Shown in pieces: positions 1 through 64,000 of a stretch of DNA of 64,000 nucleotides. Where the stretch lies: positions 1-64,000 of the forward strand of contig CANQXE010000009.1 of assembly GCA_947627725.1 (NCBI GenBank), written 5' to 3'. The notes under the pieces are model-generated. The model worked only from the letters and a program-made list of their open reading frames with translations. It was not told the DNA's origin and searched no databases. Numbering within the stretch: position 1 is the first letter of the stretch; every line of letters starts with the position of its first letter. Origin of the DNA: an uncultured Clostridia bacterium. GTDB taxonomy: Bacteria; Bacillota; Clostridia; Oscillospirales; Acutalibacteraceae. A program made the translations under genes and the position numbers.

Positions 1-15
1 ATAAAATTTTTAATT

Positions 16-56
16 AACCCCGATATTACAGCATTTGCTGACCCTGTATCGGGGTT
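16..56. repeat. Inverted repeat at the window edge
   Basis: Ten-base arms AACCCCGATA (16-25) and TATCGGGGTT (47-56) surround a 21-base loop. No T-run follows on either strand, so this is not a clear terminator. It may be a leader or operator for the gene starting near 120. Confidence 0.35.
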
Positions 57-119
57 ATGTCTATATCGGAATAATTTCCATTATTACGATATCGGTATAA
101 CGGCAATATTTTTAATCTT

Positions 120-302
120 ATGGGTATTGCATCAAGAACACTCCGAAGAAACGGAATGGCTGAAGAAGCAACCGAAATGTGTACTCGTATTACTAAATCA
201 GGCAGTTATGATGCCGCACTCTGCATTATCGGTGAGTATGTGAATATTACCGGTCCAAATGAAGATATAAGTGACAATGAGGATTTTACACAATCAATGT
301 GA
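120..302 (+). CDS. Small ICE accessory protein, start uncertain
   Basis: This encodes 60 residues from the first ATG. The frame stays open upstream to 75 and reads YRYNGNIFNLMG across the ATG. The phrase GNIFNLMG looks like the interior of a domain, so the annotated ATG may be internal and the true start non-ATG or lost by a frameshift. The protein ends in an acidic stretch followed by TQSM, a tail type shared with several other proteins of this element. I do not recognise a function. It is the first gene of the accessory block and is followed by another small gene 10 bases downstream. Confidence 0.5.
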   Translation: MGIASRTLRRNGMAEEATEMCTRITKSGSYDAALCIIGEYVNITGPNEDISDNEDFTQSM

Positions 303-312
303 GGTGATAATG

Positions 313-729
313 ATGAATAAATATCAGCAAAAGCTAAAGGATGTATTAGTATTTGGTAATGCATTTGATAATGCTAAGTATATAGGAAGAACAGCATATA
401 TCAGACTTGGAAACGGAATGAAAGTTAAGGCAGAATTAGTCAGAGTAAACACTTTTAAGAAATTTGAAGGTGTAAAATTAACGGTTCTTAACAACAATTA
501 TGTTGTTGACAGTGTAACATTTCGTTTTGATGATTATTTTGAATTGCAGGAAAAATATGACGGTACAAAGGAACTTCCACATATCTATATTGACAAAGAC
601 GGTGTTTGTTGGAACTCATATCCGGATGTTGACGATTTGAAAAAACTTACGAGGGCAATTGATGACTATGTTTCACTTTTCAGTCGAAGAATAAGAGCAC
701 TGGTAAGGTATATGAGGATGTTTGAATGA
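313..729 (+). CDS. Hypothetical ICE accessory protein
   Basis: The product is about 138 residues. Two ATG codons lie side by side (310 and 313). The second is preferred because GAGGTG at 301-306 then has a six-base spacing. The sequence is rich in beta-strand-like hydrophobic and charged alternation with no membrane segment and no motif I recognise. It overlaps the next gene by four bases (ATGA at 726-729), so the two are probably translationally coupled. Confidence 0.6.
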   Translation: MNKYQQKLKDVLVFGNAFDNAKYIGRTAYIRLGNGMKVKAELVRVNTFKKFEGVKLTVLNNNYVVDSVTFRFDDYFELQEKYDGTKELPHIYIDKDGVCWNSYPDVDDLKKLTRAIDDYVSLFSRRIRALVRYMRMFE

Positions 730-1061
730 CAATAAACGAATTCAATGAAAAACTGGAAAAGAGAATCGGCAAATCTTCTATTCTTGATATTGATTCGATA
801 GGAGATTTTCAATGCGACCAAACTCATGGCTTTCCGACCTTTTTAAATATTCATTGGAATTCGGGAACAACTTGGCTTTCATTAAATTACAGACTCGTTG
901 ATGAAGATACCGATATTTCAGAATATGAACAAGGTTGTGCTGATTGGGGTATTCGTGATTGTGATTCCATTGAAAAATTAAACACATTTTTAGAGTCACT
1001 TGGCGAGGATGCATACGGATATGCCCTGCCGATTGAAGAAGAAATACAGCAGTCAATGTGA
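726..1061 (+). CDS. Hypothetical acidic ICE protein with Met tail
   Basis: This encodes 111 residues starting inside the stop region of the previous gene. It is acidic, soluble and without recognisable domain. It ends EEEIQQSM, closely resembling the DFTQSM end of the protein at 120-302 although the bodies are unrelated. The position inside a string of small overlapping genes suggests an accessory function of the element, perhaps delivered to or expressed in a recipient, but that is inference. Confidence 0.6.
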   Translation: MTINEFNEKLEKRIGKSSILDIDSIGDFQCDQTHGFPTFLNIHWNSGTTWLSLNYRLVDEDTDISEYEQGCADWGIRDCDSIEKLNTFLESLGEDAYGYALPIEEEIQQSM

Positions 1062-1099
1062 TTTGACCAGAAATAGTTCTACGAAAAGGAGAAAGAAAA

Positions 1100-1216
1100 A
1101 TGACAGCTTTATGGATTGCAGGCGGCTTTATAGTCGGCAGTATTTTTGCTACTTTTACTATGTGCCTTGCCTTTGCAGCGAAAAGCGCTGACAGAGCAAT
1201 GGGTATTGAAGATTAA
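1100..1216 (+). CDS. Small membrane protein, DUF3789-like
   Basis: This is a 38-residue ORF with an AAAGGAG ribosome site. One transmembrane segment (GGFIVGSIFATFTMCLAFAA) is followed by a short charged tail. Length and layout match the small DUF3789 proteins common in Clostridia conjugative elements. The function is unknown. A strong terminator follows at 1239-1287, so this may be the last gene of the first transcription unit. Confidence 0.65.
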   Translation: MTALWIAGGFIVGSIFATFTMCLAFAAKSADRAMGIED

Positions 1217-1238
1217 TCTTAATTAAATAGAAAATAGT

Positions 1239-1287
1239 GCGTGGTTGTTTTGCGTGTTTAACACGGGGAGCAACCACGCTTTTTTTG
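1239..1287 (+). terminator. Intrinsic terminator inside a leader
   Basis: Arms GCGTGGTTG (1239-1247) and CAACCACGC (1271-1279) are followed by a run of seven or more T. The 5' arm abuts the strand GTTTTGCGTG that can pair with CACGCAAAC further down, so termination may be conditional. Confidence 0.8.
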
Positions 1288-1330
1288 TTTTGCACGCAAA
1301 CATCCCCTGCACTAAAGGGGGTGATTATAT
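1239..1330 (+). promoter_or_regulatory. Switch-like 5' leader (copy 1)
   Basis: Strand GTTTTGCGTG (1247-1256) is complementary to CACGCAAAC (1293-1301) with one bulged base. CCCCT (1304-1308) can pair with the ribosome site AGGGG (1316-1320), hiding it. The arrangement recurs at 5,936, 10,689 and 16,505. This copy also contains a true terminator, so both termination and translation could be controlled. Confidence 0.6.
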
Positions 1331-2224
1331 ATAAATAGCTTTATTTCATGGGTAGGCGGTAAAAAGGCACTTCGTGACGAAATTTTACTCCGCTTTCCTA
1401 TTGAATATACAAAGTATGTTGAAGTATTCGGCGGCGCCGGATGGGTATTGTTCCATAAGCCTAAAGGAAAGGATTATGAAGTATTCAACGATTATGATGA
1501 ACTTCTTATCAATTTGTATAGGTGTGTTCGTGACAGTCCCGAAGAACTGAAAAAAGAAATGGAATATATTCTGAATTCAAGAACAGATTTCCTGTATATG
1601 AAAGAGCTGCTCAGGGGCAAGGCTCCCATGCCGAACCCGAAAAGAGCAGCATATTTTTATGCTTTGATTCGTTTCAGTTACGGCTCAAATGCAGATGAAT
1701 ACGGTGGCAGACAAATGTCAATGTGGAATGCTTATCCGATGATAGATGCAGCCTGCAACAGACTGCAGCGTGTTATCATTGAAAACAGACCGTATGATAA
1801 ACTCATAACACAGTATGACCGCCCTGATACATTCTTCTACTGTGATCCGCCGTATTACAAAGCAGAAAACTATCCCGGCGGTAATTTCAGCAGAGCAGAT
1901 CACAAAATACTCGCAGATTTACTGTGCGGTATAAAGGGTAAATTTCTCTTATCGTACAATGACTGCGAAGAAATCAGGGAGTTATACAACAGACCGGGAA
2001 TTCTTGTTGAAAGGATTGTAAGGCTTTCAAATCTTGCTCAAAGATATGAGGGCGGAAAAGAATATCCCGAATTATTAATTTCAAATTATGACACAAGAGA
2101 ATTTTTAAATTCCTGTGTTCAGATGTCTTTATTTAAAGAATATACAAATCAACTTATCGGAGAAAGGAATATTATTTATGACAGACTCAATGAAATTCAT
2201 TCCTGTACCACAGGAGATATATGA
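1331..2224 (+). CDS. D12-class DNA adenine N6-methyltransferase
   Basis: This is a Dam-like enzyme that transfers methyl from SAM to adenine in DNA. The N-terminus carries SWVGGKKALR and the SAM-binding VEVFGGAGWVLF. The catalytic motif is CDPPYYKAENY (about residues 175-185). Length is near 297 residues, normal for the family. There is no ATG, GTG or TTG between the in-frame stop at 1322 and the conserved N-terminal motif. The codon at 1331 is ATA, which would give M-N-S-F-I-S-W, the expected family start, nine bases after GGGGG. I therefore place the start at AUA. A later in-frame TTG (1448) would cut off motif I. It probably protects element DNA from restriction. Confidence 0.85.
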   Translation: MNSFISWVGGKKALRDEILLRFPIEYTKYVEVFGGAGWVLFHKPKGKDYEVFNDYDELLINLYRCVRDSPEELKKEMEYILNSRTDFLYMKELLRGKAPMPNPKRAAYFYALIRFSYGSNADEYGGRQMSMWNAYPMIDAACNRLQRVIIENRPYDKLITQYDRPDTFFYCDPPYYKAENYPGGNFSRADHKILADLLCGIKGKFLLSYNDCEEIRELYNRPGILVERIVRLSNLAQRYEGGKEYPELLISNYDTREFLNSCVQMSLFKEYTNQLIGERNIIYDRLNEIHSCTTGDI

Positions 2225-2483
2225 CATGCTCGGATTTACGGATGAAGGCGTGTTTACCGCAGAAATCGATGACGGAAAACTTATTTTAACACAGGAATCA
2301 GGCAGAAAGTGCATACTGCCGCCCGAAGCAGATATTGACTGCGAGGACTGCTGTTTTTGCTGTAAATGCTGCGGTGAATGTATGGCAGAACAGTTTATCA
2401 GCCGTGAGGCAGATGACAAAGAATTCTGCTATGAGGTTCAGATTAACGGTATTACCGTCAGCGGTACAGATACCATTCACTAA
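2178..2483 (+). CDS. Small protein with dense cysteine cluster
   Basis: The ATG at 2178 follows AGAAAGGA and overlaps the end of the methyltransferase gene by 47 bases. The 101-residue product has an N-terminal part that resembles AbrB-partner or effector-like small proteins (VPQEIYDMLGF), then CEDCCFCCKCCGEC, eight cysteines within 14 residues. This is likely a metal or redox site. No named family is recognised. The AbrB gene follows 19 bases later, so the two may work together. Confidence 0.6.
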   Translation: MTDSMKFIPVPQEIYDMLGFTDEGVFTAEIDDGKLILTQESGRKCILPPEADIDCEDCCFCCKCCGECMAEQFISREADDKEFCYEVQINGITVSGTDTIH

Positions 2484-2502
2484 TTAAATTCGGAGGTGTA
2501 AA

Positions 2503-2898
2503 ATGAAGATTTTAAGAATACTCGGCAAGAAAGGAAGGATTACAATCCCCTTTGAAATCCGAAAGGAAGTCGGATTTAAATATAACGATGTTTTGTCTTT
2601 TGTTCAGGCAGATAATAACACAGTCATTGTCAGACGCGAAAGAATATGTGACGAAACCTGCCCTATGTATAACGAATACAAGCAGCCGGCAAATGCAAGC
2701 TCAAAGGTTACACGATTTCTTGACGGCTTGACAGCAGAAGAACAGAGAACGGCACTTGTTCACCTTTCAGTAAGATGGGCGGAAAAAGAAACTGTCGGCG
2801 CGGGAAAAGGTGCTGAAAATAATTCGGCAGCCGTGCGCGAATCGGGTGCAGGCTCAGCCTGCTGGGCAGCTCAGCAAGGCGGTGCAGCCAATGTCTGA
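2503..2898 (+). CDS. AbrB/SpoVT-family transcription regulator
   Basis: Residues 1-46 form a swapped-hairpin AbrB DNA-binding domain (LGKKGRITIPFEIRKEVGF, then DVLSFVQ). A C-D-E-T-C-P-M segment and a helical middle follow. The C-terminal 25 residues are low-complexity and coincide with a 29-base palindromic repeat that also occurs inverted in virB4. A GGAGGTG ribosome site precedes the ATG. It probably regulates ICE genes. The C-terminal extension looks acquired. Confidence 0.8.
   Translation: MKILRILGKKGRITIPFEIRKEVGFKYNDVLSFVQADNNTVIVRRERICDETCPMYNEYKQPANASSKVTRFLDGLTAEEQRTALVHLSVRWAEKETVGAGKGAENNSAAVRESGAGSACWAAQQGGAANV
2835..2863. repeat. REP-like palindromic repeat, copy A
   Basis: This 29-base block is centred on GCAGGCTCAGCCTGC, a near-perfect palindrome. 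It matches the reverse complement of 17531-17559 at 28 of 29 positions. Here it lies in the 3' end of the AbrB gene, in a reading frame different from that used in virB4. Confidence 0.7.
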
Positions 2899-3610
2899 TA
2901 TTGTACCGTTTTATGAATATTCGCTTGATAACGCAAGACATTGCAATGAGGTTGATGAATGGCGAGCAAGCCATAAAGCGAATATTGACTGTAAAAAAGC
3001 AATTGAGAATGCAATTGCAGACAATTACAAGGATAACCATTTCAATCCCGATTTCGCATCAGACATTATTGAAGAATTCGGCTTTGACCGTGTAAACTTT
3101 ATTCTGCAATATAACTTGAAACAGGCAAAGCATGACGGAAGATATTCCGAAAAAAACAAAGAATGGGGTATGGAGTTATATGCTCCAGAAAGCAATATGC
3201 GAATGGATTATTTAATCGGTTCACATCCTATTTTGCTTGACTCATTCATTGATGAGGTCAGAAGTGAATGGGATAAACTCAATCTTTGGAACAGTTCGCA
3301 CTGTATATCCAAAACAGGTTTGAATCTTGAAGGCAAGATACTTGTAATTGATCCTAAGTGTCTTGTGGATAAATACAAAACACCTGAGGATCAGCTTTTT
3401 TATGCAAGGTCGGGATTCGGATGCCGCCCTGATGCAATCGGTCGCACCGTTTCAGGATATTTTGCAAAGGACGATGAATATTATACTTGGAATCGTTCAA
3501 ACTTTATCGGAATATTGAAAGACGAATTTATTCCCGACTGGGTAAAAGAAAAATATGATTTGGAAGCTACCGCCGAGCCTGTAGAGGACGGCGGTATTTC
3601 TATGTCATAG
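2891..3610 (+). CDS. DUF3849-type ICE protein
   Basis: The 239-residue product starts at the ATG at 2891, overlapping the AbrB gene by eight bases. The body (VPFYEYSLDNAR, then SHPILLDSFIDEVR and an FYARSGFGCRP segment near residue 180) resembles DUF3849 proteins found in Clostridia conjugative elements, often beside antirestriction or methylase genes. The biochemical role is unknown. It ends GGISMS, one of the Met-containing tails seen across this element. Confidence 0.65.
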   Translation: MSDIVPFYEYSLDNARHCNEVDEWRASHKANIDCKKAIENAIADNYKDNHFNPDFASDIIEEFGFDRVNFILQYNLKQAKHDGRYSEKNKEWGMELYAPESNMRMDYLIGSHPILLDSFIDEVRSEWDKLNLWNSSHCISKTGLNLEGKILVIDPKCLVDKYKTPEDQLFYARSGFGCRPDAIGRTVSGYFAKDDEYYTWNRSNFIGILKDEFIPDWVKEKYDLEATAEPVEDGGISMS

Positions 3611-3622
3611 GGGGGTGTTGAT

Positions 3623-4195
3623 ATAGATAAGAAATATAACATTATCTATGCTGATCCCCCATGGAGATATGACCAAAAGAATGTGCAGGGTGCAGCCGAA
3701 AAGATTTATCCCACTATGTCGCTTGAAGATATCTGCAATCTGCCTGTCAATGAAATGGCTGAAAAGGATTCTCTTTTGTTCTTGTGGACTACATTTCCGA
3801 AACTGAAAGAAGGACTCAGGGTGATTGAGTCATGGGGCTTTGAATATAAAACAATCGCATTTTTATGGCTGAAACAGAACAAGTCAGGAAAAGGTTGGTT
3901 TTACGGTCTCGGCTTCTGGACAAGGGGCAATGCAGAGATTTGTCTGCTTGCAACCAAAGGACATCCGAAAAGAGAATCAAAAAGCATTCATCAGTTCATT
4001 ATCAGTCCCTTACGAAAACACAGTCAGAAACCCGATGAAACAAGGGATAAAATTGTTGAACTTGCAGGTGATTTACCTCGTGTGGAACTGTTTGCAAGAA
4101 CAAAAACTGATGGCTGGGACACTTGGGGAAATGAAGTCGAATGTGACATAAATATGGAAGAATATATGAAAGGCGGTGACTGCATTGAGAATTAA
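3623..4195 (+). CDS. MT-A70 family adenine methyltransferase
   Basis: This encodes 190 residues of the MT-A70 N6-adenine methyltransferase fold. The catalytic motif DPPW lies near the N-terminus (YADPPWRY), followed by LFLWTTFPKL, a central WFYGLGFWTRGNAE and a C-terminal VELFART. The frame has no ATG, GTG or TTG between the stop at 3608 and DPPW. ATA at 3623 sits seven bases after GGGGGG and gives M-D-K-K-Y-N-I-I-Y, the natural family start. An in-frame ATG at 3713 would remove the catalytic motif, so it cannot be the true start. It overlaps the next gene by 11 bases. This is the second DNA methylase of the element. Confidence 0.85.
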   Translation: MDKKYNIIYADPPWRYDQKNVQGAAEKIYPTMSLEDICNLPVNEMAEKDSLLFLWTTFPKLKEGLRVIESWGFEYKTIAFLWLKQNKSGKGWFYGLGFWTRGNAEICLLATKGHPKRESKSIHQFIISPLRKHSQKPDETRDKIVELAGDLPRVELFARTKTDGWDTWGNEVECDINMEEYMKGGDCIEN

Positions 4196-4892
4196 GATTT
4201 ATCAGATAAATTCTGACAGAGATATCAACAAGGTTAAATTTTCTGGCTATGACAGTTTACAGAAACTGCAGGGCAGCACAGATATTGATTCAGGCATTTA
4301 CAAAAATGTATTTTACGGTGATGTTGACGGTGACGATTTGGAAGATATATATGCTATTTTTAATATGGATAGAGTTCCGACACTTCAAGGTCACAACTTG
4401 TCGGTATCTGATGTAGTAGAAGTTATCGACTGCGACAATGAAATGTTTAAGGGTAAATGTTTCTTTTGCGATTCAATAGGATACAAAACGATTGATTTTG
4501 ATACCAGCAAATGCGAAGAAATGAACGGTTTAAAATGTATATATATCACTCCGCATCATACCCCTATTGAACTGAATCTTGAAGTCAACGAGTACAAGGT
4601 TTTAAGGGATGCAGTAAAAGGAACGATTGAAATCACCCGACCATTTGATGATGATATTGCCATTGTCGGCAATGACGAGGCAAAACTCATAGGTATGGAA
4701 GGCAACCGCAGAGTCGGCAACGGCATCTATGCAGGCCCTATGTTAATTGTCGGTGATAACGGCGGCGAAGATTTTGTTGCTTTATCACAGGAACAGGCTG
4801 ACAGATATATGGAACGGTTTGCTCAGCCCGAAGATATATCACAGGAAGAAACAGAGTCCGATGTGGGCTTTGTAATTTATGGATTTAATTAA
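4185..4892 (+). CDS. YodL/DUF3846-type ICE protein
   Basis: The 235-residue product probably starts at TTG 4185, eight bases after GGCGG, rather than the in-frame GTG at 4176 that overlaps the ribosome site. The N-terminus (IKIYQINSDRD, then GDVDGDDLEDIYAIFN) matches YodL-like domains. The C-terminal part (MEGNRRVGNGIYAGPMLIVG) resembles DUF3846. Such fusions are common near antirestriction genes in Firmicutes elements. Molecular function is not established. Confidence 0.65.
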   Translation: MRIKIYQINSDRDINKVKFSGYDSLQKLQGSTDIDSGIYKNVFYGDVDGDDLEDIYAIFNMDRVPTLQGHNLSVSDVVEVIDCDNEMFKGKCFFCDSIGYKTIDFDTSKCEEMNGLKCIYITPHHTPIELNLEVNEYKVLRDAVKGTIEITRPFDDDIAIVGNDEAKLIGMEGNRRVGNGIYAGPMLIVGDNGGEDFVALSQEQADRYMERFAQPEDISQEETESDVGFVIYGFN

Positions 4893-4912
4893 AATACAGG
4901 AGGAAATATATT

Positions 4913-5275
4913 ATGAAAATATCAGTAAGAGTACATGAAGTATACGATAACGAAAACAGCAAGGTCAAGGGCCTTGCATCAGCAGCGCTCGGCGGCCAGT
5001 TTGCAGTCAACGGAATCAAAATTGTGGAGGGCAAAAAGGGCTTGTTTGTTACAATGCCGTCAAAACTGAATGACAATGGTGAATATGTGGATATGTTTTT
5101 CCCTATTACCAAGGATTCAAGAATGCAGCTCAACAATGCTGTTTTGAAGGCTTATGAACTGAAACTCGAAGAAATTGCAAACGGCGAGGCTCAGGCAGAG
5201 GACAACGAACAGTCTGATGACGTGGGAGAAGATTTTGAAGAAATCCCGGATGACTTGGGCATAAATATGCCATAA
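4913..5275 (+). CDS. spoVG: SpoVG family RNA/DNA-binding regulator
   Basis: Residues 1-88 match SpoVG from its first strand (ISVRVHEVYDN) through LKGLASAALGGQF-like positions to the FFPITKDSR motif. An acidic tail follows and ends LGINMP, beyond the usual SpoVG length of about 95. SpoVG proteins bind nucleic acid and modulate gene expression. An element-borne copy is likely a regulator of ICE or host genes. An AGGAGG ribosome site lies ten bases before the ATG. Confidence 0.85.
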   Translation: MKISVRVHEVYDNENSKVKGLASAALGGQFAVNGIKIVEGKKGLFVTMPSKLNDNGEYVDMFFPITKDSRMQLNNAVLKAYELKLEEIANGEAQAEDNEQSDDVGEDFEEIPDDLGINMP

Positions 5276-5284
5276 AGGCTGGAC
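5272..5284 (+). repeat. ATAAARGCTGGAC motif, copy 1
   Basis: The motif ATAAAGGCTGGAC spans the stop of spoVG and leads into the 5' region of the lipoprotein gene. Related copies lie at 11106, 11235 and 12229, always between genes. Confidence 0.6.
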
Positions 5285-5329
5285 AAATTTTTGCTTTTCT
5301 GCTACGGTAAGGTCAGGAGGCAAAATATT

Positions 5330-5878
5330 ATGAAAAAGACAATATTTTTAATTATATTATCTGTATTGATAATTGCAGGATTAACAGCTTGTTCTACTGC
5401 TGAAAAGGATATTGTGGAAACAACAGAATCTACAGTAACAACAACTGTTGCCGCAGAATCAACAACAGAAAATACAACAGAAAAAGGAACAGCAAAATCC
5501 GAATCTACTACAAAGAAAAGTAATGATTCGGGTACAACAACTAAACCCGCTGAGCAAAAATCAGCAGGTCAGACCACAACAAAAAAAGTAACTACAACGC
5601 AGATGCAAACCACAACCCAACGGCAGAATACAACGAAAAAAGTTACGACCACACAGAAACCTACAACTACCAAGAAAATCTCAACAACCGAATTTGAATG
5701 GGATTGTAATGTAGACGGACATTCCTGTGAAGTCGGACCAATAGGTTGGGTAAACAGTTTTGATGAAGCAACTGATAAGGCTCTTGAATATATAGCCAAT
5801 CATGATGCTTCAGGCAATTTCAGAGTTATGCAATGCCATATGTGTGGCAAATATACTGCGGAGATTACTTTAAGATAA
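5330..5878 (+). CDS. Thr-rich lipoprotein
   Basis: The ATG at 5330 has CAGGAGG ten bases upstream. Residues 1-21 form a lipoprotein signal with lipobox LTAC, so Cys21 should be lipid-modified. About 100 residues of Thr/Lys/Ser-rich linker with repeated TTTK units follow. A compact C-terminal domain (VGWVNSFDEATDKALEYIA-type, then CHMCGKYT) has several cysteines, including Cys-x-x-Cys. Family function is not recognised. It probably displays a small domain at the cell surface of the donor. Confidence 0.75.
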   Translation: MKKTIFLIILSVLIIAGLTACSTAEKDIVETTESTVTTTVAAESTTENTTEKGTAKSESTTKKSNDSGTTTKPAEQKSAGQTTTKKVTTTQMQTTTQRQNTTKKVTTTQKPTTTKKISTTEFEWDCNVDGHSCEVGPIGWVNSFDEATDKALEYIANHDASGNFRVMQCHMCGKYTAEITLR

Positions 5879-5895
5879 CTAAATAATGTATGTTT

Positions 5896-5925
5896 AGAAC
5901 CGATAGGAATATCGGTTCTTTTTTT
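5896..5925 (+). terminator. Intrinsic terminator
   Basis: AGAACCGAT and ATCGGTTCT form a nine-base stem with a six-base loop followed by seven T. It ends the lipoprotein unit. Confidence 0.85.
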
Positions 5926-5935
5926 GTAAAAAAGT

Positions 5936-6003
5936 TTGTTTTGCGTGACAGAATCGCAAAACAACACAAGGTAATTGCCTTCTGCACGCAAAACTACAGG
6001 AGG
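5936..6003 (+). promoter_or_regulatory. Switch-like 5' leader (copy 2)
   Basis: Strand A GTTTTGCGTGACAGAA (5938-5953) can pair either with B CGCAAAAC (5955-5962; extended stem 5936-5945/5955-5964) or with C TTCTGCACGCAAAAC (5980-5994, 15 pairs with one bulge). CCTTCTG at the start of C can pair with the ribosome site CAGGAGG (5997-6003). A:B should leave the site hidden, and A:C should free it. Confidence 0.65.
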
Positions 6004-6008
6004 TAAAT

Positions 6009-9000
6009 ATGAAGATAAAAAATTGTTCTAAAAAACTCATTTCAATGCTTATGGCATTGGTTATTTGTTTATCAGCCTTTCCGATAACATCCTTTGCTGC
6101 ATATATCACGGATATGAACAGTGATGCACAGTTTGGTGTTGTCAGCGGAAGCTATGAAAAGTACGGACACGAAATGCATTATGCCAAATATGACGGCAGA
6201 ACATATCTCACATTCTGCTGTCAGTGGGGTGTAAAATCTCCTGATGGCAGCACTTATGAATACAACAAGGATTTTGTCAAATATGTAAACAGATCAAGCA
6301 GCACATATAAAGATATTGCCGATCATATTGCATTCGGATATACAATGTTGTACGGTGACGGTTTGCCAAGTTCAAAAAATGAATGGATAGCCGCCTGCTG
6401 TGCACAGCAGTATGCATGGGAAACCCTTGGTGTAAACCCTTCCCGTTCTTCTTGGAGCGATGAGTATATGAATAATACTTTATTCAATAAATGGCTTTCT
6501 GATACAGAAAGTTTAATGAATCAGTATTACAATAAATATCCTTCGTTTGACGGTTCAACCAAAAATATTAATCTCGGCAGTTCGGCAACGCTGACTGATT
6601 CAAACGGTGTGTTTAAGTATTATCCAAGCTTTAATAAATCAGTAAATGGTGTAACCTTTAAGCATACCAAAGGTGAAAACAAGCTGAATATTTCTGTTGC
6701 AGATAATTGTACAACACATTCTGTTAACTTTAATTCCGCTTCACAGAAAATCTATAAAGGTTTACCCAATGGTGATAATTACAGCAGCGAGCAGAATAAC
6801 TATGTATATTTTGAATTTGACAGCGGTAATGTTCAGGATTTAATGTTTTCAAACTATGTCGATCCCCAAACATTCAATGTTAAGGTTAATATTGAATTCG
6901 GCAACCTTAAAATCAGCAAGAGTTCAGAAGATGAAATCATTAAGAATATTCCCTTTACGGTTAAAGGTAACGGCAAGACCTACAATCTCACAACAGACGA
7001 AAAAGGTAATGCAGAACTCAAGAATATTCCTGTCGGCACTTATCAGATTTATGAAGGTGATATTCTCCGCTATGTAAAACAGGCAGTTAAGTCTGTAACT
7101 GTAACAGACGGAAATACTGCAAATGTATCTTTCAAGAACGAACTCAAAAAGGGCGATATAAAGATACTGAAGAACTCGGAAGATAAGATTGTAAAAGACT
7201 TCACTTTCAAGGTAACAGGCAGTGACGGCAGCACATACGATGCAAAGACCAATGGTAATGGCATTGCAACAATTACCGATGTGCCTGTTTATGATAGTAA
7301 CAACAAAAAGATTGTGTATACCGTTCAGGAAACCAATGTTCCTGTTCGTTATGTTACACCTGACGGACAGACTGTAACGCTTGAAGCAGATAAAACATCA
7401 ACGGTAACTTTCAATAATATATTAAAGAAATTCAGAGTTAAAGTTGTTAAGTCTGATATTGAAAAAGGCAAGGCACAGGGTGATGCAAAGCTCAGCGGTG
7501 CAAAGTACGGTATCTTTAAAGGCGAACAGCTTATTGACACCTATACAACGGATTCAAACGCATCATTCACAACAGATTATTATGTCTGCGATACGGATTG
7601 GACGATTCGTGAACTTGAATCAAGCGAGGGCTATCTCGTTAATGATGAGATTTACAAGGTCGGAGCTGATCCGAAACTCTATACGGTTGAGTTTAATACA
7701 ACAGAAAATAAGGTTGTTGAACAGGTGTTGAAAGGTAACATTGCGATTATAAAGCACACCGATGACGGCTCAACACAAATTGAAACACCTGAAAAGGGTG
7801 CAGAATTTCAGATTTATCTGAAATCGGCAGGCTCTTTTGTAAAGGCTGATAAAGACGAGAGAGATACAATCGTTTGTGATGAGGACGGATTCGCAAGTTC
7901 AAAATTACTGCCATACGGTGTTTATACCGTTCATCAAACGAAAGGCTGGGATGGGCGTGAGAAGATAAAGGACTTTGATGTCTATATCAACTCTGACGGT
8001 AAAACCTACAAATTCTTAATCAACAATTCTAATTTTGAAAGCTATATCAAGGTAGTAAAACTTGATGCCGAAACAGGCAAGCAGATTGCGTATGAGGGTG
8101 CAGGCTTTGAGATTTACGATTCAAATGGACACCGTGTAAATATGCAGTTCACCTATCCCGAAGTAACAACAATCCGCACATTTTATACCAATTCAGAGGG
8201 ATATTTAATTACACCCGAAAAACTGCCGTATGGTGATTACACGCTAAAAGAGATACAGGCTCCTTATGGCTATGTGCTTGATTCTACACCTATTCCGTTT
8301 ACCGTAACACAGGAGAACAGTTCAACAGATACAGGCGTAACTGTTGTAAAGGTTAAGGCGAGAGATATTGCACAGAAAGGTATTATTGAGATTACCAAAG
8401 AGGGCGAAATATTTTCATCGGTAGGTATGCTCGGCGGCGGATATATTGACGAGAACGGTAATGAGGTAACATTCCCAATCACTTATTCACCAATCTATGA
8501 AACAAAAAACCTCGCAAATGCAGTATTTCAAATCTACACTGCAGAGGATATTGTTACGCTTGACGGAACTGTTCGAGCAGTTAAGGGTGAGCTGGTAGAC
8601 GAGATTACAACCGCCGATAACGGCATTGCAAAATCAAAGCAGTTATATCTCGGTAAATATACCGTGATTGAGAAAACAGCACCCGACACATTCGTCAATG
8701 CAAATGAGCAGTACGATGTAGAAATCACCTATGCCGGACAGAATGTTTCCGTAACCTCAACTGCACTTTCTGTATTCAATAAAAGACAGAGGGTATCTGT
8801 TTCACTTGAAAAGATTATGGAGCAAAATGAAATATTCAGGCTTGGTAACAATAATGAGATTTTATCTGTTCAGTTCGGTATTTTTGCAGATGAAAAAATC
8901 AAGGCAGCAGACGGAAAAGTGATTCCGAAAGATGCTTTAATCACCTATGGCTACTGTAATGAAAACGGCGAATTAACTTTTAACTGTGATTTACCAATCG

Positions 9001-10322
9001 GCTGCAAGTTCTACGCAAAAGAAATGGCAACCGATAACCACTATATTCTTTCGGATACAAAACACGAATTTGACACCTATTACAAAGGTCAGGAAACGGA
9101 AGTAATCAATATCAACCTTAATAACGGTGAGCCAATTATTAATGATTTTATCTATGGCACGATTAAAGGATTAAAAGTGGATAGAGAAACCGAAAAGACA
9201 ATCGAAGGTGCTTTGTTCGGTTTATTCAAATCTGACGAAACAGAGTTTACCGAAGATAATGCAATTCTTACTGCATTATCAGACAAAGACGGTATATTCA
9301 CTTTTGAAAATATCCCTTATGGTAATTGGATTGTAAAGGAATTACAGCCTGCAAAGGATTATCTGTCAACCGATGATATTCACCATATTACTGTATCGGA
9401 AAACGAACAGATAATTCAAATCACGGCAGTCAATGACCGTATTCCTGAACTCAAAACAACGGCTACAGTTGATGGTGAAAAAGAAATTTGTGCAACAGAA
9501 ACATTTACGCTTGTTGATACGGTTGAGTATCAGCACCTTATTCCAAACAAGGAATATATGCTCAAGGGCGTGCTTATGGATAAGAAAACAGGCAAAGAGC
9601 TTATCATCAATGGTGAAACCGTAACAGCCAAAACAACATTTATTCCGTCAGAGCCGAGCGGAACTGCAACCGTTGAATTTGTATTTGATGCAAAATATAT
9701 CAAGGCTGATACGGATATTGTAGTATTTGAAAGTCTGTATAAAGACGGAAAAGAGCTTGCCGTTCACGCAGATATTAACGATGAGGGTCAGACCATAACA
9801 GTGAAAGTGCCTGAAATCAAGACAACTGCAAAAGCTAACGGCAAAAAGGAAATCACGGCAAAAGACGAAATCACCATTGACGATACAGTAAAATACACCA
9901 ACCTCACACCCGGCAAGGAATACAAAATTGTCGGCACGCTTATGGACAAATCCACAGGCAAGCCGTTCAAGATTGACGGAAAGCCTGTTACAAGCGAAAT
10001 GGTATTTACACCCGAAAAATCAAGCGGCAAGGTTACTGTTTCATTTACCTTTGATTCAACTGCAATCAAGGAAACAACTGAACTTGTAGTTTTTGAAACT
10101 CTTTATCGTGAGGGTGTGGAAATTACAGTACACGCTGATATAGATGATGAAGGTCAAACCGTAAAGATTAATATTCCTGTTCCCGAAAAGCCGTCTACAC
10201 CAAAAACAGGAGATGACAGAAACTACAGTTTTTGGATTGGACTCGGCTTTATTGCTATCGGCGGTGCAATTTCAGCAGTAATCCTCAAAATCAAGGCAAA
10301 GAAAGACGAGGATGAGGATTAA
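6009..10322 (+). CDS. VaFE/SpaA-repeat thioester adhesin, LPXTG-anchored
   Basis: The 1437-residue surface protein has a signal peptide (about 1-31). An N-terminal thioester-type domain follows, with Cys70/Cys71 in TFCCQWG and a partner glutamine in CAQQYAWE (about 133). Many CnaB/SpaA beta-sandwich repeats run from about residue 300. Two VaFE-type repeats (VVFESLYKDGKE, VVFETLYREGVE) lie before the C-terminus. The sorting signal is PKTGD plus a hydrophobic segment and a lysine tail. Such adhesins are typical of Firmicutes ICEs and probably hold donor and recipient together, with cross-links by isopeptide or thioester bonds. The class B sortase at 15757 is a plausible anchoring enzyme. The leader at 5936 suggests translational control. 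Confidence 0.9.
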   Translation: MKIKNCSKKLISMLMALVICLSAFPITSFAAYITDMNSDAQFGVVSGSYEKYGHEMHYAKYDGRTYLTFCCQWGVKSPDGSTYEYNKDFVKYVNRSSSTYKDIADHIAFGYTMLYGDGLPSSKNEWIAACCAQQYAWETLGVNPSRSSWSDEYMNNTLFNKWLSDTESLMNQYYNKYPSFDGSTKNINLGSSATLTDSNGVFKYYPSFNKSVNGVTFKHTKGENKLNISVADNCTTHSVNFNSASQKIYKGLPNGDNYSSEQNNYVYFEFDSGNVQDLMFSNYVDPQTFNVKVNIEFGNLKISKSSEDEIIKNIPFTVKGNGKTYNLTTDEKGNAELKNIPVGTYQIYEGDILRYVKQAVKSVTVTDGNTANVSFKNELKKGDIKILKNSEDKIVKDFTFKVTGSDGSTYDAKTNGNGIATITDVPVYDSNNKKIVYTVQETNVPVRYVTPDGQTVTLEADKTSTVTFNNILKKFRVKVVKSDIEKGKAQGDAKLSGAKYGIFKGEQLIDTYTTDSNASFTTDYYVCDTDWTIRELESSEGYLVNDEIYKVGADPKLYTVEFNTTENKVVEQVLKGNIAIIKHTDDGSTQIETPEKGAEFQIYLKSAGSFVKADKDERDTIVCDEDGFASSKLLPYGVYTVHQTKGWDGREKIKDFDVYINSDGKTYKFLINNSNFESYIKVVKLDAETGKQIAYEGAGFEIYDSNGHRVNMQFTYPEVTTIRTFYTNSEGYLITPEKLPYGDYTLKEIQAPYGYVLDSTPIPFTVTQENSSTDTGVTVVKVKARDIAQKGIIEITKEGEIFSSVGMLGGGYIDENGNEVTFPITYSPIYETKNLANAVFQIYTAEDIVTLDGTVRAVKGELVDEITTADNGIAKSKQLYLGKYTVIEKTAPDTFVNANEQYDVEITYAGQNVSVTSTALSVFNKRQRVSVSLEKIMEQNEIFRLGNNNEILSVQFGIFADEKIKAADGKVIPKDALITYGYCNENGELTFNCDLPIGCKFYAKEMATDNHYILSDTKHEFDTYYKGQETEVININLNNGEPIINDFIYGTIKGLKVDRETEKTIEGALFGLFKSDETEFTEDNAILTALSDKDGIFTFENIPYGNWIVKELQPAKDYLSTDDIHHITVSENEQIIQITAVNDRIPELKTTATVDGEKEICATETFTLVDTVEYQHLIPNKEYMLKGVLMDKKTGKELIINGETVTAKTTFIPSEPSGTATVEFVFDAKYIKADTDIVVFESLYKDGKELAVHADINDEGQTITVKVPEIKTTAKANGKKEITAKDEITIDDTVKYTNLTPGKEYKIVGTLMDKSTGKPFKIDGKPVTSEMVFTPEKSSGKVTVSFTFDSTAIKETTELVVFETLYREGVEITVHADIDDEGQTVKINIPVPEKPSTPKTGDDRNYSFWIGLGFIAIGGAISAVILKIKAKKDEDED

Positions 10323-10672
10323 TGGAAAAGGCATATATCTGTTCCCCTCTTTCCGGGAATGAAAAAGAAAATATCAATAACGCTATTGCTTATGCAAAAT
10401 TCGTTTACCACAGATGCGGCATGATACCAATCATGTCGCATTTTTATGCACTGATATTTGATGATACAGACAAAGTACAGAGAGAACTCGGCATTTCGAT
10501 CGGACTCGGACAGATTCTTGATTCCGAGCATGTATGGGTATTCGGAAATACGATTACCGAAGGCATGGGTGAAGAAATCAGAAAGTCAATGGCACTGAAA
10601 AGACAGATTCACTATATTGACGATTATCAGTGCAAAGAAATATTGAAAGTCTACGGACAAACACAAATATAA
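10322..10672 (+). CDS. DUF4406-like nucleoside deoxyribosyltransferase-fold protein
   Basis: This encodes 116 residues whose ATG overlaps the adhesin stop by one base. YICSPLSG at the N-terminus and VWVFGNTITEGMGEEI near residue 80 match the small DUF4406/DUF7768 group, which has the nucleoside 2-deoxyribosyltransferase fold. Members are common in phages and mobile elements. Substrate and activity are unproven. Co-translation with the adhesin is likely because of the overlap. Confidence 0.65.
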   Translation: MEKAYICSPLSGNEKENINNAIAYAKFVYHRCGMIPIMSHFYALIFDDTDKVQRELGISIGLGQILDSEHVWVFGNTITEGMGEEIRKSMALKRQIHYIDDYQCKEILKVYGQTQI

Positions 10673-10688
10673 AAAAATAAATTTTAAG

Positions 10689-10753
10689 GCTGTTTTGCGT
10701 GAGCAAAATGGTTTTAAAAATACCTCTATGCTCACGCACAGCTAAGGAGGTAT
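10689..10753 (+). promoter_or_regulatory. Switch-like 5' leader (copy 3)
   Basis: Strand A (GCTG at 10689-10692 and TGCGTGAGCA at 10696-10705) pairs with C TGCTCACGCACAGC (10729-10742) over 14 pairs. Alternatively TTTTGC pairs with GCAAAA around a GTGA loop. ATACCTC (10720-10726) can pair with GAGGTAT (10747-10753), covering the ribosome site. Confidence 0.65.
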
Positions 10754-10755
10754 AT

Positions 10756-11094
10756 ATGAAAATTACGAAAAAGCAATTTGCTATTTTTGCAGTTGCATTA
10801 GTATTAATTTGTGCATTTACTGCAACAACAGTATTTGCTGCCGGAGATGTGGCAAGTGCTATCGAAGGCACATGGAATACGGCAAAATCACAGATAAAAA
10901 CTGTTGTAAACAATGTTGTATTCCCGGTTGTTGATATGGTACTTGCTATACTCTTTTTTGTAAAGGTCGGCACAGCATATTTCGATTATAAAAAGCACGG
11001 ACAGTTTGAATTCACGGCTCCGGCAATCTTATTTGCCTGTCTGATATTCACACTTACGGCTCCGCTTTATATCTGGGGTATTGTTGGTATGTAA
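10756..11094 (+). CDS. VirB2/TrbC-like small membrane protein (DUF3852-like)
   Basis: The 112-residue product starts at ATG 10756, five bases after AAGGAGGT. It has a signal peptide (cleavage near TTVFAA, residue 32), an amphipathic helix, then two transmembrane segments (FPVVDMVLAILFFVKVG and PAILFACLIFTLTAPLYIWG). This is the layout of VirB2/TrbC-type pilin-like or channel subunits of type IV secretion. DUF3852 proteins occupy this position in related elements. It precedes VirB6 in gene order, supporting a mating-channel role. Confidence 0.7.
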   Translation: MKITKKQFAIFAVALVLICAFTATTVFAAGDVASAIEGTWNTAKSQIKTVVNNVVFPVVDMVLAILFFVKVGTAYFDYKKHGQFEFTAPAILFACLIFTLTAPLYIWGIVGM

Positions 11095-11105
11095 AAAAAT
11101 ATTCC

Positions 11106-11280
11106 ATAAAAGCTGGACTTTTACAGATTAGTGTGATATATGTTGTGTTGCAGAGGAGAAATCCCCTGCGGTCGCCAGACAATGTCGCCAAACTACAAGG
11201 GGTATCCGCAGAATAAAATCTGCGGATATTTTTTATAAAAGCTGGACATTCAGACATCTTTCAATATAATGATGTCTGAA
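11106..11280 (+). promoter_or_regulatory. Structured intergenic leader with terminator (copy A)
   Basis: It opens with ATAAAAGCTGGAC and then GTGATATATGT. CCCCT near 11163 and AGGGG near 11198 can pair. An intrinsic terminator follows (TATCCGCAG/CTGCGGATA, 11203-11228, then T6). A second ATAAAAGCTGGAC (11235) and a hairpin TTCAGACATC/GATGTCTGAA (11249-11280) sit just before the ribosome site of the next gene. A related element lies at 12229-12344. Confidence 0.55.
11203..11234 (+). terminator. Intrinsic terminator
   Basis: A nine-base stem TATCCGCAG/CTGCGGATA with an eight-base loop is followed by six T. It separates the VirB2-like gene from the downstream small genes. Confidence 0.8.
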
Positions 11281-11293
11281 AGGAGGCTTGGAT

Positions 11294-11596
11294 ATGTCAG
11301 TTATAGGCAAACTGTTTTGGAACGATCACTTTATAAGCACTGTTAATGATCATTCGGAAAAAGAGAAACTGCTCGTTCAATATAATGAGATGAGCACAAA
11401 AATTACTGCTGATATGAGCTCGGAAAACAGAGATCTTTTAGATGAAATGCTATCTACGAAAAATGCAATGCACTGTTTTGATGTGGAAGATGCTTTTTGT
11501 CTGGGATTTAAAAGTGCAGTAAGAATATTATTTGAATCATATAAAGATTACTTTGATAACACAAAAGAAGGTAATTATAACGGTTTGCAAAAGTAA
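11294..11596 (+). CDS. DUF6809-like small protein, paralog 1
   Basis: The product is about 100 residues. ATG 11294 is chosen over the in-frame TTG at 11288 because AGGAGG (11281-11286) then has seven-base spacing. The N-terminus GKLFWNDHF and the helical C-terminus ending AFCLGFKSAVRIL are shared with the next two genes. These are alpha-helical proteins of unknown function with the layout of DUF6809 family members. Three in a row suggests local duplication and divergence. Confidence 0.6.
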   Translation: MSVIGKLFWNDHFISTVNDHSEKEKLLVQYNEMSTKITADMSSENRDLLDEMLSTKNAMHCFDVEDAFCLGFKSAVRILFESYKDYFDNTKEGNYNGLQK

Positions 11597-11637
11597 TATC
11601 TTTTCCGAACAAAAAACAAAACGGAGATTAATTTAAT

Positions 11638-11925
11638 ATGGAATCATTGATAGGCAAATTATTATGGAACGATGAATTTATGCTCGCTCTGAATGATAAT
11701 TCTGAAGAGTTAAGGATTAATGCAGAGATAAAAGAACTCTATGATAAAATCTTAATTGAACTTGGCCCTTATGAAAAAAGGATGTTTAAGAGCCTAATAG
11801 ATTTGAGCAATGCTGCAAACAGCTTTGAGAATGAGCGTTCCTTTTTTCTTGGATTTAAAGCAGGGATAAAAATACTGTCTGAAGCAGAATTCAATTATCC
11901 CAATCCTTTAAAAGAAGGTGATTGA
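11638..11925 (+). CDS. DUF6809-like small protein, paralog 2
   Basis: The 95-residue product is closest to paralog 1: IGKLLWNDEFM at the N-terminus and FFLGFKAGIKILSEAE at the C-terminus. Its ribosome site GGAG is upstream of the ATG. The next gene begins at or just across its stop codon. Function is unknown. Confidence 0.6.
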   Translation: MESLIGKLLWNDEFMLALNDNSEELRINAEIKELYDKILIELGPYEKRMFKSLIDLSNAANSFENERSFFLGFKAGIKILSEAEFNYPNPLKEGD

Positions 11926-11926
11926 T

Positions 11927-12220
11927 ATAGCAAAACAAAGTTTTTGCAGTGATGTTTTTAATGGCAGATTGTTCCCATTTGAAATGATTTGTAAAAATAA
12001 CGAGAATTTTGAAAAAACCCGAGAAAAACACAAAGAAGCTGAAAACCGACTGTTTGATGCATTGAATCAAGAACAGACTTTACTTTATGAAAAAGCACAA
12101 GACTGTTACACAGAATGTATAAATTCGCAGATAGAACAGGCATTTAAAATGGGATTAAAATATGCCTTTGAAATGCTTAAAGATTTAAAGGACATTGAAT
12201 TAATAAAAGAATTCAAATAA
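11927..12220 (+). CDS. DUF6809-like small protein, paralog 3, AUA start
   Basis: This is the third paralog (FCSDVFNGRLFPFEM, then EQAFKMGLKYAFEML). The in-frame GTG at 11918 overlaps the AAGGTG ribosome site and is an unlikely start. ATA at 11927 lies six bases after AAGGTG and gives M-A-K-Q-S-F, aligning with the short N-termini of such proteins. I place the start at AUA, with GTG 11918 as the alternative. About 97 residues long, it is mostly helical and of unknown function. Confidence 0.5.
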   Translation: MAKQSFCSDVFNGRLFPFEMICKNNENFEKTREKHKEAENRLFDALNQEQTLLYEKAQDCYTECINSQIEQAFKMGLKYAFEMLKDLKDIELIKEFK

Positions 12221-12228
12221 AATTTATT

Positions 12229-12344
12229 ATAAAAGCTGGACTTTCGCACTAAAGCGTGATATATGTGTTGATGTAAGAAATGCATGCTCCCTTGCTGCGA
12301 AACAATTTAATTGGGGTAACCGCTGAGTGTATACTCGGCGGTTA
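12229..12344 (+). promoter_or_regulatory. Structured intergenic leader (copy B)
   Basis: It resembles 11106-11234: ATAAAAGCTGGACTTT, then GTGATATATGTGTTG, CTCCCTTGC, GGGGTAACCGC and a hairpin TAACCGCTGAGT/ACTCGGCGGTTA (12317-12344) followed by a weak T-rich tail. It precedes the virB6-like gene. The shared order of blocks suggests a common RNA fold. Confidence 0.55.
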
Positions 12345-12366
12345 TTTCATTTTGGAGGTGGTTAAA

Positions 12367-13293
12367 ATTTTTGATTGGTTAGGCGATATTGTATCAGGAC
12401 TCGGTGATGCAATAGGAAACGCCTTTGGAAGTATTTCGGATAAATTGATTGATGGAATATTAAACCGAATTATTCAGTGGATATTTACGGTTATCTATGA
12501 CGGAATCGCTGAATTTTTTACAATGATAAGCGGACTCGGTGTTGAAATCTTTACACTTGATTGGGTAAATGCAGTCGTTAAGTTGTTTTCTCTGTTCGGC
12601 TGGACTTTGTTTGTTGTCGGGCTTGTGGTATCCGCATTTGACTTGGCTATTGAATATCAGAACGGCAGAGCAAGCATACACGGAACTGCAATAAACTGGA
12701 TTAAGGGATTTATGGCGGTATCACTGTTTACCATAACACCGATAGAGTTATATAAATTCTGTGTGACTTTGCAGAATACTTTATCAAAAGATTTAACAAG
12801 AATCTTTGCATCGCAGCAAGGAACAACACTCGGCGAGGTTGCCTTGAAAACACTACAGTTGGCATTTTTCAAGGATGGTGCAATCGTACAAGCCGGATTG
12901 TTTGAACTTGTGGCTATAATCGCACTCGGTTACTGTGTTGTAAAAATATTTTTTGACAATATAAAACGAGGTGGAATCCTGCTTGTTCAGATCGCAGTCG
13001 GCAGTCTGTATATGTTCTCAATTCCAAGGGGCTACGGAGAAGGATTTACACAGTGGATGAAACAAGTAATCGCACTTTGTCTGACTGCATTTTTGCAGAC
13101 AACTTTGTTATTTCTCGGATTGCTCACTTGGACAGACAACATGCTCCTTGCAATCGGAATTATGATGGCAGCATCGGAAGTGCCGAGAATTGCAGAGAGA
13201 TTCGGTCTTGATACAAGCGTTAAATTTAATATGATGAGTGCTGTTCACATGACTTCTACTGCTGTGAATCTTGCAAAAAATATTGCAAAATAA
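12367..13293 (+). CDS. VirB6/TrbL-like mating-channel membrane protein
   Basis: The 308-residue integral membrane protein begins with an amphipathic GLGDAIGNAFGSI helix. About six hydrophobic segments follow, including LFGWTLFVVGLVVSAFDLAI and a C-terminal LTAFLQTTLLFLGLLTW. This is the TrbL/VirB6 layout for the inner-membrane channel of type IV secretion. GGAGG ends at 12358, and ATT at 12367 lies eight bases further, reading M-F-D-W-L-G. The in-frame GTG at 12358 overlaps the ribosome site. AUU start is preferred, GTG 12358 possible. Confidence 0.8.
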   Translation: MFDWLGDIVSGLGDAIGNAFGSISDKLIDGILNRIIQWIFTVIYDGIAEFFTMISGLGVEIFTLDWVNAVVKLFSLFGWTLFVVGLVVSAFDLAIEYQNGRASIHGTAINWIKGFMAVSLFTITPIELYKFCVTLQNTLSKDLTRIFASQQGTTLGEVALKTLQLAFFKDGAIVQAGLFELVAIIALGYCVVKIFFDNIKRGGILLVQIAVGSLYMFSIPRGYGEGFTQWMKQVIALCLTAFLQTTLLFLGLLTWTDNMLLAIGIMMAASEVPRIAERFGLDTSVKFNMMSAVHMTSTAVNLAKNIAK

Positions 13294-13305
13294 GGGGATG
13301 TAATT

Positions 13306-13890
13306 ATGAAAGTCAAATTAGAAATTGAATTTGAAATGGAAACTGAGCTTGAAGAATCGGATATAACCAAAACAAAAAATGAATTGTTAAACGGTATAAG
13401 AATCGAGGACAGCGATGTTGTTGACGGATTCGAAATCACAACCGATTTTGATGACTGCGACAACACATCGGATTTCTTTATAAAGCCACATTCGGCAAAA
13501 ATCATTTCAGTAGAAGCTCCTGAATTCAGCAAGGAAGAATTATGTGTAGAAGATATCGAAGTGAATGATAATTATGATGGTATATCGTGTCAGTTTAAGA
13601 CTTGTTTTGATGTTGATAAAAAACTCGGAACAAATATAAATGACAATTGCGATTCGTGGGTGAATTTCTATGCTGAATACTTCCCCGAAAGCAGAGAGCT
13701 GAATTGCGAGTATTATGTGCATAAGCCGAATAGTTTTGAAAACCATTCATATATTCCGACAGAGGAAGAAAGATGCCTTATTATTTTTGCAATGGAAGAA
13801 TACTGTCAGGATAACTATGGTGAAAATATTTTGGAATTTATTCAGAGTGAACAAGAAGATGAAGCAATGAATATGGGAGGAATTAAATGA
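13306..13890 (+). CDS. Hypothetical acidic ICE protein
   Basis: The 194-residue, strongly acidic soluble protein has no recognised domain. It ends with an acidic segment plus AMNMGGIK, one of the Met-containing tails of the element. Its ATG follows GGGGATG and its stop overlaps the next start by four bases (ATGA). It lies between virB6 and HU, a site usually used for variable cargo. Confidence 0.55.
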   Translation: MKVKLEIEFEMETELEESDITKTKNELLNGIRIEDSDVVDGFEITTDFDDCDNTSDFFIKPHSAKIISVEAPEFSKEELCVEDIEVNDNYDGISCQFKTCFDVDKKLGTNINDNCDSWVNFYAEYFPESRELNCEYYVHKPNSFENHSYIPTEEERCLIIFAMEEYCQDNYGENILEFIQSEQEDEAMNMGGIK

Positions 13891-14468
13891 CTTATGCAGG
13901 AAATATAAATGAAATCAATCAGATTATTGTATCTGATCCGAGCTATGAAAAGGGTGTGTGGTGCAGATACGAAAATGATAATCTTAATGCAAAAAATTGG
14001 AATATTAAAATCGAAGTTAAAAAATATAATGAGAATATTGACGGCTATGATATAGCCGGCTTGGATTTTCAAATTTTACTTTCACACCCATCTGTTCGAT
14101 GTGACTTTACAGAAAATGGTATACGCTATCCAAAATCAAGTGAAATTAAGGAATATACTATTGGCGCTGATACTGCTTGCGTATCTTTTGGAATAAATGA
14201 CATTGCTGATAAAATACGCAGTGAAGTTGACGAATGGCAGCCAAGCACTTGTTTAAAAACACTTGCTGACGGTGAGTTTGGAGTAGTATATGAAGGTACA
14301 AGAGCAAACAGTGATAAGGTACATTTTATAGCTATTGCCGGATTTTTTGATAAGGATACGGGATATTCTGAGGAAGATTTGGTGAAATATTTTGAAAAGA
14401 ATTTTGCAGTTAAAAATTTATTCCCTGTTATGTCCGAGAGTGAAGAACTGACACTTGGCGGAATGTAA
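13887..14468 (+). CDS. Hypothetical ICE protein
   Basis: The 193-residue protein is coupled to the previous gene. The opening (QIIVSDPSYEKGVWCRYE) and the later GEFGVVYEG resemble domains of small proteins that follow 'DPCY/DPSY' motifs in Firmicutes elements, but I cannot assign a family. It ends SEELTLGGM. It is probably the last gene of this transcription unit, because a promoter starts at once downstream. Confidence 0.55.
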   Translation: MTYAGNINEINQIIVSDPSYEKGVWCRYENDNLNAKNWNIKIEVKKYNENIDGYDIAGLDFQILLSHPSVRCDFTENGIRYPKSSEIKEYTIGADTACVSFGINDIADKIRSEVDEWQPSTCLKTLADGEFGVVYEGTRANSDKVHFIAIAGFFDKDTGYSEEDLVKYFEKNFAVKNLFPVMSESEELTLGGM

Positions 14469-14497
14469 TTGAAAAATGGCAGCATTTGTGTTATTAT
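14469..14497 (+). promoter_or_regulatory. Sigma-A-type promoter for the HU gene
   Basis: TTGAAA (14469-14474) and TATTAT (14492-14497) are 17 bases apart. The HU start codon lies 39 bases downstream. Confidence 0.6.
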
Positions 14498-14535
14498 GAT
14501 TTTGATAAATTCAAACACACGAAAGGAAGTTTATT

Positions 14536-14808
14536 ATGAACAAAAATGAACTCGTTGCATCAGTTGCAGAGAAAGCTGAAATTTCAAAGAAGGATGCAGA
14601 AGCAGCAGTAAAGGCTGTTACAGAAGCTATTACCGAAGCACTTGCAGAGGGTGACAAGGTAGCTCTTGTTGGTTTTGGTACATTTTCTGTTAAAGAGCGT
14701 GCAGCTCGCACAGGCATCAACCCAAGAACAAAGGAAGCAGTTGAAATCCCTGCCGCAAAGGTTCCTGCATTCAAGGCTGGCGCTGCTCTTAAAGACGCAG
14801 TTAAATAA
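14536..14808 (+). CDS. hup: HU family DNA-bending protein
   Basis: The 90-residue product is full length for [22 protein letters not shown] opens the family, [20 protein letters not shown] is the DNA-binding arm, and the end is [14 protein letters not shown]. It compacts and bends DNA. On an ICE it may assist recombination, transfer initiation or silencing. It has its own promoter and terminator, so it is an independent unit inserted among transfer genes. Confidence 0.95.
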
Positions 14809-14825
14809 TTAAGTAAAATTACCTG

Positions 14826-14859
14826 AACACCTATCAACTCCGATAGGTGTTATTTTTTT
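14826..14859 (+). terminator. Intrinsic terminator after HU
   Basis: AACACCTATC and GATAGGTGTT form a ten-base stem with a six-base loop followed by a T-run. Confidence 0.85.
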
Positions 14860-14881
14860 ACCCTAAAACAAGGAGGAAAAA

Positions 14882-15220
14882 GTGAACAAACAATTTATCT
14901 ATCCGCAGAATATGAGAGCATCTGCTACGCTGTGGCTTTGGAGTCTGAAAGACTTTGCCATTATTGTAGTCGGTGCTCTTTTTTCTGCAATGGTGCTTGC
15001 CACCACACGAATATTAATCCCTGCGGTGCTTACTGCTGCCTTCGCATTTTTAAGTATCCGCAATGATGAAACAACCATACTTGACTTCATTAAATATGCA
15101 GTCAGGTATTTCATATCCACACAGCAGTATTTCGAGTGGGGTCTGAAAAGCAAACCCTTAACAAAACAGAAAAAGGAGGTGTCGGCAAATGTTCAGGTTC
15201 AGCAAAAAGAAAAAGAATAA
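14882..15220 (+). CDS. prgI: PrgI family conjugal transfer protein
   Basis: The 112-residue product uses GTG, with AAGGAGG upstream. Two hydrophobic segments follow an N-terminal YPQNMR region (FAIIVVGALFSAMVLATTRI and LIPAVLTAAFAFLSI). The C-terminus reads FIKYAVRYFISTQQYFEWG. This matches PrgI proteins that sit next to VirB4 in Gram-positive type IV secretion and act as VirB3-like inner-membrane subunits. Its end overlaps the next gene by 32 bases. Confidence 0.85.
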   Translation: MNKQFIYPQNMRASATLWLWSLKDFAIIVVGALFSAMVLATTRILIPAVLTAAFAFLSIRNDETTILDFIKYAVRYFISTQQYFEWGLKSKPLTKQKKEVSANVQVQQKEKE

Positions 15221-15788
15221 AAATACTGTTCAGGATCTTATTGGTATTTTGCCATTTTTCAACAAGGGCTTAAAGACGAAAAACGGAGAACTTGTATATT
15301 TTATTATCAGCCCTACAAATATATCTGTGCTGTCAAATGAGAATATTCAGACAAAGATATGGCACTTGATGCAGGTTCTCTCTGCACAGCCGAATATTGA
15401 AATCACTTGTATGGACTCTTGCGAAAGGTTTGATGATAATAAATCCTTTATGCTTGAAAGATTCAATGAGGAAACCAATTTGTCGGTAAAAGAATGTATA
15501 AAAAAAGATATAGATTATCTTGATAACATTCAGATTGAAATGTCAACTGCAAGGCAGTTTATGTTTTCCGTTCGTTTCAGAAAAGAAAAGGAAGAACAGA
15601 TTTTCAATCAGGTAAACAAGGTTGAAAAGGCTATTGCAGAACAGGGCTTTGAGGTGAAAAGAGCAAAGAAAGATGATATAAAAAGATTTCTTGCAATATA
15701 CTTTGGTGCATCCATGCAGGGTGAATTAATCCCGGATGTAGACGGAGGTGACTGCTTTGAAGAAGAAATCAAAAAGGCGGTGGCTTAA
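15189..15788 (+). CDS. VirB4 N-terminal-like/TrsD-type transfer protein
   Basis: The 199-residue soluble protein begins FRFSKKKKNKN, is ordered IGILPFFNKGL then QTKIWHLMQVL, and has a helical middle with LERFNEETNLSVKE. Proteins of this size between PrgI and VirB4 in Clostridia elements resemble the N-terminal domain of VirB4/TrsD and probably help dock VirB4. That assignment is by position and general resemblance. It overlaps prgI upstream and the sortase gene downstream. Confidence 0.6.
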   Translation: MFRFSKKKKNKNTVQDLIGILPFFNKGLKTKNGELVYFIISPTNISVLSNENIQTKIWHLMQVLSAQPNIEITCMDSCERFDDNKSFMLERFNEETNLSVKECIKKDIDYLDNIQIEMSTARQFMFSVRFRKEKEEQIFNQVNKVEKAIAEQGFEVKRAKKDDIKRFLAIYFGASMQGELIPDVDGGDCFEEEIKKAVA

Positions 15789-16491
15789 TTTTATGATTAC
15801 AATTTGCTTTATTATCTTCGCAGTAGTCCTCTGCTATCTGATATATAACTTTAATATTGATTCACAGGATCAGAAACAGTTTGACGATATGGCACAGACA
15901 ATTACTATTGAAGAAGATAATGATGACAGTAACGATAGTGACAGCGGAATAACCGATTTAATAAACAGGAATTCCGATTGTATCGGCTGGCTAAGAATCA
16001 GCGGAACAAAGATTGATTATCCTGTTATGCAGACAAAGGATAATCCGCAGTATTATCTGCGCCGTGATTTCAATAAGCAGTATTCCTATTTAGGTACACC
16101 GTTTATGGACTCAAGGTGTGATGCAAACTACGATAACAACCTTATCGTTTACGGACACAATATGCGTGACGGAAAAATGTTTGCAGACCTTTTGAAATAC
16201 AGAGAACACGCTTATTTCAAAGAGCATAACCTCATTCATTTTATTACGCCGAATGGTGTTCAGGAATATGAGGTTGTTACAGTCTGCAAGGTTAAGAATG
16301 ATGATGAATGGTACAATTACACTACCCAAAAGGATAAAGAATCATTCAACAATTTAATATCCCATATTAAAAATAAATCCCTATACTTCACTCAGGATGA
16401 GATACAGTATGGGGATTATTTTTTAACCCTTTCTACTTGTGAATATTCACAAACAAACGGAAGATTAATCGTTATAGCAAAAAGAAGATAA
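15757..16491 (+). CDS. srtB: Class B sortase
   Basis: The 244-residue transpeptidase has an N-terminal membrane anchor (FMITICFIIFAVVLCYLIY). The sortase core begins WLRISGTKIDYPVMQ. The catalytic triad is visible: His in VYGHNM, Cys in LSTCEY and Arg in NGRLIVI. It should attach LPXTG-like proteins to the wall, most likely the adhesin at 6009. TTG 15757 is the start that fits GGAGG spacing, since the in-frame GTG 15748 overlaps that site. No terminator follows before the virB4 leader. Confidence 0.9.
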   Translation: MKKKSKRRWLNFMITICFIIFAVVLCYLIYNFNIDSQDQKQFDDMAQTITIEEDNDDSNDSDSGITDLINRNSDCIGWLRISGTKIDYPVMQTKDNPQYYLRRDFNKQYSYLGTPFMDSRCDANYDNNLIVYGHNMRDGKMFADLLKYREHAYFKEHNLIHFITPNGVQEYEVVTVCKVKNDDEWYNYTTQKDKESFNNLISHIKNKSLYFTQDEIQYGDYFLTLSTCEYSQTNGRLIVIAKRR

Positions 16492-16504
16492 CCTATTAAA
16501 ATGA

Positions 16505-16574
16505 GTTGTTTTGCGGCAGAACGCAAAACAACTACAGAGTAGGATTATTGCCTTCTGTCGCAAAAGACAGGAGG
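16505..16574 (+). promoter_or_regulatory. Switch-like 5' leader (copy 4)
   Basis: GTTGTTTTGCG (16505-16515) and CGCAAAACAAC (16522-16532) make an 11-base hairpin. TTTTGCGGCAGAA can alternatively pair with TTCTGTCGCAAAA (16553-16565). CCTTCTGTC (16551-16559) and GACAGGAGG (16566-16574) form a nine-base hairpin around GCAAAA that buries the ribosome site. Confidence 0.7.
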
Positions 16575-16578
16575 TAAA

Positions 16579-18471
16579 ATGTTATTTAAAAAGAAACAGA
16601 TTGAACTGACAGAAGAACAAAAAGAAGAAATCCGCATAAAAGATTTCTTTGACCGTATTCTGCCGTCAACAATAAAATTTTCAACAGATCATTATATTAT
16701 CGGTGACAGTTACCGATGTGTATGGGCAATCAAGGAATATCCGCCTTCAACAGAAGAACTTGCTTTATTCTCACAGCTTGCAGACAGAAACAATTTAACT
16801 GTCCGCTTGTATTCAAGGCTGGTTGATGCATTAGAGCAGAGGAAGATTATACAGAATGCAACAAGGCGAAACAAGCTGAGCACAGGAAGCAACGATGCAG
16901 TTGAGAACATCACAGCAGAGGGAAATTTACAGGATGTAGTTACTCTCATTGCAGAACTGCGCAAGAACAAAGAGCCGCTGCTCCATTGTGCTGTTTATCT
17001 TGAACTGAAAGCAGAGAGTATGCAGAAGTTAAGAGAATTACAGTCCGATATCATTATGGAGCTTACACGTTCCAAGATGTCGGTTGACAGATTAACACTC
17101 CGACAGAAAGAAGGCTTTTTGTCTGTTCTGCCGTGCGGTGCGAATATGTTCAAGGAACAGTTTGAGCGAGTGCTCCCGGCAAGCTCGGTTGCAAACCTTT
17201 ATCCTTTCAATTATTCAGGCAAGACCGATCCGAAAGGCTTTTTTATCGGGCGTGACAAGTACGGCACAAACATTTTAGTAGACTTTGACAGACGAGCCGA
17301 TGACAAGACAAATGCTAACTGTCTTATTCTCGGTAATTCAGGACAGGGTAAATCGTTCCTTATGAAGTTAATCCTTACAAATCTTCGTGAATCAGGAAAA
17401 CGAATAATTTCGCTTGATCCTGAAGCCGAATATGAAGAATTAACAAAAGCACTCGGCGGCTGTTATATTGATTTTATGTCAGGTGAATATATTATCAATC
17501 CGCTTGAACCGAAATCATTCGGCGAAGCTGAGCAGGCTGAGCCTGCACCCAATTCGCGCCGAACGGATAACGATAATACGGATTATTCCCACGATTGTGA
17601 CGATTCCGTACCGGCAGCGTTCAGAAAGGTTACGAGGTTATCACAGCACATTGCATATTTAAAGGACTTTTTCAGAGCATACAAGGAATTCAACGATGAA
17701 CAGCTTGATACCCTTGAAATCATCCTCACCAAGTTATACAAGAACTTCGGTATTACCGACTACACAGATTATGATAAACTGAGCAAAACAGACTATCCGA
17801 TTATGTCCGACCTTTATGAACTGCTCGAAAAGGAATACAAAGGCTATCAGCATAATCAGAAGAATATCTACAGAGAAAAAACCTTACAGGAATTATGTCT
17901 CGGTTTGCACTCCATGTGTATCGGAACGGAAAGTAAGTATTTCAACGGACACACAAATATTGTTGACGATAAATTCCTCTGCTTTGGTGTTAAAGGACTT
18001 ATGGACACCAACCGCAGACTCAAGGATGCAATGCTTTTTAATGTGTTATCGTATATGACAAATGAACTGCTCGGAAAAGGCAACACCGTTGCAGCCATAG
18101 ATGAGTTGTATTTGTTCTTAACCAATATGACTGCAATTGAATATATCCGTAATGCATCAAAGAGAGTGCGTAAAAAAGAGAGTTCTGTTATTCTTGCATC
18201 ACAGAATATTGATGATTTCTTAATTGATGGTGTAAAGGAATACACAAAGCCGTTATTCTCTATTCCTACACATCAGTTTTTATTCAATGCCGGAAATATT
18301 GAACCAAAGGTATATATTGATACCATGCAGCTCGAACAGTCCGAATTTGATTTAATTAAATATCCCGAACGAGGCACTTGTTTATATCGCTGCGGTAATG
18401 AAAGATATCTGCTCCAAGTTATCGCACCCGAATTCAAACAGAAAATGTTCGGCAAGGCAGGTGGCAGATAA
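16579..18471 (+). CDS. virB4: VirB4/TrsE-type conjugation ATPase
   Basis: The 630-residue ATPase energises type IV secretion assembly and transport. Walker A is GNSGQGKSFLMK (about residues 251-262). Walker B is AAIDELYLFL (about 503-512). A further conserved ILASQNIDDFLI lies near 536. An N-terminal FFDRILPSTIKF segment is typical. Around residues 315-330 there is a low-complexity EAEQAEPAPNSRR stretch encoded by the 29-base palindromic repeat, probably an in-frame insertion in a surface loop. It ends at the ATG of the next gene. A deleted relative lies at 53525. Confidence 0.95.
   Translation: MLFKKKQIELTEEQKEEIRIKDFFDRILPSTIKFSTDHYIIGDSYRCVWAIKEYPPSTEELALFSQLADRNNLTVRLYSRLVDALEQRKIIQNATRRNKLSTGSNDAVENITAEGNLQDVVTLIAELRKNKEPLLHCAVYLELKAESMQKLRELQSDIIMELTRSKMSVDRLTLRQKEGFLSVLPCGANMFKEQFERVLPASSVANLYPFNYSGKTDPKGFFIGRDKYGTNILVDFDRRADDKTNANCLILGNSGQGKSFLMKLILTNLRESGKRIISLDPEAEYEELTKALGGCYIDFMSGEYIINPLEPKSFGEAEQAEPAPNSRRTDNDNTDYSHDCDDSVPAAFRKVTRLSQHIAYLKDFFRAYKEFNDEQLDTLEIILTKLYKNFGITDYTDYDKLSKTDYPIMSDLYELLEKEYKGYQHNQKNIYREKTLQELCLGLHSMCIGTESKYFNGHTNIVDDKFLCFGVKGLMDTNRRLKDAMLFNVLSYMTNELLGKGNTVAAIDELYLFLTNMTAIEYIRNASKRVRKKESSVILASQNIDDFLIDGVKEYTKPLFSIPTHQFLFNAGNIEPKVYIDTMQLEQSEFDLIKYPERGTCLYRCGNERYLLQVIAPEFKQKMFGKAGGR
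17531..17559. repeat. REP-like palindromic repeat, copy B, inside virB4
   Basis: This is the reverse complement of 2835-2863 with one mismatch. It keeps the virB4 frame open and encodes A/E/P-rich residues between conserved ATPase segments. Confidence 0.7.
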
Positions 18472-18941
18472 TGGCAAGTGTAGGTAGAGAAATATCAGAT
18501 TTAAAAATGAACGCTTATGCCAAACTTCATATCCCTAAAAAAGAAGAAATGATGGAAGATATTATTGCAATCGGAAAAACTATAGCAGACAGTTTGGAAA
18601 TGCCAAAGCCGGCAGATGATATCAAAGCTATATTTGTTGAGAGTAATAATGGTGAGTGGGAATTCTATGGCTTTGTAGGTGACGGTGCAGGAACGATTGA
18701 TACCGTAGGAAATTTGCTTCATATAGGTGATACGATTGAAATGTATTGTAAAGATGGACACACTTCAAGGCAGTATGTTTTAAGAATTTTACCGAAACAA
18801 AAATCAATTAATTTTTTCAATGGTAAATTAGTTAAGTCATATAAGGATTTATCGAAATATATTTGTTCGCAGGATCACGGTATATTCCATTTTGTTTCTT
18901 GTCTGGATGAATATTATAAATCAATAGACAATTTATTGTGA
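18471..18941 (+). CDS. Hypothetical protein downstream of virB4
   Basis: This encodes 156 residues, its ATG sharing one base with the virB4 stop. A helical N-terminus is followed by a mixed region (ESNNGEWEFYGFVGDGAG). No recognised family. It ends SIDNLL. The same tail survives at the end of the decayed virB4 copy near 54037, showing that the gene belonged to the ancestral module. The position between virB4 and the peptidoglycan hydrolase suggests an accessory transfer function. Confidence 0.6.
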   Translation: MASVGREISDLKMNAYAKLHIPKKEEMMEDIIAIGKTIADSLEMPKPADDIKAIFVESNNGEWEFYGFVGDGAGTIDTVGNLLHIGDTIEMYCKDGHTSRQYVLRILPKQKSINFFNGKLVKSYKDLSKYICSQDHGIFHFVSCLDEYYKSIDNLL

Positions 18942-19001
18942 TATTGGTATAATGATTGCGAATCATCAATTTATAAATTGGAATCACTGAGGTTTTGAAC
19001 T

Positions 19002-19565
19002 ATGGTTATTGAAACAGAAAGATTAATTTTGCGCCCCTTTTCTGAAAGCGATGCGACAGATGTGTTGGAATACTTGAAAGAACCCGAGGTTAACTGTTTT
19101 GTCTGCATGAAACTGAACTCGATTGAAGAAGCTATTTCAGAGATGAAAAAACGAAAATCTGAAACTGAATACTATTTTGCCATTGTACTGAAAGATTCAG
19201 GAAAAGTTATCGGTGAGATAGACGCATATCCCGAACACGCTGAACCGCACGACCAAGACGGTGATTCACCTCTTGATACTTTCAGTCCGTGTTGGATGTT
19301 GAATAAAGATTATCAGGGAAAAGGCTATGCGTATGAAGCGGCTTATGCCTTCTTCAATTATTTGTTTCATGAAAAAGGAGCAAGAAGAATATATGCTTAT
19401 ACTGAAGATTATAACCTTTCCAGCCAGCATTTGTGTGAAAAGCTCGGTATGCGCCGAGAGGGCTTATTTATGGAATTTGTATCATTCGTAAATAACGCCG
19501 ATGGAACACCACGCTATGAAAATACTTTTCAGTATGCTGTTCTGAAAAAGGAATGGCATTGTTAA
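19002..19565 (+). CDS. RimJ/RimL-type GNAT acetyltransferase
   Basis: The 187-residue protein matches RimJ/RimL-like N-acetyltransferases. The opening TERLILRPFSESDATDV is diagnostic, the acetyl-CoA loop reads YQGKGYAYEAA, and LCEKLGMRREGLF is the C-terminal motif. The substrate is unknown (protein N-terminus, aminoglycoside-like or other amine). It is a cargo gene between virB4 and the NlpC/P60 gene, with its own upstream TATAAT-like box near 18946. A different GNAT sits at the same slot in the decayed copy (54102). Confidence 0.85.
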   Translation: MVIETERLILRPFSESDATDVLEYLKEPEVNCFVCMKLNSIEEAISEMKKRKSETEYYFAIVLKDSGKVIGEIDAYPEHAEPHDQDGDSPLDTFSPCWMLNKDYQGKGYAYEAAYAFFNYLFHEKGARRIYAYTEDYNLSSQHLCEKLGMRREGLFMEFVSFVNNADGTPRYENTFQYAVLKKEWHC

Positions 19566-19600
19566 ATTCCGGTTTATCGAAAACTTAATATAATAACATT

Positions 19601-19644
19601 ATCCGATTGATTTTCTTAATGAACCTCAATCGGATTTTCATTTT
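19601..19644 (+). terminator. Intrinsic terminator after GNAT
   Basis: ATCCGATTGA (19601-19610) and TCAATCGGAT (19626-19635) pair and are followed by TTTT. The same hairpin recurs at 54608-54649 in the decayed copy. Confidence 0.75.
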
Positions 19645-19659
19645 ATGGGGGTGATTTTT

Positions 19660-20697
19660 ATGAGTGCAGAAGTAGCTGCCGCGAAGGCAGCCGTTGCAGT
19701 TGCATCGGATAAGCGTGGCAGAATCGCAATAGCAACAATCCTATGTTCAATAATTATGCTGTTCTTTCTGCCTTTGATTGTGTATATGGGCGTTATGAGT
19801 AATCTCGGTGAAATGGAGATTGACACCGTTCAGGCACAGCAAATGATAGTGCAGAATATGTCAGCAGAAGAAAAAGCAAAGCTCACTCATCTTGAATCGG
19901 TGATGAAAAAAATCGGAAGTGAATTCAAGGACAGAGAACTGAATAATATTACCATCAAAAAGGCACAGGCATTATATGCTTGTGCCCTTTATGATATTGA
20001 GAAAACCGATCCCGATTTCATAACCAAATATACAGACTGCTTTGAGCAATCGGAAACAGACGATGATTTGAGGAATGCAGTTTTTTCTGCCTTTGGTGTT
20101 CAAATTAATGCTGATGAGTTTAATAATCTTATGAGCGTTATTAAAAATACGGTTATTGATATTGATTTGACTGATACTGATAAGAACAATCTTGATTTAG
20201 TCAAGTGGGCAGAATTTGCCTACAACAATCATTGGGGATATGTGTGGGGCTCGCACGGTCAAGTTTTGACAGAAAAGGAACTGAACAGACTGAAAGGTGT
20301 GTTCGGCTCTCATGTAAACGACAAGGAAGCATATATCCGTGAGCATTGGCTCGGCAGAAGAACATCGGACTGTGTAGGTCTGATAAAAGGCTACGGTTGG
20401 TACAACGAGGAATCAGGAACGATTAAATACGGAACAAACGGAATGCAGGATGTTACGGCTGATGGTATGTTTTCTGCTGCAACAGAAAAAGGACCAATCA
20501 GTACAATGCCCGATATTCCCGGTCTTGCAGTCTGGCATCAAGGTCATATCGGTGTGTATATCGGTAACGGATATGTTATCCATGCAGCCAACACCTATGA
20601 CGGTGTTATCAAAACACCGATAACCTCAAGCGGATGGACTCACTGGTTGAAGGTTCCGTATATCAACTATATTGAAGAAAGCGAGGAAACAAGATGA
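19660..20697 (+). CDS. NlpC/P60 peptidoglycan hydrolase of the mating channel
   Basis: The 345-residue protein has one N-terminal membrane segment (ATILCSIIMLFFLPLIVYMG) and a helical stalk. A C-terminal NlpC/P60 domain carries the catalytic Cys in RTSDCVGLIKGYGW and His in GHIGVYIGNGY, with HAAN after it. Such VirB1-like enzymes open the wall for the conjugation channel. The ATG at 19660 has GGGGTGAT upstream. A truncated copy of its N-terminus is found at 54672. It overlaps the next gene by four bases. Confidence 0.9.
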   Translation: MSAEVAAAKAAVAVASDKRGRIAIATILCSIIMLFFLPLIVYMGVMSNLGEMEIDTVQAQQMIVQNMSAEEKAKLTHLESVMKKIGSEFKDRELNNITIKKAQALYACALYDIEKTDPDFITKYTDCFEQSETDDDLRNAVFSAFGVQINADEFNNLMSVIKNTVIDIDLTDTDKNNLDLVKWAEFAYNNHWGYVWGSHGQVLTEKELNRLKGVFGSHVNDKEAYIREHWLGRRTSDCVGLIKGYGWYNEESGTIKYGTNGMQDVTADGMFSAATEKGPISTMPDIPGLAVWHQGHIGVYIGNGYVIHAANTYDGVIKTPITSSGWTHWLKVPYINYIEESEETR

Positions 20698-21338
20698 TTA
20701 CAGATATTTCAAAAGAACGGCAGACAAAAATACTTGAAAAAGCACTTGATTGGTTTTCGGAACACTATGAACCTAAAGACTTGTTGGATATACTGCATAA
20801 ACATCTGGATATGACTGATTCCGAAATCAACTTGTTCGGTTTTGATTTTTCAGATATGGAACAGGATAATAGATTTTCTGTTTTTTGTATGAAAGATTAT
20901 GAGGATGCTGTATTTTTTACAACCGCAATTCCAAATGACTTTTATTGTGTCGCAAGTACCTATCATTATTACATTAAGGATGATGTCGGCAGACTTTCTC
21001 TTGACAGTCTCGCCGGGTGTTTTTCAGATCAGCAGTTTATTGACGAACAGGTTTTTTCTGTTCTATGCGCAGCAATGTCAAAGGACAGCAGAATAGCATC
21101 ACTGATTGAATTTGATTTTGACAGCAATTATTTAAAATACTGCGATAATGCAAACGGTATGTGGCAGACTTACGATTTGAATGATCTATCCGAATCAGTT
21201 CGTAAATCCAATAGTAACAAAGATTTGAACTACGCAGCAAGACAGAATATTTTCATTGAAAGTATTTCAGAAAAAGAAATCAGCAGTGCAGTTGAAGATA
21301 CAAATACAGAAAACAAAAGTCCTGCAATGAATATGTAA
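20694..21338 (+). CDS. Hypothetical ICE protein with Met tail
   Basis: The 214-residue product opens with a helical ALDWFSEHYEPKDLLDILH and DMTDSEINLFGF motif that recurs in proteins of Clostridia elements. The rest is a globular acidic domain of unknown role. It ends NKSPAMNM after an acidic linker. It is translationally coupled to the hydrolase gene. Confidence 0.55.
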   Translation: MITDISKERQTKILEKALDWFSEHYEPKDLLDILHKHLDMTDSEINLFGFDFSDMEQDNRFSVFCMKDYEDAVFFTTAIPNDFYCVASTYHYYIKDDVGRLSLDSLAGCFSDQQFIDEQVFSVLCAAMSKDSRIASLIEFDFDSNYLKYCDNANGMWQTYDLNDLSESVRKSNSNKDLNYAARQNIFIESISEKEISSAVEDTNTENKSPAMNM

Positions 21339-21352
21339 ATGAGGTGATAGAT

Positions 21353-21613
21353 TTGAAAAAAATTCAAAGTGTATATGGTATATACAAAAAGCACGGCAGA
21401 GAGGCATTCCTCTCTGCCGCTGAACATTATTCGGATAATGTAGATTGGCACAGTATTGAAAACACGGTCAGCAATATGGAATCCACTTGGTACAATGATA
21501 AACATAATCTGACCGAAGCAGAAAAAATGGTTAAGGATTACAACAACGGATTGACAGTCCTTAATGATAATAATTCCGAAACCATGAATGCTGCTCCGAC
21601 CATGACAATGTAA
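21353..21613 (+). CDS. Small ICE protein with Met tail
   Basis: TTG 21353 is preferred: GAGGTG (21341-21346) is six bases upstream, and the in-frame GTG 21344 overlaps it. The 86-residue product begins KKIQSVYGIYKKHGREAFL and contains a WHSIENTVSNMESTWY helix. The C-terminus is NAAPTMTM. The family is not recognised. The next gene starts 15 bases downstream. Confidence 0.55.
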   Translation: MKKIQSVYGIYKKHGREAFLSAAEHYSDNVDWHSIENTVSNMESTWYNDKHNLTEAEKMVKDYNNGLTVLNDNNSETMNAAPTMTM

Positions 21614-21627
21614 AGGTGGTGATTGAA

Positions 21628-21828
21628 ATGAAAAAAGTAACTGTTACAGTACAGTACGATGAAGAAAAGTACAAGGCAGTAAAAATGTATCTTGAAAAGA
21701 AAGGCAAAAATCTTGATGACGAAATAGCCGGGTATATGGATACCTTGTTCACAAAGCACATCCCTGCTACCGTTCGTGAGTATTTTGATATGAAGAACGA
21801 GTCAGCAGTGCAGTCGGATAACAAGTAA
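21628..21828 (+). CDS. DUF6103-like small protein
   Basis: This encodes 66 residues with AGGTGGTGAT upstream. The start KKVTVTVQYDEEKYKAVKMY and the middle VREYFDM match DUF6103-type proteins of conjugative elements, which have a ribbon-helix-helix-like look. It may be a small DNA-binding regulator placed right before the candidate oriT region. Function is not known. Confidence 0.65.
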   Translation: MKKVTVTVQYDEEKYKAVKMYLEKKGKNLDDEIAGYMDTLFTKHIPATVREYFDMKNESAVQSDNK

Positions 21829-22125
21829 GAATTTATACTTGTCGAGCCGCGTGGCGAGCTGTGGCAAGAGTTTATTGTTTAGTCGGGAAAGTAATCAAAT
21901 ATACTGTTAAAAGCGAATTAGAGGGAGTTCCGGCAAATATTTGCTTTCTATATAAGTTGATTTGAGAGGGTTCAAGCAAGTATAAATTTGCTCTAAATTG
22001 CAAGGTTGAAAAAAAGCAGGATAAAGGAGTATGCCGCCAAAGGCTGGCAAACTCCGAAAAACACCGCACGGCAACGCCGAGCGGAACTTTTTATGTGTGC
22101 GACAAGTTGAACCTAAAAAAATTAT

Positions 22126-22160
22126 AGCAGCATACAAATCACAAAAATGAGTATGCTGCT
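22126..22160. promoter_or_regulatory. Inverted repeat AGCAGCATAC, probable operator
   Basis: AGCAGCATAC (22126-22135) and GTATGCTGCT (22151-22160) are perfect ten-base arms. The core recurs at 22206-22226. The likely ligand is the ribbon-helix-helix protein encoded next. Confidence 0.6.
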
Positions 22161-22205
22161 ATTTGTTCATTATTAAGTATTTATCGAGAAAAAAGGTGAA
22201 TTTAA

Positions 22206-22226
22206 CAGCATACTTTTTGTATGCTG
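22206..22226. promoter_or_regulatory. Second GCAGCATAC hairpin at the mobC start
   Basis: CAGCATAC (22206-22213) and GTATGCTG (22219-22226) flank TTTTT. It abuts AAGGAGG and the start codon at 22242, so binding or RNA folding here could autoregulate the operon. Confidence 0.55.
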
Positions 22227-22241
22227 CAAGGAGGTTGATTT

Positions 22242-22658
22242 ATGACAGAAGAAAATGAAGCAAAAAGAATAGCGGTTTATGCCAATAGTGAGATTTTAGA
22301 AATTTGCGAAAGAGATTTGGAAAAAGCAAATGTACCTAATCGAAGTCAATTTATTTGCGATGCCGTAAAATATTATCATTGCTATTTAGACCGTAAATTA
22401 AATACAGAAGTTTTAACACCTGCTTTTGAAACCGTAATTGACGCAAGACTCGACTTAACCGAGTACAGATTATCACAGATCATTTTCAAACTTGCCTTTG
22501 AAATGGCGGCAACAATGAACATACTTGCCGGAACATTTCAACTTGATGCAGAAAAATTTGAATTAACGAAGGACAGAGTTTTGAATGAAGTCAAAGCAGT
22601 AAATGGTGCTATAAATCTGAAAGATATTATTAATTATCAGAACGGTGAAACAGAGTAA
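22242..22658 (+). CDS. MobC-like relaxosome accessory protein
   Basis: The 138-residue product has an N-terminal ribbon-helix-helix-like part (KRIAVYANSEILEICERD, then NRSQFICDAVKYY) and a helical C-terminus. Size and its place directly before the relaxase match MobC/relaxosome accessory proteins that bind oriT and aid nicking. Four GCATAC-type half-sites lie just upstream and are candidate binding sites. The stop overlaps the relaxase start by one base. Confidence 0.75.
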   Translation: MTEENEAKRIAVYANSEILEICERDLEKANVPNRSQFICDAVKYYHCYLDRKLNTEVLTPAFETVIDARLDLTEYRLSQIIFKLAFEMAATMNILAGTFQLDAEKFELTKDRVLNEVKAVNGAINLKDIINYQNGETE

Positions 22659-24838
22659 TGGCGAAGTTGATTTTATACAGTCCATACTATAAAGCAACCG
22701 ATTACAGAATGGGTAAATATGTCAGATATATTGCAACAAGAGAAGGAGTTGAGCTGCCGAAGAATACAAAACTAAACCGCCCTGCAACAAAAAAACAGAA
22801 GAATTTAATTGAAAATATGCTTAAAGATTTTCCAAACTGTAATGAACTTTTGGAATACAAAGACTACCTTGACAAGCCTACAATTGAGAATGCAAGTGAG
22901 TTCATAACAAGAGTTCTTGAAGCTAATGTACAGTTGGAGAGCATGGGCGGTTATGTTAAGTATATGGCAAGCCGACCAGGTGCAGAAAAAATAGCAGAGC
23001 ACGGATTATTTTCTGATAACGGAACACCGATTGTTTTATCAAAAATTGAGAAAGAACTCAATGAATACGAAGGCAATGTGTGGACACATATTATCTCATT
23101 AAAACGAGAAGATGCAGCTCGGCTTGGTTTTGATAATGTGGAAGCGTGGCAAAATTTATTAACTGCAAAGCGGAATGAAATCGCCAAGAATATGAATATT
23201 GATCCCGAAAACTTTAAATGGTACGCCGCCTTTCATAATGAAAGCCACCATCCGCACATACACATGGTCGCTTATTCAACTAAGCCTACAGAAGCATATT
23301 TATCTAAAAAAGGAATACGAAATATCAAGTCCTGTCTTGCAAAAGAAATCTTCAAAAATGATTTGATTCAGATATATAAAGAACAGACGGATATACGGGA
23401 TAAACTAAAAGTTGAGAGTAAAGATATTGCTGAAAAACTGATTGAAAATATTATGAAAGGCAACTTCCAAAATGAAAATATTGAAAGACTTCTGTTTGAT
23501 CTGAACGATAAATTAAAACGAACATCAGGCAAAAAGGTCTATGGATATTTGAAACCCGAAGTTAAATTAATTGTTAATCAGATCGTTGAGGAGCTTGAAA
23601 AGAACGAGAATATTAAGTCGCTTTATGCGTTGTGGTATGAGCAGAAAGACAAAATTACAAGCAATTACACGAATGAAAAATTAAAAAGAATTCCGTTGTC
23701 TGCAAACAAGGAATTCAAAAGCATTCGCAATATGGTAATAAAGGAAGCCTTAAAACTTGACGAACTTGTTTTGATTTTTGACGATGAATCCGCAGAAGAA
23801 CCGATTATATTATCTGCACCCGAAACAGAACCCGAACCCGATGATGACGAGTTGGATTACAGAGATTATTCGCTTACCTCTTCTGAAAAGTATTGGCAAG
23901 CGAAACGATTGCTCGACAAAAATTCACCAAAATATGATTTTGAGAGAGGTTTTGCATTACTGAAATTGTCTGCAAAAGAAGGCAATCAGTACGCGCAATA
24001 CAAGCTCGGCAGAATATTAATTGTTAATGAGTTAAGCGAAGAAGATATTGACGAGGGAGTTTATTGGTTGGAAAAAGCCTGTGAGCAAGGCAATGAATAT
24101 GCCGAATACTATCTCGGTAAACAGTATCTCGGCAACGGAAAAGTGGACGAGAATTACAAAAGAGCAATACACCTTTTAAGTGAATCGGCAGGCAAAGGAA
24201 ACAAATATGCAATGTATTCTCTTGCCTGTCAGTATTTATTTTCAGATAAGTTTAAGGACAAAATCAAGGAAGGTCTTGAACTGCTTGAAAGCTCGGCAAA
24301 CAAGAAGTTTGCACCAGCCGAAAAAATGCTTGCATTTATAATTCTCAAGGGCGAGCTGTTACCAAAAGACGAAAAGCGAGCATACAATTTACTTTTGCAC
24401 AGTGTATCGCTCGGAGATGACAAGGCTGAATATGCTCTTGCTAAATTACTTTTGAATAGTGAAGTTATACCGAAAGACGCAGAACGAGCAATACGATTAT
24501 TGATTTCTTCCATCGAAAAGAACAATGAATGGGCAAGAGTTTTACTTGGAAAAATGCTTTTATTCGGTATTGATATACCAAAAGACGAAGAAAAAGGAGT
24601 TGAACTTTTGCAGTCGGCAGCAGAACAAGGCAACGAATACGCAGCTAAAATCTTACAGAACAGAGAGGACTATTTGAAGTGTTTAGCCGCAATGTCTGCC
24701 ATGCGATTATTCGGTTATATGGGTAATCTGTTCGGCAAAAAGTTCAATACTGATAAATCAAAAACAGGCTTCAGGATTGATAAGAAACAACGCAGACAGA
24801 TTGAAGAAAAGAAAATGGCACAGGGCTTACGCAGTTAA
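22658..24838 (+). CDS. MobP-type relaxase with Sel1-repeat C-terminus
   Basis: This 726-residue DNA strand transferase nicks oriT and leads the strand into the recipient. The N-terminal third is a relaxase with the metal-binding HHPHIHMVAYS motif (about residues 200-210) and opening YSPYYKATDYRMGKYVRYI, typical of the MobP3 group. An acidic linker (EPEPDDDELDYRDY) separates it from at least five Sel1-like helical repeats (for example EKACEQGNEYAEYYLGKQYL), usually protein-binding. The end is basic. The Sel1 part could bind the coupling protein or other relaxosome partners. Confidence 0.9.
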   Translation: MAKLILYSPYYKATDYRMGKYVRYIATREGVELPKNTKLNRPATKKQKNLIENMLKDFPNCNELLEYKDYLDKPTIENASEFITRVLEANVQLESMGGYVKYMASRPGAEKIAEHGLFSDNGTPIVLSKIEKELNEYEGNVWTHIISLKREDAARLGFDNVEAWQNLLTAKRNEIAKNMNIDPENFKWYAAFHNESHHPHIHMVAYSTKPTEAYLSKKGIRNIKSCLAKEIFKNDLIQIYKEQTDIRDKLKVESKDIAEKLIENIMKGNFQNENIERLLFDLNDKLKRTSGKKVYGYLKPEVKLIVNQIVEELEKNENIKSLYALWYEQKDKITSNYTNEKLKRIPLSANKEFKSIRNMVIKEALKLDELVLIFDDESAEEPIILSAPETEPEPDDDELDYRDYSLTSSEKYWQAKRLLDKNSPKYDFERGFALLKLSAKEGNQYAQYKLGRILIVNELSEEDIDEGVYWLEKACEQGNEYAEYYLGKQYLGNGKVDENYKRAIHLLSESAGKGNKYAMYSLACQYLFSDKFKDKIKEGLELLESSANKKFAPAEKMLAFIILKGELLPKDEKRAYNLLLHSVSLGDDKAEYALAKLLLNSEVIPKDAERAIRLLISSIEKNNEWARVLLGKMLLFGIDIPKDEEKGVELLQSAAEQGNEYAAKILQNREDYLKCLAAMSAMRLFGYMGNLFGKKFNTDKSKTGFRIDKKQRRQIEEKKMAQGLRS

Positions 24839-24855
24839 AAGGATGGTGATATCAC

Positions 24856-26292
24856 ATAAGAAAACAATATCAAACAGAATATATACAGTTTTCAGAAGAA
24901 CAGAAGCAGAGAGCAGCCAATACAGATTTGGTTGCTTTTTTACTTTCTCAAGGTGAGAGTTTAAAGCGTTGTGGATCTGAAATGTTATGGGAAGCAGGCG
25001 GCAGAGTAACAATCCGGGACAATATCTGGTACAGTCAGTATGAGCAGAAAGGCGGTAATGCCGTTCAATTTGTTGAGAAGTATTATAACAAAAGTTATCA
25101 GGATGCAGTGCAAATGCTGCTTGACGAACACATAGAACCCATAAGTGTTGAAATGCAGAAAAAGCAGAATAAAAAGAGACCTTTTGAACTCCCTGCACCT
25201 AATGAAAGTATGAAACAGATATTTGCGTACTTGTTCAAATCACGATTTCTTGACAGAGATGTTGTTAAATACTTTGTTGATAAAGGATTGATTTATGAAA
25301 GCAAAGAAATCATCAAGGGAAAAGAAATTCATAACTGTGTATTTGTCGGGGTAGATAAGAACGGTAAGGCCCGCCATGCTCACAAGAGAGGAACATATAC
25401 ACTTGGTGATTCGTTCAAAGGGAATGTGGATAGCTGTGAAGCTGAGTACAGTTTTCATCATACAGGCACAAGCAATGTACTGTATGTTTTTGAGGCTCCC
25501 ATAGATATGCTTTCATATATTTCTTTACACAAAGAAAACTGGACTGAGCATTCCTATGTTTCTTTGTGCTCTGTTTCAGATCGTGCCGTTATTCAAATGC
25601 TGAAGGATAATCCGAATCTCAATAAAATATATTTATGCCTTGATAATGACAGAGAAGGAATAGATTCCGATTACAGAATAAGGCATAATCTGAATCAAAT
25701 CGGATATTATGATGTTGCATTCATCAGACCGAAATACAAGGATTGGAATGAGATTCTCAAGGCGAAAAACGGCATTGAACCATTACCTGCTGTTCCTCAT
25801 CCTACAATGAATAAAATGTGTGAGCTTATAAAAAATACTGTTCATACGGCAATGAGGATTAAGCCGTTGCAGTTTTATTATAAAACCATTTGCGATGATT
25901 TTCAGCAATTAATAAATGCAAGTACAAACGATGATATCGTATGCTGCGCAAACCGTCTTGCGATAGATGCAATCCGCATGACAAAAGGTTATTTACTTGC
26001 AAATGATAAAGAATTAATGATAGGAATATTTCAAAAATATTTGCCGCATACAGATAAAAGCTGCCTTGAAAACAAATTTAAAAAACTAAATAAAGATATG
26101 GATTACTTCAAGGATTTGTTTAATCCGATGCAAATGAGAATAGATCACGATCTTGAAAGAGATATACAGTGTGTGTTTGAAATCATTTGCGACAGTCTGC
26201 AAATCCAATCACAGATTGAAATGGCAGAAACTGAAAATTTTACAGAAGAACAAGAAGGGAGTGATGCCGTATGGGAAATCCAACAGGCTTAA
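24856..26292 (+). CDS. DUF3991/TOPRIM DNA primase-like protein, AUA start
   Basis: The 478-residue protein has the element-type primase layout. An N-terminal zinc-finger-like/DUF3991 region (SLKRCGSEMLWE, then YNKSYQDAVQMLL) is followed by a TOPRIM-like domain (VFEAPIDMLSY, LNKIYLCLDNDREG). There is no ATG, GTG or TTG from the stop at 24847 to the conserved TEYIQFSEEQKQRAANTDLV. ATA at 24856 gives M-R-K-Q-Y, nine bases after GGATGG. A later in-frame TTG (24928) would delete this conserved start. It probably primes synthesis of the transferred strand. It overlaps virD4 by 22 bases. Confidence 0.8.
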   Translation: MRKQYQTEYIQFSEEQKQRAANTDLVAFLLSQGESLKRCGSEMLWEAGGRVTIRDNIWYSQYEQKGGNAVQFVEKYYNKSYQDAVQMLLDEHIEPISVEMQKKQNKKRPFELPAPNESMKQIFAYLFKSRFLDRDVVKYFVDKGLIYESKEIIKGKEIHNCVFVGVDKNGKARHAHKRGTYTLGDSFKGNVDSCEAEYSFHHTGTSNVLYVFEAPIDMLSYISLHKENWTEHSYVSLCSVSDRAVIQMLKDNPNLNKIYLCLDNDREGIDSDYRIRHNLNQIGYYDVAFIRPKYKDWNEILKAKNGIEPLPAVPHPTMNKMCELIKNTVHTAMRIKPLQFYYKTICDDFQQLINASTNDDIVCCANRLAIDAIRMTKGYLLANDKELMIGIFQKYLPHTDKSCLENKFKKLNKDMDYFKDLFNPMQMRIDHDLERDIQCVFEIICDSLQIQSQIEMAETENFTEEQEGSDAVWEIQQA

Positions 26293-28178
26293 TCGTCGCT
26301 GCCGTTATAATGTTTACCGTGCTTGGTTTAATATCCTTGCTTGCACACATTTATAATCTGAACAATATTAAATCAAAAACAGTCGGTGACGGACAGCACG
26401 GAACAGCCCGATTTGCACCGAAAGAAGAAATCAGGAAAACATATAAACACGTTCCGTATGAGCCTGAAAAATGGAGAATTCAGGCAAAGAACGGTGAAAC
26501 ACCTACAATGCCGAATGGTGAGCCTTTACCTCAGGGAATTGTCGTCGGCTGCAAAGGTAAAGCAACTACAACTGCACTTGTTGACGATCAGGATGTACAC
26601 GCATTAATGATTGGTGCAGCAGGCGTAGGTAAAACAGCATATTTCCTTTATCCGAATATTGAATATGCTTGTGCAAGCGGTATGAGTTTTATCAGTTCCG
26701 ACACGAAGGGCGATATCTACCGAAGTTACGGAAATATCGCCCGAAAGTATTATGGGTATAATATTTCCGTTCTTGATTTGCGTAATCCGACCAAGTCACA
26801 CGGCAACAATTTATTGCACCTTGTCAACAAGTATATTGATTTATACGAGGTAAGTGTTAAAGAGAAAAAGCCGAATATATCATACAAAGCAAAGGCAGAA
26901 AAGTACGCCAAAATTATTTCAAAAACAATCATTATGTCAGGAATGGATGCTGCATCCTTCGGACAAAACGCATATTTCTATGATGCAGCAGAGGGATTAT
27001 TAACCTCTGCTATTTTGCTTGTTGCGGAATTCGCACCGAAAGAGAAACGCCATATAGTCTCTGTTTTCAAAATCATTCAAGATTTATTGGCTCCGTCAAA
27101 GGTAAAAGGACAGACACAGTTTAAGCAGTTGCTTGATAAGCTGCCGCCCGAACATAAGGCAAGATGGTTTGCAGGAGCAGCTCTGAACTCAGGTGAACAG
27201 TCTATGATGTCAGTAATGTCAACAGCTATGTCAAGACTGAATGCTTTTCTTGATACTGAACTTGAACAGATTTTATGCTTTGATACAGAGATTGATGCAG
27301 AGAAATTCTGTAACGAGAAATCGGCAATATTTATTGTAATGCCCGAAGAAGATGACACCAAATATTTTATGGTATCGTTGATACTGCAACAATTTTACAG
27401 AGAGGTATTAACCGTTGCAGATGAGAACAACGGCAAGCTGAAAAACAGAGTAATGATGTATCTTGACGAGTTCGGAACGCTGCCGAAGATACAGTCGGCA
27501 GAGCTTATGTTCTCGGCAGGGCGTTCAAGAAAGATAAGTATTGTTCCAATCATACAATCCTTTGCGCAGCTTAATAAAAACTACGGTGCAGAGGGTGCGG
27601 AAATTATAACTGACAATACACAGCTTACTATATTCGGCGGCTTTGCTCCGAACTCAAAATCTGCCGAAGTATTATCCAAAGCAATGGGCAGCAGAACGGT
27701 TATGAGCGGTTCGGTCAGCAGAGGAAAAAATGATCCATCGCAGTCGTTACAAATGATTGAAAGACCGTTAATGACTCCCGATGAACTCAAATCCATGCCT
27801 AAAGGACAGTTCATTGTTATGAAAACAGGACACAATCCCATGAAGATAAAACTGAAACTTTTCTTTAAGTGGGGTATAGAATTTGAGAAACCTTTCAGTC
27901 TTGAAGAACAAGATACTCGTGAGGTTAAATATCTGAACAAACGAGAACTTGAAACTGCAATCAATGAACTGTATGGCAGTGAAGAATTATCTGAAGAAGA
28001 AATACAGGCGGCACTTGCCAAAGCCGGGCAGCTTCATGCACCACAAACACCAATCACTGAACAAGAGATTGAAAGAAGAAAGGCAAAAAAGAAGAATAAG
28101 GATAATGATTCAAAAGGCGGAGGGCAAAGTATAGTTAAGAACAATGTGCCTATTGCGAGAATGAACAATGTTAAATAA
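26271..28178 (+). CDS. virD4: VirD4/TraG-type coupling protein
   Basis: This 635-residue ATPase delivers the relaxosome to the channel. One N-terminal membrane segment is followed by GQHGTARFAPKEEI. Walker A is GAAGVGKTAYF (about 115), Walker B is MYLDEFGTLP (about 398), and a QSFAQLNKNYG motif follows. The C-terminus is charged (ERRKAKKKNKD). The length and motifs are complete. It is the last gene of the transfer operon. Its end marks a sharp change to more AT-rich DNA. Confidence 0.95.
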   Translation: MGNPTGLIVAAVIMFTVLGLISLLAHIYNLNNIKSKTVGDGQHGTARFAPKEEIRKTYKHVPYEPEKWRIQAKNGETPTMPNGEPLPQGIVVGCKGKATTTALVDDQDVHALMIGAAGVGKTAYFLYPNIEYACASGMSFISSDTKGDIYRSYGNIARKYYGYNISVLDLRNPTKSHGNNLLHLVNKYIDLYEVSVKEKKPNISYKAKAEKYAKIISKTIIMSGMDAASFGQNAYFYDAAEGLLTSAILLVAEFAPKEKRHIVSVFKIIQDLLAPSKVKGQTQFKQLLDKLPPEHKARWFAGAALNSGEQSMMSVMSTAMSRLNAFLDTELEQILCFDTEIDAEKFCNEKSAIFIVMPEEDDTKYFMVSLILQQFYREVLTVADENNGKLKNRVMMYLDEFGTLPKIQSAELMFSAGRSRKISIVPIIQSFAQLNKNYGAEGAEIITDNTQLTIFGGFAPNSKSAEVLSKAMGSRTVMSGSVSRGKNDPSQSLQMIERPLMTPDELKSMPKGQFIVMKTGHNPMKIKLKLFFKWGIEFEKPFSLEEQDTREVKYLNKRELETAINELYGSEELSEEEIQAALAKAGQLHAPQTPITEQEIERRKAKKKNKDNDSKGGGQSIVKNNVPIARMNNVK

Positions 28179-28888
28179 GATAGTTAATCAATAATACTGT
28201 TCAAATATAGACATTTTAGAATATAATTTGCTCTATATAACTTTACATGGAAAATTTCGTATTTGGTACAAGAGCGTTTAATAGTTAATATTGACTCTTA
28301 CAATATAAGTCATAGAAATATTGGAGTTACATATAGATCTGTATTATTAATAGATGGAAAGATTCATATGATTTTGATGATTTTCTTAGCGTTCCCATAA
28401 TACAGCATACTAAATATTATGGTATGTGTGTTATTGTAGTTTATCCCGTAATGTAAGAATAATCGTTTAAAAATGGGAAATTCAATAATTTAGACCATGT
28501 TTTCTATAGTTTTGATATTAGCATGGACATTATAAAAATGTATGATATTATTTATTCGAGAATGACATTTTGGAATATTTAATACTAAGTTCCTTTTAAT
28601 CATTTTTTTTTAGGGGTTTATTAATTGTTATATTCATTTTTTATGTTTATAGTAGTAAAAAAATGAATGGGTCTGTAATTATTACAATGGAAATAGTTAC
28701 ATGGTATAATTATGAACTGATTTAATGGTTGATGGTAATATACAGATTACGACTATTTGATTGGTTATAGTAATAACTGTTCCATAAGTAGTTGAATATG
28801 GCCACTTTTTAAGTGATAGTTTGTTATAGAACGAATGCGTCAGCAGGCACTAGGTGTAAATCCCATGTTAGAGTATTGAGGTGAAAAT
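28179..28888. other. AT-rich non-coding junction
   Basis: These 710 bases separate virD4 from the nucleobase island. I see no ORF of note, no clear terminator and no RNA gene. Composition is more AT-rich than the transfer genes. A GGTGTAAATCCCATG motif lies just before the glycosylase gene. It probably marks an insertion boundary. Confidence 0.5.
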
Positions 28889-29548
28889 ATGCATTATTTA
28901 CAGTATGATTTGAATGACGAAAGAGTCAAGTATTTAATGAAGACAGACGAGAAGTTGGGTAGATTGATTAGATATATTGGAGTTAGTGAGTTACCGATAG
29001 AAAGAGATGGGTTTAAATGTCTTGTAAAGTATATTGTGGGTCAGCAAATAAGTGATAAAGCACGTGAAACCATCTGGAATCGTCTCTGTACTACATTGGG
29101 TGATGTAACGCCCAATGTAGTATTATTGGCTAGGGAAAGTCATCTCTGTGGTATAGGGTTGTCCAGACGAAAGGTAGAGTATATCAAGATATTAGCAAAA
29201 AGTGTTATTAATAAAACAATAAACTTTGACGAATTTAATACTCTTCCAAATGAAGACGTGATTTCCCAGTTAACGGCTTTGAAAGGAATTGGGCGCTGGA
29301 CATCGGAGATGTATTTGATTTTTTCGTTGGGAAGAGAGAACGTGTTGTCAAAAGGTGATGGAACGATTAAACGCATTATTCAATGGATGTATGGTTTAAA
29401 TGAATTGCCTTCTTCAGAATTATTAACAGAGTATTTTGCCAATTGGATTGATTATGCTACTATTGTTTCGTCGTACTTTTGGAAGTCTATTGCTTTGGGA
29501 TTGACACATAAACCGTTTGATGAAGTGATTTCTAATCAGGAGACTTAA
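28889..29548 (+). CDS. HhH-GPD DNA glycosylase (AlkA/3-methyladenine type)
   Basis: The 219-residue base-excision enzyme has CLVKYIVGQQISDKARETIW, which is typical of AlkA-like helix-hairpin-helix glycosylases. The hairpin is LTALKGIGRWTSEMYLIF. The catalytic Asp lies in LSKGDGTIKR. Known relatives remove alkylated purines from DNA. The RBS GAGGTG is eight bases before the ATG. It is the first gene of a four-gene island of nucleic-acid and nucleobase proteins, so it may act on a modified or damaged base in invading DNA rather than in routine repair. Confidence 0.85.
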   Translation: MHYLQYDLNDERVKYLMKTDEKLGRLIRYIGVSELPIERDGFKCLVKYIVGQQISDKARETIWNRLCTTLGDVTPNVVLLARESHLCGIGLSRRKVEYIKILAKSVINKTINFDEFNTLPNEDVISQLTALKGIGRWTSEMYLIFSLGRENVLSKGDGTIKRIIQWMYGLNELPSSELLTEYFANWIDYATIVSSYFWKSIALGLTHKPFDEVISNQET

Positions 29549-29550
29549 AT

Positions 29551-30798
29551 ATGAAGAGAGATAGTATGCATTGGATGAAATATTCAATTGATATTTCAAA
29601 AAGCGTTTCTTCGTCTTATCTGCATGTAGGAGCAGTACTAGTATCTGACCAAAATGAATTATTATGTTCAGCCTACACATGTGAAGAAAGAGATAAATTA
29701 TGGTATGATGTTATTTTAACAAAAGTACAAAAATTAAACGTTTCTTGTGCGCAGAGTCTGTATATAACAATAAACACATTATCAGCGGATGCGAAATTTG
29801 ATGTACTTGCATTATTAACTATAGTCAGCATAAAAGAACTATACATTGGGCTTCCAGATCCAGCACTAACAAAATATTTTGATGATGATCCAGTTACTTC
29901 ATTCCAAAATGTATATCGTTATCCAGATGAATTACAACGTGAGATTTTAGGAGTGAATGAAAATTTTTTTACTAATAGTCAGCAATGTATCAAGCGTAGT
30001 CCCTATTATTCCGAAAATAGGATTAGCAATTTGGTTATTGATAAACTACAATCTAAGGGGTTAGATGTATCTAAAACCGAGCTTGATTTAAACAAACGGA
30101 AATTTGAGCTAGCAAATCTAATTCATATTAAATATGGAATTGAATATGAGGAGGCTAATAGTATTGTCAGTAATGTCTTAGCTGAAGCATTTAATAGTAA
30201 GTATTCTACATATACCTATTCCTATGATACACGCTCTCTGGACTCGGATTGGAAGAACAGATTTATGTCTTTTTACAAAGAATTATCTGCAATTCCTTTA
30301 TCTAATCTTAATATTTTAAATGTGGGTGTCGGTGGTGGACAAGAGGCAATAGATTTGTTTTTAGATTGTTATAATATTACCTTTGTCGACATTGCTCAAG
30401 GTGGACTAGAAAGAATCAAAGAACAAATACCCTTATCCAAGACTCTAGTGGCTAGTGCTGATAATTTATTTTCTATACCGAACCACACCTATGATTTATA
30501 TGTATCCTTAAGAACATACAACTCATCTTTTTTTGATATAAAAGAAGCCATAAAAGAAGCCAATAGAGTACTAAAAACTCATGCAATGATTATTATTTCT
30601 GTCGCGAATGGTTTTTTGTATCCAAAACATAATTGTATTATTCCCGGGTTAATCATTCCAGGAACCGAATTTGTTGATATTTATCGTAGTATGGAGACGA
30701 CGAAAGTAATTAAGGATGAGCTAATTCGAGCAGGATTTCATGATGTGCAAATATTTTCTACTAACACTGAAATTTACTTATCAGCAATTAATGGCTGA
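29551..30798 (+). CDS. Degenerate deaminase domain fused to SAM methyltransferase
   Basis: The product has 415 residues. Residues 1-115 follow the RibD/CMP-deaminase layout (HWMKYSIDISKSV, LHVGAVLVSDQNELL, YITINTLSAD, ELYIGLPDPALTKYF). The zinc-binding HAE and PCxxC motifs are replaced (WYDVI and INTLSADAKFD), so deaminase activity is unlikely. Residues about 235-400 are a class I methyltransferase: NILNVGVGGGQEAIDLF, then FVDIAQGGLERIKEQ and a YDLYVSLRTYNS segment. The start lies three bases after the glycosylase stop. Perhaps the dead deaminase domain binds a base or nucleotide that the second domain methylates. Confidence 0.75.
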   Translation: MKRDSMHWMKYSIDISKSVSSSYLHVGAVLVSDQNELLCSAYTCEERDKLWYDVILTKVQKLNVSCAQSLYITINTLSADAKFDVLALLTIVSIKELYIGLPDPALTKYFDDDPVTSFQNVYRYPDELQREILGVNENFFTNSQQCIKRSPYYSENRISNLVIDKLQSKGLDVSKTELDLNKRKFELANLIHIKYGIEYEEANSIVSNVLAEAFNSKYSTYTYSYDTRSLDSDWKNRFMSFYKELSAIPLSNLNILNVGVGGGQEAIDLFLDCYNITFVDIAQGGLERIKEQIPLSKTLVASADNLFSIPNHTYDLYVSLRTYNSSFFDIKEAIKEANRVLKTHAMIIISVANGFLYPKHNCIIPGLIIPGTEFVDIYRSMETTKVIKDELIRAGFHDVQIFSTNTEIYLSAING

Positions 30799-30837
30799 CA
30801 ATGTAAGCAGGTAATAATCATCAAGAATTATAATCTA

Positions 30838-30867
30838 TTGCAGTATCTTATGGGCATATGTTATAAT
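30838..30867 (+). promoter_or_regulatory. Sigma-A-type promoter
   Basis: TTGCAG (30838-30843) and TATAAT (30862-30867) have an 18-base spacer. Transcription would begin near 30875, just before the glycosylase-like gene. Confidence 0.55.
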
Positions 30868-30913
30868 ATAATTAATTATGTTTAAAGCAAACAAAGAGGG
30901 AGTACTACATAAT

Positions 30914-31630
30914 ATGATAAAACAAAAGACTTTTGCTAATCAGATACTACAATTTAATGAGGAACTTTCGGGTGTATCATTAGAACTACCTGATGGATAT
31001 AAAACGATTAATCCATTCAACGGAACTCAAAAACAACAAGTAAAAAAATTAACAACGGAATTTTATCAGAAGTATTATAACGATAATTATATTCGACGTT
31101 TAATATTAGGGAGCTCACCAGCAAGACGGGGTTCGGCAGTCACTGGAATTCCTTTTGAAGATGCATCACATCTTCAATGTGAAACTGGAATTTGTATTGA
31201 TAAATTCTATATTAATAAATCTTCATCAGGATTTTTGTATGATGTTATGAACAAGTATGGAGGCTGTAAGAGGTTTTATACTGATTTTTATATGAATTTT
31301 GTTTGTCCACTCGGTATTGTTAAAACTAGTCCGAAAGGAAATGAGATTAACTGCAATTACTACGAAAATAAAAAGTTACAAGATGCATTACATTCTTTTA
31401 TTGTTAGTACCATTCGTACTCAACTTGATTTTGGGATTGATACGTCGGTGTGTTATTGTATTGGCAGTGGGGAAAACTATAGTTTTTTATCTAAAATAAA
31501 TAAAAAATATAGTTTTTTTAATAAGATTATACCATTAGAACATCCACGTTTTATTATGCAATATAACTCAAAGAAGAAGGACATATTTATTGAAAAATAT
31601 ATTAATGCCCTCTGTAATTTTCATCAATAA
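30914..31630 (+). CDS. DUF4918 uracil-DNA glycosylase-like protein
   Basis: The 238-residue protein matches the DUF4918/SMUG-like branch of the uracil-DNA glycosylase superfamily. The motif GSSPARRGSAVTGIPFED corresponds to the catalytic GxNPxxxGxxxTGxPF region. FVCPLGIVKTS and NCNYYENKKL follow. The C-terminal block PLEHPRFIMQY carries the conserved His. The usual Asn of the first motif reads Ser here, a possible change in activity. ATG 30914 is preferred. An upstream in-frame ATG (30878) lies almost at the predicted transcription start. Confidence 0.8.
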   Translation: MIKQKTFANQILQFNEELSGVSLELPDGYKTINPFNGTQKQQVKKLTTEFYQKYYNDNYIRRLILGSSPARRGSAVTGIPFEDASHLQCETGICIDKFYINKSSSGFLYDVMNKYGGCKRFYTDFYMNFVCPLGIVKTSPKGNEINCNYYENKKLQDALHSFIVSTIRTQLDFGIDTSVCYCIGSGENYSFLSKINKKYSFFNKIIPLEHPRFIMQYNSKKKDIFIEKYINALCNFHQ

Positions 31631-31783
31631 ATTTATAATATTTTATAATATTGTCTTGGATGGAAGATTATTAATGATATAGAATGTTATTAAATTCTGT
31701 TAATATAATTGTAAAATACACAAGTGTATTAACAGTACTTAATTTATCTTAGTACACATAAAAATCATGAAAAGAGGAAAAAT

Positions 31784-32569
31784 ATGTTAGTTACCCAGGA
31801 TAAAATACTAGTGCATTTTCATACAAACGAAATTAGTGCCTATATTTTAAAAAATGACGAATTAGAATTGATAAAAAAGGAAAGTGTAACCTTAGATAAA
31901 ACTTCTACTTGTGATCAGCTGTTAGAAAAAGTTGACCAGTATTTAAATACTTTAGATGCATCTGTAGGAATAGTTGATAACACTCGTGTTAGGTTATATG
32001 CTACAGGTATATTTCAAAGATTTGCACAGGAAAGTCAAGATTACATGGTTATTCATATTTATGTAAATCATGGACTATATTTTAATATTGTGCCACCAGA
32101 ATTAGAAAAGTTTTATCTTGAAAAAAGTCGATCAGTATACGGATCGTCCAATATAATACATGGATTAATTAATCAAGAATTTAGGCGTGTCGTAATATGT
32201 GGTAGCTTTCAGCAACATTTAAAAGAGATAGGAGATATCATGTCAATTTTAAAAAGACATGATATTGCGGTATTAAGTCCCTGGACAACAAAAATTGTAC
32301 CAGAAACCATCGGTACGGATTTTATTCTATTAGAGGGACAAGAACCTCTAAAAAATAAGCGAGATGCTTGGAAACATAAATATATACACATGAAAAAATT
32401 TTGTCAATCCGATGCTATTATTGTATGCAATCCGGATGGTCATATTGGACAGGGTACAATGTTTGAATTTGGATTCATGATAGCTCATTCCAAAAGGGTA
32501 ATATTCACAGATCCACCTACAGACTTATTCATTCCTTTTCCATATGAAGTAGGGCTAAATTTTAAATAA
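31784..32569 (+). CDS. Nucleoside 2-deoxyribosyltransferase-like protein with extra N-domain
   Basis: The product is 261 residues. Residues about 130-261 resemble the nucleoside deoxyribosyltransferase fold (RVVICGSFQQHLKEI, KFCQSDAIIVCNPDGHIGQGTMFEFGFMIA, KRVIFTDPP), with a likely catalytic Glu in TMFEFGFM. Residues 1-130 form an unrecognised beta-rich domain. AGAGGAAAA precedes the ATG. Together with the upstream glycosylases it suggests handling of free or DNA-bound bases and nucleosides. Exact reaction unknown. Confidence 0.65.
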   Translation: MLVTQDKILVHFHTNEISAYILKNDELELIKKESVTLDKTSTCDQLLEKVDQYLNTLDASVGIVDNTRVRLYATGIFQRFAQESQDYMVIHIYVNHGLYFNIVPPELEKFYLEKSRSVYGSSNIIHGLINQEFRRVVICGSFQQHLKEIGDIMSILKRHDIAVLSPWTTKIVPETIGTDFILLEGQEPLKNKRDAWKHKYIHMKKFCQSDAIIVCNPDGHIGQGTMFEFGFMIAHSKRVIFTDPPTDLFIPFPYEVGLNFK

Positions 32570-32904
32570 AACTAAGTAGGAATATTTGGATTTACTGATT
32601 TAAATTGCATAATTTAAGTACGTTACATTTTGATTTTTTACCAAAATAAACACTATATAATCAATAAAAAATTATAGCTTTACGAGTAAGTACATAGAGG
32701 AAAACCTTAGATTCTTCTTCTGTATACTTTTATATTAATGTTTTTAAGCCAGTCTGATAGAAGAGCAAATCAAAGAACCCTCCTCTAGGTGTGTATGTGA
32801 CAAATAGTATATCCAGAAATATCACATTAAGTACAATAAAGTGTTCAACCCTAATGTAGACGAAAGGCGATTTTAGAGGAATAAATATAATGATTTATCA
32901 CACA
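32570..32904. other. AT-rich intergenic region
   Basis: I see no gene, terminator or RNA with confidence in this stretch. It links the nucleobase island to a degenerate insertion sequence. Confidence 0.5.
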
Positions 32905-33290
32905 TAACATGGTGGCGTAAGTATAACCTCATTGAGGATATCTAAAAGAGATACTGTAGCCTAATGATTTGCGACCGACATGCCAATTTCAAATATAAGT
33001 ATAGTGCAAGACTGTTGGTGGAAGGATATGATGTTAGTATAGTTGGTCGAAATACTAAGATGATTTCAAAATACTTAAGAAATCAATTTTAAACAGCTTT
33101 TACATATGGTAAAGTATCCTCCAAAGAGTACGTAGACTCGCTCACGGATAATGGTAATAAGTAGACAAAAAGATGACCCCTCACCTGTAGCCGATCTAGA
33201 GATAGTAATGCAAATAGACTCTTACAGAGGCTGGGTCAGTAAGTGACTTGTATAGAGTCTACATAAACCACCAATTCGACTGGTAGCATT
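32905..33290 (+). pseudogene. Degenerate IS200-type transposase remnant
   Basis: The stretch aligns by eye with the intact element at 37217. GCGACCGACATGCC, then ATATAAGTAT, GGTCGAAATACTAAGA and CAAAGAGTACGTAGACTCG match in the same order, with frameshifts and stops. The 3' hairpin ACCACCAATTCGACTGGTAGC (near 33268-33288) is a decayed version of the intact copy's right-end hairpin. It shows that the cargo region has been entered by this IS type at least twice. Confidence 0.75.
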
Positions 33291-33348
33291 GATTGATAAG
33301 TGTAAAATTATTTTTGAACTATAATGTGATAAAACAAATGGTGGATTA

Positions 33349-34638
33349 TTAACCATAAGGAAACAGTATTATCCACTTGAATTGCTTATTTGTGTTATCA
33401 TATTCCCATTGCAATTCACCATTGTATTTTTTTACAATTTTTCGTATGCTTTTTGTTCCGAAACCGTGTGTATCCTTATTATGCTTTGTTGTGATTAATT
33501 TTCCTTTTTTGCTTTTAGGCTCAATATCGCAGCTGTTAATTACAGTGATTTTATGATATGAACTTAAACTGTTTGTAATTTCAAGATGAATGAACTTATC
33601 GGCTGATTCAGTAGCTGCTTCAACAGCATTATCAAGAAGATTATTAAACAGAGCTGATATGTCATAACCATTGATAAATTTAAGATTATCAGACATAATA
33701 TCTGTTTCAAATGTAATTTCTTTTTCTCTGCATATATCTGTATATTTTCCCAAGATAACATCCAGCAATCTATTTTTTGTTTTGCCTATTTGGTTATATT
33801 TCGTTATATCGCCAATCATATTGCTGATATATGCTTTAATTTCAGGTGAGTCTGACATATTGCTGATTGTCAGGACATGATTTTTATAATCGTGTGCCAT
33901 TACATTCATGGTTTCGTTTTTCTTTTCAAGCAATGTAAGATATTGCATATCAATATCATTTTTTTGATTGACCAATTCCAGTTCAATTAACTTCTGACTG
34001 TTGTTCTCTGCTCTTTCATAAATAATATAAATTATGATATTGGCAACAAGCAATAAAACGATTGAAATAATGCAGATTATGCTTTCAGATAAAGAAAAAG
34101 TTAATCCATTCGTTATAATTCTGATTACAAAAATAATAAACAAACTGCTGACAGGCAGAATAGCAAGCGAACACCAGCGCCCCCAGGATTTTGCCGAATC
34201 CTCCTTTGCAGACAGCTTTGCTAGAAATCTGCTTATCGTGAAATATAAGACCTTGCTTATCATTACATCAAGCATATAAATGGTGGTGTTTTCCATATAT
34301 GAATTATTTGGAGTTTCTGTTATATGGGAAATGAGATATATTGCTGCAACCTCGGATACAAATTGAATTATACTTAATATGGTTCCGTGAAACAATGAAG
34401 ATTTAAACGAACTTTTGAAGCAAGCATAAATGCATAAAATATTACACATTAGTGTAAAGAGAATATTGAATATTTCTTGGCTGGTCACATATTTATATAC
34501 CAACATCAGAACAGCATACAAGCATATGGAAATTAATATTGAAAATTTATTTCTTGTTTTATAAATGGACGTTGCATAGCTGTATACAATCAAGCATTCT
34601 GAAAAATACATAAATACAAGAAAGGGTGGAGCAGGCAT
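33349..34638 (-). CDS. AgrC-like sensor histidine kinase
   Basis: The 429-residue product has about six N-terminal membrane segments (first half), then a cytoplasmic kinase with the phospho-acceptor His in MAHDYKNHVLTIS. The GHKL ATPase has the N box LFNNLLDNAVEAA and G box HGFGTKSIRKIVKKYNGEL. This is the AgrC/ComD class that senses cyclic autoinducer peptides. The partner regulator gene lies two bases upstream and the signal gene agrD is divergent, giving a complete four-part locus. Confidence 0.85.
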   Translation of the reverse strand: MPAPPFLVFMYFSECLIVYSYATSIYKTRNKFSILISICLYAVLMLVYKYVTSQEIFNILFTLMCNILCIYACFKSSFKSSLFHGTILSIIQFVSEVAAIYLISHITETPNNSYMENTTIYMLDVMISKVLYFTISRFLAKLSAKEDSAKSWGRWCSLAILPVSSLFIIFVIRIITNGLTFSLSESIICIISIVLLLVANIIIYIIYERAENNSQKLIELELVNQKNDIDMQYLTLLEKKNETMNVMAHDYKNHVLTISNMSDSPEIKAYISNMIGDITKYNQIGKTKNRLLDVILGKYTDICREKEITFETDIMSDNLKFINGYDISALFNNLLDNAVEAATESADKFIHLEITNSLSSYHKITVINSCDIEPKSKKGKLITTKHNKDTHGFGTKSIRKIVKKYNGELQWEYDNTNKQFKWIILFPYG

Positions 34639-34640
34639 AG

Positions 34641-35366
34641 TTATCTCCTTTCTAAAACATAAAAAAACAATCGTTTAATTTCAGCTTGTTTTTTTGGTGC
34701 AATGTTGATTTCATATCTCTCAATAATATTTCCGTCAAGATTCTTTTTTGCTAATACAAGAAGAGTACGGGTATGTTTTATGGAATAATCCAAATTAGCA
34801 ATATAGCTTGAATGCGGACAAACGAAGGAGATACCGTTTAATCTATTTTTCCATACTGCGAGTTTTTCAGTTGAATAGTAGGTATCATTAACTGTAACGA
34901 TTTTTGTTTTCTTTTTCTCTATTTCAAGATAGATAATATCATTTGTATATACGCGAACATCGGCTCCGGTATTCATATCATAGAAAACAATCATATCATT
35001 ATTTATGAGTTCAGCTGCATCATCAAGTGCTTTATAAAGCCTTACCACATTCAATGGTTTTGGCAGGAACCTAAACGCTTTGATTTTAAAGGCATCATCA
35101 AGATAACCGTCATATGAAGTGATAACAAAAATGATATTATGTGGATTTCTTCTTTTCAGTTCTTTTCCTGTATCAATTCCGTTGATATTCCCCATTTCCA
35201 CATCAAGAAATACCAAATCAAATAACAGCTGATTATCAAGCAGATCTTCACCTAAACCAAATTGAAAAAAGTTTAACGGAATACTTCTTTCAGTAAAATA
35301 ATTTTTTAAATGTTTTTCCAATAAATCTCTGAAAGTTTTATCATCATCGCATATTGCTATATTCAT
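34641..35366 (-). CDS. AgrA-like LytTR response regulator
   Basis: The 241-residue product has a receiver domain (IAICDDDKTFRDLL, phospho-acceptor Asp in VFLDVEMG). The C-terminal LytTR DNA-binding domain contains DIIYLEIEKKKTKIV and FVCPHSSYIANLDY. The start at 35366 (M-N-I-A-I-C) has AAAGGTGAT upstream and leaves off three upstream codons. It is the expected activator of the divergent agrD/agrB operon, whose control region holds an inverted repeat. Confidence 0.88.
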   Translation of the reverse strand: MNIAICDDDKTFRDLLEKHLKNYFTERSIPLNFFQFGLGEDLLDNQLLFDLVFLDVEMGNINGIDTGKELKRRNPHNIIFVITSYDGYLDDAFKIKAFRFLPKPLNVVRLYKALDDAAELINNDMIVFYDMNTGADVRVYTNDIIYLEIEKKKTKIVTVNDTYYSTEKLAVWKNRLNGISFVCPHSSYIANLDYSIKHTRTLLVLAKKNLDGNIIERYEINIAPKKQAEIKRLFFYVLERR

Positions 35367-35418
35367 AAATATCACCTTTCAAAAAACAAAAAGTATGTAA
35401 AAGTTAATTTATCAAATT

Positions 35419-35796
35419 TTAATTAATGTTATTTTTAGAACTCATTGCTTGTGCCAACATTAAAACTGTATCAATATCCTCATTACTGCAATTTTGAAGG
35501 CAACCACAAATTTGAAGTATTTTTCCATCTGTATTGTTATCACTATAGTCTATTCCTAATAGAAAGTAATCAGGTGTTTTCCCTAATGCAAGTGACCATT
35601 TTACAAATTTATCTAATCTTGTTGCACTTTTGCCACACTCGACTCTTGACATTTGTTTATCAGATAAATAATCATCATCATTTTTGTTCAATCCGTTATT
35701 AATTTTTTCAACAAGTTCACTTTGTTTTAATCCGAGTTGTTTTCTTTGCTGTTTAAGCTTAATACCCAACTCCCTAAGAAATACTTTATATGTCAT
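35419..35796 (-). CDS. XRE-family transcription regulator
   Basis: The 125-residue product has a helix-turn-helix domain (LKQQRKQLGLKQSELVEKIN, then LSDKQMSRVECGK) and a C-terminal helical part (LALGKTPDYFLLGID). AAGGTGAT precedes the ATG. It is transcribed away from agrD across the shared control region, so it probably regulates the locus and itself. Confidence 0.85.
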   Translation of the reverse strand: MTYKVFLRELGIKLKQQRKQLGLKQSELVEKINNGLNKNDDDYLSDKQMSRVECGKSATRLDKFVKWSLALGKTPDYFLLGIDYSDNNTDGKILQICGCLQNCSNEDIDTVLMLAQAMSSKNNIN

Positions 35797-35842
35797 AAAA
35801 TCACCTCAAGGTAACTTTATCAATTATCGACAATAAATTACA

Positions 35843-35874
35843 CTTATATTAATAGAATATCCTGTTAATATAAG
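35843..35874. promoter_or_regulatory. Inverted repeat in the agr divergent region
   Basis: CTTATATTAA (35843-35852) and TTAATATAAG (35865-35874) are perfect arms with a 12-base spacer. It lies between xre and agrD, 30 bases upstream of TATAAT at 35905-35910. It is a candidate operator for the response regulator or XRE protein. Confidence 0.5.
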
Positions 35875-36021
35875 AATAGGAGACAAATTATATTAGATTA
35901 TTCTTATAATAAGGGTATTTTAAATCGAATAACCCAATTTTTTAATAGTTTGGATTTTTATCTTGACTTGATTATTTTTATGAAATAAAATTTAATTATC
36001 AAAGAAAGGGAGGGATTTTTA

Positions 36022-36174
36022 ATGAAATCTCAAAAGAAAATTTTCACAAAAGCAATTAAAATAATGGCCGAAAAATCACTTTCTCGTGATGCTAACAGCA
36101 CAACTTGTATGGCCGTTTATCAGCCCAAAGCACCGGCTTCTTTAAAGAAGTTCAGTAAGATTGATCATGATTAA
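36022..36174 (+). CDS. AgrD-like cyclic autoinducer precursor
   Basis: This 50-residue precursor is missing from simple gene calls because of its length. An amphipathic basic leader (KKIFTKAIKIMAEKSL) is followed by ANSTTCMAVYQPKAP. The Cys and the following residues up to Tyr form the typical thiolactone core, and the YQPKxP recognition tail is that of Clostridia AgrD peptides. An acidic or polar tail ends it. GAAAGGGAGGG is the ribosome site. The agrB gene begins inside its last codons. Confidence 0.85.
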   Translation: MKSQKKIFTKAIKIMAEKSLSRDANSTTCMAVYQPKAPASLKKFSKIDHD

Positions 36175-36760
36175 TAAGTTATCTAAATATTTTGCTGATA
36201 AATTATTTCTAAATGGTGCAATTGCTGAAGAAGAGCAAGAACTATATATTTATGGTTTCTTTATGTTACTATCACAATTAATGTATTTTGTTCTTGCTTG
36301 TATCTTCGGCTTGATATTAGGATGTTTTTTTGAAAGTATAATTTTCTATATTGCATTTCAATTTATAAGACGATATGCCGGTGGCTATCATGCGGCCACA
36401 GAAATAAGATGTGAGATATTGTCAACTTTGTCTATACTGGCTTGTATTGTTGTAATAAAGTTATCGAAGATTTATGATTTTCAAAATGGTTTACTGATAA
36501 TCAGCGCTATATCATCTTTATGTATATTCTTTCTTTGTCCGCTTGATACCCCTAAAAAACCATTGTCAGATAAAGAGTTTAAATATTTTCGTAAAATATC
36601 TTGGATTGTTTTATTTGTAATCGTTGTAGCTATTATAGTTACATATTGTTTTAAAATCGAATTTGTACTTTTACCTTGTTGTATGAGTTTAATTCTTGAA
36701 AGTGTATTAATTGTTACCGGCAAGTTTAAGCACTGCTTGCAAAAAAATGTTAAAATATAA
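36167..36760 (+). CDS. AgrB-like peptide-processing membrane protease
   Basis: The 197-residue membrane protein has several hydrophobic segments. The catalytic region RRYAGGYHAATEIRCEI shows the conserved His and Cys of AgrB cysteine endopeptidases. It cleaves the AgrD tail and helps form the thiolactone. ATG 36167 overlaps agrD by eight bases. TTG 36161 upstream is in frame but less likely. Confidence 0.85.
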   Translation: MINKLSKYFADKLFLNGAIAEEEQELYIYGFFMLLSQLMYFVLACIFGLILGCFFESIIFYIAFQFIRRYAGGYHAATEIRCEILSTLSILACIVVIKLSKIYDFQNGLLIISAISSLCIFFLCPLDTPKKPLSDKEFKYFRKISWIVLFVIVVAIIVTYCFKIEFVLLPCCMSLILESVLIVTGKFKHCLQKNVKI

Positions 36761-36968
36761 TTTATTTTCTTCGCATAAACGTGTAAAGATTACAAAAAAT
36801 CTGATATCTATGTAATTAGCTAAAAATACTGATGTAGCACATCAATATAGCTTTTATTTTGAAAATAAAAAAAGATCTCTGTAGAGTGAGTAGTGATTTA
36901 AAAATTTTACTATTATTTGTACGATGAGTTAAATATATTTTACTTTTGAACTGTTTAATGTAAGTGAA

Positions 36969-37023
36969 AAAATAAAGATAGAAGCCTGACAAAAATTGTC
37001 AGGCTTCTATCTTTATTTTTTCT
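36969..37023. terminator. Strong bidirectional terminator
   Basis: AATAAAGATAGAAGCCTGAC (36971-36990) pairs with the complementary arm at 36998-37017 around AAAAATT. T-rich on the + side and A-rich on the other. Ends the agrDB unit. Confidence 0.85.
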
Positions 37024-37081
37024 TCAGCAAAGACTAAATCACCGGTTCTATGGTAGAAAGAACGCTTTAGTAAAAATAAAA

Positions 37082-37800
37082 CCGCCGAGCTTAAAGCAAG
37101 GCGGGAGTATTGGCGAAAAAATAACCTCCAAGTATATATAATAGAAATGGTTTGGCAGCCGCATTACTAAAATACAGGAGGATAAAAAGCATGATAAGAA
37201 AGACGAAATAAAAACATTGTCACACTCAACATACAGATGTCAGTACCACATAGTGTTCGCACCGAAATACCGCAGAAAAGAGATATACAGAAAATTGAGA
37301 AAAGACATAGGTGAAATAATCCGTAAGTTGTGCGAACAAAAGGGTGTAGAAATCATCGAGGCAGAAGCCTGCAAAGACCATATACACCTTTTGGTATCAA
37401 TACCACCGTATCTAAGTGTAGCACAATTTATGGGATATCTCAAGGGAAAAAGTACGCTGATGATTTTCGACCGACATTCGAATCTGATGTATAAGTATGG
37501 TAACCGACATTTCTGGTGTAGGGGATATTATGTTGATACAGTCGGTCGAAACAAGAAAGTGATAGAAAAGTACATACAAAATCAGCTTGAAGAAGATTTT
37601 GCAAATGACCAGATATCACTCAAAGAGTACATAGACCCGTTCACGGGTAACAAGAATAAGTAAGCAAAAGAAGAACAGCCCCACGAGAGGGGCTGCTTGA
37701 AAAAGTAATGCGATGTCAAACTTCAGTGCCGACTTTCAGTCGGCGAACCAGTAGGAGGCCCTTAAAGGGCCTGTGCAAACCACCAGTTCAACTGGTGGTT
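37082..37800 (+). mobile_element. IS200-type insertion sequence
   Basis: The element of about 0.72 kb holds a single HUH transposase gene. The left side has a hairpin CCGCC/GGCGG (about 37082-37105). The right end has AACCACCAGTT/AACTGGTGGTT (37778-37800), the subterminal hairpin expected for IS200/IS605 elements, which lack terminal inverted repeats. Exact tips are estimated. Confidence 0.75.
37217..37663 (+). CDS. tnpA: IS200/IS605 TnpA Y1 transposase
   Basis: The 148-residue product has YHIVFAPKYRRK, the metal-binding HUH motif KDHIHLLVS and the C-terminal catalytic helix with the single nucleophilic Tyr (VIEKYIQNQ). The best visible start is TTG 37217. Upstream the frame continues without stop to CAT-GAT-AAG, one base out of phase with ATG 37191, so a one-base deletion may have hit the original start MDKK. 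The transposase may thus be weakly expressed. It transposes single-stranded DNA. Confidence 0.9.
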   Translation: MSHSTYRCQYHIVFAPKYRRKEIYRKLRKDIGEIIRKLCEQKGVEIIEAEACKDHIHLLVSIPPYLSVAQFMGYLKGKSTLMIFDRHSNLMYKYGNRHFWCRGYYVDTVGRNKKVIEKYIQNQLEEDFANDQISLKEYIDPFTGNKNK

Positions 37801-38024
37801 ATAATTAAAAATTATTGAATAAACAACATTATTGAAGATTATCAATCATATATCAATACTCTCAGATTTATAAAAACACAATGTTTTACACATGGAACAA
37901 AAGTATTGAAGATTTATTTATATAATTAACTAATGAACTTTTTAAGGATAAAACAAGATGTGGTTCCAATAAAGCTATACTTTGTTTATTTTACTTAAAT
38001 TTTTTCATGATTACGATATATATA

Positions 38025-38063
38025 TTGTCGAAATTCTTATAACATTAGAATTTCGACAATTTT
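38025..38063. terminator. Perfect inverted repeat, likely bidirectional terminator
   Basis: TTGTCGAAATTCT (38025-38037) and AGAATTTCGACAA (38047-38059) form a 13-base stem with nine-base loop followed by TTTT. It separates the IS from the downstream operon. Confidence 0.65.
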
Positions 38064-38207
38064 GACCTGTTTTTATATTAATTCGACTTTACTATTGAAT
38101 AAAAATGTGATGTTGTTAATATTTATATAAGACAGTTATTAATTATCGCATGCTTTCTTAATTTGTAATAAATGTCCCAATATTTTTAAACTTAGGAGAT
38201 TATTTTA

Positions 38208-38366
38208 TTGAAAAAATTTTTAGATTTTATTGGATTTATAATGTCAATAATAAAATTTATGCTTTTAGTTTCATTTATTATATTGGCATATCCGTTTTAT
38301 AGAAAAGACATTAGTGAAATTATAAAAGCATTAAAGGATGAATTTCATCATCGGTATAGTGAATAA
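38208..38366 (+). CDS. Small membrane protein
   Basis: The product is 52 residues from TTG 38208 with TAGGAGAT eight bases upstream. One membrane segment (FMLLVSFIILAYPFY) is followed by a charged tail (KALKDEFHHRYSE). It starts the CYTH-ABC operon region. It could be a small partner of the transporters. I see no core-peptide features that would mark it as a processed product. Confidence 0.5.
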   Translation: MKKFLDFIGFIMSIIKFMLLVSFIILAYPFYRKDISEIIKALKDEFHHRYSE

Positions 38367-38435
38367 CAGCACAGGTTTTAATTAGGGTTCAGTGTTTTAG
38401 TATATTAATTAATATTGAAAAGTTAGAAATCAGTT

Positions 38436-38999
38436 ATGAAACATTCTTTAGAAATCGAGCAAAAGTTTTTAATATCAAAAAAAGATTATATATATTTAGT
38501 AGATTTATTGGATTGGGATAGAAGCCTTATGCAGAAGAATTACTATTATGATACTCAGGAATTTGATCTAAAAAAACAGGGCGAGACTTTAAGAGTTAGA
38601 GAAATTAATGGCATCAGAGAGATTCAATATAAAACGAAAAATATAAGTACTGAAAAAAATACAAAGATTAGAGAAGAATACACAATGATTTGTAATAATA
38701 TACCCTATCAAATCTTAAATAAAGAATTTCCCCTATGTAAATTTGATGTAATACAATTGGGATATTTAGTGACAAAAAGATTAATAAAAATTGTTAATGG
38801 AATAATGATATGTTTAGATAAAAACGAATATTTTGACCAGATTGATTACGAATTGGAAATTGAATATGAAGTTGATAAATATAGTGACGTTATAAAAATT
38901 AAAGAAAAATTAGAATGCTTAGTAAACTTGGTTGAGAATTCTGATGGGAAATATACAAGATTTATAAAAAAATATTATCTATTATTAGGGAATCACTAG
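38436..38999 (+). CDS. CYTH-domain phosphohydrolase/cyclase
   Basis: The 187-residue product has the signature ExExK (LEIEQKFLIS) near the N-terminus, then TLRVREINGIREIQYKTK and a C-terminal EIEYEV strand. CYTH proteins hydrolyse triphosphates (thiamine triphosphate, inorganic triphosphate) or cyclise ATP. Reading a nucleotide or triphosphate intermediate fits the neighbouring nucleotidyltransferase and kinase. It is separated from the next gene by one base, so co-translated. Confidence 0.8.
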   Translation: MKHSLEIEQKFLISKKDYIYLVDLLDWDRSLMQKNYYYDTQEFDLKKQGETLRVREINGIREIQYKTKNISTEKNTKIREEYTMICNNIPYQILNKEFPLCKFDVIQLGYLVTKRLIKIVNGIMICLDKNEYFDQIDYELEIEYEVDKYSDVIKIKEKLECLVNLVENSDGKYTRFIKKYYLLLGNH

Positions 39000-39000
39000 T

Positions 39001-40767
39001 ATGAATTTGAATTTTAAAACATTTATATCTTTAAACAAGTCTATATTAAAAAATATTGCTGATTTGGATAAAAGTCTAATAAATTTAGGCATAATTAAAA
39101 TTGTATTTTCTGTTATATATCCTCTTTTATTATCAATTATTCCAAAGGTGATAATTGATAGTATTGAAAATCAAGTAGGTATAACAAAGCTTATTATCAG
39201 AATCGTAATTATATCAGTATTAATGGCGGGAATCGCATGGATTAATCCATCTATACATGAAAAAATTGCAGCACAATCGGAAAAATTGAGAATTAATCAT
39301 CAAACGGACTTGTTGACTAATTTATTAATCTGTAATTATGAAAAATTAAGTAACCGAAATACCTATGAAAAAGCTAAACATTTTGTTGGTGATAGTGGGA
39401 AATCCCCGGTGTTTGAATATGCTTTTGTGATAAGTGATTGGATAGCATCCATAATAGGACTGCTGTCATGTCTAGTGATTCTATCAACAAACAGTAGTAT
39501 ACTCCTGCTTGTCTTTATTTGTTCTGTAATTGTAGAATATTTTTTCAATAAGAAACAGTATTCTAACAAACTAAAAATGAAAAAAAATATGTTTTTACCG
39601 AATATTAAAAGCGATTATATTTTCAGGAAAGCATTGACAACCAATTTCATTAGAGATGCTGTTGTATTTGATACAACAGATATAGTTAAAAGTAAAAGTA
39701 TAAAATATAGTAGACAAATCAGTAATGAATTGAAAAGGTATAATAGCGTAGATTCAAAATTGGATATATTAAAAATACTGTTTATATTTTCAAGGGACCT
39801 AATTATATGTTTAGTGGTGATTCAAAATATATTTATAGGTAAACAAAATGTTTCTGACTTTGTATTATATTTTGGATTGATTAGTGTTATGACTAAGTGG
39901 GTGGGAACTTACTATGCAAGCCAAAGTGATTTAACATATATTTGTTCATCGTACAATGATTATCAGAATTTTAATGAAAATATACTTTCTTCTCAATTAC
40001 TTTGTGAGAACATTGAATTCAGTGAAATTGAAAAAATTGAATTGAGAAAAGTTTCATATAAATATGGCAATAATTTAGCGTTAAAGGATGTAAATTTATT
40101 AATAAGAAATAATCAGAAAATAGCAATAGTCGGCAAGAATGGTTCAGGAAAAAGTACATTAGCCAATATACTATGTGGATTGTTTCAACCTGTTTCGGGA
40201 CAAGTATTTATAAATGGTAAAGAAATTACATATGATGAATACTCTAGTATAATAAATGAAAAGATTTCTGTTGTGTTTCAAAAAGATGAATTGTTGCCGG
40301 AAGCATTATATAGTAATATATCATTCGAGGAATTTTATAATAATGATAAATTAACAAATTCGTTGAATAAAACTCATATGCTAAAAAAGGTACGAGAATT
40401 GAATAATGGTGTCAATACTATGTTAAATTCTTCGATAAATTATGATGCGCCTGATTTTTCGGGTGGTGAAACACAACGGTTATTAATGAGTAGATGTTTT
40501 TACAAAAATACAAAAATTAATTTATTTGACGAACCGACTGCCTCGCTTGATGTAAAGGCTGAAAACTTTGTTTATAAATCCATAATTGAAGATAATGTTT
40601 TATCTATAATTATATCTCATAGAATAGCCAACATAATAGATTCTGATATAATTATTGTTATGAATGATGGAGAAATAGTAGAGATAGGAACCCACAATGA
40701 TTTAATAAAAAACAAAGGTATTTATTATGAAATGTATGAAATTCAAAGAAAATTATTTAAAAGTTAA
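39001..40767 (+). CDS. ABC exporter half-transporter 1
   Basis: The 588-residue product has about six N-terminal membrane segments, then an ATPase with Walker A VGKNGSGKSTLAN (about 377-389), a Q-loop SVVFQKDELLPE, signature FSGGETQRLLMS and Walker B INLFDEPTASLD, with the switch His in IISHRIANI. No N-terminal C39 peptidase domain is present. It probably forms a heterodimer with the next gene product and exports the product of this operon. It overlaps the next gene by 41 bases. Confidence 0.9.
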   Translation: MNLNFKTFISLNKSILKNIADLDKSLINLGIIKIVFSVIYPLLLSIIPKVIIDSIENQVGITKLIIRIVIISVLMAGIAWINPSIHEKIAAQSEKLRINHQTDLLTNLLICNYEKLSNRNTYEKAKHFVGDSGKSPVFEYAFVISDWIASIIGLLSCLVILSTNSSILLLVFICSVIVEYFFNKKQYSNKLKMKKNMFLPNIKSDYIFRKALTTNFIRDAVVFDTTDIVKSKSIKYSRQISNELKRYNSVDSKLDILKILFIFSRDLIICLVVIQNIFIGKQNVSDFVLYFGLISVMTKWVGTYYASQSDLTYICSSYNDYQNFNENILSSQLLCENIEFSEIEKIELRKVSYKYGNNLALKDVNLLIRNNQKIAIVGKNGSGKSTLANILCGLFQPVSGQVFINGKEITYDEYSSIINEKISVVFQKDELLPEALYSNISFEEFYNNDKLTNSLNKTHMLKKVRELNNGVNTMLNSSINYDAPDFSGGETQRLLMSRCFYKNTKINLFDEPTASLDVKAENFVYKSIIEDNVLSIIISHRIANIIDSDIIIVMNDGEIVEIGTHNDLIKNKGIYYEMYEIQRKLFKS

Positions 40768-42586
40768 AAAATCTAATTTTTTAAGAGGAATATATGAAAT
40801 AAAGAAACTTGAACCTACGATGTTTCCGTTGACAATATTTTATGGGATAGTTTCTGCGATATATCCTTTTATCTCTATCTACGGAATTTCAATAATAGTT
40901 GATGATTTAATAATGAACAAAGACGATATACATATACACATTTTTATTCTTTTGATAGTGAATACTTTGTTTTATACTTTAAATAATATTTTGCATAGAT
41001 GTTTTTTTAGCGCAAGAAGAATTCTGTTTATAAAAGAAAAGGAAGTGTTTACCAATACAGTAATTAATTTAAAGAAAACCAATTATAACAGTAATGAATT
41101 GAAAAAATTATGTAGCAAAGAAAATTCTATTATGAAACATCAGTCTAATAATCCATTGTTTATGATTTGTAAACTGATTTATGATTTTATAAGTGGATTT
41201 ACAAATATATTTTTGACTTTTCTTATCGTATCAAGATTGTTTTTTGTTTATGATAATCAATATTTTATTACATCAGGCTATTTTTCAATTGTAATAGTTT
41301 TTATAACTTTAGTGATGATAATTCTAGTAGGAGTGACAAGTGCTATTATCAGTAAGAAAACTTCAAAAACAAACAGTGATCTAATAAAAAGTTTAAATAA
41401 ATTTGATTATTATTGGGATTATTTTAATGATTTTGAAACAGGTAAATCGATTAGAATCTTTAATGGTGTTAATCTAATAATAAAATCTGTAAAAAAATCA
41501 ATGGAAAAAGATACCTTTAGACTTTTGGATAAAAAAAGTGGCTATCTAGCGAAACAAGGAGCTGTAGTTGCCACTATAGGAAGTTTATTAGCGTTTTTTG
41601 TATACTTGCTTATTGGATATAAGTGCTACATCGGTTTGTTTAGTATTGGTGAACTAACAAGATATATAAATGGGTTTATGCAAATCATTCAAGGGGGGAT
41701 GCTTATAGCAAATGGTGTTGGGCAAATTATATATCTCAATAATAATTTAAAGTACTATTTTAGACTGCTTGATATGAATGATATAAATAATATAGCTCTA
41801 CAAATCCAAACAAATACAATTAGTGAAATAAGTGAAATTGAGTTTAGAAATGTATATTATAAATATGAAAATACAAATAATTATGCCTTGAAAAATCTTA
41901 ATCTGAAAATTAATAATGATGAACAAATAGCAATTGTTGGCGAAAATGGAGCGGGTAAAACTACTTTTATTAAACTGCTGTTAGGTATTTATGTACCAAC
42001 AAGTGGCACAATATTGGTTAATGGAATAGACTTAAGGACGATAAAAAATGATGATTATATCAAACACTTTTCTACAATGTTTCAAGATTTCTTTTTACCA
42101 GGCTTTTCCATAAATGAAATAATTACAGGTAATAAAGATAACATTTGCGAAGAATCAGTTTTGGTGGCATCAGATTGTAGTAGCTTTTTAAAAAATATAA
42201 ATTTGACCGAAGCGTATATGGGAAATGAATATAATCCAAATGGAATTAATTTTTCCGGTGGAGAAAAGCAAAAAATAGCTTTTGCACGTGCATTAAATAA
42301 GAATTGCAAGTTTTATATTCTTGATGAGCCGTCATCTGCAATGGATGCTATATCTGAATATAATTTTTATAGTAGCATTAACAAGTATTTAAAATATAAA
42401 TGTATAATTTATATTTCACATAGACTGTTTTCTTGTATATGTTCAGATAGAATCCTTGTATTTCATAATGGTGCACTAATCGAAGATAATAGTTTTAATA
42501 ATTTGAAATCCAATACTAATAGCAAATTTAATGAGTTGTGGAATAAACATTTAGAACAATATAAAGGAGAATATACTAGTGACTAG
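40727..42586 (+). CDS. ABC exporter half-transporter 2
   Basis: The 619-residue product has the same layout: Walker A VGENGAGKTTFIK, signature FSGGEKQKIAFARA, Walker B FYILDEPSSAMD, His in YISHRLFSC. ATG 40727 lies within the end of the first transporter gene. The start at 40736 is an alternative. Heterodimeric exporters of this kind move peptides, lipids or small molecules. Confidence 0.9.
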   Translation: MKCMKFKENYLKVKKSNFLRGIYEIKKLEPTMFPLTIFYGIVSAIYPFISIYGISIIVDDLIMNKDDIHIHIFILLIVNTLFYTLNNILHRCFFSARRILFIKEKEVFTNTVINLKKTNYNSNELKKLCSKENSIMKHQSNNPLFMICKLIYDFISGFTNIFLTFLIVSRLFFVYDNQYFITSGYFSIVIVFITLVMIILVGVTSAIISKKTSKTNSDLIKSLNKFDYYWDYFNDFETGKSIRIFNGVNLIIKSVKKSMEKDTFRLLDKKSGYLAKQGAVVATIGSLLAFFVYLLIGYKCYIGLFSIGELTRYINGFMQIIQGGMLIANGVGQIIYLNNNLKYYFRLLDMNDINNIALQIQTNTISEISEIEFRNVYYKYENTNNYALKNLNLKINNDEQIAIVGENGAGKTTFIKLLLGIYVPTSGTILVNGIDLRTIKNDDYIKHFSTMFQDFFLPGFSINEIITGNKDNICEESVLVASDCSSFLKNINLTEAYMGNEYNPNGINFSGGEKQKIAFARALNKNCKFYILDEPSSAMDAISEYNFYSSINKYLKYKCIIYISHRLFSCICSDRILVFHNGALIEDNSFNNLKSNTNSKFNELWNKHLEQYKGEYTSD

Positions 42587-43562
42587 TATTTTATCGTTGT
42601 CGTATCATCTGATTATTAATGGTAATGTTGGTGAAAGAATTAATTATTATAAAAATAGCAATATTGACGGTTTTAGAATTAATATATCAAAGTGTCCTGT
42701 ATGGGAATATGATGTATTATTTAAAAACCTCTTTGACTTAATACATAAACATCAATTGCAAGGATATGAATTTATTTTTGATTTGCCATATCCATTTAAA
42801 AAAACACGAATAATAAAAATGTTAGATGGTTATTGGGAAGTTGCTCCCAACCAGAAATTATATTTAAGAGAGTGGAAAAATCAAAATCAGCTTAAAAGAA
42901 ACTATGTTTATTTAGATAAATTAAATCTTAATATTATGGTGGGAGATGAAATATATTTTGCGGATGGATATGGACCTTTAGTTTGTGAAGGAATTAGTCC
43001 AGACGAAATAGTATTATGCGCACAAAATTCTTTTAAAATTTTTGAAGGTAAATCATTCTCCGATGGTAAAGTGAGAAATTGTGATGCGTTAGACTTGTTT
43101 CATTTATGTAAAGATTTATCTTCATTAGTCGATCACTTTTATTTTGCTTTATCATTTGTAGAAGAAGAAAATGATATTTTAAGTTTTTGTACAGAAGTTG
43201 GTTGTTCACCGAATAATATATTAAGCAAGATAGAAACACAAAAAGGGGTGGATAATCTTACGCCCATTCTATTAAATAGTACTGGTATACTATTAGGTCG
43301 TGGGGATCTTTTCTATTATTCAAAACCTAGATTTTTTTTCCGCAATTGTACTGATACAATAAAAAAGACTTTATTATATGATAAAAAATTTTATTTGTGT
43401 ACAGATGTTTTAATTTCTTTAATAGAGAGGAATGTACCAACAAGAGCTGAATTGATGGATGTGTTATACTATAAATCAATAGGATGTGAAAACTTCATAC
43501 TGCCTGCAGGACTATCAAATAAAGGGAATCTAAAAAAGGCTGTAGAAATAATTAATTACTAA
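42579..43562 (+). CDS. Pyruvate-kinase-like protein lacking the C domain
   Basis: The 327-residue product follows pyruvate kinase in order. GFRINISK matches the substrate-binding aRlNfSHG region, FIFDLPYPFKKTRI the DxxGPeIR strand, VGDEIYFADGYGP the mobile lid, and ALSFVEEENDI the SFV motif. ILSKIETQKGVDN carries the catalytic Lys and Mg-binding Glu. GILLGRGDL has the Mg-binding Asp, and LCTDVLISLIERNVPTRAEL has the Thr-containing helix. The protein stops where the allosteric C domain would begin (usual enzymes are 470 residues or more). The key residues look intact, so a phosphoenolpyruvate-type phosphotransfer is possible. Confidence 0.75.
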   Translation: MTSILSLSYHLIINGNVGERINYYKNSNIDGFRINISKCPVWEYDVLFKNLFDLIHKHQLQGYEFIFDLPYPFKKTRIIKMLDGYWEVAPNQKLYLREWKNQNQLKRNYVYLDKLNLNIMVGDEIYFADGYGPLVCEGISPDEIVLCAQNSFKIFEGKSFSDGKVRNCDALDLFHLCKDLSSLVDHFYFALSFVEEENDILSFCTEVGCSPNNILSKIETQKGVDNLTPILLNSTGILLGRGDLFYYSKPRFFFRNCTDTIKKTLLYDKKFYLCTDVLISLIERNVPTRAELMDVLYYKSIGCENFILPAGLSNKGNLKKAVEIINY

Positions 43563-43575
43563 GGGAGAAATAATT

Positions 43576-44679
43576 GTGGAAAAAATGTTAAATGTGTTTA
43601 TAGAAAAAAATATTAATCAAAATGGATTTCAAGAGTATCTTATCAAGTCTTTTTCGCCTACATTAAAGAACTATTATTCGAAATATAGTATTGAAACATA
43701 TAAAAGGTTAGTCAAAAAAGAAACTGAACAGCAAACGCTTCATACATTTATGGAGCAAGACTGCAATGATTTATTCGCATTTTGTAAACAAAACAATATT
43801 CCTATTATTGGATTAAAAGGGATATTTATTGAAAAACAATTTTGGAATCAGATGCGTTTCTATAATGATATTGATGTAATGATTTCAAAAAAAGACATAA
43901 AAAAGCTTTATGAATATTTTGCGGAAAAAGGCACTTATAGAGTTGTAAAAAAAAGAAGTCTTAATCCAATACAAAAACAACCGAGACTTTCCAGCATTTT
44001 AAATGTTAATTTAGAGAAAACACATCATATTGTATTGTGGAATGAGAATGATGAGTTAAACTTTAATGGAGTGAATCATATAGAAATCGAAATCCATGGT
44101 GTCTTTGATACATTTAAAATTGTTGACTTTAATGAAGAATGTATATTCAATGATAGAATTGCTTTTGAAAATTATTATGTTTTGAGTTCAGAAAGTCAAA
44201 TTTTGTTTTTGATATATCACGCAATTCAACATTTACCATATATTAGACATAATTTAAGAGAATTATTTGTAAAATTTGATCGCTTCATTGATGTAGCAAC
44301 GGTTATTCTTAATAGTAATATCAATTGGGACAAGTTTGTAACTTTATGTAAAATTCATTCAATGAGTCCATTATGTTCTTTTTACTTTAAAATGTTCAAG
44401 GAGATTTTTCCAAACCTTGTTCCCGATTCTATATTATTACAAATAGATTTATTAGCTAATCAAAGTGACTTCTATTGGAAAAAAATATATTTAAAACTCA
44501 TGACAATGAATTCTGTAGATTTAATTATTGGTAATTTTAAAGATTTTCAAGAAATCGAAGTTCCTTTTAATAATATAAAAAAATATATATTGCGGAACCA
44601 TTTTCATAACCCATATATATTGAAAATTGCTATGGAAATCTGGAAATATAAACTTAATAAAATAAATTCTAAACTTTAG
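43576..44679 (+). CDS. PF14907-type nucleotidyltransferase
   Basis: The 367-residue product starts at GTG 43576 after GGGAG. The nucleotidyltransferase core is GLKGIFIEKQFW then MRFYNDIDVMISKKD with the metal-binding Asp pair in DIDV. A long helical C-terminus follows. PF14907-like enzymes occur in natural-product and cell-surface clusters and transfer NMP to small molecules or peptides. Substrate unknown. Followed by a nucleotide-kinase-like gene. Confidence 0.75.
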   Translation: MEKMLNVFIEKNINQNGFQEYLIKSFSPTLKNYYSKYSIETYKRLVKKETEQQTLHTFMEQDCNDLFAFCKQNNIPIIGLKGIFIEKQFWNQMRFYNDIDVMISKKDIKKLYEYFAEKGTYRVVKKRSLNPIQKQPRLSSILNVNLEKTHHIVLWNENDELNFNGVNHIEIEIHGVFDTFKIVDFNEECIFNDRIAFENYYVLSSESQILFLIYHAIQHLPYIRHNLRELFVKFDRFIDVATVILNSNINWDKFVTLCKIHSMSPLCSFYFKMFKEIFPNLVPDSILLQIDLLANQSDFYWKKIYLKLMTMNSVDLIIGNFKDFQEIEVPFNNIKKYILRNHFHNPYILKIAMEIWKYKLNKINSKL

Positions 44680-44743
44680 AATTTATAGAACAATTTATAA
44701 AAAAATTACTGAAAAGAATTCAGTGCGAAAGTTGGTGGCTTAC

Positions 44744-45373
44744 ATGAAAAATTTTGTAGTAATTGAAGGTGTGTGTTGTAGTGGCAAAACGACATTTTGT
44801 AATTTATTGCAGGAGAGTTTAAACAAATTAGGATGGTGTACATACTATAATCATGGTGCGTTTACAGATACGGATATTGGAAATAATTTTAAACTGCAAT
44901 CTAAAAATATGAACTGGAATATAGGCGCAGTATATTATCTTGGTGATTTAATTTTAAATACGCAACAAATTATTCGACCTATGTTAAGGGAAACAATCGT
45001 TTTGCAAGATCGGTATATCGATTCAATCTCATCATTTGTTGCGGCATATGGTAAATATAGCAATGATTGCTGCAATATTGATAGTGTTATGAGCCATCTT
45101 CAAGAAAGTAATATGCTTTTAACTCCTATTATTACTGTTTATTGCGTACCTTCTTTGGATACTGTTATGGAAAGAATGAAATATGGTAGACATAATGATA
45201 TACATGATTATTATAGAAAAAATCCAGCTTTTTTAAAATTATTATATGAAGATATGGTAGAACGTAGCCAAAACACAAAAAATTGCTTAATTGTGCAAAC
45301 TGATTCTGCCAAAAGTATTAATGAAGCAATAAATGAAATCATAGATTTATTAAAGGAGAAGAACCTTACATAA
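44744..45373 (+). CDS. Thymidylate/deoxynucleoside kinase-like P-loop protein
   Basis: The 209-residue product has a P-loop GVCCSGKTTFCNLL, then LQDRYIDSISSF resembling the DR[YF]xxS motif of dTMP or deoxynucleoside kinases, and a lid with RMKYGRHND. ATG 44744 is preferred over GTG 44723 by GGTGG spacing. In this operon it may phosphorylate the precursor used by the nucleotidyltransferase. It is the last gene before a long non-coding stretch. Confidence 0.75.
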   Translation: MKNFVVIEGVCCSGKTTFCNLLQESLNKLGWCTYYNHGAFTDTDIGNNFKLQSKNMNWNIGAVYYLGDLILNTQQIIRPMLRETIVLQDRYIDSISSFVAAYGKYSNDCCNIDSVMSHLQESNMLLTPIITVYCVPSLDTVMERMKYGRHNDIHDYYRKNPAFLKLLYEDMVERSQNTKNCLIVQTDSAKSINEAINEIIDLLKEKNLT

Positions 45374-46218
45374 AACATATAGTTATGATTGTTGGTTGAG
45401 ACTCTCTTATATCGTAGGGCATTCGAAATAATGCTTGTCAAACCAATCTAGAATAAATATAACCGCATAACACCTATAGAATTCGAAAGCCATTTTGACA
45501 TATTGAAAATAATACAGTATGTGATGGTTTGATTGTTTTTTTAATAATATATCTCAATCCACCATAGTATATTAGTTTAATTTAATGATAACATAGTTAC
45601 AAGCTAATTTAAAAATGTACAAGTATATGATATGCAACTACAAGGGACAGTATTCTGTGTTGTAAACTGGAAAAACAAGTTTGTTTTAATTAATAAACGT
45701 GGGTTTCTTGAAACTATTAAGGTATTCAGTATAATATGATGGCACACGATATAAAATTGTAGATAAAGATCCACGAGATTTAAAAATTTGATACATAGAG
45801 CAAACAAGCCGAAAGAATTAATGGATTTAATCCGTTGATTTCTTTCGGCATTTTTTATTTATTTATATTCGACAATTACTAATGTGAATAAAAAAATTTA
45901 TAGCGAATACAATATTATATAACAGTAAATTACAAATACTACCAATTAGATATATAAATATCAAAACTAATACATAAGAGGAGAATTTATTTCGATTAAT
46001 TTCTTACATAAAATATTTTAATATAGAAAGTAAAAATAACAATTTGTATTCTGTCGCATTCTTGTGTCGGTTTATAAACTAATTTCAACAGCAAAAAAGA
46101 ACTTTGGTGAAATCCCAATAAAAAAAGGGATGAAGATTAAGTGGCAGCCGTATATGGCTGAGTATCCATAACCTATCTGTTAATTGTCATCAGGATTTTT
46201 AACAGAAAGGAAAAACAA
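45374..46218. other. Non-coding junction with weak structure
   Basis: I find no real gene. A TTGAAA...TATAAT pair (45708-45735, 16-base spacer) could be a promoter without a visible gene. A terminator lies at 45808-45858. Before the sigma-like gene there are small hairpins (AGCC/GGCT near 46145, CTGTTAA/TTAACAG near 46179-46206) and a GGTGAAATCCC motif. This is probably the right edge of the inserted cargo. Confidence 0.5.
45808..45858 (+). terminator. Intrinsic terminator
   Basis: GCCGAAAGAA (45808-45817) and TTCTTTCGGC (45840-45849) pair, with an inner AATGGATTTAATCCGTT helix, followed by ATTTTTTATTT. Confidence 0.75.
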
Positions 46219-46680
46219 ATGGATAGCAAAAAAAGTATTGTAAGAGTATATAACACTATTACAGGGATTTATGAGGAAATAGAAGTTTCTGAAACAATAG
46301 CTTCAATATTAAACAAATATGACAGAAAAGAAAGATATCTAACTGAAGATTTAAAAGTTGAGCAGCCAATCAAGAAAAAAGATGGAACAACCTTTTATAG
46401 ACCGAGCCGCGAAATTTCTTTAAATCTAATCGAAGATGAATCAGAAATAGAATTCGCCGCTTTTTATGATTTACAGGAGGTCGCAACATTACATATCGAT
46501 CTTGAAAAAGCGTTTCACCAACTTACAACAGAAGAAAAAGAAATAGTTCAACTTCTATATTATCAGGACAAAACACAAAAGAGCATAAGTAAAAAAATGT
46601 GCGTTACACAGCAAATGATTAACAAAAGAAATAAGAAAATTTTAAAAAAATTAAAGTTTTTTCTTGAAAATGGTTGTTAA
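46219..46680 (+). CDS. Sigma-70 region-4-like ICE regulator
   Basis: The 153-residue product has a C-terminal sigma region 4 helix-turn-helix (FHQLTTEEKEIVQLLYYQ, then QKSISKKMCVTQQMINKRNK). The N-terminal half has only a small strand-rich domain. Proteins of this kind precede the recombinase in many Firmicutes ICEs and control excision or transfer. AGAAAGGA lies upstream. The gene is flanked on both sides by structured non-coding DNA. Confidence 0.75.
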   Translation: MDSKKSIVRVYNTITGIYEEIEVSETIASILNKYDRKERYLTEDLKVEQPIKKKDGTTFYRPSREISLNLIEDESEIEFAAFYDLQEVATLHIDLEKAFHQLTTEEKEIVQLLYYQDKTQKSISKKMCVTQQMINKRNKKILKKLKFFLENGC

Positions 46681-46753
46681 GCAAGGGTAGTTAACGGCAA
46701 AGAAAGTGAGGAGATTTTTATCTCTTCACTGTTCTTTGACAATTGAATATACG

Positions 46754-46907
46754 ATATAACAAATACATTGCTTAGTATTCCGAGCTGTCAAAGGTAAAAG
46801 ACAACGGCGACGACGAACTGAGTGATAATGATACTTCCGCAAAGCGGGCCGCGCGAAGGGGCTGGTGAGATTCCAATGAAGGTCAATGCCATGACCGTTT
46901 GTTATAT
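46754..46907 (+). ncRNA. Candidate structured RNA closed by a long-range stem
   Basis: ATATAACAAA (46754-46763) and TTTGTTATAT (46898-46907) are perfectly complementary and enclose about 130 bases with hairpins CCGC-AAA-GCGG (near 46839) and GGTCA/TGACC (46881-46896). It lies between the sigma-like gene and a small ORF with no ORF of its own. I cannot name a known RNA family. Confidence 0.45.
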
Positions 46908-47020
46908 ACCCAAAAATCAGGGGTGTCGTGGACAAATATGATTAACTATTAATTATACGCAAAACAACAAACAGTGCAGATAGTTGATACTGCACTGTTC
47001 TATATATAAAGGAGTAAAGT

Positions 47021-47191
47021 ATGAGTCACGATATTAATAATTTGCAATTTGAAACAAGAAAAGTTTCAGGCTGTAATGTTCGTGTGTTTTTTACAGAAAA
47101 AGAAAATCCCGAAATCAAGCACTATGTGTTAAATAACTTACTTGATGTGTTTGAAAAAAGAAATAATTTATGTGGAGATTGTTTAATTTAA
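47021..47191 (+). CDS. Small conserved-type ORF before the recombinase
   Basis: The 56-residue product begins MSHDINNLQFETRKVSG with AAAGGAG upstream, has CNVRVFFTEKENPEI and ends CGDCLI with a Cys-x-x-Cys. The size and position just before the recombinase fit the small accessory proteins seen there in Tn4451-like elements. I could not tie it to a named family. It may be a recombination directionality helper. Confidence 0.55.
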   Translation: MSHDINNLQFETRKVSGCNVRVFFTEKENPEIKHYVLNNLLDVFEKRNNLCGDCLI

Positions 47192-47320
47192 TTTCTTATT
47201 CGCTGGACGACCGTACACACATATTATATAATAAGTATAGGATATATGAATCCGTGTACCTTGAAAAGTGAATAAGTACAGTCCCACATTTTAAACAACA
47301 GAGAATGTGAGGACGATTAA

Positions 47321-48928
47321 ATGAAACGAGTTTATTGCTTATACAGAGTATCCACTAAAGGACAAGTTGATAAAGATGATATACCTATGCAGAAAACTGC
47401 TTGCCACGAATTCGCCGAAAGACAAAATGAGTGGGTTATTACAAAAGAGTTTTTTGAAAAAGGAGTATCAGGATATAAGGTATCCGCTGAAGATAGAGAT
47501 GCCATTCAGGACATTAAGTCGGCAGCAGAAAACAAGGAATTTGACATACTTCTTGTTTTTATGTTTGACAGACTTGGCAGAAGGCAAAACGAAACACCTT
47601 TTGTAGTTGAATGGTTTAATCAGCAAGGCATTGAAGTCTGGAGTACACAGGAAGGTCAGCAGAGATTTGAAAGCGAAGCTGATTATCTTATTAACTTTAT
47701 GCGTTTCTGGCAGGCTAACGGCGAAAGCCGTAAGACCTCTACTCGTGTAAAAACACGATTGAGTCAGTTAACTGCTGAGGGCGTATACACAGGCGGTGCA
47801 ACACCATACGGATATAAACTTATTCCAAGTGGGAACTTTAATAAGCGTGGTAAAGAGTTAAAGGATATTGTTATTGAAGAAGATGAGGCCAAAATAGTAC
47901 AACTGATTTTTGAGAAAACATTAAAAGAAGGAATCGGATCGTACCAAATGGCTGATTTATTAAATAACAAACAACTGCGGACACATAACGGCAGTAAGTT
48001 CCAATCCAATACGATTAACCGAATTTTAAAAAACCGTATATACTGTGGTTACTTTATATCAGGTGAAACTGTATCACCACATTTGCCACACATACAGATT
48101 ATTGATGAACATATTTTTAATCAGGTGCAAAGAATTCTGAAACAGCGTTCAACAAAAAATGATGAGAAACAGCAGATAGCCAAAACAACAAGAGGCAGCA
48201 CATTATTATCAGGAAATGTATATTGTGCGCATTGTGGCGGTAAAATGATTTCAGCCAGCCACATTGATAAATATACAAGGAAAGACGGTTCATTATATGA
48301 ATCAAGACGAACACGATATATGTGCTGCAACAGAACACGAAAAGGCAACTGCAAAGATGCACAGTCCGTTTATTCTGCTGAAAAGGTTGATAAGGTTGTT
48401 GAGGCAGTAGTTCTTGAATATTTATCAAGAATAAAAGAAACGCCTAAAAGTATAGCTGTAGAAAAAAGATATCAGACTGAACTGCAATCTTTACGAAAGA
48501 AAGTCAGAGAACTCAAAGCTGAAAACGAAAATTACAAAAAGCAGCTTGTAGAGTTATCAAGTGAAATTGCAAATGCTCTTATGGGTGAGAGTAAGTTCAC
48601 CCCAGATATGTTATCAAATGCAATTGAAAATACAAAGCAAAAGATAACACAAAATGCCGAGTTAATTTCACAGTATGAACTGCAAATCGGAGATCAGCAA
48701 AGTGCAGTTGATAATCTTGATTATTACTATGATACTTTTAGAAGCTGGGCGGATGAATATCAATATGCTACAAGAGAGCAAAAGAAAATGATTATCTGCA
48801 ACTTGATTAAAGAAGTTCGCATAGGTAAGGGATATGAGATAGACATAGTATTTGATATGAACTATAAACAATTCCTTATAAGCGAACACGAAAACACACA
48901 ACCGATTGAGTTAAAAATCGCTGTTTAA
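47321..48928 (+). CDS. Large serine recombinase
   Basis: This 535-residue site-specific recombinase integrates and excises the element. The N-terminal resolvase domain has the catalytic Ser in YRVSTKGQ, and VFMFDRLGRRQNET is the conserved loop. Then come the recombinase domain (TPYGYKLIP-like), a zinc ribbon (YCAHCGGKM and CCNRTRKGNC) and a C-terminal coiled coil (QSLRKKVRELKAENENYKKQ). Full length and intact. It lies 60 bases from the tRNA fragment that marks the element end. Confidence 0.95.
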   Translation: MKRVYCLYRVSTKGQVDKDDIPMQKTACHEFAERQNEWVITKEFFEKGVSGYKVSAEDRDAIQDIKSAAENKEFDILLVFMFDRLGRRQNETPFVVEWFNQQGIEVWSTQEGQQRFESEADYLINFMRFWQANGESRKTSTRVKTRLSQLTAEGVYTGGATPYGYKLIPSGNFNKRGKELKDIVIEEDEAKIVQLIFEKTLKEGIGSYQMADLLNNKQLRTHNGSKFQSNTINRILKNRIYCGYFISGETVSPHLPHIQIIDEHIFNQVQRILKQRSTKNDEKQQIAKTTRGSTLLSGNVYCAHCGGKMISASHIDKYTRKDGSLYESRRTRYMCCNRTRKGNCKDAQSVYSAEKVDKVVEAVVLEYLSRIKETPKSIAVEKRYQTELQSLRKKVRELKAENENYKKQLVELSSEIANALMGESKFTPDMLSNAIENTKQKITQNAELISQYELQIGDQQSAVDNLDYYYDTFRSWADEYQYATREQKKMIICNLIKEVRIGKGYEIDIVFDMNYKQFLISEHENTQPIELKIAV

Positions 48929-48953
48929 TGCGAAAAAACAGCGATTTTCTTTA
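48913..48953 (+). terminator. Terminator overlapping the recombinase stop
   Basis: AAAAATCGCTGTTT pairs with AAACAGCGATTTT, followed by CTTT. The hairpin begins within the last codons of the recombinase gene. Confidence 0.7.
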
Positions 48954-48988
48954 CCGAACATTTTCTGGTGTTTAACACGACACTATGG

Positions 48989-49044
48989 AGAGCATGCGGC
49001 TGTTAACCGCAGGGTCGTTGGTTCGAGTCCAACTTGGGGAGCCA
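48989..49044 (+). other. 3' fragment of tRNA-Asn, ICE attachment end
   Basis: The sequence from AGAGCATGCGG through the anticodon loop CTGTTAACC (anticodon GTT) to GTTCGAGTCC and GGGGAGCCA is the 3' two-thirds of a tRNA-Asn, with CCA. The 5' acceptor strand and D-arm are absent and replaced by unrelated bases. It therefore cannot fold as a tRNA, and represents the junction made when the element inserted in tRNA-Asn. Confidence 0.75.
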
Positions 49045-49050
49045 AGAGAG

Positions 49051-49083
49051 AGCCTCGTAACATCTGTTGCGAGGCTTTTTTAT
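49051..49083 (+). terminator. tRNA-type terminator
   Basis: AGCCTCG (49051-49057) and CGAGGCT (49070-49076) pair, followed by TTTTTT. It was presumably the terminator of the intact tRNA gene. Confidence 0.85.
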
Positions 49084-49254
49084 ACCCAAAAATTAAAATT
49101 AAATATCGGGACTTTACTTTATTCTTTTCAAAATAATAAGGCGTGTAATGTTGAAATACTTCATCATTGCACTCTTTATTTTCTATTCAATTTTTCCTTA
49201 TAGTTCATTATCGCATATTTTTTCTTTCTTATTGACTTTTAATAGTTAATCTGC

Positions 49255-49283
49255 TTGACAAAAAGGAAAATTTGTTTTATACT
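49255..49283 (+). promoter_or_regulatory. Sigma-A-type promoter for the lic-like operon
   Basis: TTGACA (49255-49260) and TATACT (49278-49283) have a 17-base spacer. Both hexamers are close to consensus, 31 bases before the start codon at 49314. Confidence 0.8.
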
Positions 49284-49313
49284 GTGTTCACGAAAAATCG
49301 AAGGTAGATGTTT

Positions 49314-51077
49314 ATGAACATACAAGAATATGATGTTTTGAACGCGTTATTTCTAAACCATTATGTCAATCAAAGAGTTTTATCTGAACATTGCGGTCAT
49401 TCACTTGGTGCAGTAAACCGCTCCATAAAAACTCTTATAGCAAAGGGATATTTAGATGAAAATATTCAGTTGACAGACACAGCAAAAAATGAAATAATCT
49501 GCAAAGCACCTAAAAACGCCATAATTTTAGCAGCCGGATTTGGAATGAGAATGGCACCAATAAACATGGAACTTCCGAAAGCATTTCTCGAAGTTGACTC
49601 TCAGCCGCTTATAGAAAGAATAATTAATCAACTACACGAAGTCGGTATCAAGGATATTTACATAGTTGTCGGATTTATGAAAGAGCATTTTGATTATTTA
49701 ATTGATAAGTATGGCGTCAATCTAATTATCAACACTCGTTATTCCCAATGTAATAATTTGTATTCGTTAAAACTTGTTCTTGACAAACTATCAAATACAT
49801 ATATAATTCCAAGCGATGTATGGTGCGGCACAAACCCTTTTAGAAAGCATGAGCTTTATTCATGGTATATGGTGAGTGATCTTGTTGATAATGAAAGCGA
49901 GGTTCGTGTTAACCGGAAGAAGGAGCTTGTCCGTATTAAAGAGGAAAACGGCGGAAATGCAATGATCGGAATTTCCTACTTGCTTGAGGAACAGTCAAAT
50001 CAGGTAAGGCAGGCAGTAAATAAACTTGTGGAGAGCAGGAGATATGAAAAAGCATTTTGGGAAGAAGCTCTATATAAGAATAATAAAATGATTTTAGCGG
50101 CAAGAGTAGTTCGTTCCTCTGACAATGTAGAAATAAACACCTATGAACAGCTGCGTGAAATAGATAGTAACTCAAAGCAGCTAAAATCCAAAGCTATTTC
50201 GATTGCCGCTCATACATTGAATGTAAATACTGAAAATATTACTGATATTGCCGCTTTGAAAAACGGAATGACAAACCGCTCTTTTTTATTTAACTGCAAA
50301 GGTAAAAAATATATTATGCGGATACCCGGAGAAGGAACGGACAAGCTGGTAAACCGTGCACAGGAGGCAGCGGTTTATCAATTGATAAATGGAAAAGGTA
50401 TATGTGACAATGTTATATATATTAACCCGCAAAACGGCTACAAAATTACCGAGTATATCGAAAACGCAAAAGTCTGCGATCCGTTTAATAAAAATGATGT
50501 AATAAAATGTATGAATAAATTAAAGCGGTTTCACTCAATGAAACTGAAAGTCAGTCATGAATTTGATTTATTCAGCATGATTGAATTTTATGAATCCCTG
50601 AGGGGAACTTTTTCGTGTTATCGGGATTATGAGGATACAAAAAAGAACGTTTTATCCTTAAAAAATTTTATTAATAAGGTACAATCTGATAAAGTTCTTT
50701 CCCATATTGATGCAGTTTGTGATAATTTTTTGTTCACAAAAGATGAAAACGGAAGCGAGGATATTAAACTTATTGATTGGGAGTATGCCGGTATGCAGGA
50801 CCCCCATGTTGATATTGCAATGTTTTGTATTTATGCAATGTATAATAGAGAGCAAATTGATGAACTGATTCATATTTATCTTCGTGAAGATTTTAATGAA
50901 ATGCTCAAGCTGAAAATTTACTGTTATATTTCTGTTTGCGGACTCTTATGGAGCAATTGGTGCGAATATAAACGGACATTGGGAGTGGAGTTCGGCGAAT
51001 ACGCACTTCGTCAATACCGATATGCCAAGGACTATTATAAAATAGCGAATGAAATAATGGAGGAAAAAGGAATTTAA
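49314..51077 (+). CDS. HTH + nucleotidyltransferase + choline kinase fusion (LicC-LicA type)
   Basis: The 587-residue product has a short winged-helix-like region (LNHYVNQRVLSEHCG, about residues 10-60). A sugar/choline-phosphate nucleotidyltransferase follows (AIILAAGFGMRMAP, ELPKAFLEVDS). A choline-kinase domain comes last, with SHIDAVCDNFLF and the metal-binding LIDWEYAG. Enzymes of this set phosphorylate choline and load it on CDP for attachment to surface glycans. ATG 49314 gives better spacing from GAAGGTAG than ATG 49308. It overlaps the next gene by one base. Confidence 0.85.
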   Translation: MNIQEYDVLNALFLNHYVNQRVLSEHCGHSLGAVNRSIKTLIAKGYLDENIQLTDTAKNEIICKAPKNAIILAAGFGMRMAPINMELPKAFLEVDSQPLIERIINQLHEVGIKDIYIVVGFMKEHFDYLIDKYGVNLIINTRYSQCNNLYSLKLVLDKLSNTYIIPSDVWCGTNPFRKHELYSWYMVSDLVDNESEVRVNRKKELVRIKEENGGNAMIGISYLLEEQSNQVRQAVNKLVESRRYEKAFWEEALYKNNKMILAARVVRSSDNVEINTYEQLREIDSNSKQLKSKAISIAAHTLNVNTENITDIAALKNGMTNRSFLFNCKGKKYIMRIPGEGTDKLVNRAQEAAVYQLINGKGICDNVIYINPQNGYKITEYIENAKVCDPFNKNDVIKCMNKLKRFHSMKLKVSHEFDLFSMIEFYESLRGTFSCYRDYEDTKKNVLSLKNFINKVQSDKVLSHIDAVCDNFLFTKDENGSEDIKLIDWEYAGMQDPHVDIAMFCIYAMYNREQIDELIHIYLREDFNEMLKLKIYCYISVCGLLWSNWCEYKRTLGVEFGEYALRQYRYAKDYYKIANEIMEEKGI

Positions 51078-51781
51078 TGTATCAAATAAAACAAGCAATT
51101 ATTATTGCTGCCGGTAAAGGCAACAGGTTAAGACCTGTTACCGACTCTACACCAAAACCGCTTGTCAAAGTCAATGGAGTAAGAATGATAGATACTATTA
51201 TTAAGGGACTGCACGCTAATAATATTAATAAAATATATATTGTTGTCGGTTATCTAAAAGAGCAATTTTACAATCTTGAGCAGGAATATGAGGGAGTTAA
51301 AATAATTGATAATCCTTATTATGATACCTGCAATAATATTTCCTCATTATATGTCGCAAGAGAATACATAGATGATGTAATAATTTTAGACGGTGATCAA
51401 ATAATTTCAAATGTTGATGTACTTTCAAGAGAATTTAAAATGAGCGGTTATAACGCTATATGGACCGACAATCAAACAGATGAGTGGCTTATGACTGTTG
51501 AGAATGGTGTTGTGACAAATTGCTCAAGGAACGGCGGTGCACACGGCTGGCAGTTATATGGCATTTCGCGCTGGAACAGTGAAGACGGTAAAAAGTTGCG
51601 TCGCCATTTGGAAATAGAATTTGAGGAAAAGAAAAACCATCAAATATATTGGGATGATGTTGTAATGTTTTGCTATTTTAATGATTATAAATTAGGAATA
51701 CATGAAATGAAAAAGGGCGATGTGGTTGAAATAGATTCCCTTAAAGACCTGTCATCATTGGATTCAAGTTATATTCAATAA
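51077..51781 (+). CDS. licC: Choline-phosphate cytidylyltransferase-like (LicC)
   Basis: The 234-residue product has the nucleotidyltransferase signature IIIAAGKGNRLRPVT with the activating Lys in TPKPLVKVNG. The Mg-binding region reads ILDGDQIIS. It should make CDP-choline from phosphocholine. A second, shorter cytidylyltransferase beside a fused one is unusual. Start and stop overlap with neighbours show tight coupling. Confidence 0.85.
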   Translation: MYQIKQAIIIAAGKGNRLRPVTDSTPKPLVKVNGVRMIDTIIKGLHANNINKIYIVVGYLKEQFYNLEQEYEGVKIIDNPYYDTCNNISSLYVAREYIDDVIILDGDQIISNVDVLSREFKMSGYNAIWTDNQTDEWLMTVENGVVTNCSRNGGAHGWQLYGISRWNSEDGKKLRRHLEIEFEEKKNHQIYWDDVVMFCYFNDYKLGIHEMKKGDVVEIDSLKDLSSLDSSYIQ

Positions 51782-51810
51782 AAATGTAAATTTCGGGAGG
51801 AATAATCAAA

Positions 51811-53367
51811 ATGAAAAATAACAAAAGGAAAATTGATTTAGTTACAACCGCAATACCAATGGCAATCATTTTGGCCTTGTGCATATTTTTTGTAATCAGT
51901 CCAACCTCCTCAACAAAAGGATTATCGGCAATCAGAGGGTTTTTGGAAGGCGATCTCGGTATTTATTATCTAATTGTCGGACTTGGAGTTTTGCTCATTT
52001 CTCTTTATATTGCCTTTTCGGATATCGGCAAAATAAGACTTGGCAAGCCGGGAGAAAAACCTCAGTATAATTTTTTCACCTGGGGTTCTATGATGTTTAC
52101 TGCGGGTCTCGCCGCAGATATTCTTTTTTACTCATTTTGTGAATGGATTTTGTATGCGGGCGAGGCACATATTGCCGAACTCGGTTCTATACAGGATTGG
52201 GCGTCAACATATCCTCTTTTCCATTGGGGACCTATTCCGTGGAGCTTTTACGCGGTGCTGGCTGCGGCTTTCGGCTTTATGCTCCACGTCAGAGGTGTAA
52301 AAAAGCAAAAATATTCTGAGGCATGCCGTCCCATTTTGGGAAAATATACAGATAAGGCGCCCGGCAAACTCATTGATGTTCTTGCCATTATTGCTTTGAT
52401 TGCGGGAACAGCCACTACTTTCAGTCTGGCTACGCCTCTCCTTTCGGCAGCGCTGACCGATCTGTTCGGCATTGATGCGTCAAAATGGGTTACAATTGGA
52501 ATTTTGGCAGTTATCTGCATTATTTATACTGTATCTGTTATGCGTGGTATGAAAGGCGTTAAATTTCTTGCAAAAATCTGTATGTATGTCTTTTTTGCAC
52601 TGCTTATATATGTTTTGATTTTTGGAAAAAATGCTATTTATATTGCCGAAACAGGATTCACGGCAATTGGAAATCTGGTTCAGAATTTTATAGGACTAAG
52701 TACATGGACAGACGCATTGCGTACTTCCGGATTTCCACAGAACTGGACCATTTTCTATTGGGCTTACTGGATGGTTTGGTGTGTTGCCGCTCCGTTTTTT
52801 ATGGGCAGTATATCAAAAGGACGCACCGTAAAACAAGTGGTTCTCGGTGCCTACACGTTCGGGTTAAGCTCTACCTTTATCTCGTTTATTATTCTTGGAA
52901 ATTACAGTCTCGGACTTCAAACAAGCGGCAGACTTGATGTAATGGGAATTTATGAAAAAACCGGCGATTTATATCAAACAATTATTGCGGTTATACATTC
53001 ACTTCCTGTTCCGCAGATTGTGCTTGTACTGTTGATTGTTTCAATGATAGCATTCTACGCTACATCCTTTGATTCAATTACATTAGTTGCTTCGGCTTAC
53101 AGCTATAAGGAAATTAAATCAGATGAGGATGCGGGAAAAGGAATGAAATTATTTTGGGCAATCCTTTTAATACTTCTCCCTATCGTCTTAATATTTAACG
53201 AAAACAGTATGAACAATTTGCAAACGGTATCAATGATTGCTGCATTTCCTATAGGGATTGTAATAATTCTGATAATTTCAAGCTTTATAAAGGATGCAAA
53301 AAAACATTTGCACTCGCAGGAAAATTTACCTGATAAAGTATCTGAGATAAAAAACTTTAAAAAGTAA
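51811..53367 (+). CDS. BCCT-family choline/betaine transporter
   Basis: The 518-residue membrane protein has about 12 hydrophobic segments and BCCT marks such as FSDIGKIRLG, the aromatic-rich FFTWGSMMFTAGLAADIL and YPLFHWGPIPWSFY. It should import choline. Together with the upstream genes it forms a phosphorylcholine uptake and activation operon. CGGGAGG lies upstream of the ATG. Confidence 0.9.
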   Translation: MKNNKRKIDLVTTAIPMAIILALCIFFVISPTSSTKGLSAIRGFLEGDLGIYYLIVGLGVLLISLYIAFSDIGKIRLGKPGEKPQYNFFTWGSMMFTAGLAADILFYSFCEWILYAGEAHIAELGSIQDWASTYPLFHWGPIPWSFYAVLAAAFGFMLHVRGVKKQKYSEACRPILGKYTDKAPGKLIDVLAIIALIAGTATTFSLATPLLSAALTDLFGIDASKWVTIGILAVICIIYTVSVMRGMKGVKFLAKICMYVFFALLIYVLIFGKNAIYIAETGFTAIGNLVQNFIGLSTWTDALRTSGFPQNWTIFYWAYWMVWCVAAPFFMGSISKGRTVKQVVLGAYTFGLSSTFISFIILGNYSLGLQTSGRLDVMGIYEKTGDLYQTIIAVIHSLPVPQIVLVLLIVSMIAFYATSFDSITLVASAYSYKEIKSDEDAGKGMKLFWAILLILLPIVLIFNENSMNNLQTVSMIAAFPIGIVIILIISSFIKDAKKHLHSQENLPDKVSEIKNFKK

Positions 53368-53410
53368 AATAAAAAAACAGCTGTTTTGTTGCAGCCGATA
53401 CAGTGTGCCG

Positions 53411-53439
53411 AAAAAGTCCGGCGAAAGCCGGGCTTTTTA
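53411..53439 (+). terminator. Terminator after the lic-like operon
   Basis: GTCCGGC and GCCGGGC flank a GAAA tetraloop and lead into TTTTT. Confidence 0.85.
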
Positions 53440-53524
53440 GCATAATTATGATAAAACAGATGTGGCGATGAAAAGGATAGTAAGGGCAGAGAAAACCGCG
53501 AGCAAGTCAAAATATTCAGTATAG

Positions 53525-54037
53525 AGGAGTTTGTGCCGTATTTCTTGAAGTTAAAGCGAAAGTATGCAAAAGTTTCGTGATTTGCAGTCCGATATTCTTA
53601 TGGAGCTTACACGTTCAAAGATGTCGGTTGACAGATTAATTTAAGGCAAAAAGAGGGATTTCTTTCTGTAGCGCCCTGTAGAGCCAATATGTTCAAGGAA
53701 CAGTTTGAACGGGTGTTCCCCGCAAGCTCGTTTATTCTGGCAAGTCAGAATATTGACGATTTCTTAATTGATGGTGTTAAGGAATACAAAGCCGTTATTT
53801 TCTATCCCGACACATCCGTTTTTATTCAATGCCGGAAATATTGAACCGAAGATATATATTGATATCATGCAGCTTGAACCATCAGAATTTGAACTGATTA
53901 AATATCCCGAAAGAGGCACCTGCCTTTACAGATGCGGTAATGAAAGATATCTGCTCCAAGTTATTGTCCCGAATTCAAACAGAAAATGTTCGGTAAGGCT
54001 GGCGGAAGATAAAATATCAATAGACAATTTATTGTGA
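53525..54037 (+). pseudogene. Decayed virB4 with internal deletion
   Basis: The sequence follows intact virB4 from about 16985 (TTTCTTGAAGTTAAAGC, GCAGTCCGATATTCTTATGG, GTTCAAGGAACAGTTTGA). It jumps near 53730 to the part matching 18187 onward (AATATTGACGATTTCTTAAT), losing about 1.0 kb including Walker A and B. A stop (TTAATTTAA) and frameshifts are present. Its end is fused to the last codons (SIDNLL) of the gene that follows virB4 in the intact ICE. It is a relic of a second, related element. Confidence 0.85.
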
Positions 54038-54101
54038 TGTTGATATAATACTTGTAAAATAATTAATTGATAAATTTGAATTGGGGAGGTTGTTTATCTG
54101 T

Positions 54102-54554
54102 ATGGATACACTGGAAATAAAAAAAGTGGACAGAGGTACAGACTTAGCAGATAAACTAATCTGTTTTGTTGAAAATTTCTCATGGGAAGAGGTAAAAAAC
54201 CATATGTTAGGCGAACTTCGGGCATGGGCGTTTACGGATTGGGAAACACCATTTGCGGCAATAGTAAATGGTCAGATTATAGGAATAGCCTACATCAGGA
54301 AGGAAGACTATTATCTGTTACCTGAAATATATCCATGGGTATCAGGTATCTTTGTGGCGGAAGATTATCGTGGACATAGGATTAGCGAAAAACTGATTTC
54401 CTTTGCAAACGAGTACGCAAAGAAAAATGGATTTGATAAAACATATATTCCATCAATACATGTAGGATTATACGAAAAGTATGGATATCGTTATCTCAGG
54501 GATATTGTTAATTATGGTAATGGAACAGATCGATTGTATGTTAAAGAAATATAA
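54102..54554 (+). CDS. GNAT acetyltransferase in the decayed ICE copy
   Basis: The 150-residue product has the acetyl-CoA loop EDYRGHRISEKLISFANEYA, a strand ETPFAAIVNGQIIGIAYI and the C-terminal GLYEKYGYRYL. It is intact and not closely similar to the GNAT at 19002, though it sits in the same position between virB4 and the NlpC/P60 gene. The start at 54102 is best, though GGGGAGG is 13 bases away. Substrate unknown. Confidence 0.8.
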   Translation: MDTLEIKKVDRGTDLADKLICFVENFSWEEVKNHMLGELRAWAFTDWETPFAAIVNGQIIGIAYIRKEDYYLLPEIYPWVSGIFVAEDYRGHRISEKLISFANEYAKKNGFDKTYIPSIHVGLYEKYGYRYLRDIVNYGNGTDRLYVKEI

Positions 54555-54607
54555 TATGAGAATTCCAAAACTTTCGGTTTGTCGAAGAATTATAAACGCA
54601 ATACAAA

Positions 54608-54649
54608 AATCCGATTGATTTTCTTAATGAATTTCAATCGGATTTTTTC
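54608..54649 (+). terminator. Terminator after the GNAT gene
   Basis: AATCCGATTGA and TCAATCGGATT form an 11-base stem followed by TTTTTT. Same hairpin as at 19601 in the intact copy. Confidence 0.8.
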
Positions 54650-54671
54650 ATTTTAAAGGGGGGTAATTTAT

Positions 54672-54764
54672 ATGAGCGCAGAAGTTGCTGCCGCGAAAAC
54701 AGCCGTTTCAGTTGTATCGGATAAGCACGGCAGAAAATGTTCTGCAACACAGTCGGCACTATAG
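54672..54764 (+). pseudogene. Truncated NlpC/P60 hydrolase remnant
   Basis: It starts MSAEVAAAKTAVSVVSDK, nearly identical to the first 18 residues of the intact protein at 19660 (MSAEVAAAKAAVAVASDK). It then runs into unrelated codons and a stop after 30 residues. The GGGGGGTAAT ribosome site is still present. Confidence 0.85.
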
Positions 54765-54844
54765 ACAATCCCTTGTAATGTTGATATAATACTGTGTATT
54801 TATTAATTTGAAAATTAATATTTTGAAAGATGCCGGTGAGAAAA

Positions 54845-57007
54845 ATGTTTTTATCAAATAATTTTATTAGCGTAAGTCAAGATTTTTCTACATTTGAAAA
54901 CAAAACCCCCGCGCCTTGGTTTAAGAAAGATATTAATTTAAGCGGGGATATTAAAAAGGCTGAAATTACAGTTTGCGGACTTGGATTTTATGAGTTGTTT
55001 TTAAATGATAAACGCATAACCAAAGGATTTCTTAGTCCGTATATTACGAATTCAGATGATGTTGTTTTTTATGATAATTATGACATAACAGAATTGATTG
55101 CGGTTGGTAAAAATGAATTCAAATTTCTTCTCGGCAATGGTATGCAGAATGCAATCGGCGGATATATGTGGGATTTTGATAAGGCTGGTTTTCGCTCTTT
55201 GCCAAAACTGTCATTTGCAATAGAGATAACCTATTCAAATGAAAATTTTGAAATTATTGAGGCTGACGAAACAGTGGCGGTAAAAGCTTCAAAGATTATC
55301 TTCAATGATTTGAGATTAGGTGAGACATATGACTGTACCTTTGATGCGGGAGAGTGGAAAAATGCCGTTTTTACATCTCCGCCCCTTGGTGAAAAGAAAT
55401 TGTCAATCGCTAAGCCTATTTTAGTCCGTGACGAGATTAAGCCTATTTCCATTTGGAAGGAAGATAATTCATATATCTATGATTTTGGTATTAATACGGC
55501 AGGTGTATGCAGAATCAATATTAACGCTGCACAAGGTCGGAAAATAGTTTTAACCTTTGGCGAAACATTACAAAACGGCAAGTTCTCAATCAGAAATACA
55601 ACATTTAATGATATTGCCGACCGATATTTTCAACGAGATACTTATGTTTGCAGGGACGGTGAAAATATATGGCAACCGACATTTACTTATCACGGCTTCA
55701 GGTATGTTAAAGTTGACGGTATTAAATCCAAACAGGCAACAAACGACCTTTTAACATTTGTTGTTTTCAATACTTTTCTTGATGAAAAAGGCAGCTTTGA
55801 ATGTGACGACAATAATATAAACAAACTTAATAATATGAGTCTGAATTCCACCTTGTCAAATTTCCATCACATACCGACTGACTGCCCTCATAGAGAAAAG
55901 AACGGATGGACAGGTGACGCCGCATTATCAGCATCGCACACTCTACTGTATTTTGAGCCGACAGATAATTACAAACAATGGCTGTTTGAAATATGCAAAT
56001 CACAAAACGAACAAGGTGCAATACCCGGAATAGTTCCTACCGGAGGTTGGGGGTTTGAATGGGGAAACGGTCCCGCCTGGGACTGTGTTTTAACTGAACT
56101 TCCGTATCAAATATGGCAAAAGAGAAACGACCTTTCATCCTTCATAGAATGTAAAAATAATATTCTTAAATACATTAAATATATAGAAACAAGACTTGAT
56201 GAAAACGGATTAATTGCAATCGGTCTTGGCGATTGGTGCGCTCCGCATGGTGATCCGAAAGCTCCGTTAATTTTAACAGATAGTATAGAGGTTTATGATA
56301 TTACTCATAAGGCAGGTATAATGTTTTTAGCGGCCGGCGAGATAGATAATAGCGACTATTGTTTGAATTTTGCCGAAAACATAAGAAAAAATATAAGAAA
56401 ACAGTTTCTTGACCGGGACACCTGTACTTTAGCGAAACCTTGTCAAACATCACAAGCAATGGGTATTTTTTATAAAATATTCAATGACGATGAGCTTGAC
56501 AAAGCAATGAAGGTGTTAATGTGTGAAATTGAAAAATCGGATTATCACATTGATACGGGTATTCTTGGCGGAAGAGTGCTTTTCAACGTTCTTGCAGAAA
56601 ACGGCGAAATGGACACGGCAATTAAGATTATGAAAAATCCCACAAAACCATCATATATGCAGTGGGTTTTAAATGGTGACACAGCACTTTGTGAAAGCTT
56701 TGAAGAGTCGGATGGAATAAGCTCTCATAATCATCATTTTTGGGGCAATATCAGTGCGTTTTTTATGGAGCAAATTTGCGGCATAAAAGTAAATGCAGAT
56801 AAGATAAATATTGCGCCTCATTTTCCAAGCAATATGAATTTTGCAAAAGCGGAATTTTATAGTGCATTTGGTAAAGTTTCTGTAATGTGGAAGCGGATAA
56901 ACGATAAAATTATATTTAATCTTGACTATCCGAATGAAGCAAAAGGAAAGTTAGTTCTCAAAAGGAATGCGGAAATTAACGCTGAGAGCGGAGAATACAT
57001 TATATAA
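54845..57007 (+). CDS. GH78 alpha-L-rhamnosidase
   Basis: The 720-residue glycoside hydrolase has N-terminal beta domains (about 1-260), the bacterial rhamnosidase domain with GLGFYELFLNDKR, and an (alpha/alpha)6 barrel containing DCPHREKNGWTGDAALSA with the likely catalytic Glu/Asp, then GLGDWCAPHGDPKA and a C-terminal beta domain. No signal peptide is seen, so it likely works in the cytoplasm on imported rhamnosides. ATG 54845 fits GGTGAG spacing. ATG 54830 is in frame upstream. Confidence 0.9.
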   Translation: MFLSNNFISVSQDFSTFENKTPAPWFKKDINLSGDIKKAEITVCGLGFYELFLNDKRITKGFLSPYITNSDDVVFYDNYDITELIAVGKNEFKFLLGNGMQNAIGGYMWDFDKAGFRSLPKLSFAIEITYSNENFEIIEADETVAVKASKIIFNDLRLGETYDCTFDAGEWKNAVFTSPPLGEKKLSIAKPILVRDEIKPISIWKEDNSYIYDFGINTAGVCRININAAQGRKIVLTFGETLQNGKFSIRNTTFNDIADRYFQRDTYVCRDGENIWQPTFTYHGFRYVKVDGIKSKQATNDLLTFVVFNTFLDEKGSFECDDNNINKLNNMSLNSTLSNFHHIPTDCPHREKNGWTGDAALSASHTLLYFEPTDNYKQWLFEICKSQNEQGAIPGIVPTGGWGFEWGNGPAWDCVLTELPYQIWQKRNDLSSFIECKNNILKYIKYIETRLDENGLIAIGLGDWCAPHGDPKAPLILTDSIEVYDITHKAGIMFLAAGEIDNSDYCLNFAENIRKNIRKQFLDRDTCTLAKPCQTSQAMGIFYKIFNDDELDKAMKVLMCEIEKSDYHIDTGILGGRVLFNVLAENGEMDTAIKIMKNPTKPSYMQWVLNGDTALCESFEESDGISSHNHHFWGNISAFFMEQICGIKVNADKINIAPHFPSNMNFAKAEFYSAFGKVSVMWKRINDKIIFNLDYPNEAKGKLVLKRNAEINAESGEYII

Positions 57008-57182
57008 TATTATAAATTTCAGCTTGTTAATGAATAAAATTTAATGCAATAATATAATCCGATTGATTTTTATTTTGATTGCAGCAACACTGCAATTAAC
57101 GGTTACTGCAAAATCAAGTAAAGTAAACTAAATCCGAACGCGGCTTAAAATGGCTGATTTGCTTTTCCGAACCATAAAATAA

Positions 57183-57776
57183 TTATTTTCTTGATACAAA
57201 AATATGCGCAAGCTCTGTTTCATAGTGTTTTTCAATAATAAAACAGTTTTGCTTCAGGCTTGCTAAAATATTATTTGCGTTATCAGGATAAATTTTGATT
57301 TGTCTAACTCCGTAGTCAATAATATTACTTTGATTTTTATCTATTGATAAAACAAACAGACCGTTTTTATTCAGTAAATCATAAATTTTTTTAATGGCAA
57401 GGCTTTTATCCTTAAAATGCATAAAAGTAAGTGTTGAATAAATAACATCAAAGTTGGATGAAAAATCGTGTGTGAAGAAATCGTCGCATATTAATGAAAC
57501 ATTATGTAAATGCGAGAGATTTTCCTTTGCGCGTTCAATTGTTAGGGGCGAAATATCAATTCCGACAAAGCTTTTGCACAACCGCGCGGTTTTTAAAGCA
57601 ATTCGGCCTGTGCCGACTCCGACTTCAAGAACGGTTTTGTTTTTTGATAATTTCATATTCTCTATAAAAGAGTTTCCGTCCCACTTGTTCATATATTCTT
57701 TTAATTCTTTACTGTCATATACCGGATCACTGTTTTCTTTAATAAGTGAATCGTAGTGAAATATCAGGTCATTCAT
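57183..57776 (-). CDS. Class I SAM-dependent methyltransferase
   Basis: The 197-residue product has motif I VLEVGVGTGRIALKTA (about 50-65), motif II FVGIDISPLTIERA, and the following LICDDFFTHDFSSNFDVIYS. Substrate cannot be predicted. AGGGAGTG precedes the ATG. It lies convergent with the rhamnosidase gene. Confidence 0.85.
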   Translation of the reverse strand: MNDLIFHYDSLIKENSDPVYDSKELKEYMNKWDGNSFIENMKLSKNKTVLEVGVGTGRIALKTARLCKSFVGIDISPLTIERAKENLSHLHNVSLICDDFFTHDFSSNFDVIYSTLTFMHFKDKSLAIKKIYDLLNKNGLFVLSIDKNQSNIIDYGVRQIKIYPDNANNILASLKQNCFIIEKHYETELAHIFVSRK

Positions 57777-58068
57777 ATTTTTGTCACTCCCTTGATTTTA
57801 AATTTAATTGTAAGTTAATAAAATTTTATAAGTATGCTGTTTTCTGTATAATTGATTAATAACAGCATCAATCATTTATACAGAAAAAAAGCAAAGAAAA
57901 ATGAAATGATACATATTTTCAATGAATTATATCATTAAGCCCGAGTAAACAAAAAAATATCCGTATAAAAAATAAATTGACTTTAAACTCCGGTATCATA
58001 ACTCTGCAATTTATAATATAAATGAAAGCGGAATTAAAAAAATTACTTATGAGGAGAGCAGTCAATAT

Positions 58069-58125
58069 ATGCTTATGAAAATGTTTATTAACGGTTATAA
58101 AAGGATATTCTTTAATCTATATTAA
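58069..58125 (+). CDS. Possible 18-residue peptide
   Basis: MLMKMFINGYKRIFFNLY has a GAGGAGAG ribosome site at good spacing. It is basic and aromatic. It lies alone between two divergently or convergently arranged genes. With no homolog visible and so short a length it may be chance. Confidence 0.25.
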   Translation: MLMKMFINGYKRIFFNLY

Positions 58126-58163
58126 AGTAAGAAATAAGAATCGAATTTGTAATTTATGCAATA

Positions 58164-58218
58164 AATAACCCGTATGTCAAATATTGAACTGTATTATCTG
58201 ACATACGGGGTTATTTTA
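58164..58218. terminator. Bidirectional terminator
   Basis: AATAACCCGTATGTCA and TGACATACGGGGTTATT form a 16-base stem. It serves the adhesin gene on the minus strand, which stops just downstream. Confidence 0.8.
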
Positions 58219-58250
58219 TGTTTAAACGTGCATTTAAGTTTTAGTATTAA

Positions 58251-61142
58251 TTATTCAAAGCGTTTCTTTTTGGATGCTGCGATATAAGCGGCAAATCCGC
58301 AGATTGAGGAAACAGCAATTGCCAAAACCAATATTTCGGAAGAATTATTACCTGTTGACGGTGACTTGGTTTTTGAGGATGAATTTGCTGTATTTGAGTT
58401 ACCGCTGTTGCCGGCACCGTTACTGTTTGTACCGTTGCCTAAATTGTTATTTCCGTTAGTATCAGCGTTGCTTCCATTGTTATTAGCGGAAGAATTTCCA
58501 TCGCCACCATTGCCGTTTGCATGGTTATTTCCGGAATTATTACTTCCGCTGTTGTCTCCGTTTCCTGTTGATTTATCAATATACGTATTGACAAAGTCGG
58601 CTTTGTTTTCAGTATCACCGCTTATTTTGCCTGTAACGTCACCGCTGGATTTATAATCCTTTGATTCGGTTTCCGTAACGGTATATGACATACCTACGGG
58701 TATGCCTGAAATAGTTACGCTTTCACCGCCTGCCAAAGTAATAACGGCAACATATTTTCCGTCATCATTTTGGGTAAAGGTGATTGTTTCCGTATGGATA
58801 GACGTTCCGTCGCCGTCAGTACAATTTGCACCGTTCCAGTCGGCGTTCAAAGCGATTTCATTACTGAAAATCTTATCAATATTAATAAGGTCTTCAGCCT
58901 TACTGTCAAGAGTGATACTGAATGAGAAATGCTCATCAGTCTGATTACCCATAACAGTTTTATTTACTGTCAGACTGTTTAAGCTGTACAACGTATTAAC
59001 AAAACTTGCTGTGCTTTCAACGCCGCTTGTTATCCTGCCCGCAACGTCGCCACTGGATTCATATCCCATTGAATCGGCTTCCGTAACGGTATATGACATT
59101 CCGGCGGGAATTTCAGATAAAGTTACGCTTTCGCTGTCCGCAAGGGAGATTTGAGTAACGTATTTTCCGTCGCTATTGCGGGTGAATGTAACTGTCTTAG
59201 GATGAAGAGTTTCGTTACTGTCGTCTGACCAATTTGCGGTTGAAACAATTTCATCACCGAAAATTTTATCAATATTAACAAGGTCTTCGGTTTCTCCGTC
59301 AAGAGTAATACTAAATGAAAAATGCTCGCTGGTCGGAATTCCGATAACGGTTTTATCCACAGTCAGGCTTCCTGTATCATACTTTTTATTTGTAAAGTCC
59401 GCCGTACTGTTAATACCGCTGTTTATATTGCCTGTAATGTTATTGACTGTATCATATCCCTTAGAGTCGGTTTCCGTAACCGTATAAGATATACCTACAG
59501 GTATACCCGAAAGCGTTACGCTTTCACCTCCTGCCAGAGAGATATCGGCAGTATATGATTTACCTGAATCGCGTATAAAAGTAACTGTTTCCGTATGGAT
59601 AGACATTCCGCTGCCGTCAGTACAATCTTTGTTGCTCCAATCCGCATTTAATACAATTTCGTCACCGAATATTTTGTCAATATTTGCAAGCGAAGCTGTT
59701 GTGCCGTCAAGAGTAATGCTGAATGAAAAATGCTCGTCAGTCTTATTACCCGCAACGGTTTTGCTGACAGTTAAACCTCCGACATCGTAATCGTTTGTTA
59801 CATTAACATAACCGTTTGATTTAACGTCGTAGTGGTTTGATGAGCCGTTGTTGGATTTATATCCATCCGTAGTCTTTGTCTCAACAAAGTAATATTCATG
59901 CTCAGGATTTAATAAGTCCACCTCTATTTTGCCGTTTTTATCGGTTGTGTAAGAACCGACAGATTCGCCTGTTTCTTTATCATATAATTCAAATATTGAA
60001 CCTTCAACAGCTTCACCGTTTTTGCCTGTTACATTCAGGGTAACTCCGGCGCTGATATCCTTGAGGCTGATCATAGCTTCGGCATTTACATAAGTGCTTC
60101 CCGAACCTCTGCCTACAAAGCTTTGGGAGGTTGTATGGCTGTCAGCCTGATAGAAATAAACGCCGTTTGAAATGTCCTGAGTACCGCTGAGTGAAAGTTT
60201 AATGTCATTCTGCACATCATTTGTTTTCAATGAAAGTGTGTAAGTATTGCCTGTACTTGAAATATTGTTTAAGTTTCCGTTATACAGTTCATTGCCGTTT
60301 TGTGATGCGGTTAATATGAGATTGCCTGCGGTGTTTGTGCTTTCTAATGTAAATGAAATTGTTACTTCATATCCGCCTGCGGTTGATTGTTTTGCCGATA
60401 CAATATCATATCCGCTTAAAAAGTGATCATTATTGATAATGATTTCATCCGGCGATGGATTTTGGGCGTGTTTTTCGCTCAGGTCAAGCAGATATTGACG
60501 AACTGCCATAATATTTTCGTAGGTAGTTGCGCTGTAGCCGTTTTTGAGATCGCCGTGCGGGTTCGGGTCGTTTCCGACTCCGCTTTCCATCTGATATGTG
60601 CCATAGGCGGAGGTATTAATTTTGGCGGATTGACTGTAATGGCTTGATATTTTTACATCTCCGCTGTTTCCGTATTCCCAGATAGCTAATTGTGTGCCTG
60701 AGAGTGCTTCGGCAGCGTTTAAGGTTGATTTGCCCGTTGCTTTTTTTAGGGCTTCAAGCGTACTGTTTGTATTATCCGGCCAGAAGCCGTTATTAACAAT
60801 TGTACGCACCTTTCCGGCGGCTGTACTGTCTTTAAAATACGTAACGTCCTCAAGATTAAGGCGCTTATACATTGTATTTTTTACAGCGCTTGTGCTCAAG
60901 TCGATACAGTAGGTAGCAAATTCTTCGCCGTCCTTCTCTAAAAGATAAGTTGCGGGAAGATAATTGCTTGAACTTCCTGTTTCCTTATATTTATGAACAC
61001 TGCGTGCATACCAGTTTGTGTACCTGTACTCATAAGGAGACGGGTCGCTGTTTGCTGCAAATGCGGTGAGCTGCAATGAGCAAATGCACATCATAAGAGC
61101 AAGGAACAGGGTGCCCAATTTAATGAACCTTGATTTTTTCAT
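58251..61142 (-). CDS. Thioester-domain LPXTG-like surface protein with FctA-type repeats
   Basis: The 963-residue product has a signal peptide (about 1-30, LTAFAA). A TQxA thioester domain follows, with Cys79 in TYCIDLSTS and the partner GTQLAIWEYGN. Then come one SpaA/CnaB domain (FELYDKETGESV) and three repeats of the FctA/Spy0128 type (HFSFSITLDGTTASL, SGIPVGISYTVTE). A Gly/Asn/Ser-rich stalk ends in SPSTGN plus a hydrophobic helix and KKKRFE. The start at 61142 (M-K-K-S-R-F) has GAAGG upstream. ATGs further upstream give an atypical N-terminus. It is a pilin-like adhesin that may bind host or cell surface by a covalent thioester. Confidence 0.9.
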   Translation of the reverse strand: MKKSRFIKLGTLFLALMMCICSLQLTAFAANSDPSPYEYRYTNWYARSVHKYKETGSSSNYLPATYLLEKDGEEFATYCIDLSTSAVKNTMYKRLNLEDVTYFKDSTAAGKVRTIVNNGFWPDNTNSTLEALKKATGKSTLNAAEALSGTQLAIWEYGNSGDVKISSHYSQSAKINTSAYGTYQMESGVGNDPNPHGDLKNGYSATTYENIMAVRQYLLDLSEKHAQNPSPDEIIINNDHFLSGYDIVSAKQSTAGGYEVTISFTLESTNTAGNLILTASQNGNELYNGNLNNISSTGNTYTLSLKTNDVQNDIKLSLSGTQDISNGVYFYQADSHTTSQSFVGRGSGSTYVNAEAMISLKDISAGVTLNVTGKNGEAVEGSIFELYDKETGESVGSYTTDKNGKIEVDLLNPEHEYYFVETKTTDGYKSNNGSSNHYDVKSNGYVNVTNDYDVGGLTVSKTVAGNKTDEHFSFSITLDGTTASLANIDKIFGDEIVLNADWSNKDCTDGSGMSIHTETVTFIRDSGKSYTADISLAGGESVTLSGIPVGISYTVTETDSKGYDTVNNITGNINSGINSTADFTNKKYDTGSLTVDKTVIGIPTSEHFSFSITLDGETEDLVNIDKIFGDEIVSTANWSDDSNETLHPKTVTFTRNSDGKYVTQISLADSESVTLSEIPAGMSYTVTEADSMGYESSGDVAGRITSGVESTASFVNTLYSLNSLTVNKTVMGNQTDEHFSFSITLDSKAEDLINIDKIFSNEIALNADWNGANCTDGDGTSIHTETITFTQNDDGKYVAVITLAGGESVTISGIPVGMSYTVTETESKDYKSSGDVTGKISGDTENKADFVNTYIDKSTGNGDNSGSNNSGNNHANGNGGDGNSSANNNGSNADTNGNNNLGNGTNSNGAGNSGNSNTANSSSKTKSPSTGNNSSEILVLAIAVSSICGFAAYIAASKKKRFE

Positions 61143-61386
61143 TTTAAAACCTTCTTTCCTCGTTAATCTTATAATCATTAGCATAAGCAATATGCTTTGT
61201 TACTTTTACAAAGCTAATTCTTAGGTCTGATTTTGCAGATTAATGTATTAAATTAAAAATTTTTGCACATATTATAGAATTGTAATTTTTAATTGTCAAT
61301 AGTTTAGATTGTAAAATTTAAAAATATTAATATAAAATTTATATATATTTAGAAAATATTGTATTTTTATACAACATTTGCATATA
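61143..61386. other. AT-rich promoter region between divergent genes
   Basis: The region holds the upstream region of the adhesin (minus) and that of the DinB-like gene (plus). A run of A/T with no ORF. The adhesin promoter is not obvious. Confidence 0.5.
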
Positions 61387-61414
61387 TTGACATTATAATT
61401 TATGATGTTATACT
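61387..61414 (+). promoter_or_regulatory. Sigma-A-type promoter
   Basis: TTGACA (61387-61392) and TATACT (61409-61414) have a 16-base spacer. The DinB-like gene starts 47 bases downstream. Confidence 0.65.
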
Positions 61415-61460
61415 TTAAATGTGATGGTTTATATGTATATAAATGCAGGAGATAAAAAGT

Positions 61461-61949
61461 ATGATTGATATTATCAGGGACAGGACAATAGCATTAATGG
61501 AAAATTTCAGAAGGACAATACTTACAGCGGATTTAAACAGCCGGTTATATAATCAGCCGTTATGGAAGCATATCTATCACGCTTTATACTGGTTTGATTA
61601 TTGGTATTGTACGCCTGAAAATTATTTGGGCGCGAAATTTCATATGGAAAATTTGCACTCGCTTGACATTAAATCGGATATTCAGGTAAGCGAGGAGGAT
61701 TTGCTTGCGTATTTTGAGAGCGTGAAGGAAAAAACTGTAGCTTATTTGGATAATCTGAACGAAAAAATGCTTGACGAAATTGCAAAAGATTGCGAGGATA
61801 AAACAAGGTTTGCGTGTATATTAGGTCAGTTTGCACACTGCTATACGCATTTGGGAAATGTGAACGCAATGACTATTGAAAAAACAAATAAGTGGGTATA
61901 CATTCCTTGCAGAGAGTGTGATACGGAAAAGCCATTGTTTGAGGAATAA
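61461..61949 (+). CDS. DinB-superfamily four-helix protein
   Basis: The 162-residue product has metal-binding histidines in KHIYHALYWFDYW and GQFAHCYTHLGNVNAM, the DinB/YfiT pattern. These proteins bind Zn or Ni and include thiol S-transferases. Function in the cell is unknown. ATG 61461 has CAGGAGA nine bases upstream. ATG 61443 lies within that site and is less likely. Confidence 0.75.
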   Translation: MIDIIRDRTIALMENFRRTILTADLNSRLYNQPLWKHIYHALYWFDYWYCTPENYLGAKFHMENLHSLDIKSDIQVSEEDLLAYFESVKEKTVAYLDNLNEKMLDEIAKDCEDKTRFACILGQFAHCYTHLGNVNAMTIEKTNKWVYIPCRECDTEKPLFEE

Positions 61950-61971
61950 AACAATTAAGGAGAATATTGTT

Positions 61972-62454
61972 ATGATAAAAATGTTAATTGCACAGCCTGA
62001 AAATATTGATGATATAACAAGGCTCAGGGTTGAAATGCAAATAGAAGATTGGAATAAAACCTTATCTGATGATTTTTCCTGCTATGCTGATGATTTTGCA
62101 GTTATAACAAAAAGACATTTGATTGAAAAGCTAAATAAGTCAATATTTTTTGGCGTTATGTATTTTGATAATAAGCCGATTGCTATATGTGCGCTGGAGG
62201 AGCTTTCAGAACTTCCTCAAATTACTGTATGTACAGAAAAAAACGGCAGACATTGTTGCCTTGTCAGCGTGTACACGAAGCCTGATTTTCGTGGTGCAGG
62301 TTACCAGCAGAAATTAATAAAGCATTTACTTGAGTTTGCAAAACGACAGGGATTTAATGATATTACATTAACTGCTAATACTCCTGACGCAATTCATATT
62401 TATGAAAAGATTGGATTTAAGCTGATATCAAACAAATACTTTTTAAATTTATAA
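61972..62454 (+). CDS. GNAT acetyltransferase
   Basis: The 160-residue product has the acetyl-CoA loop KPDFRGAGYQQKLIKHLLEFA and the C-terminal IHIYEKIGFKLI. AAGGAGA precedes ATG 61972. The frame is open upstream, which is not used. It is probably transcribed with the DinB-like gene. Substrate unknown. Confidence 0.8.
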   Translation: MIKMLIAQPENIDDITRLRVEMQIEDWNKTLSDDFSCYADDFAVITKRHLIEKLNKSIFFGVMYFDNKPIAICALEELSELPQITVCTEKNGRHCCLVSVYTKPDFRGAGYQQKLIKHLLEFAKRQGFNDITLTANTPDAIHIYEKIGFKLISNKYFLNL

Positions 62455-62464
62455 GGGGATTTTT

Positions 62465-62554
62465 ATGGAAGAAATTGTACTTGGTAATGTAATGGTTGAC
62501 TGTGATGATGAGAAAAAGCTCAGGTATTACATCTTGCTTGATGAATTGTTTTGA
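62465..62554 (+). pseudogene. Fragment of a VOC/glyoxalase-type gene
   Basis: The 29 residues include VMVDCDDEKKLRYYILL, like the first strand and helix of VOC-fold proteins. The reading frame then stops. It is probably a broken gene end or a degraded duplicate. Confidence 0.4.
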
Positions 62555-62620
62555 TTACCGGCAAAAAATTCAGAAAATTCAGAGTTAAGAGTTAAAAGTA
62601 AAAATAAAAATTAAATTAAG

Positions 62621-62682
62621 TGACAGTATACATCAAAGGGTGGATAGTATTTCCTCTTTTTCCGTAAACTGTCATTTTTTTA
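62621..62682 (+). terminator. Intrinsic terminator
   Basis: TGACAGT (62621-62627) and ACTGTCA (62668-62674) pair and are followed by seven T. It separates the upstream small genes from rnfC. Confidence 0.65.
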
Positions 62683-62734
62683 TTTCATTATGAATACAAA
62701 TAAGCGGTATTCTCTCAAAATATATATTATTTAA

Positions 62735-62763
62735 TTGATAGTTTGCTATGTTTATGTTACAAT
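62735..62763 (+). promoter_or_regulatory. Sigma-A-type promoter for rnfC
   Basis: TTGATA (62735-62740) and TACAAT (62758-62763) are 17 bases apart and 45 bases before the start codon. Confidence 0.7.
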
Positions 62764-62807
62764 GAAAAATGTTGAAATATGTAAATTCCCGAGGAGGATA
62801 TTCATTA

Positions 62808-64000
62808 ATGAAGCAAAAATCTTTTAAAAAAGGTGTTCACCCTTATGAGGGTAAGGAATTGTCCGAAAATTGCCCCATAAAGCGCATAGATGCTGAAAAA
62901 ATTATGGTTTATCCTTTATCCCAGCATATAGGAGCGCCCGCGAAGGCAGTTGTAGCCGTTGGTGAAAGAGTGCTTAAGGGTCAGCTTATCGCTGAGGCAG
63001 GGGGATTTATTTCGGTACCGGTTTTCAGCTCGGTATCGGGTACAGTTAAAGCGCTTGAAAAAAGACTTGTTGTTAACGGCAGTAAGTGCGATTGTATAGT
63101 TATAGAAAATGATAATTTGGATGAGGCTGTCAGCGGTTTTGGCAAAAGCAGAGAGCTTGACAGCTTATCGGCAGAAGAGGTTATTGATATTATTAAGGGC
63201 GCGGGCATAGTCGGTCTCGGCGGTGCGGGTTTTCCTACCGGCGTCAAGCTTTCGCCTAAAAACGCAGATGATATTGATACTCTGATTATTAACGGCTCGG
63301 AGTGCGAGCCTTATCTTACGTCTGATTACCGATTGATGGTAGAAAGAGGCGACGGGATCATTAAGGGTATCAGGGCTGTGCTTAAAGCACTTCCAAATGC
63401 CAGGGCGGTTATCGGCATTGAAAACAATAAGCCGGGTGCTATCAGAATGCTTGAGGAAAAGACGGCAGGCGATGATAAAATAAGCGTTTGTCCGCTCAGG
63501 ACGAAATATCCGCAGGGCGGTGAAAGACAGCTTATTTATGCGATTACAGGCAGAAGGATTAATTCCAAAATGCTCCCCGCGGATTTGGGATGCGTCGTTG
63601 TAAATACCGCAAGCTGTTATGCTATTTACGAGGCTGTTTACAAAAATATGCCGTTGATACATAAGGTTATGACAGTTACCGGAGAGGCTGTTAACTCGCC
63701 GTGCAATCTTGATGTTCCGCTCGGTGTAAGCCACAGTTATGTTTTAGAGACAGCGGGAGGGGCTAAAGAGGATGTTGTAAAATTTATCTCCGGAGGACCT
63801 ATGATGGGTATGGCGATGGGCAGTCTTGATGTTCCTGTTGTCAAGACGTCTTCATCAATTCTTGCCTTTTCAAAGGATGATGTTGCCGAAGTTACGGAAA
63901 CAGCATGTATACATTGCGGCAGATGTGTAAAAGCCTGCCCCGAAAAGCTTGTTCCCCAGATGATGGCAAAGGCGATAAAGGCGCAGAATATTGAAAGATT
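62808..64000 (+). CDS. rnfC: RnfC subunit of the ion-pumping Rnf complex, partial
   Basis: The 397 residues visible are the N-terminal and central parts of RnfC. GVHPYEGKELS opens the family. A biotinyl-lipoyl-like domain (VPVFSSVSGTVKALE) and the NADH/FMN-binding domain (GAGIVGLGGAGFPTGVKLSP, TKYPQGGERQLIYAITG) follow. The first 4Fe-4S cluster is CIHCGRCVKACPEKL near residue 370. The gene runs off the window. RnfC links soluble NAD(H) to the membrane Rnf complex, which couples ferredoxin oxidation to ion transport. GAGGAGG precedes the ATG. Confidence 0.95.
   Translation, partial: MKQKSFKKGVHPYEGKELSENCPIKRIDAEKIMVYPLSQHIGAPAKAVVAVGERVLKGQLIAEAGGFISVPVFSSVSGTVKALEKRLVVNGSKCDCIVIENDNLDEAVSGFGKSRELDSLSAEEVIDIIKGAGIVGLGGAGFPTGVKLSPKNADDIDTLIINGSECEPYLTSDYRLMVERGDGIIKGIRAVLKALPNARAVIGIENNKPGAIRMLEEKTAGDDKISVCPLRTKYPQGGERQLIYAITGRRINSKMLPADLGCVVVNTASCYAIYEAVYKNMPLIHKVMTVTGEAVNSPCNLDVPLGVSHSYVLETAGGAKEDVVKFISGGPMMGMAMGSLDVPVVKTSSSILAFSKDDVAEVTETACIHCGRCVKACPEKLVPQMMAKAIKAQNIER

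Follow-up and report, generated by a model that had tools for sequence, protein, structure and literature searches.

Short RNA leaders with two competing folds precede several genes of a mobile element from gut bacteria and may switch their translation

A mobile element of gut bacteria carries several genes, mostly for DNA transfer, each of which lies behind a short RNA leader predicted to adopt either of two folds. Both folds are kept in related elements despite changed letters, and the leaders therefore look like real switches. From sequence comparison we propose, with a probability of roughly 0.68, that the leaders act in cis as intercistronic RNA switches, each governing translation of the following gene. 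Promoters, repressors and, more recently, antitermination are the usual explanations for how transfer genes are expressed. With a covarying RNA cassette in front of several genes in one element, conjugation would gain a further layer of control, at translation. Elements from several gut Clostridia also have the cassette upstream of VirB4; it is short, lacks an evident ligand core and makes sharp, testable predictions.

Results

Four leaders with competing helices in one element

The window is the whole stretch of DNA that was analysed, 64,000 nucleotides from an uncultured Clostridia bacterium. All four leaders are present in its sequence where a preliminary description had placed them, as are the complementary Shine-Dalgarno (SD) and anti-SD words that it quoted for each site. 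It had also described a strand able to pair with its neighbour or with a later strand, and this arrangement was found in all four leaders: strand A pairs either with the adjoining strand A′ (helix HP1) or with a later strand (helix ALT). The later strand of ALT overlaps or adjoins the anti-SD, which can otherwise cover the SD (helix HP2). The features are as follows.

1239-1279, + strand: leader 1 HP1, followed by a U-run at 1280-1286; a terminator-like hairpin before the Dam gene (fold z-score -6.1)
1237-1257 with 1292-1312, + strand: leader 1 ALT, including the anti-SD CCCC (targeted duplex fold, 18 pairs, -21.9 kcal/mol)
1301-1308 (CATCCCCT) with 1316-1323 (AGGGGGTG), + strand: leader 1 HP2, SD hidden
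1331..2224, + strand: D12 adenine methylase (PF02086, 6.5e-27, frame from 1334)
5936-5945 with 5955-5964, + strand: leader 2 HP1
5938-5947 with 5985-5994 and 5949-5953 with 5980-5984, + strand: leader 2 ALT
5975-5984 with 5997-6006, + strand: leader 2 HP2, SD hidden
6009..10322, + strand: SpaA-domain surface protein, the adhesin (PF17802, 2.8e-81, seven stretches; PF18202)
10682-10698 with 10703-10719, + strand: leader 3 HP1
10696-10705 with 10729-10738, + strand: leader 3 ALT (10 bp), with an extension pairing 10692-10694 with 10740-10742
10720-10726 (ATACCTC) with 10747-10753 (GAGGTAT), + strand: leader 3 HP2
10756..11094, + strand: DUF3852 protein (PF12963, 2.4e-48)
16504-16515 with 16522-16533, + strand: leader 4 HP1
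16509-16521 with 16553-16565, + strand: leader 4 ALT (13 bp, one G-U)
16548-16559 with 16566-16577, + strand: leader 4 HP2, SD hidden
16579..18471, + strand: VirB4-type ATPase (PF19044, AAA_10; NF045975, 2e-94, below the NF045975 cut-off)
4913-5275: SpoVG-family protein (PF04026, 7e-25), a candidate trans factor weighed below
46958-46968: complement of strand A in an intergenic region, whose RNA is a second such candidate

Profile matches bear out the adenine methylase, the surface protein and VirB4 that had been named as the genes behind the leaders. The methylase probably starts at a non-canonical codon, ATA at 1331.

The motif GTTTTGCG was counted 9 times in the window, where 2.3 would be expected, and the pattern TTTTGCG-N(2-20)-GCAAAA gives 5 matches against 0.23: on both strands in leaders 2 and 4, and on a single strand in leader 3. 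Folding z-scores were -6.1, -3.3, -4.9 and -9.7 for leaders 1 to 4, respectively. A layout descriptor to which no sequence was known except the SD and start codon ranked leader 4 first in the window (score 89), leader 2 second (76) and leader 3 fourth (72), with a further site at 22242 in third place (74). All four scores exceed 67, the highest reached across 60 dinucleotide-shuffled windows. Leader 1 is missing from the descriptor matches in the window, probably because its gene has no ATG, GTG or TTG at the right distance and the strand order is different. In leader 1 the anti-SD, into which ALT continues, comes 3′ of the second A-complement, and there is a U-run; leaders 2-4 have the second A-complement 3′ of the anti-SD and no U-run. 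In leaders 2 and 4 ALT includes part of the anti-SD; in leader 3 the two adjoin.

Compensatory change in the alternative helix

Strand matching was assessed in 28 leaders (19 before VirB4, 4 before DUF3852, 2 before adhesin and 3 before Dam genes), hand-picked by the author, in part for visible pairing. Near-copies were left out, together with partial or truncated leaders (loci L023/L026, L042/L052, L099 and L102), the DUF3852 upstream region of L053 and the Dam leader of L064 (ALT duplex -33.3). Cognate ALT strands paired at a mean of -23.5 kcal/mol against -15.2 when swapped, and none of 20,000 permutations was as good; 22 representatives gave the same outcome. No permutation in 20,000 equalled the cognate pairing for the HP1-loop part of ALT alone (-11.4 versus -7.3), for HP2 (-12.6 versus -10.2) or for HP1 (-17.4 versus -13.0). 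A control region (A against SD-to-start) showed no effect (-3.4 versus -3.5; 11,321 of 20,000 permutations as good). A leader's own partner ranks best in just 14 of the 28. Its lower ranks elsewhere include 11th (window VirB4 and L036), 13th (L031 VirB4), 8th (L227 Dam), 7th (L029 DUF3852) and 6th (window Dam).

Column covariation was scored on 14 distinct rows, collected with a model holding HP1 pairs only. In ALT, 6 pairs changed on both sides (shuffle mean 3.1, reached in 13 of 500 shuffles), as did 16 individual cells (shuffle mean 5.3, reached in none of 500). When the ALT partner was slid by 1-3 columns, paired cells fell from 85% to 35-55%. HP1 displayed conservation and G-U changes with few double changes (1 cell, reached in 38 of 500 shuffles), and strand A varies least of all parts of the leader. 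RNAalifold run on the first, raw MAFFT alignment returned 5 pairs only, owing to misalignment.

The comparison supports the three helices and their mutual competition. The preliminary description had suggested a single type of control device that hides or exposes the ribosome site of several transfer genes, and had named a lack of compensatory changes among the results that would speak against it. Relatives keep the three-helix layout and carry compensating changes in ALT, a pattern that speaks for the suggestion.

Distribution in relatives

Of 102 VirB4 homologues, a set defined by a best single tblastn segment of at least 480 residues starting near the N-terminus, 23 have the layout upstream, in diverged letters. 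A regular expression had given 28 positives, five of which (L083, L084, L086, L089 and L094) were judged false by eye. The 23 include copies (L155/L048, L160/L072, L157/L098, L046/L047 and L051/L053/L093); L100 and L106 bear a leader and fall outside the set. The same layout also precedes some DUF3852, adhesin and Dam genes in relatives. Most of the VirB4 homologues examined have no leader in front, among them a second full VirB4 copy of the same genome, and many close relatives are without it. On the tree there were 11 changes of leader label against a shuffled mean of 25.2, with the five false positives still labelled positive. A shuffle control over the window and 95 loci, overlaps and copies included, gave 43 matches against 4.0 at score 70 and only 306 against 246 at score 50. 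At score 80 it gave 22 against 0.5; among the 22 are copies, the L095 leader scored twice from different starts and, at the least, the non-leader L060.

In genome searches, model R1 matched 72 of 295 genomes of the order at E <= 0.01, and 30 loci were taken. Reading covered the regions upstream of VirB4 (L109-L113) and of Dam (L126) and the middle stretch of eleven loci (L109-L119); several of these eleven had the appearance of plain hairpins or terminators. At E <= 1e-5 the model matched 6 of 391 genomes of the class, one of them L109 again; the stretch inspected in the other five (L146-L150) contained no recognisable SD layout, a reading that reversed matches may escape. R1 misses window leaders 1-3 at E <= 1, so it underestimates the family, and its detection of a single leader per element elsewhere speaks only weakly against further ones. 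Peptide patterns yielded no VirB4 relatives in IMG/VR, and a plasmid search at E <= 1e-100 also yielded none. There were 46 Dam-like loci in IMG/VR, and the upstream stretches read for two of them (L179 and L182) contained no leader.

A model for the switch and alternative explanations

In the proposed model the strands follow in the order A, A′, C (the anti-SD with the second A-complement) and D (the SD). In the OFF state A would pair with A′ (HP1) and C with D (HP2), so that ribosomes could not bind. In the ON state C would instead pair with A and usually also with some of the HP1 loop (ALT), leaving D free. We infer such an ON/OFF effect on translation, and OFF as the default state because HP1 is the first helix to be made and OFF is mostly preferred by the completed RNA. 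OFF was the more stable fold in 21 of 25 finished leaders and ALT in 18 of 25 RNAs ending before the SD, counts in which the start of the L029 DUF3852 leader was taken 7 nt too far 3′. To reach the ON state, A would have to be prevented from pairing with A′, or be separated from it, before transcription reaches the SD. Conceivable agents that prevent HP1 are a protein or RNA bound to it, the state or pausing of the polymerase, or chance folding alone. Estimated barriers, usable for 24 of the 25, were 6-25 kcal/mol from HP1 to ALT in nascent RNA and 9-37 from OFF to ON in full RNA; unaided refolding would thus often be too slow. A U-rich tract (at least 5 T in 8) follows HP1 in 16 of the 28 leaders, window leaders 2-4 being without one, and in such variants HP1 may additionally stop transcription inside the operon. 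In 18 of the 28 leaders the TAA of an upstream frame of at least 60 codons ends 12-27 nt before strand A.

A more specific version, which we consider decidedly unlikely, is a translation gate that senses the state of RNA polymerase and confines the translation of several conjugation genes to operon transcripts that were properly initiated. Behind ordinary or spurious polymerases HP1 would form at once and the transcript would stay untranslated. If the polymerase came from the promoter of the element itself and was modified, antiterminated or pausing, it would keep A open until C emerges, allowing ALT to form and freeing the SD.

The leaders might instead act as static dampeners and insulators, in which HP1 terminates or protects the upstream message, HP2 holds down translation of the next gene and ALT is a folding intermediate without switching. 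The prevalence of the OFF fold, the high barriers and the U-rich tracts all accord with this, and terminators inside Gram-positive conjugation operons are described in the part of PMC8955417 consulted. However, such an explanation gives ALT no role, yet compensatory changes are more numerous in ALT than in HP1, the other helix for which they were counted, and the HP1 loop is matched to the anti-SD-side strand though partnerless within HP1. We regard static dampening as unlikely.

It is very doubtful that the folds mainly present a landing site for an RNA-binding protein or small RNA encoded by the element. The element does contain a SpoVG gene, and the title of PMC4959528 describes SpoVG as a conserved RNA-binding protein. 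A complement of A does exist outside the leaders, but a reversed control pattern likewise matches twice in the genome. The constancy of strand A would suit a binding site and is equally explained by its two partners. SpoVG homologues occur near VirB4 both with a leader (for example L043, L080, L051 and L098) and without (for example L033, L035, L041 and L045), and a role of SpoVG as the discriminating trans factor is unsupported. A reading at the level of DNA, with the inverted repeats serving a DNA-binding protein as operators or as processing sites and RNA folding incidental, is highly improbable. Leaders 2 and 4 contain perfect inverted repeats of 10-12 bp, and another group of inverted repeats precedes relaxase genes of the same element; the loop-to-anti-SD matching, the G-U pairs and the fixed SD position, however, make sense for RNA and not for duplex DNA.

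Comparison with known systems

The preliminary description knew of no named family for these leaders, and in Rfam 15 cmscan found none at gathering score over the leaders in the window or in five relatives (L029, L031, L043, L044 and L046). With E up to 10, some sub-threshold matches overlap or touch leaders (for example L20_leader at 1177-1291, which scores 24.9 bits where the cut-off is 58.7) and were taken as chance. The literature searched yielded no description of such leaders, and the term DUF3852 was absent among the matches listed.

Translational attenuators of the ermC/cat type have four strands, with the SD hidden in 3:4 and freed by alternative pairing; stalling of a ribosome in the leader peptide releases strand 2, which then pairs with 3. 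The leaders share the four strands, the hidden SD and its release by alternative pairing, which is 2:3 there, whereas ALT is 1:3 here. A start codon at strand A or up to 30 nt before it opens a frame running past A in 9 of the 28 leaders (ATG in 4), none of these frames lying behind an SD-like word; in L046-L048 an ATG precedes strand A. No conserved translated leader peptide over strand 1 was found in the 28 leaders, and an ermC-type attenuator was rejected.

Translational riboswitches have mutually exclusive folds acting on the SD. The leaders resemble them in this but differ in having no conserved unpaired core able to serve as a ligand pocket. Nearly all 90%-conserved columns in the 14 distinct VirB4-leader rows belong to strand A, its partners or the start codon, the others being single columns (36, 74 and 85). 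A metabolite riboswitch, with a conserved ligand core outside simple helices, was thus rejected for these rows.

In the parts of the sources consulted, conAn of pLS20 and canT of Tn916 are processive antiterminators (PMC8955417, PMC11658703). Terminators inside long Gram-positive conjugation operons and RNA-based control are the likeness (PMC8955417, PMC11658703); the difference from processive antitermination as described there is that in our leaders ALT's second strand follows HP1 and the target is the SD. No NusG paralogue was found, a PF02357 search of the genome giving one match, on another contig. A classical transcription antiterminator, whose strands are made before the terminator is complete, was also rejected for the leaders drawn, because ALT's second strand is made after (3′ of) HP1. 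Judged by sequence, the leaders fit a general kind, the cis-acting switch that hides the SD, in which the SD helix competes with an alternative helix and both are conserved.

Four intergenic leaders with competing helices

The conjugative element in the window encodes VirB4, TrbL, a sortase, a T4SS coupling protein, a MobL relaxase and a Toprim protein. The four leaders claimed in the preliminary description are all present, each lying between genes:

Leader 1, upstream of the D12 adenine methylase (Dam)
Leader 2, upstream of the SpaA-domain surface protein (adhesin)
Leader 3, upstream of the DUF3852 protein
Leader 4, upstream of VirB4

Three helices can form in each: a first hairpin (HP1, with strand A as its 5′ arm), a hairpin over the Shine-Dalgarno sequence (HP2, over the SD), and an alternative helix (ALT). 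In ALT, strand A, in most cases together with some of the HP1 loop, pairs instead with the SD-covering strand (anti-SD) or its neighbour. The 3′ halves of leaders 2 and 4 closely resemble each other. By eye, adenine methylase genes (D12, MT-A70) at 1331 and 3623 of the window and in the related loci L241, L232 and L081 have no in-frame ATG, GTG or TTG behind a strong SD; judging from these reading frames, initiation seems to occur at AUA, AUU or AUC.

First-stage strings of the leaders are over-represented in the window. A descriptor demanding an SD, a start codon and three competing helices, and nothing else, scored leaders 4, 2 and 3 at 89, 76 and 72, against a best of 67 among 60 shuffled windows; leader 1 was not picked up in the window. 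When the 95 fetched loci were scored together with the window, scores of at least 80 were reached by 22 sites versus 0.5 per shuffled copy; at a score of 50 the excess was small (306 versus 246 shuffled). One further window site, at 22242, scored 74. Inverted repeats AGCAGCATAC/GTATGCTGCT and CAGCATAC/GTATGCTG lie at 22126-22226, upstream of a 138-aa protein and the MobL relaxase; despite that score, this group is likely an oriT or operator.

Covariation of the helices

A functional ALT predicts that the variable loop of HP1 fits the strand on the anti-SD side in its own leader but not those in other leaders. Among 28 hand-picked leaders, ALT duplex energy was -23.5 kcal/mol for cognate versus -15.2 kcal/mol for swapped strands, and 0 of 20,000 permutations were as good. 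This effect was repeated with 22 representatives and with the HP1-loop part alone; the same comparison in a control region gave no effect. The own partner was the best match in 14 of the 28, with the weakest ranking 13th (L031 VirB4) and 11th (window VirB4, L036) among 28. On the whole, the HP1 loop is matched to the strand of its own leader.

Pair changes were counted in 14 distinct rows, gathered by a model holding the HP1 pairs only. Six ALT pairs changed on both sides (shuffle mean 3.1; 13 of 500 reach 6), or 16 counted by cell (shuffle mean 5.3; 0 of 500 reach 16), and sliding the partner strand destroyed ALT pairing. HP1 was 96% paired with just one double change, its variation being mostly U-A to U-G. 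Before the DUF3852 gene of L031, the SD is altered and the anti-SD along with it. Comparison shows the three predicted helices to be conserved, covarying and mutually exclusive, and as far as it goes supports the preliminary reading of one device that hides or exposes the ribosome site of several transfer genes.

Distribution among relatives

VirB4 homologues were read upstream of the start in 80 loci from GTDB genomes (host labels include Ruminococcus, Blautia, Merdimmobilis, Anaeromassilibacillus and unnamed Clostridia) and in others from further genomes of the order. A leader precedes 23 of the 102 with a readable N-terminus, after removal of five false regex matches by eye; many leaderless homologues begin immediately after the preceding gene. 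In its most frequent form the leader reads AATCAGTCGTTTTGC-loop-GCARRACGGCTGATT, in many cases with a U-run, and then CCTTCTG...GCAAAGCGGC...AGGAGG. The three-helix layout also precedes DUF3852 in L029, L031 and L036, the adhesin in L029, and Dam in L227, L241 (the second Dam locus in that genome) and L064; most other Dam relatives whose upstream region was read are without a leader.

Leader-bearing homologues are dispersed over the VirB4 tree, with 11 label changes when the five false positives are kept among the labels, and a second full VirB4 copy in the window's own genome, 97% identical, lacks the leader. Judging from this distribution, it behaves like a cassette subject to gain, loss or exchange. 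Upstream of 2334 in L099 and of 10001 in L102, the entire A strand of the VirB4 leader is replaced by other sequence, as if by insertion or recombination in HP1. An HP1-type terminator hairpin lies at least about 100 nt upstream of VirB4 in L042 (2059-2138) and L052 (9796-9879), with extra sequence between.

Proposed mechanism and candidate triggers

HP1 leaves the polymerase first, and the second strand of ALT is transcribed only after HP1 and any U-run; ALT therefore cannot decide termination in the usual way, and its target must be the SD. We infer an effect on translation, a default OFF state (HP1 plus HP2, SD covered) and termination at HP1. Finished RNAs favoured HP1 plus HP2 in 21 of 25 leaders, and RNAs ending before the SD favoured ALT in 18 of 25. 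Path estimates gave high barriers between OFF and the ON state (ALT, SD free), which in these models suggests a decision during transcription or with the help of a bound factor. In 18 of 28 leaders, a TAA ending an upstream frame sits 12-27 nt 5′ of strand A. So short a gap could hardly hold a promoter, and the device therefore mostly lies between two genes that share a transcript. Across the 28 leaders, no leader peptide spanning the device is conserved.

The anatomy of the leaders led us to reject a metabolite riboswitch. SpoVG is a candidate trigger, as a SpoVG-family gene lies in the same element and the Listeria protein is described as RNA-binding (PMC4959528), but SpoVG genes accompany leaderless elements too. 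In the boldest reading, an antitermination-modified polymerase might keep HP1 from forming, by analogy with the internal terminators and processive antitermination described for Gram-positive conjugation operons (PMC8955417; PMC11658703). A NusG search of the genome gave only one match, on another contig.

An intergenic stretch near a serine recombinase (46825-46968) holds an Rfam pemK RNA match and, behind it, CGCAAAACAAC, which is complementary over 11 letters to strand A of leaders 1 and 4 (10/11 for leader 2). Within 47321-53367, a serine recombinase near the probable right end of the element precedes a choline-kinase-type gene and, at some distance, a BCCT transporter.

Relation to known systems

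No Rfam family matched the leaders at gathering score in the window, L029, L031, L043, L044 or L046, and no description of such leaders was found in the literature searched. They would work in a manner like translational attenuators, but with 1:3 as the freed pairing and without conservation of a leader peptide.
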